Of a stretch of 64,000 nucleotides of DNA, positions 1 through 64,000 are shown piece by piece. Source of the DNA: Cornus controversa (taxonomy: Eukaryota > Streptophyta > Magnoliopsida > Cornales > Cornaceae); NCBI GenBank assembly GCA_026545225.1, contig CM048845.1, positions 31,866,001 to 31,930,000 of the forward strand, written 5' to 3'. The position numbers and the translations under genes are program-made. Under the pieces are notes generated by a model. The model had not been told where the DNA came from. It did not search any database and worked only from the letters and a program-made list of their open reading frames with translations. How positions within the stretch are numbered: the first letter of the stretch is position 1; every line of letters starts with the position of its first letter.

Positions 1-1
1 C

Positions 2-3000
2 CTCTTTTCTCTGAGACTTTGGCACATACTTGAAAACTGATTTGCCTTTAGAAGTTTTTGAAGATGACCCAAACTCTTGTGTAACAGCCATAGACTTCTT
101 ACTATCATAATCAAGAGTTCTTTCAGAATGAACTCGAACTTCTTCACCTTTAGGTTTTCCTGTCAAAGGAATTTCTGATGGAAGAACTTCTATCGGTGTA
201 TCAGCGTTCAAGTAAAACTTGGCATCTGCAAAATGTGATTCCACCTCAGCGAATGGCTTATCATCTGCAAACACCACCTTCACACCATTCCTGTAAAATT
301 TGAAACATTGATGCAATGTAGAGGGGACTATACCATTTCCATGGACCCAAGGTCTCCCTAGCAACAGGTTGTAGGAGGTCTTTGCGTCAATGACATGGAA
401 TAGAGTTTCAGCATTTAACTCCCCGATGGTGAGGTGGACCCGAATCATTCCAATTGCTCTCTGCCCTCCTTGATTAAAGCCTTGAATAATTAGACGACTT
501 TGGGCTAACTCATCAACCGTGATGCCAAGATTCTTCATAATAGATTTTGGCATGATGTTCACTGCAGACCCTCCATCAATGAGGATTCGAGTGACTTTTT
601 GTTCCCTAATATATCCAGAAACGAAGAGTGGTCGATTATGTGGCTTTGACCCTAGTTGAAGATCCTCATCAGTGAAAGTGATTGCTGCACAACAAGAGGC
701 ACAAGTCACAGTAGGGGCTCGTTCATCATTACCTTCCAAGGCTTGAGTTTCCTCTTCAGAATCTTCTTCTCCATTCTGCAAGTCAGTTTCGGCAATAGTT
801 ACTGTGTAAACAGTCTGAATTTGATCATCGCTAAAATATCCAGTTGGGAAGAAATCTCGTAAAGTAGCGAGCTTGCGAGAACCGTTGTATGAAAATTCAT
901 CTACTTGGTCATTTTCAATGATTGTCTGTCTCTTCTGAGCTGGTTTTTGAGGGTAACGATGTTGACGCTTCTCTCTTCTTTGCCCCTTGTTGAAATGAGC
1001 AGGTTGTATTGAAGAAGTATATTGCTTTCGTTGCTTCTTCCTGGTCACAAGAGTCCATCCTTCTTCTTCTTGTCTAGATAGCTCTGTATGTGGCACTGGG
1101 ACAATCATTGGCTCTAACGAACCAAACTGGATAATCTTGGTACCGGTCAAGTTAAAAAATTCAGACGTAACGGTAGCGTGATTTGATTCAGCCACTTCAT
1201 CACCGTCCAAAAGAATCTTCCCTTGTTTTGCCAAGGTCATAACCAATTCTTTGAATATGAAGCACTTCTCAATTGGATGACTGACAATACGGTGATACTT
1301 GCAGTATTTTGGGTCATGCACTCGTCCCATCTCCTCCGGGCGTTTGCATTCTGGCAGTTCAATTATTTTTTTTTCGAGTAAAAATTCCAATATACCAAGT
1401 ACATCAGAGTCTGGGAAAGGGTACTCCTTTCTCTCCAACTCCTTGAGTGTGGGACGAGGTTTTTCTTTCTCTTGAAATTTGCTTTGCCTGCCCTCCTCTT
1501 TACTCTTTTCTTTCGCAAAGCTCTTCAATGGTACAGTTGTGACGGCCATAGTCTCCTTGGACACCTTCTTTGATAGCTTATCGTCTTTCTTTCCTTCCTT
1601 CTTATCCTTATGTTGCTCCAAGACAGAAGGGTTCTTTCCACCATGAGCGTTGATGCTGATTTCCATGTCATGTGCACGTGTAGCCAGCTCTTCAAATGAA
1701 CGAGGTTTGATGCCTTGAAGGATGTAGAGGAGTCCCCAATGCATACCCTGCATGCACATCTCGACACCGGAAATTTCTGAGAGTCGATCCTTGCAATCTA
1801 AACTGAGTGCACGCCACCTGTTAATATAATCTGTAACAGGTTCATCCTTCCATTGTTTAGTGTTGGTGAGTTCCATCATGCTCACGGTACGACGAGTACT
1901 GTAAAAGCGATTTAAGAACTCTCGCTCCATCTGCTCCCAACTATCGATTGACTCAGCTTGCAAGTCAGTGTACCAATCGAAGGCATTTCCTTTCAGGGAA
2001 CGGACAAACTGTTTTACTAGAAGATCACCCTCAGTTCCAGCATTATTGCAAGTTTCGACAAAATGAGCGATGTGTTGTTTAGGGTTGCCCTTTCCATCGA
2101 ATTGTTGAAGCTTGGGAGGTTGATACCCAGCTGGCATCCTCATGTTGTCAATTCGTCTTGTGTAAGGCTTCGAATACATGAGCGAGCTTTGAGAAACACC
2201 GCCATACTGTGACCTAATCGTATTAGCAATCATGTCTTGAAGTTGTTGAACAGACAACGAAGCGATAGAGGGAGCAAAACTGGGATGATTTGCCCTTTGC
2301 TCGGATGCGCTTGCATGGTGAGTCTTGTTTGCCATGGCCCCTTGTGGTGTGAAACCGGGAGGGTGTGAGAGTTCTTCACTTGACTCCTTAGATTTCTGAG
2401 CTTCCAACCTATTCATGAGGGAAGCAATCTGCAAGTCTTTTTCTTCGACGGTTTTAGTGAGCTTTTCAATGGCACGAGCCATGGTCGCAAGTTGTTCCTC
2501 TACCGATGCTGTATCGGTCATCATAACTTGCATATTGGTTGATTGTGATTGCGTCTGGGAGTCTAAGTACCTTGGAGAAATCAACTCTCTCGGAGATCCA
2601 GGGGAGGAAATTGAGCGCGATCCCGTACTCGAATGAGAATCCGATATAGAGCGAGATGAGCGTGGTGACATGTCTTTCGAAAAAGAGCCTTCAGAAATTG
2701 GAGGAACTTCTTCAAGACTTGTGGTGTTGAAGTTCATCATCCTCAAGGACTCGAGAGTGATAAATGGCTGGGGGGCTTTTGCACTTGCATGCTTGGTCGA
2801 GTCGACATCCACCCGACTTTGTTTCTGTGCTAGAGAAGTAGTTGCCTTTGTTTTGCTGCGAGTCGTTGGTCCAGTAGCGGTGCTACTACCATTTGATGGA
2901 GCCATAACATTTTTGGTGTCCTTCTTAACGAGAGGGTTGTTGATTGTTGCAACGGCAACGTTCTTAACAACACTCTTTGAGCCTTGACCGAGTTGAACCT

Positions 3001-3013
3001 TCTTGGGGGCCAT
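2..3013 (-). CDS. Ty3-type retrotransposon gag-protease polyprotein, partial at the window edge
   Basis: The frame starts at the ATG at 3013-3011 and stays open for 1004 codons until it leaves the window; I checked the frame at 2135, 1448, 575 and the window edge. It should make the capsid protein and the aspartic protease that cuts the polyprotein. The N-terminal ~300 residues are Ser/Thr/Gln-rich, with a short coiled stretch (VEEKDLQIASLMNRLEAQ). A retrotransposon-gag domain lies at about residues 310-430, with W347 in the segment NAFDWYTDL. A CKYH...C zinc-binding-like segment lies near residue 570. The retropepsin active site is IDGGSAVNIMP, with its Asp at residue 813 and the LLLGRPW motif downstream. 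The DGGS protease and the lack of a classic zinc knuckle are usual in Tat/Retand-like plant elements; that lineage is my inference. The start lies 86 bp after the LTR, as expected. No stop or frameshift is visible, so the element looks young. Reverse transcriptase and integrase would lie outside the window. Confidence 0.9.
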   Translation of the reverse strand, partial: MAPKKVQLGQGSKSVVKNVAVATINNPLVKKDTKNVMAPSNGSSTATGPTTRSKTKATTSLAQKQSRVDVDSTKHASAKAPQPFITLESLRMMNFNTTSLEEVPPISEGSFSKDMSPRSSRSISDSHSSTGSRSISSPGSPRELISPRYLDSQTQSQSTNMQVMMTDTASVEEQLATMARAIEKLTKTVEEKDLQIASLMNRLEAQKSKESSEELSHPPGFTPQGAMANKTHHASASEQRANHPSFAPSIASLSVQQLQDMIANTIRSQYGGVSQSSLMYSKPYTRRIDNMRMPAGYQPPKLQQFDGKGNPKQHIAHFVETCNNAGTEGDLLVKQFVRSLKGNAFDWYTDLQAESIDSWEQMEREFLNRFYSTRRTVSMMELTNTKQWKDEPVTDYINRWRALSLDCKDRLSEISGVEMCMQGMHWGLLYILQGIKPRSFEELATRAHDMEISINAHGGKNPSVLEQHKDKKEGKKDDKLSKKVSKETMAVTTVPLKSFAKEKSKEEGRQSKFQEKEKPRPTLKELERKEYPFPDSDVLGILEFLLEKKIIELPECKRPEEMGRVHDPKYCKYHRIVSHPIEKCFIFKELVMTLAKQGKILLDGDEVAESNHATVTSEFFNLTGTKIIQFGSLEPMIVPVPHTELSRQEEEGWTLVTRKKQRKQYTSSIQPAHFNKGQRREKRQHRYPQKPAQKRQTIIENDQVDEFSYNGSRKLATLRDFFPTGYFSDDQIQTVYTVTIAETDLQNGEEDSEEETQALEGNDERAPTVTCASCCAAITFTDEDLQLGSKPHNRPLFVSGYIREQKVTRILIDGGSAVNIMPKSIMKNLGITVDELAQSRLIIQGFNQGGQRAIGMIRVHLTIGELNAETLFHVIDAKTSYNLLLGRPWVHGNGIVPSTLHQCFKFYRNGVKVVFADDKPFAEVESHFADAKFYLNADTPIEVLPSEIPLTGKPKGEEVRVHSERTLDYDSKKSMAVTQEFGSSSKTSKGKSVFKYVPKSQRKE

Positions 3014-3074
3014 CGATGCAAGCGAGAAAAATCGTTGACAAATTGATTAAGGAGATAGAGATGAGAGGCAGAGA

Positions 3075-3093
3075 GGTCCCACCGGGCGTGCCA
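3075..3093 (-). other. Primer-binding site of the Ty3-type element
   Basis: On the minus strand, six bases after the LTR end, comes TGGCACGCCCGGTGGGACC. It begins with TGG, the complement of a tRNA CCA tail, and is placed where a primer-binding site belongs. I could not assign the tRNA by eye. Confidence 0.6.
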
Positions 3094-3099
3094 GAAATT

Positions 3100-3872
3100 T
3101 GTACACACAAATTTCGTGTCCAAAAATATAGGAACGAAAATGAGTAACAAACAATCGATTTTATTAATTTTAGGAAATGGGTACAATTATCTGTGGTCGA
3201 TTCTTTTATAACAGAGAATCTTCCTCTGATTCAATCTCCTTGATGTTCGGTACAAGGGCTTCGAAAGCTTGTTCTTGAACCGATTGTCACGAGCTTTCTT
3301 CAAAACTTCAGGATTTAGAAAGGCTTGACTGGATTTTCGATCGAGGGCCGATAGAGCTTGATCTCGAACGGTGGATTGAAGGTCTTCAACGAAGAATGGC
3401 ACTTGTGTGGCGTGCTGGATGTTCTTCGTCTTCAGAACTTTGAGGGTTGAAGGTCTTTGAAGTAGAACGGCACTTGTGTGGCGTGCTTGATGTTCTTCGT
3501 CTTCAGAACTTCGAGTGCTGGTTGAGGCAGAGGTTCAGCAGAGCTTTTGTATTCTCTTGAACTCTCTCTGTGTGTCCCCCAAATGTGTAGGGTGGCCTTG
3601 TATTTATAGGCCAAAGGGTGGGAGTTTAATTTGGTAACTCCCCATTAATTGTGTCAATTTCCATAAATAAAGAGATTTTGTCTCATTTTCTATGAAAATA
3701 AATTCAATTTTAAATTTGAATTGTCACACATTTGTTTGAAGGCCTGAATCTTCAGGATTTTGACACGTGTCCGTCGATAGGATCCGCAATCTGAAATTTA
3801 ATTGACCAAGAATGTTTGACTTCTTGACTGATCGGACGGTGATTAGACGATCACAAAATTTATATGTCTACA
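3100..3872 (-). repeat. LTR of the Ty3-type element (5' LTR in element orientation)
   Basis: The LTR is about 773 bp. On the minus strand it begins TGTAGACA at 3872 and ends TGTACA at 3100, so the ends show the TG...CA rule with a TGTA/TACA inverted repeat. A TATA box (TATAAATA on the minus strand, 3601-3608) precedes the presumed transcript start. Inside, a ~67-bp segment is tandemly repeated (about 3377-3444 and 3449-3515; shared core GGCACTTGTGTGGCGTGCT). The other LTR lies outside the window. The five bases just outside, CTCAG (3873-3877), are the candidate target-site duplication. Confidence 0.8.
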
Positions 3873-4815
3873 CTCAGCTCCAAATTAAATTGGTAACCAT
3901 AAGCCAAATCATTATGCTTTAAATGTTAAAACAAATTTAGTTACATTTGACATGGAGCAAGAGCTACTAGTTGACATGAAACCAAATTTCATTGATTTCT
4001 TTTCCCTGCCTTAATATTTAGTTTTGCAAACACTCAAATAGCTAAATGTATCACAAATACATGAAACCCAATCAATGTCATGGACTTCATTTATTCGTTT
4101 TCACATATATCATAACCGAAATGAAATAACCAAATAAAAACAAGTAAAAAAAAAATCAGAATACCCAGTAAAGTGAGAAAAAAGTTTCATGAAGATCAAA
4201 TCTATTAAGAATTATATAAAAAAATCCAAATTATAGCTCTAATCTAACCCACCCCTCTGAGATTTATAATCAAAGATGCATTACAACGGACCTGAATGGT
4301 TCAAACCACAAGAAGAGACTGGATTTTTTCCATTGTTTGGCAGAGCTAGAAGGTAGGTTCAACCTAGTTCCATTCTAGCAATTCCTTATGCTAAGGTGGA
4401 ATCAATTAGATCAAGTTTTAAAGAGTACCCTAAGGTTATTCTAAACAGCCATCGTATTCATTCTAATCAACTTAACACATATATTAAATGTAATCTATTT
4501 AACAGCATGTATAAAAAGCATTTAACTAGTCATTTATTTATTTTATGGTGTATAAGTAGTATCAGCTGTTTAAATAGAGATGTGCCTAGTCTAATGCACT
4601 ATTGTATTAATGGTTTTAGTGTCCAGATTGGGTGGTACTTTGGCTTTAATTGGTGCAATACTCTGTTGGGAAAGCTGTAAAATTAAATGTTGGTAGGTAT
4701 GATATATTGGATTGCCTTTCGCTGGTTTACTTCCCTGTCTTGTTATATTTTGATGGAGGGTGTAGTAGTCCCCTGTCATGTTACCTATGACAACATAACT
4801 GCTACATGAATGCTT
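3873..4815 (+). repeat. 943-bp direct repeat, copy 1
   Basis: Nearly identical to 5196-6138 at an offset of 1323 bp; only a handful of substitutions are seen. It starts exactly at the retrotransposon LTR, so its true left end was probably cut off by that insertion. A 94-codon frame (4396-4680) is conserved in both copies but has no recognisable domain, so I do not call it a gene. The ends do not follow TG...CA, so it is not a pair of LTRs. Confidence 0.9.
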
Positions 4816-5195
4816 CAAATTTTCAAGATAACATATAAAAGAATTAGAAAAAAAATATATATATATAGCAACTTCAGGATATATATCCCATCTCCTCTTG
4901 AATGCCCATTCATTTCGGCATGAAGGATGCCAAATTGACTAACATAACCCACATAGTTGTCCAAAGGAATCCATAAATCCATCAACTTGATTGATCCATT
5001 GCTGCTTCCAAGAGCATGTTTGAATAATTAATGCTAAAATCTAATTTGAAAGGGCTTAACTTTCACAGAATTTGATCATGATGATAGTAGCACAAATTAA
5101 AGCATTTAAGCATAGTTTTCAACAACTCCCCTAGCTTTCAACTAGTACATATGTGATTGAGACTATATAACTCAACATCCATCATATAATTAAAA
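4816..5195. other. Spacer between the two 943-bp repeat copies
   Basis: 380 bp of AT-rich sequence. No gene, RNA or repeat signal was found in it, apart from a short TA run near 4855-4866. Confidence 0.5.
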
Positions 5196-6138
5196 CTCAG
5201 CTCCAAATTAAATTGGTAACAATAAGCCAAATCATTATGCTTTAAATGTTAAAACAAATTTAGTTACATTTGACATAGAGCAAGAGCTACTAGTTGACAT
5301 GAAAGCAAATTTCATTGATTTCTTTTCCCTGCCTTAATATTTAGTTTTGCAAACACTCAAATAGCTAAATGTATCACAAATACATGAAACCCAATCAATG
5401 TCATGGACTTCATTTATTCGTTTACACATATATCATAACCGAAATGAAATAACCAAATAAAAACAAGTAAAAAAAAAATCAGAATACCCAGTAAAGTGAG
5501 AAAAAAGTTTCATGAAGATCAAATCTATTAAGAATTATATAAAAAAATCCAAATTATAGCTCTAATCTAACCCACCCCTCTGAGATTTATAATCAAAGAT
5601 GCATTACAACGGACCTGAATGGTTCAAACCACAAGAAGAGACTGGATTTTTTCCATTGTTTGGCAGAGCTAGAAGGTAGGTTCAACCTAGTTCCATTCTA
5701 GCAATTCCTTATGCTAAGGTGGAATCAATTAGATCAAGTTTTAAAGAGTACCCTAAGGTTATTCTAAACAGCCATCGTATTCATTCTAATCAACTTAACA
5801 CATATATTAAATGTAATCTATTTAACAGCATGTATAAAAAGCATTTAACTAGTCATTTATTTATTTTATGGTGTATAAGTAGTATCAGCTGTTTAAATAG
5901 AGATGTGCCTAGTCTAATGCACTATTGTATTAATGGTTTTAGTGTCCAGATTGGGTGGTACTTTGGCTTTAATTGGTGCAATACTCTGTTGGGAAAGCTG
6001 TAAAATTAGATCTTGGTAGGTATGATATATTGGATTGCCTTTCGCTGGTTTACTTCCCTGCCTTGTTATATTTTGATGGAGGGTGTAGTAGTCCCCTGTC
6101 ATGTTACCTATGACAACATAACTGCTACATGAATGCTT
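5196..6138 (+). repeat. 943-bp direct repeat, copy 2
   Basis: Matches 3873-4815. At its left it reads AATTAAAACTCAGCTCC, uninterrupted, which preserves the state of the retrotransposon target in copy 1. At its right it diverges at 6139 and runs into the upstream region of the NB-LRR pseudogene. Confidence 0.9.
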
Positions 6139-6210
6139 GTCATTTTGAGGCAGGAGTGAGGGTTCATTTGCAGGGATTAAGGCTCGTAAGGCCTCAATTT
6201 TGTTCATCTA

Positions 6211-8911
6211 GTGACTATTATCTCCTCTTCATATGTCAAAAATATGGCTGACCAGACTCAGGAAATCTGTGATGTGATTGCCTGTGTCACAGAAAAGATC
6301 GAGCTCATCAATGCAGAGGTAATAAAGATCTATGACAAGGGATTGAGTGTTACACGGCTTGATTCTTTCACCAGTAATCAGTTTTTTCTCCTCCTTGATT
6401 TGTCCAGAAAGAAGGTTAACCAAGCTAAGGAAATGTTTCATTGCATTAGCGTGGTCATATAGGAGACTAAGCCTATCAAGAAAGAGGCGATGGAAATTTC
6501 CCAAAAGGGATTGAGACTCTCATGGCTTGAGTCTCTTATAGCTGATCAAATCCGTAAAGGGTTTGACATTGTCACAAAAGAGATTAAATCTATTAAGAGA
6601 GAGGTGATGCAGATTTATAAGAAGAAGATGTATGGCAATGGAGCTCCACAAGTTAGAGAGTCTTCGAATGGAGCTTTGACAAGACCCGCTAGCTCCATAG
6701 TAAAGGAAGAAATCATAGTGGGCTTTGATGATGAAACAACAACGATAATGGAGCTGCTTGTTGGAGAACAACAAAAGAAGCTAAAAGTTATTCCAATCAT
6801 TGGGATGCCCGGACTTGGTAAGACTACTTTGGCTATGAAAGTGTATAAAGATCCTTTCATTGAGCATCACTTTCATATTCGTGCATGGACTTGTGTATCT
6901 CAAGTGTACCGGATGAGAGATTTGTTGCTTAACATTTTATGTTCTGCAGATATTCAACTTAAAGTTGAAATTGACCGAAAGAGTGGCAAAGAGTTGGGTG
7001 AAGTCATGTACAAAAGTCTAAAAGGTAAAAAATATCTCATTGTCTTATATGATGTATGGGAGTTTGGGGTCTTGGATGATTTGAAAATATGTTTTCCAAA
7101 TGACAACAATGGAAGCAGATTTATTTACCAATCGACATGTAGATGTAGCAGTGGCTTTGAATGTTGAACCTCACTATTTGCGGTTTCTAAATCCAGATGA
7201 AAGTTGGGATCTACTGCGTCAGAAGGCATTTCGAGGAGGAAGGTACCCTCAAGAGTTGGAGGAAATTGGACAGCATATTGCCAAAAAGTGTCAAGGACTA
7301 CCACTTGCAATTCTTGTAATAGCTGGACTTCTCGCAAAGAAAGACAATGCACAGTGCTGGTGGAGGCATGTTGCACATAGTGTAAGTTCATACATTATTA
7401 CTGATCCAGAGCAATACATGGACACACTAGCACTGAGTTATGATCACTTGCCTCATCACTTGAAACCATGCTTCCTCTATTTCGGAGCATTCCCTGAGGA
7501 CTCTGAAATTTCAGTTTGGAAGTTGATTCTATTGTGGGTTGCAGAGGGATTTATACCGCGAAATCAACAAAAAAGTTTAGAGGAAGTGGCAGAGGATTAC
7601 ATGATGGATCTAATTGATAGAAGTTTAGTGGTTGTTTCCAAAAAAAGGTCTAATGATGAAATCAAAGCATGTCGTGTCCATGGTCTTTTGCATGATTTAT
7701 GCTTGAGAAAAGCGCAGGAAGAGAACCTTTTATGCATATTTCGAGGTATGGACCAAAATGAATTTTTCAATACAAAAATGTCACGTTGCATTTGCATCAA
7801 TGCTGATATTAAATATTTAGCTTATCATAATCACCGCAAATTTGAGAACTATGTTTATTCAAATGATGTTCCTGAGATCCGCTCTTTCCACTCCACTAAG
7901 ATGTTACCTCAGTTTTTTGTGTCATCATTTTGTGGAGCCTTTAAACTTCTTAGGGTGCTGAATGTATCATCTGTCATAATTTCGTTCTTTCCTGAGGAAC
8001 TACAGTTGCTAGTTCACTTGAGATATGTATCCTTTCGTCTTACGGAGCATTATTTTCAACCATCAATATCCAAACTCTACAGACTAGAAACATTTATTGT
8101 CGAAGGAGGATCAACAGGTCGGTTATCTTTTTCATATGATATATGGAAGATGGTGAAATTGAGGCTTCTGTATACAAACCTGTTAATTGAAATCCCTCAT
8201 GTATCCAGTGATGATCACCCCTTTATGTTAGAAGACCTCCAAAACCATAGGTAAATTAGATCTTTGTTGACTTGATGACCGAGTCTTGCATTGGATTCCA
8301 AATCTCAAGAAACTAAAATGTTCTTTTATGGAGTCATTGGGTGGGGGCACTATTTTTCCTAAACTGAATTTTCTAATTCACCCTGAGACTTTGGATGTAA
8401 GTTATGGTGGATTCAGAGGAAATCTTGGAAAATTTCCCCATTTGAATGAGTTTCCCCCAAATCTCAAAAGCTTAACTTTGTCGAATTTTCATCTATCTTG
8501 GAAGGAAATGTCGATCCTTGGAAGGTTACCTAGCCTTGAGGTTCTTAAATTATCATATGAGGCTTTTGATGGACCAAGGTGGGACACAAGTGATGGCTAG
8601 TTTCGCAAACTCAAATTCTTGAAATTTCAATGCCTGGAATTAAGCAATGGAATGCTTCTAGTAATCACTTTCCCAACCTTCAGATATTGGTGCTGGATCA
8701 CTGTAAACAACTTGAGGAGATCCCATCAAGTTTAGGTGATATTTTTACATTGGTGATGATTCGGCTCTGGTATTGTAGAAGCTCAGCAGCATACTCTGTT
8801 ATGCAAATCCAAGAACACCATCGAAACATGGGATATGACGGTCTCAAGATCCTTATCCACCCAAAGAATAATGTGGATGACAATGATGAGGACGAAAGAC
8901 TAGGACGGTGA
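6211..8911 (+). pseudogene. CC-NB-LRR disease-resistance gene of the R1 (late-blight) type, disrupted
   Basis: Intact relatives are cytoplasmic immune receptors: a coiled-coil region, an NB-ARC ATPase switch and leucine-rich repeats that sense pathogen effectors. The N-terminal part has two related modules (ADQTQEICDVIACVTEKIEL and ADQIRKGFDIVTKEIKSIKR), as in R1-like proteins. NB-ARC motifs in order: P-loop GMPGLGKTTLA, RNBS-A FHIRAWTCVSQ, kinase-2 YLIVLYDVWE (first Asp of the usual LDDVWE replaced by Tyr), GLPL CQGLPLAIL, RNBS-D CFLYFGAFPED, and VHGLLHDLC in place of MHD. LRRs follow, ending in an acidic tail. Lesions: in-frame TAG at 6460-6462, a frameshift near 7110-7125 between kinase-2 and RNBS-B, a frameshift near 8243, TGA at 8268-8270, TAG at 8598-8600 and a frameshift near 8630. 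A first ATG may be 6244. The gene appears intronless, as is common in this family. It cannot make a full receptor. Confidence 0.88.
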
Positions 8912-9966
8912 GGATGACTCAAATTAAAGCTGATGAGGATGACAAGAATGACCTATGATACAGTAAGTCAATTATTGTTATTGTGTAATATTACTAAACT
9001 ACTTTTGATGACCCATACCATTGTTGGTCTTCATTCATTTTCTTCCCTTTTTCTACTGTATATTAGTTCTGTCAATTGGTCATCTCATAACATGAAGGAC
9101 TCCCTTTTGTGTAAGCTTGCCATCACAGAATGCATATATTCTAGCTGACTAGAATTGTTGTGATCCACAAGAGTTTATGACAATAATTAGACAACAATGC
9201 CTCATGAAACAGAGGTCCATGTGAAACAGACCTCTGTTTTGCCTGCACTTTATTTCCCCCGGAAATGCAGCTCAAGATAGGAGTTAAATACAAAAAGGAT
9301 GTGTTTGGGTAGTAAAGTTAAAGCCCCCAAAAAAAAAAAAAAAACACTAAATAGAGTTCAATATCACCTGAATGGAGAAGTGTCATTGCTAAGATCAGGT
9401 GGTTTCAGTTTATTACTTGAACAAATGCAACAGTTTCAAAATCTCTCTTTTCATTGTTAATTATAAATAGCCTAGATTTTTTCTTGTGAGTCGTTATTCT
9501 TTTGTATAACTAGGATGGATTTATATGCTGTCTTTGATTCATAGTGTTCTTAAAACTATGCTCGTGTACTATGACTTAATTATATTCTTACTAGAGGGAG
9601 ACGCACAATGCTTGTGCTTCTTGTTATATTGTACATTTCCTTCCTGTTTGTTCAGTTATTCCCCATTCTCGTGTCAGTTAACTCATCATAATCATCTTTC
9701 TTGCTTTCAAGTGGCAAAAGGAAACAAAGCTACTGACCAAATAATCAGAAAATATTTTGGCAGAAAATAATGGTATAGATATAATATGGCATAGGTTAGA
9801 GAGTGGTACACAGTAAGAACATGCTCTTTAGCTCGTAATATAGCTTCTTCTATGCATTCACTTAGAAGTCAAGACAAAGCTCATCCCAAACTCTGAGGCC
9901 TATATTTGTCTCTGAACAAGTAGGACCAGTTTATTTAAAAAAACAACTTCAGTATGTTCGAATAGA
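8912..9966. other. 3' flank of the NB-LRR pseudogene and spacer
   Basis: No gene recognised. About 9040-9285 and 9864-9930 recur at about 10395-10650 and 10665-10735, so the flank was duplicated along with the resistance-gene sequence. A poly-A run lies near 9330-9345. Confidence 0.6.
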
Positions 9967-10392
9967 TGGTCGACAAGGCTAAGGAAATCTGTTATGCATT
10001 TGGCCGACCTCACAGAAGCGGTCAAACTTCTCAAGACAAAGGTAATAAAGATCTACGAGAATGGATTGAGTGTCACATGGCTTAATTTTCTCATGACTCA
10101 TGAATTCTATCTCCTCCTCAGTTTGTCCAGAAAGATTGTTGACCTGGCTGAGAAAATTTTCATAGCTTTGATGGTGTCATAGAAGATAGCAAGCCAATCA
10201 CAGAGATTAAGCAGAAGGGATTGAGACTGGCTTAAGTCTCTAATAGCTGATCAAAAGGTGATGCAGATTTATGAGAAGAAGATGTATGGCATTGGTGTTT
10301 TACAAGTTAGAAAGTCTTCCCATGGAGCTTTGTCAAAACCCACTGGCTCTATCATCAAGGAAGAGATCATAATGGGCTTTGATGATGAAATC
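9967..10392 (+). pseudogene. Relic of a second R1-type NB-LRR copy (N-terminal part only)
   Basis: Matches the start of the 6211-8911 pseudogene, from the first coiled-coil module (TEAVKLLKTKVIKIYENGL) through the KMYGIG segment to MGFDDE just before the P-loop. It carries a TAG near 10180 close to the position of the TAG at 6460 in the first copy, plus further stops and small deletions. At about 10393 it jumps to sequence matching the 3' flank of the first copy (from about 9036). The whole NB-ARC and LRR region, roughly 2.3 kb, is therefore missing. It is a dead deletion derivative. Confidence 0.8.
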
Positions 10393-10740
10393 ATTTTCTT
10401 TCTTTTTTTGCTGTAAATCAATATTGTCAATTGGTTGTCTCATAACATGAAAGGACTCCCTTTTGTGTTGGCCTAACATCCCGGAATGCATAAATTCTAG
10501 CAGAAAAGAATCGCTGTAATCCGCAAGAGTTCATGACAAGAGATTTACAGCAAAGCCTCACGAAACAGAGGTCGGTGTGAAACAGACCATTTCTGCACTT
10601 CATTTTCCTCAGAAATGCAACTCAAGATTGGTGATGTGCAAAGATATTACCTGGATGGAAGATGAGTCAAGACAGAGCTCATCCCAAAGTCTCAGGCTAT
10701 ACTTGAAACATTTTTTCAACTCTGAATAAGTAGGAAAATC
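10393..10740 (+). repeat. Duplicated 3' flank of the NB-LRR relic
   Basis: Shares long matches with 9040-9285 (for example CTCATAACATGAA, GACTCCCTTTTGTGT) and with 9864-9930 (AGCTCATCCCAAA). It marks the end of the second unit of a small resistance-gene tandem duplication. Confidence 0.75.
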
Positions 10741-12339
10741 CTTCTTTCATCAGGGTAAATTTAAGGAGAGTAATGCAAACATTGACAATTGCTAGCAGGA
10801 GAATAGAGGCAAGAATCGTGTATCCACTTGACAGTTTCAATTAATGTAGAATTGGCAGAAGGCCTTAATGTCCTATTGCTAAAAAACATAGAGAATAATA
10901 AGGAATCCACTAAAACAAACAGAAAAAAATGCAATCTGGCCTTCAGAAGGGAGGCCAAGTTTGCTTGAGAGTTGAAGTTTCTGTGTGGGCCATAAAGTTG
11001 CTGGTAAAAATGGCACACTCATAAGAAACTAAAGGAACAACATTTAACAATCTTAGATTCAAATTTCTGTATTAAATTTCAGAAGTTCAAAAGGCTGACT
11101 GAAAAATAAAGAATAGATGATTAGTGGATATAAAGGCAGCAGCTTCTGCTGGACAACCCTTGTCTAAGCACAAGACTGTTTAGGCTCCGCATCTTCTTTC
11201 GTGGGCTTAGCTAGGTTCTGTAACAAGCCAAGCTGAGCTTGGCTTCTGAGCTCACTAAATACAAACACACACACATATATATATATTTTTCAATTAGTAA
11301 TTCCATGGCTTATAAATGGATTGTTAGGGAGTGGAAAGATGAATATTCAGTCTCAAGTATATTTAGATCTGGTTGTGGACTTGGTCTTCTTATCTCTGAA
11401 TCATGTATGGTAGCAATGGGGTTTTTTTGGATGATGTGGTTTTTGGTTATATGGAAATGCAAAAGGTCAGAGCTTAGGAAATTTTTTTTTTTTCCAAGGT
11501 CTGGAAAAGTACTGCTCTGGCTGCAGTTATGGTTATTCCTTCTCTGTAGATTCATTATCATTTTTCAATATTGCTATTGGAAGATTTTATAGACTTTGCT
11601 TTTGAAAAGAAAATTTAACAGAATGTACCACCTGGCTTTTGTGCTTTGATTGAGATTGGAATTGGGATTCTACATATGTCTGGCCTTTCCTATACAGAGT
11701 TATACTATTTATGGGTTTTCTAATGACTCAGCTGATATTGCTTTGGTGCATCAATAGTAGCTTTATCTTGCTCTTATATTTTTCAGTTAGTCCAACAGAT
11801 TCCTTGTTTGTCTCTTTTTCAATGGCCCAGCTCCAGCTTTGATACTATTCCTGATATTGTTTTTGCCCCTTTTTTCTATTTTGTGGGTTTGGTGGTCGTG
11901 GGTATACTTTGAACAAGTCTGACTTCATCCTTTCAAAAACTGTGTCCACACCAACTTAGTTGGATTACGTGGCTCTCATACTTGATCAACGATATCCATA
12001 CGCATTTGTAACCTCTCGAATGCTGCAGATGATCAAGTTCCTTGTCTAGATGATTAATGATCTGATCATATGCTTGTATCAGTAAAAACACTATCCATAC
12101 TCTTGGTCTTCATCGTCTTGATGATCGATTACAAAAAATGGAATAAAAAATTACAACTCAATCAACTTAGATTTGACACTGAAATTTTCCAATTACAAAT
12201 ATTTACGTCACATGTACAAGTAGATTTATTGTTGTGGCTACTGTTTGAGTTTGTTTTACAAGTCCAAACTTGTAGAATTTCTTTTGTGGTTCATTAACTG
12301 CCCTTGTACAAGTAGATTTATTGCATCTTTCATTTTATT
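10741..12339. other. Non-coding stretch, nothing recognised
   Basis: AT-rich sequence with short TA/CA runs (around 11265-11285). Several short open frames occur on both strands, but none has a recognisable domain or a convincing splice structure. Confidence 0.4.
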
Positions 12340-13321
12340 GAATATTCATCTACACTTTTCTCACTCGTTCCCTCTCTCTATCTCACACACCTAGCTTATC
12401 TTATTTTTGGGTGCTTCACCTTTCAAGATATGTTGTTAATTATCAGCTAATCAACCCAAATTAAGTTTTTCTCAATAAATAGATATATATATGTATGTGT
12501 GTGTGCGCGCGCGCGCGCGTGCATACAAATATTAAATGAAATATATGTACTAGCTAGTAGCAAAGTCGAGGACTATGTAGAAACCAAAGTAGTAGCACAT
12601 AGGTATTCTTGTGAGGTCACTATAACTTGGCCTTTTTTGTTGTTCTATATATATAGAAGTACTGTGGGCAATCTATTCTGTTGTATGTGTACAAGTTCAC
12701 CAATCCACAGTTGCTATTAAGGAAAGATTTTGCAAGCTAGTTTGATGAGGTACTTGAATCGAGATGCCATTTGCTCGCCTAGCTTGATTCCTTAATTTGC
12801 AGTCAGCGCTCTCATGGCCGCCCATATCTCTTGCTGCAGCAAGTACAAAAACTTGCCAAATTTCTCCTTATTAGCAACTGTTGATTGGTGCATTTGTACA
12901 TAATATATATAACAGATTCCACATATATACTTTCTATATAGAAAAAGGCTGAAATTAGAATGCACTCACCAGAATATCAGTTTGGCTTCTTCAGAGTCAT
13001 GACAATAATATTGCAACAAGTACATATATTTGATTTTACGTATGTGTGCCTGCATGTGTGTGCCTGTGTGTGTATATATATATATTAAATTGGATTGGCA
13101 CTGGACTGATTGAAGGTAAGAGAAGATCACTTGCCAGTCCCAATGGAATTGCACCAATATCAGCTGATAATTAACAGTACTACTTTTTTTGGGTAAATAT
13201 ATTAATTAACAACACTTCTTGAAACAAGGAAGCACCCAAAAATAAGATTAGGTGAGAGATAGAGAGTGAATCAGAGAGGAAAGTGTAGATTAATGAGTGA
13301 GGGAAGTATAGATGAATATTC
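12340..13321. mobile_element. Fold-back (long inverted repeat) element
   Basis: The left arm (about 12340-12446) and right arm (about 13201-13321) are inverted copies. GAATATTCATCTACAC... is answered by ...GTATAGATGAATATTC, and both arms carry the (A)AGCACCCAAAAATAAGAT core. The loop of about 750 bp has TA and GTGTGC microsatellites. No coding sequence was seen. This fits a non-autonomous hairpin-type transposon; superfamily and exact ends are not determined. Confidence 0.6.
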
Positions 13322-13373
13322 ATATATATAGCTCCCTTGCCAAGTTCGTTCGTGTGTACACATATGCACGAAA

Positions 13374-13404
<31 letters not shown>

Positions 13405-13436
13405 GCAAATGCATGCTTAAGAGTGGAAAGGCATGA

Positions 13437-13715
13437 ACTTCTAGTGTAAATTATGTCCAGATTCAAGAGTTCTTGTCTAGATTCTAGACCTCCCTCTCTC
13501 TTTCTCTCTCTCTGAACTTCTAGTGTAAATTATATCCAGATTCTAGAGTTTATGTCCAGATTCCAGCTTTACTTTTATAGTGTAAATTATGTCCAGATTC
13601 AAGAGTTCATGTCTAGATTCTAGACCTCCCTCTCTCTCTCTCTCTTGTCCAGATTCTAGAGTTTATGTCCAGATTCCAGCTTTACTTTTATAATATAAAT
13701 TATGTCCAAATTCCA
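13437..13715 (+). repeat. Tandem repeat with CT-rich tracts
   Basis: Alternating blocks of AAATTATGTCCAGATTC, TCTAGATTCTAGACCTCC and (CT)n recur two to four times in about 280 bp. It looks like a decaying minisatellite and no gene is present. Confidence 0.7.
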
Positions 13716-14505
13716 GAGTTTTTGCTAAAAACAATTTGATGTAAGACATAATTTTGGATCATATCGTTTTCACTAAGCAAGACTAATTCTCGATCAAAAA
13801 CGATCCAAAAAGAAAAACCCATTAACAATAGCGGCCCATGTTACTTTTGGACCAAATTTCATTGAAATACCCCCACAAAATTTCATACACAACCTGAGGG
13901 GTACAAGCTAACAACAAATAGAAACAAGCATAGAGGACAAAAGACAATGAAATAAAATCTAAAAGCTGAATAGAAAGTTCCTCTGAATTAAAATAACATT
14001 AAATAAATGAGTACGTGTCTGCTAATACAATCTGGAAGTTCTGTAACCCAATGACCCCTTAACCACAAAGAACAAAATTTTGCAACCTTAAATTAAAACC
14101 AATAACCAAAGTCTCCATAAAGTTCATGGTTTGAATTCTTGAAGATGAAGATAAATTCTTACCTTGAGACTGATGAGAAGAGATGTCTACCACAACCAAC
14201 TCTAAAACTCTATCCTTGCAGTGGAACCTGTCTGACACTTGAAATATAAACAAAAGTGGGTTAAACCCACAAGCAAGTCTTATCTACTACATCCCAATCA
14301 GAGAACCAATATATATACCATCATTCTGAGGGCACGAGATAAAATATAGGTATAAACATACAGGTCATTCCTTATTCAGTTCATGTTTTCAAAGACAAAA
14401 ATCATCTTATACATTATCACAACAAATCCTTATCATTCAACAATGAACACATTCTTTAAGTTCAAAATAAAGAAACATATGCATGCATTTTATTAAATCT
14501 AGGCA
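13716..14505. other. Non-coding stretch, nothing recognised
   Basis: AT-rich sequence without domains, RNA genes or clear repeats. A 64-codon minus-strand frame (14059-14253) has no recognisable feature. Confidence 0.4.
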
Positions 14506-15150
14506 ATCCTGACATGCCAAATTTGATGTATAGATATTATTAGGTATTGGTAATGCTGACACGCCTGACAATCCTGACATGCCAAATATGATGTATAGAT
14601 ACCTTATTAGGTAATGGCGATCCTAACACACCTGGCAATCCTGACATACCACATATAATGTATAGATACCTTATTAGATATTGGCGATTCTGACACGCCT
14701 GAGAATCCTGACATGCCAAATATGATGTATAGATACCTTATTAGGTATTGGCGATCCTGACACGCCTGGAAATCCTGACATGCTAAATATGATGTATGGA
14801 TACCTTATTAGGTATTGGCGATCTTGGCACGCTGGCAATCCTGACATGCCAAATATGATGTATAGATACCTTATTAGGTAATGGCGATCCTGACACGTCT
14901 GGCAATCCTGACATGCCACATATAATGTATAGATACCTTATTAGATATTGGCAATCCTGACATGCCAAATATGATGTATAGATACCTTATTAGGTATTGG
15001 CGATCCTGATACGTCTGACAATCCTGACATGCCAAATATGATGTATGGATACCTTATTAGGTATTGGCGATCCTGACATGCTTGGCAATCCTGACATGAC
15101 AAATATAATGTATAGATACCTTATTAGGTATTGACGATCCTGACATGCCT
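14506..15150 (+). repeat. 67-bp minisatellite, about ten units
   Basis: The anchor GACATGCC or a close variant occurs at 14511, 14576, 14643, 14710, 14777, 14843, 14910, 14959, 15026 and 15093. The spacing is therefore 65-67 bp with one 49-bp short unit. Each unit includes TTATTAGGTATTGGCGATCC and the internally similar pair CCTGACACGCC / CCTGACATGCC. Open frames on the minus strand here only mirror the repeat. Confidence 0.93.
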
Positions 15151-16009
15151 CCCAAACCAACTTACAGCATGAATAAGAAAAGGTGCACAATTATTGAAAA
15201 TGCATAAGACATATGGATTTAAATTGTCGAATATTCGATCATCACAAAGAGATAACTCGTTCACAAAATTAACTACACCACGTGTATCGTCTAGGGCCTC
15301 AATACCACTGTTAATTATTTCTCAATTTTTGTACCAGCATATAAAAAATGCAATAAGCATACATTTTGTACCTTGCTATATTAAATAAGTAAATTAGTAG
15401 TTCTAATTAGTAGCTTTAATGGACTTGCTTTTCTTTAGCTTCATTCATGTCTGTTTAGATCCATTTTAGATTCTGAAATATTGCAAGTATTAACTTGGAT
15501 TCATTTGGTAGGTAGCCCGATAATTATTACATGTCTATATGATATTTAACATAGCATTTGAAGGCACATCTTATTCGTTCTAAAAGGAATTTATGATAAT
15601 AATTCCATGTTTTCGAGTTTACTATCATCCACATTTTTTATGTTCTTCAATAAGCTTTTTTTTTAAAAAAAAAGGAAAAAAAAACTGAGATTTTTTCATG
15701 GTTTAATTGCTGAATGGTTCTTTAGGTTTGAAGTCCCAATTTCTTGTCTCTTAAGATTTAAAAATAAATAAATAAATCAAACCCCAAATTTAAGTCAATT
15801 GTCATCCCACTTATTTGTGTCTCTGAATCCCCTGATCTGCAACTTCATCATACACGTCCAAAGGAAAGGGCCTCTTATTTAATTTATTTATTTTTCATGC
15901 TTCTTGGCAGGCTAAGTTGTTTATCTTGAGAAGTATTTTCCTTTTTAATGTGTGTTGATCTCTTATTTTTATTGGTAAAGTGCAAGAAAACCTCCTTGAA
16001 CTATCACTC
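15151..16009. other. Non-coding stretch, nothing recognised
   Basis: AT-rich sequence with poly-T and poly-A runs near 15655-15685. No coding, RNA or repeat signal beyond low complexity. Confidence 0.4.
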
Positions 16010-16241
16010 TTTCACAAATGAGATTGGATCCTCTGTTCTATCGGATCCCTGCTTTACCCGTACCCTACATTTTCACCAAATTTAATCTAGAGTCATCACT
16101 CATAAAACCTATATTCACCACCCTTAAATTCACATTTCACCATTCTTAAATCTTGAAGAACTTGAAATATATTTTTGTTAGTTTTTCTTGTCACCACCCA
16201 TAAAACATACATTCACCAACCTAAAATTCACATTTCACCAC

Positions 16242-16812
16242 TGTAATACCCCGCTCCAACACATGGTATGATATTGTCCGCTTTGGGCCTAAGCCCGCAC
16301 GGTTTTGCTCTTGGGTTTACCCCAAAAGGCCTCATACCATTTGAAGAGAACATACTACATATAAGCACATCCCCTTTTCCACACCCAGGCGATGTGGGAT
16401 TGAGCACCCTGCACCCTGTCAGTGTGGTAGCTCAGCCCTGTGTCTGTCTTCGCACCCGCCCACTCACACCCGTCCACAAGGGTTACTACAATCCACCCCC
16501 GTACGAGGCCCGACGTCCTCGTCAGCACACTTCTTCCGGCTGGGTTCAGGCTCTGATACCAACTGTAATACCCCGCTCCAACACATGGTATGATATTGTC
16601 CGCTTTGGGCCTAAGCCCGCACGGTTTTGCTCTTGGGTTTACCCCAAAAGGCCTCATACCATTTGAAGAGAACATACTACATATAAGCACATCCCCTTTT
16701 CCACACCCAGGCGATGTGGGATTGAGCACCCTGCACCCTGTCAGTGTGGTAGCTCAGCCCAGTGTCTGTCTTCGCACCCGCCCACTCACACCCGTCCACA
16801 AGGGTTACTACA
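16242..16812 (-). mobile_element. TRIM (miniature LTR retrotransposon), complete
   Basis: Two 249-bp LTRs, 16242-16490 and 16564-16812, begin TGTAATACCCCGCTCC and end GGGTTACTACA. They differ at only one base that I can see (CCCTGTG versus CCCAGTG). The 73-bp internal region has, read on the minus strand, TTGGTATCAGAGCCTGAAC right after the LTR, which is an initiator-tRNA-Met primer site. A purine-rich ACGGGGGTGGAT lies just before the other LTR. The 5-bp target duplication ACCAC flanks it at 16237-16241 and 16813-16817. It has no coding capacity and must be mobilised in trans. The near-identical LTRs imply a recent insertion. Confidence 0.93.
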
Positions 16813-16909
16813 ACCACCCTTAAATCTTGAAAAACTTAAAACATTTATTGCTAGTTTTTTTGTTACCATCCATTAAACATACATTCACCCACTACAAGAT
16901 TTTTGGGTT

Positions 16910-17160
16910 TTAATGACAGGGCTTTTACGACGGGCCCGCATAGCCTATCGTAAAAAGTACATTTTACGACGGGCCCGTGTAGCCCGTCATAGAAAGGTTA
17001 TTTTTTAAGGCGGTCATCCATAGCCTGTCATAGAAAATACTTTCTACGACGGGCTATGTGTGCCCGCCTTAGAAAATAACCTTTCTATGACGGGCCATGC
17101 CCGCGTTGGAAAGTTTAATATCTATCACACGCTTGGCCCGTGATAGAAAGCTCTAATTTT
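16910..17160 (+). promoter_or_regulatory. Left subterminal repeats of the CACTA element
   Basis: Several copies of TTTTACGACGGGCCCG, TTTCTATGACGGGC and GGGCTATGTGTGCCCGCC-like motifs occur in both orientations. In En/Spm elements such subterminal motifs bind TnpA and direct transposition; that role is inferred here from position and composition. Confidence 0.8.
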
Positions 17161-19621
17161 TTCTTCACTTTGGGCGGTGCAATTTTTGATCTCCCGCGCA
17201 TAACCCAAATCCTCATCATGTCTAACGTTAACCCTCTGTAGATGAAAGCTCAAACTAACCTATGATCAGCACTGTTCTCTAATTTCTGACTCCCGCACAT
17301 AACTGAAAACCCCAAAATCTCTAACCCTCTCTAGATCAAAGCTCAATCAAACCCTAACCTCTAATCAACGTCGTTCTTCAGCTTAAACAAGCTTGATTGA
17401 GGCAAAGTCTGTAATAAAGAGCTCCTCTATGATCGAAGCTTATCCTAAAAGGTACTCCTTTAAAATCCCCTCTGATTTGGTACTCTTTGATTTGGTACTC
17501 CTTTTACGTCTTGGGTACATTGATTGGTAATTTAAATATAGATTTTTTGTGTTTCTGATTTGGAACTCTTTGATTTGGTACTCTTTTTAGGTCTTTGGTA
17601 CATAGATTGGTAATTTAAATATAGATTTTCTGTGTTTCTCTTTTTTGGTCTGTAATAAAAATTAAACTCACTACATGGATTTGATGGGCCTTTTTTGTTG
17701 TCATTGAAAAGTATTTATTCATTGGTTACAAATTGAAGCTTTTAGTTCAATAAATTCCCTTCCATGTTATAATTTAGATTTGATACAGTTCAGACTTCTT
17801 TATGCTCCCATAGTAGTTGTTTTTATGCATTCATGTCTTCGGATGAATCTTGTTCATTGATGATGTAGTTTTAGTTAGTGAAACTAGGTTAGCAGTATGT
17901 TCTAGGAGAGATCCACTGATAGATGGTTTGAAATCTTCAACAACAGAAAAAATAAATAAATAAATAAAGAATAAGCAAGAAAACAACACTACAATTGTTG
18001 AGTATGATACTTGTCACTATGCACCTAAGTTTATCCATGTAGTATTTTGCTTTTAACTGCATCAAGACATTACGTTTAATTATCAAATAAAATAGTTATG
18101 GTTGCTTGGCTGGACTGGCAAAATGAAATTTCCAGTCTCAGTTTAGAGAACATGCATTTGTTAAATATATACAAGGACTATTTGCATCATAAAGAATTTC
18201 CATTTATTCTTGTATGAGTATAAACAAACCCTATTTGTACAAAGAAGTGATCTGGAACGGTTTAATATAATAGTAGAATAAATACAAATTCTAAGAATGA
18301 TCTGCAGATAGATGCTTAAAATCTTTGGAAACTAAAAAGAAATTGAAAAGGAACAAGCAGGAAATAGAGGTTAGAACTATTGAGTTGATTGTGTTCATTA
18401 GTATTAGTAATGTATAATTATCATCTTGAAGTTCTTCTGTTCTAACTACTTACTGCAAGGAGGAAAAAAAAAGTTCTTCTAACTTCATCAGGCCACTACA
18501 TGTGTTTTTCTTTTTAATAATGCAGGTAAGCAAAATATAACCTTTATATTGGGGTTGAATTTAGGGTGTTAGTAGACGTTGGGGCCACCACTTTCCCTTG
18601 GATAAAAACAATGATAAAACCTGCATCAAAATAAATTCATAAAAGATGACCAAAAAATTTATTTAAGAGCCCTGCTATGAAACTAGATAGCTGAAGAGAA
18701 CGTAATAACTCTTCATTTGGTAAAGCAATTAATAATAATGCCTCAACTTCCATCAACGAATTGACCTTTGTTAGGACTTAATGTCGTAGGTTGGCAAATT
18801 TCGTAACAAAAGCCAAAGTTTGTACTTTTTGTTTTATTTCGAGTCATTTAGATAGAGTTGTTTATATCTTAATTGAAATGACTACTCAAAATTTCAATCA
18901 AAATTTGTAGCCTTCAGTGCATTCAACTTGTTATACCTTTGGTTCTCATTCTGCAATTATTTTTATTATTTTTTCAATTGAGTTCCTGAATTAATCCGTG
19001 GCTTGTTTGCAGTTCTGCATTGGTACCATAAAATTAGATTCATTGTTTTCCACGTTCATCTAGAGGATATAAAGAGATTATTGGGTTAAGGTTAGATATT
19101 GTCTTCATTTAGTTGTTGTGTATCTCTTTATCTCTCTCTATACACAAAGATCTAATAGTTCTATATTTTTGTTTTGTTTTGTTATTTTTAAAACATGTTT
19201 GCTTCTTCTTTTTGATATCTAAAATACTCTGACGAAAAAAAAAATTCCCTTTTCCCCCCAAATAAGTTGGGGCTTCTGAATATAATTTCCATTTTATGAA
19301 TCTAGTTCCATTTTCTTGAATATGATTCCCATCTTCTTTCTCAATATCTGATGTCTTAGTTTATGGCTGATTTTATTATGGTGTGTTGTGAGCAAATGAT
19401 TTTGTGATTGATAAGTCTAGGTTATTGATGGGGATGGGGTAATATAGCAGCCCGGGAATTGATATGATGATGGGGTTTATAAGATGGTTATTCTATTGAA
19501 AATCTTTTGTGATCAAAATTCTGGACCAATCAGCCATACTTTTCCCAAGACCAAAGTTTGGTATTTTAAAATGGGTGATTCTCTTCTAACGGCCCTGTCA
19601 ATGGACAAATTTTGTCTGTCC

Positions 19622-19668
<47 letters not shown>

Positions 19669-19684
19669 CGTGTGTGTGTGTGTA
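19622..19684 (+). repeat. (TA)n(TG)n microsatellite
   Basis: A TATATA run passes into about 25 TG dinucleotides with a few GC interruptions. It is simple-sequence DNA inside the CACTA element. Confidence 0.95.
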
Positions 19685-19926
19685 TCTCATCATAGTTAAT
19701 CATTTTTACCTAATTATAATTTGATAGTTGCAGTAAATAGTTTCCATGTTGTTCTTTTTGTTGTTAAATTTTACTTTTTAGAAGATAAATGATCTTTTTA
19801 CATATAAAGTTTGGTATTGTGCTAATATAATTCTATTATTTTGGTAATGGGGAACTTTTGATATTCTTGTTGCACTTTAGAAGCTTTGTCAATTGGTAAA
19901 ATAATCAATCTGGTTGACTTCTGCAG

Positions 19927-19984
19927 GTTGTTTGTCAGCAACCACCCTGGTGAACTTGGGTGTTAGTTGGCTAGGAAAGGGCAG
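19927..19984 (+). other. Candidate non-coding leader exon of the CACTA transcript
   Basis: A 58-bp segment is bounded by TTCTGCAG on the left and GGCAG|GTAATA on the right, good acceptor and donor sequences. It contains GTCAGCAACCACCCTGGTGA. There is no useful reading frame, so a 5' leader exon of the downstream transposase gene is the simplest reading. This is inference. Confidence 0.35.
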
Positions 19985-20248
19985 GTAATACTTTTTAACC
20001 AATGAATTTTTTTCCCTTCATCTGTATGTAAGCATGCTAGCATCATATGGAACTCTATACTGATGAGTTCTCAGTTTCCTTTCATGTGCAATGTTAAGAG
20101 GAGATGCCTTATAGAAATGTTGAGAAGTGTAGATGAAAAGTACTTAGCCGCCATGGAGATGCTGTGTTTTCATAAAAAAAAGTGGTCTATGGTGGAGGAT
20201 ATAATATATATGCTTAAAAGAAAATTCAAATCTTCAAAAGAATAAAAC

Positions 20249-20279
<31 letters not shown>

Positions 20280-20748
20280 TGCTTAATTAGGTTGATGTCT
20301 TTTCATGGAATTGTCATTCAATGCTATGTGTTCAATGAAAGTTTAATTTGGTAGATCCTGTGCATTAGCAAGCCCATTATGTTGAGAATTTTGTCACTTT
20401 CGGATGTGATTTTCCAATTTCCTCTTCTTGATTGGATCAAATTCTCTACTCTAGTCATAGGCTTCCAACATGTTTGGGACGAAAAAAAGGTTAATGGTTT
20501 ACATATACTTAGGCTGCCAAGTACAAGTAATTGTGGCACTTAAATGATTTCTTGATAACATATTTTGTGCTAGATTTGTATCTGCAATTGTTCAACCAGT
20601 TCTTGTTGATCTGGTACTTTATTCTAATAAAGTTAATTTTTCCCTGTAAAAAGTTAAATGAAAGGAAAGGAAAGAAAATTCATATCCTAGTCATTGCTAC
20701 TATAGTTCTTAATTACATAATAGTGCCTCTGGAATGAATGCTTGGAGC

Positions 20749-20751
<3 letters not shown>

Positions 20752-20804
<53 letters not shown>
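20752..20804 (+). repeat. (AT)n microsatellite
   Basis: Uninterrupted alternating TA for about 50 bp within the CACTA element. Confidence 0.95.
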
Positions 20805-20807
<3 letters not shown>

Positions 20808-22599
20808 CTAAATTGATATTTTGTGCTTTTATTGGAAGAAGATTCAATTAAGCCGCTAGATTGTGCTAAATTACTAATGCTTATTCCAACTTTCTTGTGG
20901 CATGTGGAAAGATTTAGAATTGGGTGATCAATTTGCCTGCAATGGTGTTGGTTGTTGTTGGGTATATTTCTTAAGCATAAAGTCAAATTAAGTAACCTCA
21001 ATATCCATCCCCTAGAAGTGTGATCTTTTATCATACTTGTTGACTAATTACAACTATTTAGGGCTCTTAAATTAGTTTTACTTCACCATAAATTGGTAAA
21101 ACTTACCTTACCTTGCTCTTGCAAATATTGATTTCTTGAGCATATAATTCTATTTTACTATTTTCAGTTTCTGATATCATCCATATCACTTCAAATCTTC
21201 CTCTCTGATTTCATCCATATGATTCTATTATACACAATCATTCTGTGTTTGAAAAATATGGTTGAGACATGATTTTGTTTGATATATGTATTATGTGTGT
21301 GCTGTGTCAACCAAGAAAGTGAAAAAAGAAAAGAAAAAGAAAGAGAGAGATTGGGCATCCGATTAGGAGGAGAGTGAATCAGTAGAAGAAGATAGAGAAG
21401 AGAGGTAAAAGAGAGAAAAGGGGGAAGAGAAAAAGAAGGGAAAAATAATATACATATATCTATTCATATATATATTGATGCTGAATGAGAAAAGGAAAAA
21501 GGTGGGGAATAAAATAATAGAATTGGTGGAGAAAATAGAGAGTGGTCAGTTAAAGAATGAGAAGATTAGCAGAGAGAGAATAAAAGAAAAATAAAGAGAG
21601 AAAAGAAAGAAATAAGAGAAGATGAGAATGAGTGGGTAGAGAATAAGAAAAGAAAAAGAAATGGTGGGAGTGTGAAGGAAGAGACGAAGAATATGGGTTT
21701 GGTCAGCTAACACATTGAAGAGATTAAATGCAAATGAGGTTGCTGACATTGATACCATTGCTATGCATTTTTATATGCAAAAGCCATTTCAATGATTTAA
21801 TAGCATTTGGCTATAAAAGAATTCAAACAGAGGCACAAGAGGATTCATAGAGACATCTAGATGCATATTGAGAGATAGAGGGAGCTACTGGAATTCAGTA
21901 GCTCCGGCACAAAAATGTATTCAGAAGGAGAGAAGCTAAGGAGGGAAGGGAGGTTTCAACCACTCCTATAGGAAGCTAACTTCACTCCTAGTGGCTTGAT
22001 GTAACCCTAAGCTATGTAATTTTGTTTTGATTGTATTTATTTTGGGGAAAATTCTTTATGTATAATAATTGTATAATATGTGATAAATGCCGAATATTGC
22101 ACATTCAAGCCTCTTAAGTTGCAAATGTTAATTCCTGAATTATGTGCATAGTATAGTTTTTACATTTATTTTTGTGTTTCTGTTGTTTTTAAGAGTTTCC
22201 CCATAAATTTAGTCAATTCGTGTTATTTAGCATTTCAATAATGCCTTCCAGCATTGCTAACACCAAAGAAAGATGGGTCATGGAGGATGTGCGTAGAGAG
22301 TCGTGCCATTAACACAATTACTAGAACCATAGGGAAAAAAGGAACAAATAATAATATTACACGAGGGAACGAATTCAAACACTTGCACAACATTAAATGA
22401 ATGCTAGAACCATCAAGAAAAACATGGGTTGGTGCAAGTGTATCTATGTGGTACGTTGAGAGATAGAGAGAGACGGAATCCTTAAATAAATAGACTAACA
22501 CGAAGTTCACTTAACAAACTATTAACAAGTTTTATGTATATTTTGCATTGAATCAATTATGCAAGGATGTTGATGTAACCATCCCTTAAGTTCTCAAAA

Positions 22600-22882
22600 T
22601 CAGGAACAATCCACGCCTAAAAGGGAAATTTCTATTGGTGACTCACCTATACACTGCACTCCACTTGTAATCAATCCCTTAGGAAAGGTGAGTGGTAAAG
22701 AGGAGTTGGAGGGTTTTGAGGAGAAGGGGCAGCAAGTTCCAGAACAGGTTATGAGCAAAATATGTGAGTTTTCTTTTGTTTTGGGACAAAAGAGTGATTT
22801 ATACTTAGTAGGAAGGAAAAAGTATTTGGTTCCGTTTAAATGTCGAGAATGCATAACATTTGGGTTCTATGAGCCGCTCTAG
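22600..22882 (+). pseudogene. Unrecognised open stretch inside the CACTA, possible captured exon
   Basis: One plus-strand frame is open from about 22590 to TAG at 22880-22882. It reads EQSTPKREISIGDSPIHCTP, then LVINPLGKVSGKEELEGFEE, and ends in a Cys-containing tail (VPFKCRECITFGFYEPL). The residue composition looks protein-like, but I do not recognise the family. An internal ATG is at 22688. It could be a captured host exon, a relic of the transposon, or chance. Confidence 0.25.
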
Positions 22883-23520
22883 AGTCAAGACTTTTAAGGA
22901 GTGAGAATTAGGATCTACTAGGGTTAACAAGTAAGAGTACGAATCCTTGGTGTACTGGTCGTCACCTTAATGTCATCCATTGTCTAAAGGAAATATTATG
23001 GTGTAGCTGTGAAGGGAGAGTTAGTCACACAAGCTTACAAAGCTCCATACATATATTGTATTTGGCAGTAGACACTCAACTTTCTAAAGCAAACTACCAT
23101 CACTGTTGATAAAAAGTATTTATACATACCTAATATGAATGTTGAATACAATTATGATGGGCACACCAATAAATATACATGTATGCAAAAAGATTCTCAG
23201 GTCAAATAAATGGCGGAATAACACAACTCAAGTAAAACATGCAAAGAAAACTATGATTCAGGTATTCTCACCCTCAAAGTGGAAGAAAGCTTTAAGGCAA
23301 TTCACATAACTCAAACCATGGCCATGTACAGTAAAATGTCACATGGCTTCTTTTGTATAAAACTGGTTGGGTTTTGAGAAAAAATTGTGCATTGGGCTTC
23401 TTTCTTTAGGGCATTTCAGTACCCTGTGCTATCATAGGTGACTGTGCACTTAAAGATGTCATCTCATCCTCCATAAACTTCAATGTATGTTGTGTAATAT
23501 TTTGCTTGTTGTGCTTGCAG

Positions 23521-23834
23521 ATTGGATTGCTTAGTGCATACATCATTAAAAAGTTGTACATTGGCAGGTATATGAGTGCTAGTTATTCTCATTTTTGTCA
23601 TTCTATTATATTAACAAAAGTTTTCTTAGTTGCAGCTTTGAGAGTTATATTATTGGTCTCCAGATTAGTGTAATTAAATTATTTGAAAGATTCTTTGAAA
23701 ATGATACAATCATGCACAGAAGACTTAAACGACAAATTATAATATTGGAAAGGTTTGGTGGTAGAATTGTCACCAAAAGTATAAAAAAAAACACCAATCA
23801 TATCATGAAATGTGTCTGTTCATTGGAAATTTAA
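23521..23834 (+). pseudogene. Unrecognised two-exon open stretch inside the CACTA
   Basis: TGCTTGCAG precedes 23521-23567 and GGCAG|GTATAT follows. A second acceptor, TTAGTTGCAG, precedes 23636. Joining the two keeps one frame open to TAA at 23832-23834: IGLLSAYIIKKLYIG is followed by SFESYIIGLQISVIKLFERF. The consistent splice phase suggests a real ancestral gene piece, but I cannot name it. Confidence is low because the segment is short and AT-rich. Confidence 0.25.
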
Positions 23835-24915
23835 ATTTCTTATATTATAATAATAACTTGGCTATTTTGTTCAGGGTAAGTGGTTTTTTTTACTGGATTA
23901 ATTGAATCCCCTATTTTTACTTTTTTATTAGAAAAACTGGTGGTAATTCGCCTAGAAGAACATAACAAAAGAACCCACTGTCATGAAGGTTGTCTGCATC
24001 TATTATGAATGGTCCATGGGAGCTGCACTTAGTAGGAGCTTAGAACATGCTAGTGTAATTTTGTTTGTAACCTTTATGGGATTAAAAAAAAATTAATTTT
24101 TTTTCTTTTTATGTATGTTATTATAATCACAGAGTGATTTTTCTTGGGGGGCAGCATAGCCCTATGAAATTGGGTCTATTAGCATGGAATGCCCTATCAA
24201 GATTGTGTTAAATTCCTGTCTTCATTCAAAGCATGAAATTGAAGTGCGTGCTCTAAAGTTGCTAACACAATAGGAGGAAATATTATAGGTTAATTAAGTA
24301 TTTATCAATAGATAGAAATATCTTTCAGCATGGAGCTATTACTATTAGCAGTCCAGGTCAATTGTCATATCTCTTAAGGTTGGGGGGTTAGCGGCGGCCT
24401 ATACAGTACCAGGAGGTTTAGATCAAGTAACAGTTTTCCAATTCTTGTTAACCAACATTGATACTGATGGTTTATATATATATAGAACTAGGCTTGTGTC
24501 AAAATGAAAACCTGATCATTGATACTCGCTCTTCTTTTCTCTTCCTTGTACTGTTGAAGCCATGAAGGAAAGCTTGAGCTGGTCGAAGTGGTGGTGGATT
24601 CATGGTTATGAGTAGTGGTTGGTATGGTTAGAGCTTCTCTCCTAAAATTAGCCGAGCAAGCAAGTCAGCTGCTGCTCAACTCCAGTTTTAAGAAGTGACC
24701 AACTAGATCCATCACTGGAAAGAGTAAAAGAAAAAAGATTAATGTAAAACCAAAATTCAAAAATTAGGAATAAAATTTCTTAACCTAGCTACATATCTAC
24801 TTTTAGTAATACACATAAAAAAATTAATAATTTTAGAGACAAACATTCAAAAAGAAAATGGAGATATAAGAAATCCAAATATGAAACTTATAGATAATTA
24901 AGTTCATAAAAATAC

Positions 24916-25570
24916 CTTTCAAGGTTGAGACTTAGTCCCAAGCTGCCAACAGGAACTGTAAGAGCATGAAGTTGCCAAAGAGACTCTAGAGAAGGTTGGC
25001 CTGTTTTACACCTCATGTAAGTCTGAAGAATTGCAATCCCCACTGTCCACAACCTTCCACTCTCTCCAATTGCACTCAACATTCTACTAAGTTCCATAAT
25101 CATGAGTTCCACAAGACAGTAGTAGTTTTTCCTTTGCTCACCACAATGACAGTGTTTTTCCTTTTAGTGCTCATGAATGTGTTTAAAACACTATTTACAT
25201 CATCACTCAAAACTTGATTATTGGTACTTGGTTTGCTTAGTTATGATCTAAACTGAGTCATTGGTGGAAAATGAGAGAAATTGGTGCCAAAACTTGGTGA
25301 TTTGGTGCTAATTTTCTTGGACTGGCTATTCACAGGACTTTCAGAACAGATCTCCAAAGAGACAGCTTGTTCTACATTGGTTTTCACTTGAGGACTAGAA
25401 AAACCAGCCTCTCTCATGACTCTACATCCACTTGGTTCATCTAAGATTGAGATTATGAGCTGCTCTATCTCTACTTTCAAAGCCAAAATGGGCTGCTGCT
25501 GGTTTTCAATGGAGCCACGCCGTTGGTGAGCTTGCGCACGCTTGAAGGCAGCAACCAAGGCATTGGAGAG
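24916..25570 (-). pseudogene. SMXL-like: Captured SMXL-type (SMAX1-like, double Clp-N) gene fragment
   Basis: Intact relatives are nuclear, ClpB-like proteins that repress strigolactone or karrikin responses or act in vascular development. The minus strand reads [20 protein letters not shown], then [16 protein letters not shown] and [20 protein letters not shown], which is the Clp-N region. After a stop (just below 25243) it continues with SKPSTNNQVLSDDVNSVLNT and, after a frameshift, ELSRMLSAIGESGRLWTVGI and LQTYMRCKTGQPSLESLW. It ends at a donor-like LNLE|GTATTT at 24916. The middle of the ATPase-like region is missing. Stop and shift show it is non-functional cargo of the CACTA. I favour the SMXL4/5-to-8 side of the family, but only from memory of the motifs. 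Confidence 0.8.
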
Positions 25571-25754
25571 AGAGAAGGGATTGACAAGAACAGTGCAAAT
25601 TTATAATATATTTTCACATGAAATATTCCTATTTTCCTTGCCCCCAAAAAAAATTCTTATTCAATCTTGGAACAAATATACTAGCTTTAGAATCCAAAAA
25701 TACACAAAGCAGCAAGCAATTACACTAATAACGATAACCAAACAGAAAAATTAC

Positions 25755-25902
25755 CCTAAATGAAGGTTGGTAGTCAGCTGGAGCTCCTCCCTAGCTTCTC
25801 ACCAAACTCACCAGGGAGTCCTCTAGGACCTCCACAGTATCCAATATCCTTCATGATCACCAAACCTTGGCCTATCTCCTTCAAATCTAGGTGGACCACT
25901 GC
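25755..25902 (-). pseudogene. RPS10-like: Captured 40S ribosomal protein eS10 C-terminal fragment
   Basis: eS10 is a protein of the small cytosolic ribosomal subunit. The minus strand encodes, in successive frames, GPPRFEGDRPRFGDHEGY, then GGPRG-PGEFG-like sequence and GAPADYQPSFRG, the Gly/Arg-rich plant eS10 tail. Small indels shift the frame between these blocks and create stops. The segment ends at a donor-like TTTAGG|GTAATT. It lies 0.2 kb from the SMXL fragment on the same strand, although the two genes are unrelated, so both are best explained as cargo acquired by the CACTA element. Confidence 0.7.
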
Positions 25903-27486
25903 CAATTTCACACATCAAAAATAAATAAATAAATCTCAATTAATAGAAAATTAAAACGAGCAGTAGGATAACCACTAAAAAAAAATGACAAACCACTAAA
26001 ATGAAATAAACAAATGACATATCAATTAAGGGAACCAGATTCAATTAATGCCCAGTAAACTAAACAACAAATGTCAACAAAAAGTATAACTGGTAGAATA
26101 TAAAAGAAGACCAAGTTCGTATCGCATTTGGCACTCAGATTTGAAGGGCTCGGACGGATGCTAGAGATAAATGAATACATAGGAAATTAGGAATCATTGC
26201 TCATGCAAAAGAAATATTATTTATGCTCCTTACTTTGACATTTTCAGCAACACAAAGAGGAAGAAAAACAAGTATACCTGTGTGAGTTCCATTACAGCAT
26301 TGCATTGACAGATATTATCAGAAGCGACATGGAACTCTATTATTAGTTTTTTGTTATTGTCGTCTAGCTGAGCATCTATGCAACAGTTTGTGTTTTGTTC
26401 TCAAGTATTTTTTTTGGCTTGCTGGGAAGAAAAAAAAAAAAGGAGAGTGGGGATGGAATAAGCCTCATTTTCATGTCCTTTTTTGTATACTTTCAGCTTC
26501 TTTCACCAGTTGTTTTGTCTGATATCTATAATTTGTGTTTAAATAATGCAGTTAGTGGTCAGTTTGCTTAACATTCTTTGTACAAATGTTGCATGGCAAA
26601 GGCGTAAACTTGGAAAAATTTTACAAGATTGGCGTGTCATCTATGTGCAGGTTTGCCCTATTATATCCAACTTCATGAAAATTGTTTAATTAATATTTTG
26701 TTTCTTCAAATTTCATGACCTCATTATTGATTTGTCTCCTTTTGAGATCCACCTATGATGTTTTATCATGTTATCAACTTATTGCCCCGCAATTCATGCT
26801 TCTCCTGCTCTTTTGGCATCATTTACCTTATTATTTAGAGTATAAATAAATCAATCAGAGTCTGACTGGTTATATAATTCATTTCTTGGCAAGAAAATAT
26901 TAAAATCTAGTCTTATCAGGGATTTAAATTGTTTTTAGATATCCTTAACCAATTAAGAAAGTTGAAATGTTTTGGTGCTGTGCGACAAAGCATTTAACGA
27001 TAAGAATTTTTTAATGCACATCTCTTGCCCTCATTTTCCCCTTATTTTAGGCTTATCTGTTAGATAGGAGTTCAAATTTATTTTTCTGGGTTGTTACTGT
27101 TTTTTGAAATTCATCATGCATGTTCTTCCTCAGTTTTTCCTCTCATTAGATTCAATTTGGGTATTTGTTCTCAAAAAGGTCACTTGTGGAGAAGTTCTTT
27201 GACCTCTGTAATGCTTCTTACAGAACCTATCAAGATCTAGGAATGCATTAATTTCAGCAGCTTCTTGACACCATATCTTCCAATCATGGACTGAGCTCCA
27301 ACATGTAATATCCTACACCAATCCACTCTCTATAGTAGTCAGCCACTCAGCCACCAATTCTCCCCTAGGAAAAGCTACTTCTAGAGACTCATCCCTGCCC
27401 TAAATTTCATGAGTTTTAATCAAATATCTGTAAATGACTCAAAAAATAGTGCATCAACAAATGTAAATATATGTAGTTATATTTTT

Positions 27487-28938
27487 GGGTAAATTACCCG
27501 AACCTCCCCTGAGGTTTTGCCTTATTACCCGCAACTGAAACTTTTTGAGAAATCTCTCTGACACAGAGCTTACCCCGTTAGTACCTTTAACGGCAGCTGT
27601 GAAAGTACCATTTTCCCCTTAATTGTAAATATACAAAAGTACTTACTTCACTGCGGATGTAATAAAAAATACAAAATTACCTTTTTACACTTATAACTCT
27701 AGAAAGTCCAGATTAACCCCTCTATACATATACAAACCAATCTCTCTCTCTCGATCTCTCTCTCTCCCACACACTCACATATATTTATTTATGCACAAAC
27801 ACATACTAACTTCCGTCGCTCTTCTCATTATCTACAATGGGTTTGAGATTAGGTTATGGTTCATCTCATTTCTTCCATTCACGGCCAAACAATTTACATA
27901 TACATGGTGCACATGAAGCACAAACAGAAACCCTTATACTGCACCACCCACCGTGACTCGTACAGAGCACAACTCCACCTCCGACTCCATCCTCTACAGC
28001 TAAGCCACTGCCTACCATGGCTTAACTGCCTTCCTTGGTTCTGACCAAGCCATGTCCATCCCCACTGGCCTTTTGAGCTCTCTCACGACCGCTGCCGCCT
28101 AACGCCCCCACCCCCACCACCAATGCTCTCTTTCCTCTTCACCATCGTGACACCACTGCTGCCGCCGCCACCCCAAAGTCTCTCTTCTCTCTCTCCTCTC
28201 TCTCTCTCACACACACACACATATATGTATACTCTGTAAAACATACATACATACATATATATATAATGTGTATTAATGTATTAGATCTACAAGGAATTGT
28301 ATTGTATATATATAATGTGTATTGTATTACATCTACAAGTAATTGTATTGTATATATATAATGTGTATTGTATTAGATCTATAAGGAATTGTATTGTATT
28401 TATATAATGTGTATTGTAGTGTATAATCTGAGGGATTTGCAGAGGGGTGATGGTGGTGCTCGAATGGTGGAGGCAGGTTGAGAGAGAGAGAAATAGGGTG
28501 GTGGTAATTTGATTGGACAATGAGGGGCAGTTGTGTTGGGAAAGAAATGAGAGGGAGAGGGAAGGGAGGGAAAGAGGTGGCGGTGGCGGTGGTGGTGGGG
28601 GCTATTGAAGGTTTGCGCATATATATACGTATGTGTGTGTTGCATACGTATGAAGAAATTTATATTTAATTTTGTAATTTATGAACTAATTTTGCAAATT
28701 TTACGCTTTAGATAGGTTCATCAAAGTTCAGGGTCATTTAAGTCTTTTTACTTTAGTTAAGGATAGTTTTGGCATTTTCTAAATATCTCACTGACAGACT
28801 TAACAGTCAACTAACACCAGGCGTAGTTGGAGTGATTATGCCAAACTTCAAGGGAGGTTAACTTGACCACACTTTTTCAAATAGTTTCAGCCACAGATAA
28901 TAAGGCAAAACCTCAAGGGAGGTCCAGGTAATTTATCC
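27487..28938. mobile_element. Mutator-like non-autonomous element (1452 bp)
   Basis: Long terminal inverted repeats: the left end starts GGGTAAATTACC and the right end is its inverted relative GGTAATTTATCC. CCTGAGGTTTTGCCTTATTA is on the left and TAATAAGGCAAAACCTCAAG on the right. The 9-bp target duplication is TATATTTTT versus TATATTTTG. The interior has no transposase. It holds (CT)n tracts, a CCACC-rich segment, and three ~50-bp units with ATCTACAAGGAATTGTATTG near 28277-28418. It lies inside the intron of the NAA35 fragment. Confidence 0.8.
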
Positions 28939-30095
28939 TATATTTTGTATTCTCCAAGAAATATAATTCAACAAAGCACTTCATAGTATTTTTTGTTTTT
29001 CTTTGCAAATACCACTTGCTCACGTGCGTTATGTAATTACAAGATGGTAGTTTATACCAACACGTCAACCCAAATTTTTGCATGCTCAACATCTCTTGAA
29101 CAAAAGAGCTTTTGCAATTCTATTTTGAAAAACTATGAAGACACCACATCCCTATCCCACCCCCAGCACCCTCTCCCCACCCGGTAGGCAAGGTACACAC
29201 ACCCAATCCACACACAAACAAACCCACTATTGCCTCAAAAGCGATGAGAACCCTCAACCCCCTATGTTAGAGGAGGATGGTATATCACTTAAGTTTAAGG
29301 CCTACAACACTCGATCCACACACACACAAACCCACTATTGTCCCCAAATGGGCTTGAACCCTCAACCTCCCATGTTGGAGGAGGAGGAGGAGGAGATATC
29401 ACTTAAGTTAAAGCTCAGTAAAGGCCTCACATATCACTATATGGAAATATATAATATTTTTCTATTTTACAACGAGATTCATAATTAGAATACATTGACT
29501 ATCAGCTTCAAAGTGAAAAGGAAAAACGTCAATCCATCTTATATATCCAGCAACAAACTATGGTTAAAACAAATTTCCTCGAAAAAATATGTTCTTACCC
29601 CATAGGGTGAGTGTCTTTTATCACAAGGAGATACGGTGATTATAGAATTTATGCATGTATGGATATGTATAGTGTTTACAGACAATTATATGAAGAAACA
29701 TTCTGTAAATGTTATTAGGAAATCGCATTAGAGATTATCAGTTATGGACCATTGAACGATGTAGTTCCTAGAAAATTATTAAATACTAATTATAGTAGAA
29801 TACAGCTCTCTTCTTTCTTTGTATGTTTTTTGGGGAAGGGGATTGACAAACATGGATTGGTTATTGTTAGCACCTATTTAATGTCAAATTTTCTTGGTTT
29901 TTAGTCATCTAGTACTCTAATCATTATAACATCAATATTGTAATTTTATGTTCATATAAACTTAGTGATGAACTTTTCCTCTTGGTAAAGAAACAACCTA
30001 TCCTTGAATTATCAAAAAAAGAAAAGAAAAAGAAAAGAAACAACCTATCCTTGGGACTGATTTAAGCTTTGGTTGTTGTAACTGGTGTTTAACAG
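28939..30095. other. Non-coding CACTA sequence (remaining NAA35-fragment intron) with a short duplicated unit
   Basis: Around 29195-29270 and 29305-29410 two similar units occur, sharing ACAAACCCACTATTG, GAACCCTCAACC and TATCACTTAAGTT. They are possibly a SINE-like or tRNA-related repeat on the minus strand. Otherwise AT-rich, with nothing recognised. Confidence 0.4.
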
Positions 30096-31147
30096 CTAGA
30101 ACTGGCTTTTAGGAAGGAGTTTAGAGAAATCTCAAGCACTTTGAATGATGAGGTATGTTTTCCTTCCCTCATTATATCACTATTGCATTTTACCTATATC
30201 ACAGAAGACCTATCAACCTATCCTTTGCATGAAAAGATCACTGTTACGGTGAAATTAACTTTTTCAATCTTTTTAATAACTTCCTGTGATATTCGTGTGA
30301 CTCCCAAATTATGTTCTCAATTGGAACTTTAGTTTAATGCCAAAGAGGCGGGATACTAGTGGTGCTTATTATTTTATTTCAATTTCTTATATGCGCTTAT
30401 ATTTCCCCTAATTTGGACTGTGGGGACTTGAATCCAGTGATCTGCTTTCTCAAATATCGTTGGCATAGCTTTTCATTAGGAATGTTTCTTCAGTCACCTT
30501 ACTCATTTTACCATTAAGTCTTATAGTTTGTCGTCTCAAATATCCTTAGAAACCTTTTGATCAGTAGTGCTCCTTAATTTAGAAGTTTAGGTTTCAAGTA
30601 ATTGATTATATATGCTACATGGCAGGATTGGAAGTTAATAGAGAAAATTACATATTTTTGGCTTTTTCTTTGCTTCTTCCTATTTTTCCTTCTTTCGGCA
30701 AAAAAAAGAAAAGAAAAAAAGAAGAAAGAAGAAAAAAGAAAAATAAAAGAATTTGTTTATTTATTTGCTGATAGAATATTGACAACTTTATGTTGTTCAC
30801 AGCATACAAATAACTGAACCAATTAGACAGTAAAAGCTAAAATTTATAAAGGGAATATTTGCCAATTAAACCACTTGCGCTTTTTTACTGCTGAGTGACT
30901 CTCCCATTGAGTTTGTCGATTTTCAGAAAGGGTTTCCTTTTTCTATTTCTTGTCAGAATTTTTTCTCCATGTTCATCAAGCCACGACCGATATATTTTTA
31001 TCGAGCATCGTACCATTGATATCCTGATTTTCAGTTGAATATTTCTACGCCCTACATTTTGTGATTTGTTTCACGATGAACCTTGTTTAGGTTTATTGGT
31101 CACTTCTACTAGTAGTTGCCAATTGTTGAATAAATTAGCAAGGAGAC

Positions 31148-34100
31148 ATGGATAAAGGCTGGATGCACCTTCATAACAGGTTATTATAACCTAAATAACC
31201 TTACCCATAACAATTTAGACATTATACCTGTCATTCTTGTCATAATGAAAATTTTGACTTTCCAATTGTAGAGCTTCAATGGAGTATTTAAATGGAGCAC
31301 GTAGATTTTCCAATTGGGCCCAACGTAATGCAGGGAATCCAGCTAAGATTATATGCCCCTGTAAACATTGTTTAAACTCACAATATCAACATTTTGATAC
31401 GGTGTACGAGCACTTAGTGATCAATGGAATGGATTCTGCTTATACTGTATGGGCCTTTCATGGAGAGAATCGGATTACATATGTAGAAAATGAAGGCACT
31501 GAAGATGGTGTGGAAATGCCTGAAACGTATGAGATGTTTAGAGATGTGTATTTTGATGGTGAAGAAAATGCTACAACAGCTCCCACTTATGGAAGTAGAG
31601 AGTTTGAGTTCAGAGAGGCGTTGGAAAAGGCTGAAACTCCTCTATATCCTAATTGCACGAAGTATACAATTATGTCAGCAACAGTTGCTTTATATAAGCA
31701 CAAAGCTGCTCATAATATATCGGATACTGGATTTGATGAGCTTCTTAAGATTATTCGTGATATGCTTCCGACAGATAATAACCTTCCGGAGGGGATTAAT
31801 GCAACAAAGAAGTTATTGAAGATATTTGAGTTGGGGTATGAAAAAATACATGCGTGTATCAATGATTGTTGTCTTTTTAGAAAAGAAAATGAGAATCTGA
31901 TTGCATGCCCAAAATGTGGTGCTTCACGGTGGAAAGTGAATGAACATAGTAAAAAAATTCGAAATGGGATTCCGGCTAAGGTGTTACGGTACTTTCCAAT
32001 AATACCAAGATTTAGGCGATTATTTCGATCAAATGAAAAGGCTGAACAAGTATTATGGCATTCGACTCATAAAAGTCGGGATAAAAAAATGCGGCATCCA
32101 GTTGATTCATGTGCATGGGAATTGATTGATAAAAAGTGGCCGAGTTTTGCATCAGATCCTCGAAATTTGAGGCTTGGCCTTGCAACTGATGGGTTCAATC
32201 CATTCGGTGACCTTAGCTCTAAACATAGTTGTTGGCCTGTGATTTTAGTAGTATATAATTTTGACCCGTTGCTTTGTATGTCTAAAGAGAATATGATGTT
32301 GACGTTGTTAATCTCAGGACCAAAGCAACCAGGAAATGACATTGATGTGTATTTGGAGCCACTACTGGAAGATTTAAAAGTATTATGGGAAAAAGGTGTT
32401 GAGCTTTATGATTCATTCACTAAATCTTTGTTTACTTTGAGGGTGGTTTTGATGTGGACAATCAATGATCTTCCGGCCTATTCTAATTTGTCTGGCCAGG
32501 CAACAAAAGGTAAGTTTGGTTGTCCAGTGTGTGTTAAAGACACATATTCTGAATGGTTGAAATCTAGTGGAAAGACTGTGTTCAGGGGTAGTCGGCGATT
32601 TCTTCCATTCAATCACCCATACAGAAAGAAGAAAACTTGGTTTGATGGAAAAGAAGAAATGAAGGGGCCACCTAGAGTATTAGCTGGTTCAGAAATTTTT
32701 TGCGGCATTAAGGATTTTCAAAATACATGGGGAAAAAGTAAAAATCAGGAAAAAAGTAAAAAGCGCAAGAAGGAAGAGAAACCTAGCATTTGGCCATGGA
32801 AGAAAAAGTCTATATTTTTTGAGTTACCATATTGGGAGGTACACAATTTGAATTCACCTTTATCTTCGGTGGTTGTTGTCTTTTTTTTATTTGAGGAGTT
32901 CACACTCCTTACTAATAATTCGTTTTGCTTGTTATGTTAGGCGTTACCTCTCCGACACAATTTGGATGTGATGCACATTGAAAAAAATGTTTGTGAGAGT
33001 ATTTTTGGCACACTTTTGAATATAAAGGGAAAATCAAAGGATGGACTAAAGTCTCGTATGGATTTGAAGCAAATGGGCATTAGGGGAGATTTGCACCCAA
33101 AGGAGTTAGGGAAAAAAAATTACTTGCCACCAGCACCATATACATTATCGAAGAAAGAGAAGCAATCATTTTGTAAAAGGTTACAACAGCTGAAGTTACC
33201 TGATGGTTATAGTTCAAATATTGGGCAACGTGTATCATTGGATGAGTGCAAAATTAGTGGCCTAAAATCTCATGATTGTCATGTTCTTATGCAACAATTG
33301 CTGCCTGTAGCTTTACGCGGGACACTGCCAAAAGGTCCGAGGATTGCTATATTTCGCCTATGTGCGTATTTTCATGAAATATGTCAAAGGGTGATTGATA
33401 GGAATCAATTGGAAAAAATTGAAAATGAAATTGTCGAAACTTTATGTATGTTTGAAAGATTCTTCCCACCGTCTTTCTTCGACATTATGGTACACGTTAC
33501 CATTCATATTGCACGAGAAGCTCGTTTATGTGGACCAGTACAATTTCGTTGGATGTACCCATTTGAGAGGTAATTTATTTATAACATTCTTTTATATATG
33601 TTATGCAATTACAAATATTATTTAATTTCCATATATATAATTATATCGTTATATTTAGGATGATGAAAGTTTATAAAGGATATGTTAAAAATCGAGCAAG
33701 ACCTGAGGGGTGCATAGCAGAAAAGTACTTGGTAGAAGAGTGCATTCAATTTTGTAGTGAGCACATGAAACAAGTCGCTGAAATTGGTGTTCGTCGTTCT
33801 TGAAATGAAGATATTCAAACTGAAACAATAGAAGGAGGACGCCCACTTTCTAAGGGAATTTCAAAAACCATGTCTAGTGACATGTTAGCCATTGCTCACC
33901 GTTATGTATTATTCAACAATGAGGAGGTGGAACCATATTTAAAGTAAGATGGTATGAAATTTTTTTAATTTATAACTATTATTGAAAAACAAAATACTTA
34001 ACCATGTTATTTTCTTATTAGAAAGCATGTGGAGGAACTCAAGGGTTTGGACAGTTGTCTTGCAAGGAATGAAAGCACTCTACAAAAGAAACACATGGAG

Positions 34101-34733
34101 ACCTTCAGTTCATGGTTCAAAACCATGATTAATGCAAGTAGTAATGTGTCAACGATGCTACAGGGGCTTTCAAATGGGCCTAGGAACGATGTAATTTCTT
34201 ATTCTGGTTATATTGTGAATGGCCATCGATTTCACACTAAGGATGTCGAGAGAAGCACACAAAATAGTGGTGTTTCCATTGAAGCTGAAACTATATGTCG
34301 ATCTAGTGCAAGAGACACAAATCAAGTTGTTGAAAAAATATCTTACTATGGTGTTCTGAAAGATATAATTTTGTTAGACTACTACTCATTTCAAGTACCG
34401 TTGTTTCATTGTGACTGGGCAAATATTAGAAACGGCATCAAAGTTGAAGATGGATTTACATTGGTGAACCTTCATGAAGGTCAAAGTCAATTTGAAAGTG
34501 ATCCATTTATCCTTGCGTCACAGGCTAAGCAAGTGTTTTATTCTAGGGATACTGAAACGTCAAGTTGGTATGTGGTACTTAAAGTACCACCAAGAGGCAA
34601 AATTGACTTGGACACTTTTGAAGAGAATGCTTATATGCCTTATGCTCCATTAGATATATCAAGACTTGAATGTGAAATTCTTGATGATGGCGAACATCAT
34701 GTACGACTTGATTGTGAGGGCATAACATTGTAG
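31148..34733 (+). CDS. TnpD-like CACTA transposase, five exons, one in-frame stop
   Basis: Proposed exons are 31148-31179, 31272-32838, 32941-33569, 33659-33943 and 34022-34733. All have GT-AG borders and consistent phase, giving 1074 codons. Exon 1 gives MDKGWMHLHN and joins to ASMEYLNGARRFSNWAQ, the transposase-associated domain with the CPCKHC motif. The central transposase_21 region holds LGLATDGFNPFGDL (D317, candidate catalytic Asp) and MWTINDLPAYSNLSG (D410). A DUF4218-type segment (GPRIAIFRLCAYFHEICQRV ... WMYPFER) spans exons 3-4, and a DUF4216-type segment (YYGVLKDIILLDYYS) lies in exon 5. The only lesion is TGA at 33801-33803, codon 791, which would remove about the last 284 residues. 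The reading frame continues cleanly after it. The protein would cut the element at its ends. It lies just upstream of the TnpA-like gene, as in related CACTA elements. Confidence 0.9.
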
Positions 34734-34981
34734 AATATTTTCAAAGGGGTATTTGGTTACTTGGTTATATTTTTTGGTTTGTAATTGGTTACTTGTAGCA
34801 TATTTTTTGATGAAACTGAATGGTTGTGATTATGTATCTATCTAAATTTGCATTAAATTCCTTCTTAAACTGGTAATATGTTATTTCTGGTGCTCTTTTT
34901 CTAAATCAATAGTGGCGCCTCCAATATAAACTGAATTATTACTCCTTTGATAAGATTACAGGTCATCTAACGATTTGTACT

Positions 34982-37268
34982 ATGTCTGAACATCCTGAAG
35001 TAAGTAGCAATCTTACTTAATGTTGTTTTATCTTAAATTGATTGTTTTGATTTAAGTATCAACTTTAAACATGTTTATTTTTAATGTTCTTCTTCTTTTA
35101 ATGCATGTACTGGAATGAAGTCATCTAGACAGTGTGAGACACGTGCAGAACGAAATCGTCGAGCAGCTATGGCTGCAATGATACGTACACCATCAGTTGT
35201 ACGCATTTCTGGCGGGGGTTCAAATTCTCCAAGGACACCTTCAGGCGATCAATTTAGAGTTGGTGGGGTTTCACCCGATCCAGTTACTTCTCAAGGACCT
35301 TCCATTGAGGCTACATCAAATACAAAGAAAAGAAAGGGTAGGGGAAAGTCTCAACTGTACAAGATAGCATCCACACCAAATGAGCGCCTAGTTGTGGATT
35401 TTAATGAAAGGGGGCAGCCAGTTGGTGATAATAGTAAGAAGTATAGTTCTTGCCTTGGGGTACTAGCACGTGAGAGGGTTCCCATAACAATTAAGAGCTG
35501 GAAGGATGTGCCTGAGTCTCTATTACAAGAATTATGGGATATTATAAAGGTATTTTATTTTTACTAATTTGCTAGTAGAATGATGTGTCTGATTCTCTAT
35601 TAGAAGAATAAAAACATGTTCTCCCTATGATATTTGGATATTTATTTGATAATTTGATATATATTTGCAGCTAAGATTCGATGTTGCCGACTGTCATGCA
35701 AGCGTATCATTTGGATTGATGGGAAAGGCGTGGCGCAATCACAAATCAAATACAACAAATAATGTGTTGTCCATGAGAAATAATCGACGAGCCATTGCCT
35801 TAATGAAGCCCGATAATATAAATTCAGTGGATGAGTGGCAAGAATTTGTTGCCAATCGATTATCGGAGGAGCATGCTGTGAGTATTTATATGCACTTTTT
35901 AATTATATATATATATAGATATATATTTTCATGACCTATATAAATTAGCAACTTTTTTGTATTTACAGAAAGAAAGAAAACAAAAACAAGAATTGAGGAG
36001 CAAAATAACTACCCCACACACAACAAGCCGATTAGGCTATGCTCGATTAGAAGATTCAATGGTAATAATGAATGTTTATTTTCTTCACTTATTTAATGCT
36101 AACCATAGTTCTTGTGATTTAGTAGCACAAATAATTGAAACGTGCATGTTTGGGTATGTAGCGAAAAGAGTCTGACACGCCCGATAACATTTCAAGCGTG
36201 GATGTGTGGATTAAAGCGCATTTGAGAAAGGATGGTCAGCCCATAAATGAACAAGTCAAGGAGACTGTGGTAACATGTTTAGGTTTTATAATTTAAGTTA
36301 ATCATTTATATTTATTATATTAAGTTACTAATGCGTGTGTTTAAAATATGAAATTTTAGGAAATAATTAAGACATATTCCCAAACGACTCAAAGTTCAGG
36401 AATTCATGACGATGCCATCAATCACGTATTTGGTTCAGAACATCGAGGAAGAGTGAGAGGGCTTGGGTTTGGGGTAACACTTACAAAATTGAAAACCCAA
36501 GCACAACAACAAGAAAATTCCCAAAGATATGAAAAGAAATTTGAAGCAATGATGCGGGACCAAAGGGAGCAAATGTTGGAAGCAATGCGACTTGAAAGGG
36601 AGAAAATGAGGGAAGAGATGAGGGAGGAAATGAGAGAGCAAATGAGGGAAGAGATGAGGGACCAAATGAGGGAAGAGATGAGGGAACAAATGCAAGAGTT
36701 TAGATCATTGTTGGTAAGTGAAAATAAGAATGCGTTGTCATCATTTATATTAAAAATGCTTTGTCATAATTATTTTTCTTTTTTTTCATGCCAGACACAG
36801 AATGCTAATAACCAATCTTGTCCAAATGCTTCACCACGTGTCCCATCTACTGAAAATGCACCACGTGTCCCATCTACTGAAAATGTTGAAAGAAAAGATT
36901 GCGAGTTATTCCATTACAATGGGACAGGATTACTTGTTGCTACTGGTGAAGTTGTCTCCTCAGATCCTTCTACGCTCATAGGTGATGCACCACTCGGTTC
37001 TGATTGTTGGAAAGTGTGGGTCGATTTTGTCTTTGAATCCGAAGCTCCCTTGTATAGGGCAGATTCCTCCGGCCGTTATTTGCTTGGGCAAGCTCATGGA
37101 AATTCAATTGCATGGCCTAGCAAGTTTATCAAGATCAGTAAGTATTCCAAAGTATAATATTTGAATATCTAATTCCATTGATACTGAAAATATAATATAT
37201 AATATTTGAATATCTAATTCCATTGACACTAAAAATATAACATTTATTTATTTGCAGCTCAGCCTTAG
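34982..37268 (+). CDS. TnpA-like CACTA protein (plant Ptta/En/Spm transposase family), eight exons
   Basis: Exons are 34982-34999, 35121-35549, 35671-35877, 35969-36061, 36162-36269, 36360-36713, 36795-37137 and 37258-37268. All have GT-AG borders and an unbroken frame of 520 residues. It begins MSEHPESSRQCETRAERNRR and ends KFIKITQP. A basic, Ser/Gly/Pro-rich N-terminal region precedes the conserved core (KSWKDVPESLLQELWDIIK, then FDVADCHASVSFGLMGKAWR), as in transposase_24 proteins. A long coiled coil follows, with repeated REEMREQM/REEMRDQM heptad-like units encoded at 36580-36700. The C-terminal part carries a duplicated PRVPSTEN. By analogy with En/Spm TnpA it should bind the subterminal repeats and multimerise. 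No lesion was seen, so it may be functional. Confidence 0.9.
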
Positions 37269-38507
37269 GGATAATCGTATTTTGGGGCTTTTTGCTTGTT
37301 TTTGTGGTTGTATCTCTACAAGAGATATATAGAACTTTTTTGAAAGCAATCTGTTAAGGGCATGTTTGGTTCTTTTGAAAACAACTCTAAGGTTAGTTTC
37401 TCTCTCTATATATATATATATGCACACCATCACAGGCGCACTTGTTGGGGCTTACTTGTTGACACACACCTCTCACAGGCGCACTCTTATGGATTTGATT
37501 TGCTATTCTATTATTGAGGACTTAATTTGCTATTCTGTTATCTTCGGGTTTGAATTGCTAATATTCTATTATGAGTTTTGATGTTATTTTGCTTTAGGGA
37601 CAGAATTCTGGGTTGGATGATAAACTTGTTGGAAAATCTGTTATAGCTATTTGACTTGCTGAAAATTTGTGTTCTAGATAGTATACTTGCTGGAAAATCT
37701 GTTTTACCTATTTCACTTGCTTAAAATTGTGTTCTAGATGGTATACTTGCTGTTTGAAATCTGTTTTACCGGAATTTTAATGCTGCCAGAAAATCTACTT
37801 TGCTGAATTGTTCAACTTACTGCCATAAATCTAAAGTTGCTGGAAATTGAGTTTGGTTGTTCTAAAATGCTCTACATAGCTGCCATTTAAAATGCTGAAT
37901 TGCTGAAACTATTTTCTGAAATATGCATGTTGCTGACTTGTCAAAAATGCAGCATAGCTTGTCTCATGGTGCTCCTAGTCCGAAATTGTCAAAAATGTTA
38001 GAAGTACTGATTGATCATTTCAGTATGTGGCACGTCATCTTACTATTCTGTCATTTAATGCTGTTTTAGATTTGCAATAACATGGTTTTTACTTTCTGTC
38101 TCTATTTCATAGTTCATACTGATATTTTTGTGGACTGATTGCTGACTTGTTTGTTTGTATAAAATTCTATGACAAGAATATGGGCAGTCAATTCTTTACC
38201 CAACTTCACTGGTTTTATTTTCAGTTCTCTTTTCTTGATCACCAAAGCTTATATTTTTAGTTGGTTCACATAAACCTTTACACTTCACTTTCAGTTTAGT
38301 AATCATCCCTGATTGTTTATCTTGACTTCCTGGTAGCTCTAAACATAGATGGGTGGGATTTTGTGACTGAATTAAGAATTGCATCTGAGGGTTCACAAAA
38401 CTGGATTGATTTTCGGTTAGTCATGTCAAAATGAAAAGAGGCCAAAAACACCAGTTACTGAGGTAGTGATTGGTCTTCTTAGAATCTGACTTATGTTCAG
38501 TCATTTA
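37269..38507. other. Non-coding CACTA sequence downstream of the TnpA-like gene
   Basis: Presumed 3' untranslated region, then AT-rich DNA with repeated TTGCTGGAAAATCTG(T) and GTTTTACC motifs at 37620-37800. No gene was recognised. Confidence 0.4.
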
Positions 38508-38930
38508 GATAGACGCATTACATTTGGATTAAATATATGAAGCGATTATGTTGATTCAGTTGTATTTTGTTCATGTGATGTATGTATTTAATACGGACAT
38601 TGAAGGACTGAGACATGTATTTTTGATTATATTATGCATGTTAGATATAAATGCTGGGGGGACACGAGCCCAGAAGTGTCCATTTTGACTGTTAGATATA
38701 AATGTCGGGGGGACACGTGCCCAGAAGTGTCCATTTGAATTGAAAGCAGGTTTAACACGCCAGGAGTTGATTATTTAGAATGGGTCATGCCCGATTTTTG
38801 TAAAAATAATGGGAAATTGAGATTGTATGATCAGGTGGTGGTTGTAGCGTGAGGTTGAGTAAACGGGTTCGCGACCGGGGTTCGGGTCGGTCCGGGGGAG
38901 TCCCGGCGGTCCGGGTTCCGGGGCGTGACA
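38508..38930 (+). repeat. LTR-like fragment of the GGGCGTGACA-ending family
   Basis: Matches 51710-52091 (same strand) and the inverted complement of about 61413-61800. Shared pieces include GGGGGGACACGTGCCC, AGAAGTGTCCATTT, GAATGGGTCATGCCC and the end GGGGCGTGACA. The GGGGGGACACG unit is duplicated here (38657 and 38708 regions), as in the copy near 61600. It is an LTR 3' part without an internal region. Confidence 0.8.
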
Positions 38931-39880
38931 GTTGAGTTTGTGCTTAATACTATTGAGCATTAGATTTAATTAATGTCTCTTTGTGTTTATTTGTAGAATA
39001 AAAATGACTGAAAATTAGATGGGTGTATTTTCAATGCTAATTTGGTTTTCTTATCTGTGACTGAAAGAAAGAACATTTGTTGTTTCTGGAGATTTTAATA
39101 CTGAATGTTCTATTGCAGAAACAAAAGATTGACAAAACTTGAGGGTTATCATTTTCTCAAACTTTAGGGGAAGTGTCAGGTGATGATGATACATTGGTAT
39201 ATTCAAACTTATATTTTTTTTTCATGCTGACTTCAGACAACCATTTTGAATTGTCAATGGTGTGTCTTTCTTATTTTATTTTTTAATTCAAAACTTTATC
39301 CACCTTGGCATAATGACACTCGCTTCAGGGACATCATGGACGCGTTGGCAAAAATTGGAGAGTTTGTTAAAGCTACCCAGTTTATTGGCCAAAGTTCAGG
39401 TTTGTATTACTGTTCTTTTGCTGTTTGGTATTTTTTATATTCCAAAATATTTAAATTCCTTTATTTTTTCCTCTTCCATTTCCTTTGACATATGTTATTT
39501 GTATATTTGGAACTGTCAGTTCTGGTAATGATTGGAAAGTAAATTTTTTCTATATAACTCAACTTAATGAAATTTTTTTTTCTATATAACTCAACTTAAT
39601 GAAGCTTCTTTCCTGCAAACCATATCAGCTATGTGAGCACATCTTTTTTCATGTTTTATACATAGGGCCAAAGGCAACCCTATCTTTTCTTACAGCTTCA
39701 ATCTATGTTCTTTTTCTCCCCTAATCTATGTAGCACATTTGACATGTAAATATATCAACCTGCAATTACAATGATAACACATGGAACATTTATATTCACC
39801 AGCCTAGCTAAATTAAGCTTGAGTTTGTTTGCAAATAGCAGTAACAAGACCTGAGTACAAAAAAGAAATATGGAGCAAAC
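38931..39880. other. Non-coding CACTA sequence, possible unknown exon
   Basis: A plus-strand stretch near 39290-39401 reads LYPPWHNDTRFRDIMDAL and AKIGEFVKATQFIGQSS and ends at a donor-like TTCAG|GTTTGT. It may be a captured exon, but I do not recognise it. A 26-bp direct repeat (CTATATAACTCAACTTAATGA core) lies near 39550-39603. Confidence 0.3.
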
Positions 39881-41766
39881 CTCGGCAAAATTAGGAAATT
39901 TGAATGGCTTTGAACTAGTATCACGACTGCCGCCCCTTGAATTAACACTTCCACTAACAGCCACAACATCTTTGGCTGACGAAGAGAAGTTCCGAAAGGG
40001 AAATGCATGACATGTCTCTTCGGCGTCCAATATAGATGAGTGTAATTCATGTGATGTTGGCTTTAAAACTTGAGGATATGAATTCATTTGGCCCGCAATA
40101 AATGCATCAAAAGAATCAGAGATCAATAGAGTTAGCTGCAACCCCGATCTGCTCCCATCTAATTTTGGTTCACAAGTATTGATCTTGCCCTGCAATGATG
40201 CTTCAGATAGCAGACCTCCATTGCTTAAGGTAGTTAGACTATCATCCCATGGCAGTAGTGATTGTATAGGGCCCTTATCCGTAGTTGGATGCAAATCTGA
40301 TTTGCTCCCATTTGACTCCGGATCGCAATTATTGATTTTCCCCTGCAAAGATGCTTCAGACAACAGGCCACCAATGCTCAAGTTAGTCAGACTGTCATCC
40401 CATGGAACTGTTGATTGTGCGAGGCTATCCTCAATCTTCACTTCATCATCCTAGTAAGAACAAAATTAACACATTCAAGAAAAACTAAAACATGTATTGG
40501 AAATATAATGCAACTGAGCCTTTCCATTGGTTCTCCAGCGCAATAACTGAACATACACAAGCTCAAAAGATTGAGCAAGCAAAGCTGACAACAATTGCCG
40601 AATTCTTGAAAGTTGATACCTAAACTAAAAACTTCATTGAAGAACTTTTCTAAAACTTTTCACAGTATAAATGAAATGGATAAAAAACAAAAGCAGTCAA
40701 GTATTATCCACTCCATTCTAGTACTTCATCGTTCAGTATCTTTACTTGAACCTATTAGATTCTGAATCTAGATCTACAATAGAAGTAATGTGCACCATAA
40801 ATATAGTGCTTCTAAAAGTTTAAGCGCTCAAAAGTCAAAAGCCTTTTTAAATTATATCATAACAAATAAACATATGGGGAGAAGAAAGTCAAAAATTACC
40901 ATACAGTCTGCTGCCACATCCAAAGGAACTGCATCTGCTGCTTTGCTTATACATATTGGTTTAACCTCTTCACTTGTTACCTCAAGTTTATTCTTTCTGT
41001 CATGCATAATCTTCGAAATTGTACTGCAACTTCTTTGGATTCCTTTAGATTCTAAACAAGTGTCCAAGTTGGCATAGATGCAGAAGGGACCGCAAAGGTT
41101 TCAGGCTCAACATTAGAGACCCAGCCATACCTTGAAAAAGAGATCAAGTTAGAAGTTAGGCTAAAACTACTAAATGCCAAAGGCAAAGAATCAACTCACA
41201 AACCTTAAGCGAAAAATGACGGGACTTTCTATAGCTGCATACACATCTCCTGCACTAATGCCACTGTCATTCAAAGTCCATCTTCTGCAACTAGCTAACT
41301 TCTCCAACTGTACATAGTATGGGAAAAGCACAGGGTTCCCTTGAGCTACACTTGAACTGCCCCATTTGTTATTGAGGTGCTTAAGCATAGAGGATATCTT
41401 TTTCCGAGCACTTAAAGTGAGTTCCAAAAATGGATTATAACCATCCTATAAGAAAGGAAAATATTATTTTTGTAAACTGATAATTACAGACCTAATCATT
41501 TAAGAATTCTGTTTTGCTAAATAATTTCAGTTCATAATCTCACTTCTCCAATCCTAAACGAGTGCATTCATCTATTGGGAAAAGCTGCAGCTTAATCTTT
41601 AGAGAAGGATGTAGTTGTCCAGCCTTAAGCTCTAGGGCAGGTACAATTTTAGTTGTTTCCCCAATAGAAGTAACTCTATTTGGAAGCAGCTTACCACCCA
41701 ACACTTGAGCAGCACTAAAAGGTAATTTACCTGGATCTTCTCCAGTCAAAACATATCCACAACCCC
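39881..41766 (-). pseudogene. TKI1-like: Captured TKI1-like (TSL-kinase-interacting protein 1) gene fragment, four exons
   Basis: TKI1 is a plant nuclear protein reported to interact with the Tousled kinase. Minus-strand exons: 41766-41544 (GCGYVLTGEDPGKLPFSAA ... IKLQLFPIDECTRLGLE), 41445-41204 (DGYNPFLELTLSARKKISSM ... WTLNDSGISAGDVYAAI), 41130-40900 (YGWVSNVEPETF ... CISKAADAVPLDVAADCM, with an internal frameshift and stop) and 40450-39881. The last exon has two copies of the block PWDDSLT-LS-GGLLSEASLQGKI and ends at SSKPFKFPNFAE|GTTTGC. Introns are retained, so the source was genomic DNA. The upstream Myb/SANT part and the gene's ends are missing. The family name is from memory of conserved motifs. 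Confidence 0.7.
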
Positions 41767-41837
41767 CTAGAAATAGAAGGTTCTCAACAATGAGTAGAAC
41801 AAACAAGTTAATTATAAAAAACAGATGGAAATTCTTA

Positions 41838-42250
41838 GGGGTGCACAAAAAATGTTAGAACCGGACCAAACCAAATCGTACGGTTTGGTACGATTCCGGT
41901 TTGAGGTCGAGAAGGACTGAACCAAACCATTAATTAGTGATAATATAAATATATGTACATCATATAATATACATGTTATTGGTAGAGAATATAACTTGCC
42001 ATAATCTTATGTGTATATATATCATCTTATGTGTATATATATTTCAGATTTGGTTTTTCATTTGATTAATATGTATATCTATATATGCATATATATATAA
42101 GAAAGTCCAAAACCATTGAACCAATCATCTACGGTTCGGTTCCACTGATTCTAACAATTCGGTTTGATTCTAATATATCTTGAACTGCTGGGACCGGTTT
42201 GGTTCTGTTTTACATCAGAACCAGACCGAACCAAACCCAAGACGCATCCA
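41838..42250. mobile_element. MITE-like element with GGTTTGGTT-rich inverted ends
   Basis: GAACCGGACCAAACCAAATC at the left and AGAACCAGACCGAACCAAAC at the right are parallel versions of a sequence rich in CCGAACC/GGTTCGG, with inverted matches across about 400 bp. It resembles a plant hAT-type MITE (GGGGTGCAC start). The ends and target duplication were not resolved. Confidence 0.45.
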
Positions 42251-42277
42251 AAAAGTTGCACTGACACGCTAGATCAA

Positions 42278-42314
<37 letters not shown>

Positions 42315-42511
42315 TATACATATAGGAATGAGATAAAGTTTCTAAGGATAATGGGAAGTTAGACTCTATCTTTAACAAAAAGTATGACATGGATATGTTT
42401 ATGTACCTATATATTATATATGATTTGAGGCACCAAAATAAATACGTATGGTATTCTAATCATAAATCTATTCAAAAACTATGAATGGATGGAAATCCAT
42501 AAAGTTGTTAC

Positions 42512-42674
42512 CGTGTGTGACAAGCATCAAGTTTTTTGAAGGAAATTTATCTGCAAGGGCCTTAATAATTTGCTCATATCTGGTCCTTGCACCAACGACT
42601 GTCTCTTCCCATTTTGGCAACTTGAGTTCCTCGAGCAAACAATCTATGTCAGTACATAGAATAGTTTTTGCAGA
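42512..42674 (-). pseudogene. Captured exon of a phosphoglycerate-mutase-like (histidine phosphatase) gene
   Basis: One open minus-strand exon between acceptor TTATAAG and donor CACACG|GTAAC reads CTDIDCLLEELKLPKWEETV, then GARTRYEQIIKALADKFP and KNLMLVTH. The LVTHG ending and the RYEQIIKALADK helix match plant phosphoglycerate-mutase-family proteins of unknown substrate. The catalytic His-rich RHG motif is not present. It precedes the TKI1-like exons on the same strand, so a chimeric transcript is possible. Confidence 0.6.
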
Positions 42675-43220
42675 CTTATAAAGGAAAGTGAAAAGGAATA
42701 TATATCAAGTATACCTCTTTATATATATATTCATTGTTTCATTTCATTATATATTGATATTTTTGTCCTTTCTCTGTTGTACTTGCTCCATTGACCCTCT
42801 CTCTTTAAATCCCAGGATAATGAATCAGAGCAGCAGTAGCAGTAGCCTTCTCTCCTGTTGTACTTGCTCCATTTTGCTTCGATTGCCTCTCAACTACGTC
42901 TTCAAGTTCAGTGTTTTGCTTAAGTTCATTTGTAGCTAGAATATTCGTCTTTTAAATGTTCACTTTATATTTGTTAATGGTTGTAATTTTTAAGCATGCT
43001 GAATGTGCTAGCTTTGAATCTGCAAATTAGATATGCACATACTTTTGGGTTGGGATGAAAGTTATTCAAACTGTGTTTTTGGCTCGACTTTCATTTGAAT
43101 GTTTTTTAGCTTCCGATACAAATTGATGTTGGTACTGTATGTATGGTATCACAGGTTTTTAGATTGGGTTTCACAGGTTTTTGGAATGAGAGGTATTAGA
43201 AAAAGGAATTTTAAAAAAAA
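42675..43220. other. Non-coding CACTA sequence, nothing recognised
   Basis: AT-rich sequence. The segment TCCTGTTGTACTTGCTCCATT near 42854 resembles TCTGTTGTACTTGCTCCATT near 42773, a short duplication. No gene was seen. Confidence 0.4.
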
Positions 43221-43880
43221 AAAAAAAAAATTTTATAAGGCGGACGATGGCTGCCCTTAATAGCGTTTTTTAAGGCGGGCAAAGCCCACCCTTAATAATA
43301 TCATGAGTGTAGCTTCTAAGGCGGACCAGAAACGCCGTTAATATCTAGATTCTAAGGCGGGCTAACACTGCCCTTAAAAAAATTTGGCTTAGCTTTTAAG
43401 GCGGCTAGACTCGGCCCTGACTATTAGATTTGAAGGCATGCATTGCACGTCGTAAATAAAGATTCTAAGGCAATAACTGACCGTCGTAAATAATGACATT
43501 TCTATGACATGCATGGTCCGCTTTGAATAATTTTGCTTCTACGGCGGTCTCTGAGCGCCGTAAATAATAACAGTTCTATGACATTTAGAGGCCGCCTTGA
43601 ATAATTAAACTTCTAGGGCGGGATCGGAGCGCCGTAAATAATGACAGTTCGATGACATGTATGGGCCGCCTTTAATAATTCAATTTCTAAGACACTAAAT
43701 AACCGCCTTGAAAAATTATTTTAAAGGCGTGTGTAGAATTATTAAAGGCAGTTCTCGAATGCCTTTAAAAAGTTTCCGCATGCCTTTAAAAAACTTCGTA
43801 ATTATAACACCTTAATAGAGGGCGGGCGGGTGGCCGCCTTAAAAAGTCATTGATGGCAGTTTTGGCCCGTCGTAAAAGAC
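43221..43880 (+). promoter_or_regulatory. Right subterminal repeats of the CACTA element
   Basis: About twenty units such as TTCTAAGGCGG, CTTCTACGGCGG, TCTATGACAT(G) and GCCGCCTTGAATAATT follow one another in both orientations. They mirror the left array, but with AAGGCGG dominating over GACGGGC. They are probably binding sites for the TnpA-like protein. Confidence 0.8.
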
Positions 43881-44740
43881 TAATTTTCTTGTAGTGACCA
43901 CCCTTAAATCTTGAAAATTTTGAAATATTTCTTGTTAGTTTTTTATCAACGCTGTTAATTCATATTTCACCACCCTTAAATTCACATTTCACCAGCCTTA
44001 AATCTTGAAAAACTTAAAATATTTTTTGTTAATTTTTTTGTCAACACTTTTAATCCAAGTTTCAATATCCTTAAACTTACAATCACCATCCTTAAATCCA
44101 CATTTCAACACCTTTAAATCTTGTTCCAAAACTCAAATGACTCTTTTTTAATAATATTTTTTACTCATATTGTGGTGAACATAGATTAAAAGAATTAGCA
44201 AAAATATTAACTTGAAAATTTTCAAATGTTTCAATATTTAAGAGTGTTGAATTCAAGGTTAAGTTTGTTGGAAAAAAATTAACTTGAAAATTTTTAGTAA
44301 AATTATTAGATTTGTGAAAATCCATATTAAATTTGTTGAATAATTTAATCTTAACTTAATATTATTTTTTATGAGTAAATATAATAATTAAAATTTAAAT
44401 ATTAATAAAAAAAGTCACAAGAGTTTTGGATCATAGATTAACTGTGTTGAAAAAAAAATGACTTGAAATAAATTAAGTTTTTCAAGATTTAACGGTGATG
44501 AAATGTGAATTTAAGGATGGTGATTATGGGTTTAAGGGTGATGAATGTATGTTTTATGACTAGTGACATAAAAACTAACAAAAAAAATATTTCAAGTTTT
44601 TCAAAATTTAAGGGTAGTGAAATGTGAATTTAAAGGTGATGAATATATGTTTTATGGGTGGTGAAATCTAAATTAAATTTTGTGAAAATATAGGACACGG
44701 GTAGGATAGAGGATCTCAGCTCTTTACAAATAATCTCCTT

Positions 44741-45581
44741 CAATTACAAATTACTCTCGCGAACAAATAACAAATTATTCTTCCAAACTAATAATTTGTT
44801 ACAATTAAGAACATACTTGTCACAAAAGACAAGTTTACCGATTCTTATTAAATATGTCCATTCTTCTTAAATTATCTAATTATTAATTATACTATTTACC
44901 TTAATTTTATTATTGGTATCAATTTATCATAACTATGGAAAAAAAACACAGAGTTGTAACTATTACCAAATTTAGTAATTTTCTAAAATTATTAACTTAT
45001 TATTAAAGCATTACTATTTGTAATAAAACTTATTATATCTAATTTAAAAAATTTATCGTAAAAGAATACATTTTGTTCTTACAAGATACTCATGAAAAAT
45101 TAAGAAATTACTAAATAATAAAACTCCTCCTTCCTATGCATTATATTCATGAAAATTTAAAAAATTACTTAAATTGTTTAAAAAAATTCTACTTAAGATT
45201 TTTTAAAACAGTTAATTTCAGTTATTATAATATTTTAAAGAGTGGATAGAACTTTCCTCAATTTGGCGCGCACAAACACACGTAGGCACACAAAATATAC
45301 AGAATTTATCAAAAGGCCATATATATACATACATGTGTGTATGTTGTATATATTTATATCAAATAAAAAGCATCTGGGCTGCCAAATTGACAATCAACCT
45401 AACAGTTTTATATCAAATACAAAACATAAGGTCCTAACTAAACTACTTGCACAAAACATACAGAATTTATCAAAAGGCCACAATTACCAAAGCATATAGA
45501 ACATACACAGCTGAACTATACATATCTGAAACTACTACATTGGTGGCTGTACATATATATATCTAAAGCTGCTGAACTTCT
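44741..45581. other. Non-coding AT-rich stretch
   Basis: No coding or RNA signal was found. ACATACAGAATTTATCAAAAGGCC occurs in two similar versions near 45296 and 45458, a short direct repeat. Confidence 0.4.
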
Positions 45582-46495
45582 CTACTTCATTAACTTGGTG
45601 GCAAAGATCCGATAGTTGCGGCTTGCCCAGACGTCACTTTTATCAAGATAATATGATTTTATGCAACACTCTACCCATGGTGGATTTCTGAAAGCATCCT
45701 TAATTTCTTTCCCGCCATCGCTCTCAGCAAGTCCAAGCAAGATGTTTCGCTTCCTTGTCATTTCATCAACAGAAGGATAGCCAACGAAAAATTTCTCCTA
45801 TCATGTTTAGAGACGATACGATCACAACAATTAACTATATTCTATTGAAGTGGAGATACAATAGCAACAATCCAATATCGAAGCAAAGAATGAGTTCTGC
45901 ACAATTTGCTGGAAGGGCTTTCAGAGTCGTGCTCATCCCCATATTGTTAAAGAAAATGAATCATTGCTTGACTTGTCTTAAGTATTAGTATCATGCTGCA
46001 GAATATTATCTGATTTAAGGAACATTTCCCATTGGAGAAGTTATTCAAAGACTCGTTCGACTATAATGGTCAAATTAAAATGAGGCTTTGTTTAAATCTT
46101 TTTATGAGATTTACCGCATTGGTGGCACAAAAAGCATTTAAGGAAAACAACAATTCCGAGAATCATCCAGTGGGTTTTAACATGCTATTCTAAGACATTA
46201 AGAAGACAAACTACACAAAAATATTAAAAAATTAAGAAGATATTATTTTGCTTAAATAAACAGAGCAACATCAAAACTGTATGAGAAGAAATGTAGATAG
46301 ATAGCCAGCATTATACAAAAATTATATTCCAGGAACTTTCATAGACGTTATATTCAGGATATTAGATCAAAGCATAAAACATGATGTTGCAGAAGTGTCC
46401 TTACCACATCTTCGGCATACAGAAAAGCATGGATTCTCAGCTTGCCATGGAAATGCTGCAATGACTCGAACCACACACCTGAATTTAGCTGTTAC
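45582..46495 (-). pseudogene. POT1-like: POT1 (protection of telomeres 1) C-terminal gene fragment, two exons
   Basis: POT1 binds single-stranded telomeric DNA. The minus strand has exon 46495-46405 (acceptor ACCTTACAG): VTAKFRCVVRVIAAFPWQAE, then in a shifted frame RIHAFLYAED, with donor GTAAGG. The conserved stretch between those two blocks is missing, so there is an internal deletion with a frame change. The last exon, 45797-45582, is fully open from acceptor ATGATAG to TAG: EKFFVGYPSVDEMTRKRNIL, RNPPWVECCIKSYYLDKSDV, RNYRIFATKLMK. The N-terminal OB-fold exons were not found. It lies just outside the fold-back/CACTA complex. The POT1 assignment rests on remembered C-terminal motifs. Confidence 0.65.
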
Positions 46496-46629
46496 CTGTA
46501 AGGTATAAATTTTATTAGCTAGAAGCGACATTAAGCATTTTCTGGCAGTTCCTTTATGCAAACATGTTACAATTGGTTTGCTACTTTTTAATGAACTTTT
46601 ACTTATCAAAAACATAATAATAATTCTCA

Positions 46630-47400
46630 TGTTGTGTTTGGTAGCATGGAATCTGTGTTTTGGAATTGGAATTGAAGACCATATTAGTTCAAAACTATTT
46701 TTTCTCTAATTCCCATTCCATGGTACTAAACGAAACATCAATGTAATGATTGTGAATTTAGCCAAATGTAACAAAGCAATAAGAATTTTCATTTTCTTAT
46801 CACACAAAAAATTCAATATAAATCATCCATTATGTTTTAATTTAACAAACTGAGCACACATATTTGTGAAGTATGGACGCGTTGCCGTATTCACTAAAAT
46901 AAAATAAAAGAATTAGGTCATGCATTGGTCCTTAATTTGAATGAATCTTTAGATATATAAAGACTCACTCCAATGCTCAGCTCACTTAAGTAATTTGTAC
47001 AGAGACAAATGACCAATTTCCATAGAAGTCTAAACTCTTACATGCAACGTGTTGGGATTATATGCCCTCCAAGTCAATGATTGGATTGTACTTGACAGTT
47101 TATATTAAGGGTAAATTACCCTCACGATTTCTACAAGAACAAGTGGGTTCAATTTTGCTTCCGCTATATGGACCCATTTTCCAACAGTCTAAACTCTTGC
47201 ATTAACAAATAAGCATATCAAAGGCAGCCAAATATTCATCTAAAACACACAAGCCTGTGCTTACTAATGGAGTTTCCAAGTGCTATTCTAGAAGCCTAAA
47301 AGAAAAGGGCGGTACTTTAGTTAAAACAAAGACTACTTTCTTTTTGAAGTACGAGTTTTCCTATCCTCATTGTCACTGCTACCATTACCCCTTCTAGTCA
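46630..47400 (+). repeat. Diverged direct duplication, copy 1
   Basis: Shares ordered matches with 47950-48560, for example TTCAATATAAATCATCCATTAT, GACCAATTTCCATAGAAGTC and TTTTTGAAGTA. There are many substitutions and indels. Non-coding, with TTGGAATTGGAATTGAAGACC at the start, resembling MITE-type sequence. A TIR-like GGGTAAATTACCC lies near 47109. Confidence 0.7.
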
Positions 47401-47489
47401 AAATAAAGATTAATTGCTGCTCTTATATGAATTTTACTAATCAAAACATAATAGTTCTGATTGAGACCAGCTTAACCAAGGGACGACAG

Positions 47490-47948
47490 GAAACCCACAC
47501 CTATTACTGGAGAAGGGAAAATATAAATAAAATTAGGAATTTTTGAAATTAGGGTTATGTAATTTTGTTTATTGTTATTTTTGGTAATGTTTAGTTTTAG
47601 GGTTATTTTTGTATTTTTAGGGTTCCGAGGGTTTGGTTATGAACGCCTATATAAAGACTACTATGTAATCAAAATCTTCAGTCTTTGGATTATTGATTAT
47701 TATTGTGAGTTTTGTAGAATTCTCTCCCAATCTTCTTCTCCATCATCCTTGCTCTTCTCAAACCCTTGGTCTATCCAGCCTATCTTTTTCATTGTCTTCT
47801 CACCCCTTTCTTCTAGCTTTATCTCTTTTTCTGTTCCCCCGCTTTCATTCTGGTCCTTCTAGCCATCTGGTATCAATTTGGTATCAGAGCTTACGGGCCC
47901 TACATCAGTTTGATATCAGAGCTTACTGGTCCTATATCAAGTTCTCAA
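47490..47948 (+). repeat. LTR remnant followed by an initiator-tRNA primer site
   Basis: A TATA box TATATAAA at 47648-47655 is followed by a leader-like CT-rich stretch, then TTTGGTATCAGAGC with the core TGGTATCAGAGC at 47879-47890. A second degenerate copy (TTTGATATCAGAGC) lies about 31 bp on. No coding region follows; the sequence passes into the second copy of the flanking duplication. It is a leftover LTR end and primer site of an LTR retrotransposon. Confidence 0.65.
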
Positions 47949-47949
47949 G

Positions 47950-48560
47950 CTATGTTTTGGTAGCATGAAATCTGTGCTATGGAATTGAAATTGAAGACCA
48001 AATATTAGTTAAAACTTTAAACTAGTTTATCTCATATTTCAATTCCAAGGTGTTTTCCATGCTAAATGCGGCATCAATGTAAATGATTGTGAGCTCAATG
48101 TAACAAATCTATAAGAATATTCCTTTTCTAGAACACATCTAATTCAATATAAATCATCCATTATATTTTAATTTCACACACTGAGCGCACATGTTTGTAA
48201 AGTAATATGGATGCAATGCCAAAAATAAAATAAAAATCAAGTCATAGTAATATTCTAATTGGTTCTTAATTTGAACAAGTACAGAGAAATATAAAGAGTC
48301 ACTGCAAAATGCTCGGCTCATTCAAAGTCGTTTGTAGTCTAATTGACCAATTTCCATAGAAGTCCAAACTTAAATTAACAAATGAGCGATATTCATCCGG
48401 ATCATACAAACTTGTGCATAATACAGGACTTTCTAAATGCTATTCTGGAAGACTAAAAACAAACAAGGTGGTACTTCAGTTAAAATAGAGACTAATTGGT
48501 TTTTGAAGTAGAAGTTCTTCTATTCTCATGTTGTTGCCACCACTACAACTATAGCACGTG
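47950..48560 (+). repeat. Diverged direct duplication, copy 2
   Basis: Partner of 46630-47400, non-coding. Confidence 0.7.
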
Positions 48561-49081
48561 ACCACCATTACCACCACAACCATCCTCAAGAATTAATGAC
48601 GCCACAATAATTTCTTTCTCATTAATTAGTATTAAGTATATATGTTTTTAAGATTTTATCAAACATGCTCTTTCTTTGTTAAAATGAAAAATATAAAGAA
48701 ACAAAGAAGCAATTGAATTGCTGCTTCTGCAAATCAAAGAACATTTTAAGGAAGTTCAACCAAATGATGTGTAATTGTTCCCTCTTCCAATCCAGCCACC
48801 TAACATTCTGCGGCCCTCCCTCTTTTTTTTTGCTCATACACTTTCCAAACAAAAGATGTCTGTCAGATTTCTAGTGAATAAATTAGGAAATTCTATTTAT
48901 GCAAATCTGAAATTACTATTTATGATTTTATTTTATTTCCTTTTTTCTAGCCTAGAGTTTTGCTGATTTTGTGGCTTCCTGATTTGGTGGCTGATTTGAT
49001 GGCCTTCCTAATTTGGTGGCCTTTCTCTACTATTTATCTTGAATCGTCTCTCTTGAATTTTAATAAGAATGATAATTCTTC
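48561..49081. other. Non-coding stretch
   Basis: AT-rich sequence with short tandem TTTGGTGGC(T/C)/GATTTGATGGCC motifs near 48965-49025. No gene was recognised. Confidence 0.4.
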
Positions 49082-52000
49082 TGTAATACCCCATAATTTT
49101 GGAAGTCTTTTAATTTTAATTTAAATGTTTTTTTTCTTTATTAGTTAAATTGAATTGCTTTATTGGTTGGATTAAATTCTTTGAGTGCTTTAAATATTGT
49201 GGTGTAGTTCACTTTATTTTTATTTTATTTTATTTTATTTGGACTGGGTCTTGGTATTTTTCTTTATTTTTAATTTTGGATTGGGCTAGGGAGGAATCTG
49301 GGTTGAGTTGGGCTGGAAATGGTTGGGCTAGGAGTACACTTATTTTGATGGGCTAGGGTTTATGTTTATAATATTTTTATATTCTTTTAGAGTTTATTTA
49401 GTTTTCTAGAAAAAAAAAAAAAAAAAAAAGAAAAGAGGGGATTAGGGTTTCTGCCGTTAGTTTACGCACAGAAACCCAAAGTGTAGACGAAAGAGAGGAG
49501 GGAGAGAAGGAGCGATCGTGTGGACGGGTTTTGAATCATCGAAGAGGCAAGTTCGACTCTTCTCTTCCCCTTTGAATCTATATAGCTGACTAAATCCTGT
49601 AATGTGTGTAAATTGTTTGTTACATTGTTTGTTTTGATCTTTCATTCTAGTATAAAATTGATGTTACAAATCTGTTTTTTTTATGGATTATAATTTCTGT
49701 GCAAATAAATTTTGCAATTGAGGATTGGTGTTGGAATATTTATTTTTACACACATATAGATACACGCATACATGTACTTTATTTATTTAACGTTTTATAT
49801 TAATTTGGATGGACTTTCTTTTTCGCTTTTTAAATTTATTCCGTTCTGTCTTTTGTACTCTATGCTTGTTGCTATCAGTTGTAAATATCTCTCAGGTTTT
49901 GTGTATGAGACTAGCCACCTCATGCGCGAAATTTGTTGGAGGTGTTGCATCTTCTTCTCAAAAAACCTTCATGGTATTAGAGCCTCGTGCTCTTTTTTTA
50001 TTTTCTCCTTTCTTCTGATGATGTCGTATAAGTCGACGATGACCGACCCCCAAAGAAATCCTACCGTCTCCTCTGGTTCTCCCGGTACTTCCGAAACCAT
50101 TCCGCCCAATCCCAATATTCCTCCCACGCCTGTATCTGCCGATTACCATTCCCAGAATTCAGTCTTTTATCTCAGGGTTACAAAACTCAGTGGGCACAAC
50201 TATCTCGAGTGGGCTTAGTCTGTAAAATTGGCGATCGATGGCAGAGGCAAAATTGGGCATTTGACCGGCAAAATATCGAAACATGCTACTGGTGACCCTA
50301 ATCTAAAAAGATGGCAGTCCGAAAATTCTCTTGTCATTGCTTGGCTCATCAATTCCATGGAACCTGCCATTGGAAAACCTCATCTATTTCTTCCCACTGC
50401 TAACGATGTCTGGGAGGCTGTTCGAGATCTTTATTCGGACCTGGAGAATTCTTCTCAAATTTTTGAGTTGAAAACATGACTCTGGAAATCCAAGCAGAAT
50501 GATTGCGATGTTACTACTTATTACAATGAATGGGTAACGTTATGGCAGGAACTTGATCAGTGCTCTAATGATGTTTTGGAAAATTCGAATGACTATGCTC
50601 ACCACAAGAAGAGAGGAAAACGACAGGGTTTACATGCTTTTAGCCAGCCTTAATCGGAGTTGGGACGAGGTCTGAGGCCGTATTCTCGACAGGAATCCAT
50701 TGCCCTCTATTCGGGAAGTTTTTTCTAAAGTTAGACGTAAGGAGTTAAGGAGAAAAATCATGCTGCGCAACACTGAACCTGGTTTCAACCTGGAACAGGA
50801 GAGCTCTGCGCTTGTGTCAAGAGGTGTTGATTCTAACGACGGGTGTAAGAAACCGTGGTGCGAGCATTGCAAAAAACCGTGGCATACGAAGGAGACATGT
50901 TGGAAGCTTCATGGTAAACCAGCAAATTGGAAGCCAAAATCCAAACGTGACGGTCGTGCCTACCAAGCCAATGCTGAAGAGACTCAAGAGCCTTCTACCA
51001 ACTCGGATGCAGTCCCTTTTACCAAGGAGCAATTAGAGCACCTATCACATGATTGGTTGAGAGTTATGTTAGGGTATCGAGTTAAGTCCGAGAGAGAAAC
51101 AAGTGTGTGAGCTTGCTTACATTATCTATTATGAAGCATGCTATGTGTTTAACGCATTCTTATATATATGCGTTGCTTGTGAATGGACATGACATATGTT
51201 GGATGTTTATTGCTTTTGAGCATGTTGTACGGTTTAAATGCATCTTCATTGCATTTGAGGTTGCTACTTGTTGAGTAGGAGGCGTGGTGATTGATTTATA
51301 TTGTTTATGTAAATGTTTTGACATATATGTTCAGTATACATACTGATATTGGATGTATATTGCTTTTAAGCATGTTGTAAATGATTTTCATAAGTCATGT
51401 ACAGTAGATTTTGTATGTTCATATGAGCTAGAGTAGCCATATATATTGTTGGTTCATGCATGTTAGGAGGAGCATGGTCTTAAATATTGTGATATATTTA
51501 AGTGCATGTATATTTTTGAGAATATGTGAGGATCGACCTGCTGCAGCAGTGATAGTATGGTTTGACATACCTTGTTGGGCCTTTGAGCTCACCCCCTCCC
51601 AGGTTTTGCAGGTATTGCTGATTGTGGAGTCAGTTAGGGGGATCAATAGTACAGGGTGCAGAGGTGGTAATTGAATTCCTTAGAATTTAATGTTTGTCCA
51701 GGATAATGGATAGATAGACGCATTACATTTGGATTTAAATGTATGGAGCGATTATGTTGATTCAATTTCTCCAGTTGTATTTTATTCATTTGATGTTTGT
51801 ATATGAGACGGACATTCAAGGATTGAGACATATTTTTGATTGTATCATGTATGTTGCAGAAATGTTGGGGGGACACGTGCCCATAAGTGTCCATTTGAAT
51901 TTAGAGCAGGAATAACATATCAGGATCTGATTTATTAGAATGGGTCATGCCCAATTTTTGTGAAAATAATAAGAAATTGAGATTGTATGATCAGGTGGTA

Positions 52001-52091
52001 GTTATAGCGTGAGGGTGATCTCACGGGTTCACACCTCGGGATTCGGGTCAGTCTGGGGGAGCCCCAGCGGTCCGAATTTCAGGGCGTGACA
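49082..52091 (+). mobile_element. Long LTR-like element (TGTAATACCCC ... GGGCGTGACA), invaded by a copia fragment
   Basis: It starts TGTAATACCCC at 49082 and ends GGGCGTGACA at 52091. The outer parts (49082-49728 and about 51050-52091) correspond in order to the inverted complement of 61413-64000. Both copies have a GGCAAGTT...CTT junction, CACCCCCTCCCAGGTTTTGC, GCTGCAGCA with nearby GTGAGGATCGACCTG, and GGGGGGACACGTGCCC. I read it as a solo or truncated long LTR. The flanking five bases differ (TCTTC and ATGCG), so it is not a clean solo LTR. Confidence 0.6.
49729..51050 (+). pseudogene. Truncated Ty1/copia element: LTR, primer site and disrupted gag
   Basis: A candidate LTR, 49729-49971, begins TGTTGGAATATT and ends TTCA. 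It is followed directly by TGGTATTAGAGCC (49972), an initiator-tRNA-type primer site with one change. Gag starts near 50018 (MMSYKSTMTD). The copia gag domain is recognisable (TKLSGHNYLEWA; LKRWQSENSLVIAWLINSME; SSQIFELKT), with TAG at 50216-50218 and TGA at 50477-50479 and later frameshifts. The nucleocapsid part at 50700-51050 has the zinc knuckle CEHCKKPWHTKETC and ends at FTKEQLEHL. Protease, integrase and reverse transcriptase are absent. It lies inside the long LTR-like element. Confidence 0.8.
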
Positions 52092-52780
52092 ATGCGTCTA
52101 TATGCAAATGTTCTAATGGACATCGGAAAGTTGTCTTTTCTTGGGCTTGCAAGTCTATTGAAGCTTGATTATAGCTGGAATATCTGTTTAATAAGCAATA
52201 AAAGCTTTGGCCCGCAAGTCTTTCTAAGATTTGATCTATAAATGGAAGTGACAAGTGATCTTCCCTAGTGGAAGAATTTTGCTTCCTATAATCAATACAC
52301 ACCCTCCATCCGGTGGTTGTGCATTGAGGAACTAACTCTCATTGTTCATTTCAAAGCACGATGATGCCGGATTTGTTTGGCACCACTTGTGTGGGACTTA
52401 TCCACTTGCTATCTGAGATGGGGTATATAATACCGGCATCTAGCAATTTTATCACCTCCTTTATGAGTACTTTTTTCATGTTAGGGTTTTGCCTACGTTA
52501 CGTCTCTCTCGGGGTCTTTGCATCATCTTCCAAATGTATGCGATGCATATAAATAAAGGATCTATGCCTTTCAAATAGGCAACATTTCACCCTATAGTGC
52601 CTTTATGTTCCTTAAGTACCATTATAAGTGAACAATCTTGATCATTTGTTAGATTTGAAGTTATGATGACCGGAAGGGTATCATTTGGGCCGAGGAACAC
52701 ATACTTGAGAGTAGCCGGTAAGGGCTTGAGCTTAAGTTGTAGAGGAGACACAAGAGATGAAATTGGAGAAGTACTTGAAA
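52092..52780 (-). pseudogene. Ty3 pol remnant (reverse transcriptase N-terminal part), copy A
   Basis: The minus strand reads PLQLKLKPLPATLKYVFLGP and SNLTNDQDCSLIMVLKEHKG, then after frameshifts the linker and MCIDYRKQNSS with HLSLPFIDQILERLAGQSF. These are the segments before and at the start of a Ty3/gypsy reverse transcriptase. Several stops and shifts are present. The palm-domain active-site part is missing because the LTR-like element ends at 52091. Confidence 0.75.
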
Positions 52781-53018
52781 AACCACAGCCACCACCACTG
52801 CTTCTTTCTCTCTTATCTCCTCCTCCAACCACCACCGCCACCAACCACAACCACAACCACCGCCACTAACCACTACCACCAATGACAACCACCATCTCCT
52901 CCTCCAACCACTGCCACCAACAACAACCACCACCACTAGACTCTCTCTCTCTCTCAAACCTCCTCTCACTCTCTGTCTCTGTCGAATCCAAACAATAATC
53001 CAAACTATTCTTTGTCAA

Positions 53019-53049
<31 letters not shown>

Positions 53050-53310
53050 TATACATCACAGAGAACAAAACTCAGAACCCAAAATCCTTCATAATGCCCA
53101 ACCACTACCACTAATCACAGCCACAATCCCTAAATCACATTGACCAAATCCACAATTCACAACCATAGTCACCAAATCCACAACCACAATCCCAATTACA
53201 GTCACCACCACAACCATAATCCCAACCACAGTCACTAAATCCACCACTACAATCCACAACCACAGTCACCACCACCACAATCCCAACCACAGTCACCACA
53301 AAACACCCAA
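52781..53310 (-). repeat. CAC-rich low-complexity and minisatellite sequence, copy A
   Basis: CCACCA-type sequence at 52785-52940, (CT)n and (CA)n tracts near 52940-53055, then ~18-bp units like CACAATCCCAACCACAGTCAC at 53100-53300. The apparent Val/Gly-rich frames on either strand are products of this composition. Confidence 0.75.
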
Positions 53311-53470
53311 TCTGCGTTTCCCTGAGCGGGCGAGGCCTCAACTCAAGACTCGGCCACCGACAAAGATGTAACGCAGCGCGAAGTAAAACCTTGAAGATTC
53401 CAGTCCCTCCGCCTTGGGCTACGAACTTCGACAGAGCCCGAATTCCCACCAATGAGATAACCCAAATTTG
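53311..53470 (-). pseudogene. Captured fragment resembling an inositol-polyphosphate 5-phosphatase (FRA3-type), copy A
   Basis: The minus strand reads [20 protein letters not shown], then [17 protein letters not shown]. The block [11 protein letters not shown]...LELRPHPLRETQ is what I remember from the WD-repeat region of plant type II 5-phosphatases. It is bounded by a (GT)n tract and by the CAC repeats, with no splice-proof of origin. No catalytic domain is present. The name is tentative. Confidence 0.4.
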
Positions 53471-53479
53471 ATACACATA

Positions 53480-53518
<39 letters not shown>

Positions 53519-53814
53519 GTTTGTGTGTGTATACAGAGAAATTGGTTGAAGAAGATGGGTCTTCGCTTCTCGGCGATGATGGAGCTCGGTTCCGGTGGTA
53601 AGAAATGGTAAACTATATATATATATATATATAATGGTGACGGAGGTGGGTGGTGGAGGGGTTGGTTGTGGGAGTTCGATAGTGGCAGTGGTGGTAAATA
53701 TATATGTATATATATATATATATAATGTAATAACAGTGAAGTGAGTATGTAATAATAAGGCATAGTTGGTGGCATTTTGGTCCATTAGGCAGGTAAATAT
53801 GTAATTTTAGTATT

Positions 53815-54016
53815 AAAAAAGATTAGGACAAAAGTTAAAAGGTAGCATGGTCTTTTTACTATCAAAAAGTGGTCTGACACAGCCTACTTTTGGCAAGAGA
53901 GAGTGTATGTGATATACAGCACAAATCTCAGTGGGTGTAGTGATAAAATTATACAAAATTGTAGCCACGTGACAATACCTGAAACCTCAGGGGGTATCAA
54001 TGAAGTTAACCCAAAA
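53815..54016 (-). repeat. Mutator-like terminal inverted repeat, copy A
   Basis: On the minus strand it starts GGGTTAACTTCATTGATACC and continues CCCTGAGGTTTCAGG, resembling the TIR style of the 27487-28938 element. No matching left end was found, so it is an orphan end, duplicated again at 57388-57588. Confidence 0.5.
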
Positions 54017-55376
54017 ATTTATTTTATTTGGCTGGATGGTTAGCTTGATTAAGCAAAGCACATAACTAAGTTACATGTGAGACCTAATTTTTGGCCAAGC
54101 TGTTGGATCAACATTTGTTGATTTGGTTAGCTAAAAGTAGTTTTAGCTAAGCAATAGGAGATACTCTTACACTTCCCTTAGAAGTACCGATAAGAACATT
54201 AAAATGCAAAATCTAAGGCAACTATATCAAATCAACCTGTCAATAATACATATGTTCAACCATATACAAGATAACCTAAAGTCACGAAATTATTATAATA
54301 TATTAGACCAAAAAAAATAGTTGATTACCTTCTTCAAGCATTTAAATGGGTTGAAATCTATTTGATTACCTTCCCTAATAATTTTTTGGGAGGAAGTGAA
54401 TCCTATAATTTAATTCAAGCATTCTGTCGAGCATAAAAAAAAAAAAAAGATGTTGTACTTGAGCTGAATCTAAGAGAGGTGAACGTCGGCAAACCTTATT
54501 CTCATTTTTAGAATGGTTGTTCCCAAATTTCAAACCCAATTTGGAATCTGAAACATACCGCTTTGGGCGAGGACATTTACCAACGCACCAAGCATTCTGT
54601 CGAACATGTTAAGTGAAAACTGGTGTTTTCCCGCATATAACAATATTATATGCTTAGATGAATCAAAAAACAAATTAAACTCACCCAACCTCTATTCCAT
54701 AATTTCGAAGAGAAGACATAGATGAATCAAATAATACAGTAGTGATTGAAAATATAAACAACCTACCTTTACTATATATATATATATATAGACTTAGAAA
54801 GATTCATTACACACCGCTATACAATATATACATTTAGATATTCTAATTAGAAAAACAACACATTGTTTTTTATCTTCTAGTTTTTTCTTGTGTTTTTCGA
54901 ATGAATATGGACTTATCCACGATTAGCGGAACTATTTCTATGGACTTATTTGTATCTATATAATACATTTAGAGAGAACCTGGATAAAGAGGATGATGAT
55001 GGAGTAGAAGAGTGACGCTGATGATGGAGTTCTCTGAACTAGGTCATCTGTGAATTCTCTGAGCTTGGTAAAGATGGAGTCTGACGATAGAGTGGAGAGA
55101 GTGATCGGTGCTAGTGACGATGGAGTCGAGAGTTCAATTGAATTTTACGCTGATTTGGAATTAAAATTATGACTCTGAACTTTGGAATTATAATTGAGGA
55201 ATTGGGCCATTTTGAATTCAAACTGAATTCCAATTCCATATATGTGAAGTGAAACCAAACAAAACATATCCATGGTTAGAAACAAACTTGTATATTTTAT
55301 TTTCAAATTAACTAACCAATCATTCCTCATTTTTAACTATGAAATATATATTTCATGATTCATGAGCTCCCACATT
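54017..55376. other. Non-coding part of duplication copy A
   Basis: AT-rich, with GATGATGGAGT-type short repeats at 54990-55130 and GGAATT-rich MITE-like sequence at 55150-55260. No gene was seen. Confidence 0.5.
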
Positions 55377-55420
55377 ATGGATGATTTCCCTGTCTTTAGA
55401 CCTTCTTTTGATTCATGCCT

Positions 55421-56225
55421 TCATAATCTTACAATGTGGGAGCTCATGAATACCTCTAAGAACCTGTCCACCATATTCGAAAAAATAAATATCATGTACC
55501 ATTGAAAAGTTGCCGGTGCATTGCATAGCCCAAAGGGTATGCCTCTATATGCAAATGTTCTGTATGGACATGTCAAGGTTATCTTTTCTTGGTCTTGCAG
55601 GTCTATTGAAGCTTGATTATAGCTGGAACATCTGTTTAAGAAGCAATAAAAATTTTGGCTCGCAAGCCTTTCTAGGATTTGATCTATAAATGGAAGTGAG
55701 AAGTGATCTTTCCTAGTGGAAGAATTTTGCTTCCTATAATCAATACACACCCTCCATCCGGTGGTTGTGCATTGAGGAACTAACTCTCCTTGTTCATTTT
55801 AGAGCACGGTGATGTATGATTTGTTTGGCACCACTTGTGTGGGACTTATCCACTTGATATTTGAGATGGGGTATATAATACCGGCATCTAGCAATTTTAC
55901 CACCTCCTTCATGACTACTTCTTTCATATTAGGGTTTTGCCTACGCTGTGTCTCTCTCAAGGTCTTTGCATCATCTTCCAAATGTATACGATGCATACAA
56001 ATGAAGGATCTATGCCTTTTAAATCAGCAACACTTCACCCTATAGTGCCTTTATGTTTCTTAAGTACCATTATGAGTGAACAATCTTGATCATTTGTTAG
56101 ATTGAAGTTATGATGACTGGAAGGGTGTCATTTGGGCCAAGGAACATATACTTGAGAGTAGCCAGTAAGGGCTTGAGTTTAAGTTATAGAGGAGACACAA
56201 GGGATGGAATTGGAGAAGTACTTGA
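55421..56225 (-). pseudogene. Ty3 pol remnant (linker and reverse transcriptase start), copy B
   Basis: The minus strand reads MHRIHLEDDAKTLRETQRRQ, KEVVMKEVVKLLDAGIIYPI, then MCIDYRKQNSSTRKDHFSLP and GIPFGLCNAPATFQWYMIFI, and FLEVFMS. This is classic Ty3/gypsy pol up to the point where FMDD should come. The frame breaks there into unrelated sequence (SSHIVRL), so the catalytic Asp pair is absent. Copy B keeps about 120 bp of reverse transcriptase that copy A lost. Scattered stops confirm it is dead. Confidence 0.8.
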
Positions 56226-56770
56226 AAAACCACAGCCACCACTACTGCTTTTTTCTCTCTCATCTCCTCCTTCAACCACCACAGCCACCAACCACAACCA
56301 CAACCACAACAATCGCCACCAACCACTGCTGCCAATGACAACCACCATCTCCTCCTCCAACCACTTCTACCAACAACAACCATCACCACCAGACTTTCTC
56401 TCTCTCTCTCAAACCTCCCCTCACTCTCTCTCTCTGTTAAATCCAAACAATAATCCAAACTATTCTTTGCCAAAAACACACACACACACACACATACACA
56501 CACACATATACATCACAGAGAACAAAACTCAAAACCCAAAATCCTTTATAATGCCCAACCACAACCACCAACCACTGCCACTAACCACAGCCACAATCCC
56601 TAAATCACAGTGACCAAATCTACAATTCACAACCATAGTCACCAAATCCACAACCACAATCCCAACCACAGTCACCACCACAACCATAATCCCAACCACA
56701 GTCACTAAATCCACCACCACTATCCACAACCACAGTCACCACCACCACAATCCCAACCACAGTCACCACA
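56226..56770 (-). repeat. CAC-rich low-complexity sequence, copy B
   Basis: Counterpart of 52781-53310: CCACCACC-type sequence, (CT)n, (CA)n and ACCACAATCCCAACCACAGT units. Confidence 0.75.
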
Positions 56771-56940
56771 AAACACCCAATCTGCGTTTTCCTAAGTGGG
56801 TGAGGCCTCAACTCAAGAGTTGGCCGCCGACTGAGATGCAACGCGGTGCGAACTGAAACCTTGAAGATTCCAGTCCCTCTGCCTTGGGCTACGAACTCCG
56901 GTAGAGCCCGAATATCCCGCCGATGAGACAAACCCAAATC
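56771..56940 (-). pseudogene. Captured fragment resembling an inositol-polyphosphate 5-phosphatase, copy B
   Basis: The minus strand reads IRALPEFVAQGRGTGIFKVS, then PTLELRPHPLRKTQIGC. It is collinear with the copy-A fragment and slightly closer to the expected LELRPHPLR motif. Only this one exon-sized block is present. Confidence 0.4.
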
Positions 56941-56976
56941 TGATACACATATATGTGTGTGTGTGTGTGTGTGTGT

Positions 56977-57011
<35 letters not shown>

Positions 57012-57387
57012 TGTGTGTGTATATTGAAAAATTGTTTGAAGATGATGGGTCTTCACTTCTCGGCGATGATGGAGCTCGATTTCGGTGGTGAGAAACGGTG
57101 ATGATGGTGGCCAGAATTGGGTCAATTTTGGTCGGTGGTGGTGCTGATGATGAACTGAGTAGACAGAAGCTATGTATAGCTATATAGATTTAGACTATAT
57201 ATATATAATGGTGACGGAGGTGTGTGGTGAAGGGGTTGGTTGTGGGAGTTCGACAGTAGTGGTGGCGGTTGTGGTTGGTGGCAGTGGTGGTAAATATATA
57301 CGTATATATATATATAATGTAATAATAGGGCATAGTTCGGGGCATTTTGGTCCATTAGGCAGGGTTAAATATATAATTTTAGTATTC

Positions 57388-57588
57388 AAAAAGGTTAGGT
57401 CAAAAGTCAAAAGGTAGCATGGTCTTTTTACCATCAAAAAGTGGTCTGACACTGCCTACTTTTGGCAGGAGGGGGTGTATGTGATATACGACACAAATCT
57501 CAGGGGGTGTTGGTGACAAAACTACACAAAGTTGTAGCCGCGTGACAATATCTCAAACCTCAAGGGGTGTCAATGAAGTTAACCCAAA
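57388..57588 (-). repeat. Mutator-like terminal inverted repeat, copy B
   Basis: Begins GGGTTAACTTCATTGACACC on the minus strand; counterpart of 53815-54016. Confidence 0.5.
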
Positions 57589-59040
57589 AATTTATTTTAT
57601 ATGGCTGGATGGTTAGCTTGATTAAGCTAAGCACATAACTAAGTTACATGTGAGACCTAATTTTTGACGAAGCTATTGGATCAACATTTGTTGATTTGGT
57701 TAGCTAAAAGGAGTTTTAGCTAAGCAATAGGAGATACTCTTACACTTCCCTTAGAAGTATCGATAAGAACATTAAAATGCAATCTCTAATGTAACTATAT
57801 TAAATCAACCTGTCAATAATACATATGTTCAAGCATATACAAGGTGATCTAAAGTCACGAAATTATTATAATATATTAGACCATAAAAATTAGTTGATTA
57901 CCTATTTCAAGCATTTAAATGGGTTGAAATCTATTTGATTACCTTCCCTAATAATTGTTTTGAGGAAGTGAATCCTAGAATTTAATTCAAGCATTCTATC
58001 GAATATAAAAAAAAAATGTTGTACTTGAGATGATTTTGAGAGAGGTGGACGTCGGCAAACCTTATTCTCATTTTTAGAAAGGCTGTTCCCAAATTTCAAA
58101 CCCAATTTTGAATCTGAAATATACCGCTTTGGGCAAGGACACTTACCATCACACCAAGCAGTCTGTCGAACATGTTAAGTGCAAACTGGTGTTTTCCCAC
58201 ATATAACAATATTATATGCTTAGATGAATCAAAAAAACAAATTAAACTCACCCAACCTCTATTCCATAATTTCGAAGAGAAGACATAGATGAATCAAGTA
58301 ATACAATAGTGATTGAAAATATAGACAACCTACCTTTACTATATATATATATATATAGACGTAGAAAGATTCATTACACATCGCTATATAATATATACAT
58401 TTAGATATTCTAATTAGAAAAACAACACATTGTTTTTCATCTTCTAGTTTTTTCTTGTGTTTTTCAAATAAATATGGACTTATCCATGATTAGCTGAACT
58501 ATTTCTATGGACTTATTTGCATCTATATAATACATATAGAGAACTTGGAGAGAAAGGATGATGATGGAGTAGAAGAGTGACGCTGATGATGGAGTTCTCT
58601 AAACTAGGTCATATGTGAATTCTCTGAGCTCGGTGAAGATGGAATCTGACGATAGAGTGGAGAGAGTGATTGGTGCTAGTGACGATGGAGTCGGGAAAGT
58701 TATCTGTGTTCGGTGATGATGGAGTCGAGAGTTCGATTGAATTTTAAGTTGGAATTAAAATTATGACTCTGAGCTTTGGTATAATCGAAGAATTGGGCCA
58801 TTTTGAATTCAAACTGAATTCCACTTCCATATTTGTGTAGTGAAACCAAAAAAAACATTTGGAATTGGCCCCCCCAATTCCAATTCCAAGGGCCCAATTC
58901 CAAACATCCGAACAAACCCTTTATTCATTTTCTTCCCCACTTTGCCAATATACATGTTTAGAAACAAACTTGTACATTTTATTTTCAAATTAACTAACTA
59001 GTCATTCCTCACTTTCAACTATAAAACATATGTTTCATGA
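57589..59040. other. Non-coding part of duplication copy B
   Basis: Counterpart of 54017-55376, AT-rich, no gene seen. Confidence 0.5.
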
Positions 59041-59380
59041 TTCATGAGCTCCCACATTGTGATAGCATGCTTGGGCAGTGGGGGCATGCAAACAAGGAAC
59101 TGTCAGCAAACCTGTTCCATTGTTGGCTGAGATTTTTGATTGGGATGTACACATGCTAGTGCTAGCCTTGTTACAAGAACCACATCCTGAACAACCGATT
59201 GATTTGCAGGAAGGAGAGGACGTGGATCCATAACATCCTTCAACATTATATGTTGAGCTAATGCCAATGATAGTGAGGACAGAAGTTCTCCTGGATGTCT
59301 TCCCATTATTGTTTCGAGGGCCACAACTCCGAAACTATAAACATCACATTTTTCAATCACAATCATGGTGAAGGCAAGTT
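59041..59380 (-). pseudogene. Leucine-rich-repeat receptor kinase fragment (C-terminal kinase exon)
   Basis: After an acceptor-like TTGATGCAG the minus strand reads [37 protein letters not shown], then MLKDVMDPR and [20 protein letters not shown]. This is the C-lobe (subdomains IX-XI) of an MIK2/MDIS1-interacting-type LRR receptor kinase. In-frame TGA follows EQVC at about 59105-59107, while the family sequence would continue; QFLVCMPPLPKHA follows. The catalytic loop and the receptor part are absent. Its 3' end merges with the repeat end CTCATGAATCATGAAACATA shared with the segmental duplication. Confidence 0.8.
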
Positions 59381-59575
59381 CTGCATCAACAAAAAATAAA
59401 AAGTATGCAAGTGATGCATCAACAAGAAATATACATGTAAGAGGAAACCAAGTTTTACTTTATCGTTTGCAATAAGAAAGAAAAACATTAATTACAATGT
59501 TGCAAATAAATATTATAGAATTTATTCATCTATTTGTCTCCTATATCCATAGTGAAGCAATTACAAATACATTTA

Positions 59576-59709
59576 GGGTGTGTTCGGTTTCATGGAATTA
59601 GAGCTTGGGAATTGGAATTGGAAATTTTTTTGTTAATGATTAACAGAATTTTATTAACAAAATTTTATTCAATTCCACCAATTCCAATTCCGCGCAGCCG
59701 AACACAACC
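59576..59709. mobile_element. 134-bp MITE with TTA target duplication
   Basis: The ends GGGTGTGTTCGG and CCGAACACAACC are inverted repeats with one mismatch, flanked by TTA at 59573-59575 and 59710-59712. A 3-bp TTA duplication fits a Tourist/PIF-Harbinger-type MITE. The interior is GGAATTGGAATTGG-rich and palindromic. Confidence 0.8.
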
Positions 59710-59712
59710 TTA

Positions 59713-60454
59713 GTTATTTTTCCTTGTGATTTTTTACAGATAGTGAGAAGTGATATTTTTTATAAAAAAAAAACTAAAAGGCAGCCTCTAAGAGGATCCT
59801 GTGTGTGATCTCAGTTTGGCAACAAGAAACATTTGATGTATCTTAAACCAGATTCAACGAGGATGGTGAAGGTACTGTAGCATCTTCACTTGATCGGCTG
59901 CCATGGAATCACAAGCCATCACCTTTTCTAAACTATTTCAGTCTCCTTTTCTTTCCTTCTCCCTTGTTTTTTTTTTCATCAGATCTTCTCTACTTCTCTA
60001 ACTTTCGGGGCCTCTCCTCACCTCACCATTACTTTTTTTTTTCTCCCAATATATATACGATCAGCTGCACTATATATCTCTCTAACCTAATCCTTATATC
60101 AAGTCAAGAATCAACATCAACTTTTCTTTTCCAATTTTCTCTTTAATTCTAAAACTAACACTCTTTTTTTTTTTTTTTTTTGCTTTATCTAATACAACAT
60201 ATTTGTATCTACCATGCCAATGCAAAAATGCCGCCCCCACCAGCTAGCATTTCATTTTTTTTTATAAGAAATGAGAAACCCTATTGACACAAATTCTTAA
60301 AAATTCCCTTAGGACACCTTTGCCTTTATATTAATTTCCAAATCACCCTTCTTTGATAAATTCAATAAAGTGTCCTCGCAATTAGGTTAGTGCGTATAAA
60401 ATAATAACAGGATAATTAAATAAATCATGAAAAATAAAACCCAAAATTTATCTT
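59713..60454. other. Non-coding stretch, nothing recognised
   Basis: CT- and AT-rich sequence with poly-T runs at about 59968 and 60164-60181. No coding or RNA signal was found. Confidence 0.4.
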
Positions 60455-60499
60455 TCAACGTAAAATGACACTAATGCCCTTATAGATCATTTGAACATT

Positions 60500-61145
60500 A
60501 AAACTTGGGCAAACATGTTCATGGGCTTTTCGGACCATCAAAACACAATTTTGCTTCTTGATGTACCATGAAAAAAGATTAGTACCAACGTAGAAACAAT
60601 CACCTGAAGTACTTTTCCTATCATCCTTGTTAGTAAGACAATAAGCATCAGTGTAACCTGCAATCTCAGAGTTAGACTCTATAGAATAACGTAATACATA
60701 ATTCAAAGTACTGTTGACATAACGAATGGTGCGTTTAACTGCAATGAGATGTTTCTCCCTAGGATCAGCTTGATTCCTAGCACATACTCCTACACTAAAT
60801 GCAATGTTAGGTCTACTAGTTGTCAAATACAAGCTGCCAATCATACTCCTATACATTAATGAAGGGTCAACTCTCTTAGAATCCGAGTTCCTCTCCAATT
60901 TGGAAGAAGTACTCATAGGAGTTTGCATATGTTTGGAACCTTTCAAACCAAACTTCTTGACTAACTCATTTGCATACTTAGTTTGAGATATAAAAATTCC
61001 ACCATCAAATTAATTCACTTGGAGTCTAAGAAAAAATATTAGTTCACCAACCATGCTCATTTCAAAAGTATTACTCATATCTCTAGCAAATTCATGAACA
61101 AGGTTAGCAAGTACTACTTTCATTCCATCATCGGGCGTAGACATC
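60500..61145 (-). pseudogene. Ty1/copia reverse transcriptase-RNase H fragment
   Basis: The minus strand reads PDDGMKVVLANLVHEFARDM, FISQTKYANELVKKFGLKGS, KHMQTPMSTSSKLERNSDSK, MYRSMIGSLYLTTSRPNIAF and DDRKSTSGDCFYVGTNLFSW. This is the end of a copia reverse transcriptase and the start of RNase H. An in-frame TAA (near 61009-61011) and changed catalytic-region residues show decay. It abuts a Ty3 gag piece at about 61150-61166. Confidence 0.85.
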
Positions 61146-61165
61146 ATCTTTAGATGTTTCTTTAC

Positions 61166-61405
61166 TTACTCCAACCAATTATCCACTACCAATGGATCCG
61201 AGCTCCCATCAAAATTAAGAGGCATCAACTTTTTAAATCGAGTGATGAACTTAAAACACCTCTCACTTTCACTTTCTTTCGGTTGTTGCACATTAGTATC
61301 AGCTGTTATCAGAAAATCTCTAAGGGCCGCGGTTATCTCTGTGACCAAGCGGTCTCCCTCAAGAACTCCATCCCCAACTGCCCCTCCATGGCGTTTAGGT
61401 GGCAT
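61166..61405 (-). pseudogene. Ty3-type gag N-terminal fragment
   Basis: ATG at 61405 opens MPPKRHGGAVGDGVLEGDRL and runs to RFKKLMPLNFDGSSDPLVVD and NWLE, then TAA at 61166. This is the start of a Ty3/gypsy gag (the FDG-SDP--V-NWL motif) cut off after about 79 residues, exactly where copia sequence begins. The ATG lies only 7 bp after the GGGCGTGACA end of the neighbouring LTR, and no primer site is seen between them. Confidence 0.75.
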
Positions 61406-61412
61406 GATTCTA

Positions 61413-63940
61413 TGTCACGCCCCGATTCCCGAGGTCCAGAAACCAAGGTGTGAACCCCGTGTAATCACCCTCGCGCTACAACCACCACCTGATCATACAA
61501 TCTCAATTTCCTATTATTTTCACGAAAATTAGGCATGACCCATTCCAAATAATCAGATCCTAGCATGTTATACCTGCTTTCAATTCAAATGGACACTTCT
61601 GGGCACGTGTCCCCCCAGCATTTATATCTAACAATAAAAATGGACACTTCTGGGCACGTGTCCCCCCAACATTTATACAACATGCATAATACAGTCAAAA
61701 ATATACATGTTTAAGTCCTTGAATGTCCGTATTATATACATACATCACATAAAAAAAAATACAACTGAAGGAACTGAATCTACATAATCGCTCCTTACAT
61801 TTAATCCAAATGTACAACATCATCAAATATTTTGGACATAAACTAGATTCTAAGGAATCTAACCACCACCTCTACCATCAGTACCATCAGTTCTCCAACT
61901 GACTCCGTAATCAGCAATACCTGCAAAACCTGGGAGGGGGTGAGCTCAAAGGCCCAACAAGGTATGCAGAACCATACTATCACCGCTGCAGCAGGTCGAT
62001 CCTCACATATTCTCAAAAATATACATGCACTTAAATATATCCCGATATTTAAGACCATGTTCCTCCTAGCATGCATGAACCAACAATGTATATGGCTACT
62101 CTAGCACATATGAACATACAAAATCTACTACACATGACTTATGAAAATCATTTACAACATGCTCAAGGCAATACACGTCCGACACCAATATGTATAGAAA
62201 ACATATATGAATAGAAGCATTTACATGAACAATGTAAATCAAATACCACATCACCTACTCAACAAGCAGCAAATCCAGATACAATGCACAGGCATTTAAA
62301 CAGTATAACATGCTTTCCTTCCCACCACATATATGTATATACACACACATATATATATCCTCACATCCCATGTATAAACAATATCCACCTTTATATATAT
62401 ATATGCACATATATATACAAACACCACATATGACCAAATTAAGAACATATGTAAAAATTAACCAACATAACTAAAATATACATAGGAGATAGAGGCAAGA
62501 ATCAACTTGCCTTGGGTCTCGCCTTCGCTAAGTCCGCATCTGCAAAGCGGTCCAGACCCGATCTCAATCCAGCCCAATGTCGTAGTCCACACCACTGATC
62601 CAACTGAACCGTTTTCCCTTCCTTTTCAATTTCCATACTTGGCCTAATTTATGTTAGGAGCCCAGTTCATAAACCATTTTCAATTGACCCAGTTTTTATC
62701 CAAGTTGGCAGCCCAAGCTCACCATCTTCTCACAATCCATTTCCTTTTTCAAATCACCCACTATCCAAGTTCAATCTCAAGCTATACCAAACCCAATCAA
62801 TAAATTAAGTTTGGCCCACTTCTAGTTCCATTGGAAATCTAACACAACTCAAGGCCTAAGCCCAATGCACAAACCATCATCCATATATATGTATATATGT
62901 TTCACCACCACTATATATATATATATATATATCAAATGCACGACCCACAAGTTTCGGCACCATTCGAAACCACCAAACCGGTTACTACAGGCTGCTCAAA
63001 CTAAATCTGCAAGCTGCTGAACCCAATTCTAAAATCCTCCATTGGACACTCTGAACCCACCAAAACATCCACAATCAAACACAACCCAGCTCTCCGCCGA
63101 GCACTACCACCTCTAATAACCGTTGTCGGCTCCAAAAACAAATTAGAAATTTATTTCTAAAACTCCGACATCACCAATTTCACTGTCAACGGACCCATAA
63201 CCAGCCTCACCACCATCAGCCGTGAACCACCCAAAGTACACACCAAGCCAACAAACCATACACAAGTGGAACTCATTCAAAAACAAAACCCAACCACTAG
63301 CAACCGAAAATAGCGACTCACCTCAATGGACCTACCAGCCGAAGCCAAACACGGTGAACCACTCGCCAACACCACCTATTATGGCCACCCGCAAATACCG
63401 AACACCAAAACTAGTCGCAACCCACGAGCTCCACCTATGGAACCTCCATTATCAGACCACCACAGCAAGCTGCCCAAACAGCCATGAAAACCTTAAAATC
63501 GAACCCACATTGAAGAGCCCAACAGAGCACAACAAACCGGACCCATTAACCACCTCAACCGAGCCACTTCACCTTCGAGCACCACCATACACGGCCATAG
63601 TAGCCATGCCCAAGCCACCTGAAACCACCCCAAAACCCAGCTGTGGAAAACTCATCCGAGGCTCCACCTTGCTCCAGCCGAACACCATTGAACCCGGTCA
63701 CCCACCAGGTTGTCCGAACCGAACCCGAAGCCTCACGGGACCATCTCACCACAACCGAACCTAGCCACCAACCCAAGAGTCAAAACCCATCTCTTCCTCG
63801 CTATCGTCACTACCGTGGGAATCACCGTCGAGCCAAACGAAACCCACAGCCGCTGCTATCGTCGTCGCCCAGGCCGGAGCTCCATCGTGAACAACCCAAC
63901 TGCAGCCGGCCCAACTCCTCTCTCTACCCTCGATTCTCTT

Positions 63941-63980
<40 letters not shown>

Positions 63981-64000
63981 TTTCCCTTTCTTTCTTCTCT
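61413..64000 (-). repeat. Long LTR-like element of the GGGCGTGACA family, partial at the window end
   Basis: Read on the minus strand it ends GGGGCGTGACA at 61413. It matches the outer parts of 49082-52091 in order, and the 38508-38930 piece. It carries two GGGGGGACACGTGCCC units (near 61610 and 61660). Farther in, it has GC-richer sequence and a long (CT)n tract at 63900-64000. The frames seen here (for example 63222-63764) lack domains and look like composition artefacts. Its other end is outside the window. Confidence 0.65.

Follow-up and report, generated by a model that had tools for sequence, protein, structure and literature searches.

The soybean CACTA transposon Tgm-Express1 is described as composed of gene fragments: in 5.7 kb, its ends enclose exonic and intronic sequence from five host genes that are unrelated to one another (PMC1947982). 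The stretch of Cornus controversa DNA analysed here (64,000 nucleotides, referred to below as the window) contains an element with CACTA ends that likewise encloses exonic and intronic sequence from five host genes, but which is 27 kb long and also carries both transposon genes. The initial annotation called this cargo unusually varied, a description that has to be given up in view of Tgm-Express1.

Large CACTA elements that encode a transposase have also been reported. Tgmt* of soybean (20.5 kb) resembles the present element in its size and in encoding a Tnp2 transposase and a TNP1 domain (PF03017), but it is described as expressed and, unlike for the cargo-bearing element here, captured host genes are not mentioned in that description (PMC2613891). 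Cactavine-5 of grapevine (21-25 kb) is similarly very long and transposase-encoding, and two of its copies are described as having, as is seen here, a host fragment downstream of the transposase gene and opposite to it; the fragment named there comes from one PPR gene, compared with five genes in the present element (PMC2528002).

Capture of host genic regions by CACTA elements is likewise described for the Tpn1 family of morning glory, where chimeric transcripts are formed, but the cargo carriers in that account are non-autonomous and TpnA1 is the putative autonomous element (PMC5105172). In the CACTA-like elements illustrated from Chenopodium the captured fragments precede the transposase domain, in the 5' part of the element, as some do here, but each example has one host gene, whereas the present element has cargo on both sides (PMC8978399). 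On wheat chromosome 3B, 140 events of CACTA capture involving 145 genes were reported, some through exon shuffling, but that work is presented as a chromosome-scale survey and individual five-gene carriers do not figure in its account (PMC4290129).

Ends, insertion site and transposon genes

The whole element occupies positions 16890-43896 of the window (27,007 bp). It is bounded by perfect 10-bp terminal inverted repeats, CACTACAAGA, which start with CACTA as is typical of the CACTA (En/Spm) superfamily, at 16890-16899 on the plus strand and 43887-43896 on the minus strand. These were the sole forward and the sole reversed copy in the 64 kb scanned. The trinucleotide ACC abuts each end (16887-16889 and 43897-43899), as expected of the 3-bp target site duplication of the superfamily. 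When the flanks were joined without the element, they aligned across the junction to further units of one and the same repeat. Against the left flank, joins with one ACC outscored those with two by 110 to 103, and the two-ACC joins were ahead by 1 point against the right flank and by 5 against the reverse strand of that flank; this test leaves the length of the duplication unfixed, the left alignment reaching only about 10 bases beyond the junction.

Inside both ends lie the subterminal repeats found in CACTA elements: direct and inverted copies on the left (16900-17170), and units of 34-37 bp and 74 bp on the right (43210-43886). The motif G[AG]CGGGC, counted on both strands, occurs six times in the left 281 bp and four times in the right 687 bp, and is absent from the 26-kb middle of the element and from the remainder of the window. 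Alignment of the left array with the reverse complement of the right gave a score of 44, which was attained by none of 300 shuffled pairs (mean 20.7, maximum 33). The same-orientation alignment likewise beat every shuffle (36 against the maximum of 33). From the insertion site and the common subterminal sequence alone we infer that both ends belong to one unit. The motif counts and the cross-end score, together with the unique 10-bp ends and the ACC on each side, bear out the original description of a 27-kb CACTA element with paired termini, a target duplication and subterminal arrays.

Pfam searches of the element gave matches to Transposase_21 (E 1.8e-88), Transpos_assoc (8.7e-17), DUF4218 (8.2e-25), DUF4216 (6.7e-16) and Transposase_23 (1.2e-5). 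The first of these sets the element apart from Pack-TYPE (Pack-CACTA) elements, which under the packFinder procedure have no transposase match (PMC8903248). The TNPD-type transposase gene (31148-34733, plus strand) has five predicted exons and 1,074 codons up to its final stop. It is followed by a TNP1/TNPA-type second gene (34982-37268, plus strand) with eight predicted exons, 520 codons and no internal stop, the last intron of which is uncertain, an alternative model extending to 37357. Transposase_23 (PF03017) scored 25.4 bits in this second gene, against a cut-off of 21. A Tnp2-type transposase gene together with a TNPA/TNP1 gene is characteristic of the CACTA superfamily, and the Pfam domains and exon models agree with the earlier assignment of both transposon genes to the element.

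Autonomy would call for both frames to be uninterrupted. This is so for the second gene in the predicted eight-exon model, but the transposase frame contains an in-frame TGA at 33801-33803 (codon 791, in predicted exon 4), and because of this the copy is probably defective, although of autonomous type. The suggestion that it was "autonomous-type or nearly autonomous" holds for the type, as both genes are present, but is weakened by this stop as regards near-autonomy.

Captured host-gene pieces

Between the CACTA ends, as in Pack-CACTA elements, five host genes are represented by truncated pieces: SMXL3-like, eS10, NAA35, TKI1 and phosphoglycerate-mutase-like (PGM-like). NAA35 is on the plus strand and the other four are on the minus strand. 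Each could be matched to plant proteins and splice-site edges are kept, in agreement with the initial annotation, which had reported fragments of five unrelated genes on both strands with introns retained.

The SMXL3-like fragment (24512-25570) covers residues 98-239, 324-398, about 400-417 and 421-469 of the reference protein P0040; residues 240-323 are deleted and the piece has one stop, one 1-residue indel and two frame changes, one of them at the deletion. The initial annotation mentioned neither the deletion, stop and frame changes of this piece nor the in-frame TGA of the transposase gene. The eS10 (S10e) fragment, a C-terminal exon at 25755-25898, also contains two frame changes. Two consecutive exons of NAA35 are present, at 26549-26650 (residues 434-467 of P0121; 88.6% identity over 35 residues) and at 30096-30152 (residues 468-486; 95% identity over 20 residues). 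The intron between them contains a nested terminal-inverted-repeat element (27486-28938) with 66-bp arms that are 83% complementary and an 8-bp duplication, TATATTTT.

The TKI1 fragment (39881-41767) comprises residues 43-117, 118-199 and 221-411 of P0001 and a short fourth exon, and is without the N-terminal 42 and C-terminal 70 residues. Frame changes occur in the fourth exon and, by the splice sites tested, at the first junction between exons. The PGM-like exon fragment (42512-42674) gave 79-84% over 38 residues with the four plant proteins tried, an assignment based on one exon of 54 codons, and PF00300 was found on 16 of the 68 matches of the protein search that included this piece. Against Pfam, the PGM-like piece itself reached only E 0.022 and the SMXL piece 0.0059, neither passing the curated cut-off, and the PDB yielded no significant match for NAA35 and no match for the PGM-like piece. 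Of ten other open stretches in the element, two had Pfam matches of only E 0.041 and 0.4 and eight had none up to E 1, and the other exon-like pieces had no match of their own among the matches listed (the best 120 of 209, and 68 of 68).

Origin and coding state of the cargo

The best listed matches for the SMXL3-like, NAA35 and TKI1 pieces were Cornus florida proteins, with 85-95% identity in the main blocks; for eS10 and the PGM-like piece there was no C. florida entry among 68 matches. The three C. florida genes are on contigs of 140,400,670 (TKI1), 107,930,554 (SMXL3-like) and 117,753,799 bases (NAA35). As these contigs differ in length, the genes are on different chromosomes, provided that all three come from one assembly. 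The TKI1 acceptors and the NAA35 exon edges are kept as splice sites and the eS10 edges are splice-site-like; capture, therefore, took place at the DNA level, with breakpoints resolved to the exon.

The joint ends, the insertion site, the truncated pieces and the splice sites make it very likely that a single CACTA/En-Spm transposon, which once coded for both of its own proteins, took up the five host-gene pieces by transduplication, as had been proposed for a transposase-encoding CACTA. The element would have inserted into a host-genome repeat, producing the 3-bp duplication, and the pieces would have entered two spacers, one before the transposase gene and one after the second gene. They may have been copied from ectopic templates while transposition breaks were repaired or, alternatively, have been acquired by aberrant excision involving neighbouring copies. 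Movement of the present copy would require proteins supplied by an intact relative, since its transposase gene is now interrupted. A further, rather unlikely reading is that an element with both its own genes loaded host genes in two separate zones over repeated moves. If that were true, self-moving elements, beyond crippled derivatives, would be multi-gene shuffling vehicles, hybrid introns would permit exons of unrelated genes to be spliced together, as with the PGM-like and TKI1 exons that could still be joined in frame here, and annotation schemes that exclude transposase-bearing elements would overlook such a class.

There is a small chance that the cargo was instead collected by another capturing element, a Pack-MULE or a Helitron, which was later inserted into the CACTA transposon. 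Multi-gene cargo is typical of Helitrons, which counts in their favour, and nested insertions do occur, such as that in the NAA35 intron, but the two distinct cargo blocks would demand two such events. Neither block is framed by inverted or direct repeats beyond the shuffled level, and in a simple scan of both strands of the element no hairpin (arm of 7 or more) with a CTRRT end, as at the 3' end of a Helitron, was seen. A nested carrier of this kind was rejected because such framing ends were not found.

Improbable, too, is a functional product of exon shuffling, that is, a fused or captured gene in the element that is under selection. The 346 aligned TKI1 codons (three blocks) have no stops and no gaps, but about 11% of neutral simulations also yield no stops and the fourth TKI1 exon changes frame. 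A rough selection test covered three blocks of TKI1, four of SMXL3 and two of NAA35; outside it lay the short fourth TKI1 exon, a 24-residue SMXL3 stretch, eS10 and the PGM-like piece. In the tested blocks the TKI1 and SMXL3 pieces are each 88.7% identical and their substitutions were no more conservative than in neutral simulation, so selection on the TKI1 piece is unsupported; the four NAA35 differences look conservative. The PGM-like exon is predicted to splice to the first TKI1 exon with the frame kept, so that about 128 codons are read jointly, but this frame then closes: none of 24 readings was longer than 139 codons, a length that one of them reached. The SMXL3 and eS10 pieces are frame-broken. 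The cargo is frame-broken and, by the rough test, without clear selection; most likely it drifts neutrally.

It is hardly credible that the fragments belong, as exons, to genes resident at this place and that the CACTA ends come from unrelated elements. Splice-site edges and high identity are preserved, but none of the genes is complete. When missing parts of TKI1, SMXL3-like and NAA35 were searched for in the window, no match was stronger than E 0.036 (on which evidence this reading was dropped, with eS10 and the PGM-like gene outside the test). The best listed matches of these three are on C. florida contigs that differ in length, and the ends have subterminal sequence in common and flank a single repeat site.

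Consequences for gene capture by CACTA elements

By the precedent of Tgm-Express1, the transduplicated cargo may plausibly give rise to chimeric transcripts and small RNAs, and if the parent genes are affected, this would be via read-through transcripts or small RNAs. Among the parents are an SMXL-family gene and NAA35, which encodes a subunit of the N-terminal acetyltransferase, so that effects of small RNAs on them can be tested.

The packFinder procedure classes an element with a transposase match as autonomous, and not as Pack-TYPE, so the cargo of transposase-bearing elements may be under-counted where this sorting is applied (PMC8903248). The present element leaves the understanding of gene capture unchanged. 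It is a good example of an already known kind of gene-capturing transposon, and provides a clean, physically complete case in which a CACTA element has captured host genes while still bearing its own.

Element ends and insertion site

The annotation of 16890-43896 as a 27-kb CACTA transposon was borne out by its CACTACAAGA ends, by ACC on both sides and by shared subterminal sequence. Across the 64-kb window, the ten-base sequence CACTACAAGA has a single forward-strand copy, at 16890, and a single reverse-strand copy, which ends at 43896; the element is bordered by ACC on its left and right. The subterminal motif G[AG]CGGGC was found six times on the left and four times on the right, and neither in the middle of the element nor in the remaining window. 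When the left subterminal region was aligned with the reverse complement of the right, leaving out the terminal ten bases, the score was 44; shuffled pairs, 300 in number, averaged 20.7 and never exceeded 33. Without reverse-complementing the right region the score was 36, as would be expected of arrays mixing direct and inverted copies. Judged by the motif distribution and these alignment scores, the two ends are of one family and most likely belong to one element.

Once joined, the 70-bp flanks matched further units of the repeat around the element, with the alignment continuing through the junction. Against the left flank the score was 110 with one ACC and 103 with two, the alignment running about 10 bases beyond the junction; against the right flank the scores were 117 and 118, and against the right flank on the reverse strand 111 and 116. 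As the preference for one or two ACC is opposite at the two flanks, the test supports a single insertion into the surrounding repeat more firmly than it does the size of the duplication.

The target (16085-16240 and 43897-44680) is itself a repeat, built from ACCACCCTTAAATC units running in either direction, and may be an older element of the inverted-repeat type. Within the same repeat, about 75 bp from the CACTA element, lies a tiny TRIM-like LTR retrotransposon (16242-16812) flanked by ACCAC on either side. Its two LTRs of about 250 bp are 100% identical over a 252-bp repeat, and its interior of about 70 bp terminates in the reverse complement of TGGTATCAGAGCC, which we take to be the initiator-tRNA primer site. 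Elsewhere in the window are a disease-resistance-type gene with NB-ARC and winged-helix domains in two overlapping frames (6463-8254), a minus-strand remnant of a reverse transcriptase (55421-55798, RVT_1 E 8.6e-9) and two similar repeat-rich stretches of 63-bp units about 3.5 kb apart (52828-53301 and 56276-56782), perhaps a local duplication.

Transposon genes and host-gene pieces

Both transposon genes proposed in the initial annotation were found, but the transposase model carries an in-frame stop. This gene (31148-34733, plus strand; five exons, 1,074 codons) contains Transpos_assoc, Transposase_21, DUF4218 and DUF4216 domains, with a single in-frame TGA at 33801-33803 (codon 791) ahead of the DUF4216 part. 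One to six exons each are reported for 64 such transposase genes (PMC4158355). The second gene (34982-37268) was modelled with eight exons and 520 codons without internal stops, alternative last introns also being allowed, and matches Transposase_23 (TNP1) at 25.4 bits (cut-off 21). A Tnp2 transposase and a TNP1 domain are likewise reported together in the 20.5-kb soybean element Tgmt* (PMC2613891).

All five proposed host-gene pieces, SMXL3-like, eS10, NAA35, TKI1 and phosphoglycerate-mutase-like (PGM-like), were matched to proteins. A composite query gave 1,792 matches at E <= 0.01 among 7,999 scored candidates; among the best 120 of these, the top match was Cornus florida TKI1 and the top SMXL match a C. 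florida SMAX1-LIKE 3-like protein. The NAA35 search gave 209 matches among 8,000 scored; in the best 120 of these the NAA35 domain PF25789 was always present and C. florida was the best match (91%). The eS10/PGM-like query gave 68 matches among 186 scored, 50 with eS10 PF03501, 16 with phosphatase PF00300 and two without a domain, and none of the 68 was named as C. florida. A PDB search supported SMAX1 (E 5.3e-27) and plant eS10 (E 1.3e-14), and returned no significant match for the NAA35 piece and no match at all for the PGM-like piece.

Reference proteins were placed on the window by tblastn. TKI1 (P0001) showed identities of 92.0, 87.8 and 86.9% over 75, 82 and 191 residues; its short fourth exon reached only 61.3% over 31 residues, because that match begins within the intron. 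The SMXL3-like protein (P0040) gave 90.2, 85.3 and 87.8% over 143, 75 and 49 columns and an additional 24-residue stretch at 70.8%, the fragment lacking residues 240-323 and containing a stop and two frame changes. For NAA35 (P0121) the values were 88.6% over 35 residues and 95.0% over 20. The PGM-like exon showed 79-84% over 38 residues with the four proteins tried, and the eS10 piece is spread over three frames relative to the three proteins tried.

Origin of the cargo

The exons of TKI1, PGM-like, NAA35 and eS10 keep acceptors or donors at their boundaries, and the copied material, on this evidence, is genomic DNA, not processed RNA. That another carrier gathered the cargo is disfavoured, as no such structure was found framing either of the two blocks. 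That the pieces are exons of resident genes is opposed by two results: the absent parts of TKI1, SMXL3-like and NAA35, those tested, had no match in the window better than E 0.036, and the C. florida matches of these three genes lie on contigs that differ in length. The three matches are therefore on different chromosomes, if those contigs come from one assembly.

CACTA elements can take up cargo by copying other templates during repair. The captured pieces may have entered in this way or when copies lying close together were excised aberrantly, the route proposed for Pack-CACTA (PMC13317346). A nested element at 27486-28938, with 66-bp imperfect inverted ends and the 8-bp duplication TATATTTT, sits in the NAA35 intron, so either the CACTA element was itself hit by an insertion after NAA35 uptake or the parent intron already contained it. 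Between the PGM-like and TKI1 exons, inverted GGTTTGGTTC-type sequences seen by eye at 41841-42250 suggest that a small inverted-repeat element is nested there.

Coding potential and related elements

The TKI1 (346 codons) and SMXL3 (266 codons) blocks used each share 88.7% identity with their C. florida counterparts, and part of this divergence may be between species, since the DNA may come from a species other than C. florida. Set against neutral simulation, their 39 and 30 differences showed no excess of conservative changes, and TKI1, in which these blocks contain no stop, was by chance also stop-free in about 11% of the simulated cases; the fourth TKI1 exon, which has a frame change, was excluded from the conservation count. 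The NAA35 differences seem conservative (a value reached in 2.3% of simulations), with just four differences in 53 codons. For a function of the cargo there was no clear evidence. With predicted splicing, the junction from the PGM-like exon to the first TKI1 exon is in frame, for which chance expectation is one phase in three, and for the splice sites tried the fusion frame ends within the following exon (longest of 24 readings, 139 codons). If the locus is transcribed, exons from different parents, with hybrid introns between them, could be spliced together, as reported for soybean Tgm-Express1 (PMC1947982).

Tgm-Express1 likewise captured pieces of five genes (PMC1947982). In the 21-25 kb Cactavine-5 a host fragment lies opposite the transposase gene (PMC2528002). 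In Chenopodium CACTA-like elements the captured fragments are in the 5' region (PMC8978399), whereas here one block precedes the transposase gene and one follows the second gene. A CACTA element with both of its own genes and comparable cargo is not described in the available portions of the reports compared, and no claim is made that it is unpublished. In the packFinder scheme, as far as it is set out in PMC8903248, the element would be classed as autonomous, not Pack-TYPE. Together with 140 capture events reported on wheat 3B (PMC4290129), the soybean, Cactavine-5 and Chenopodium cases show that host-gene capture by CACTA elements is common.
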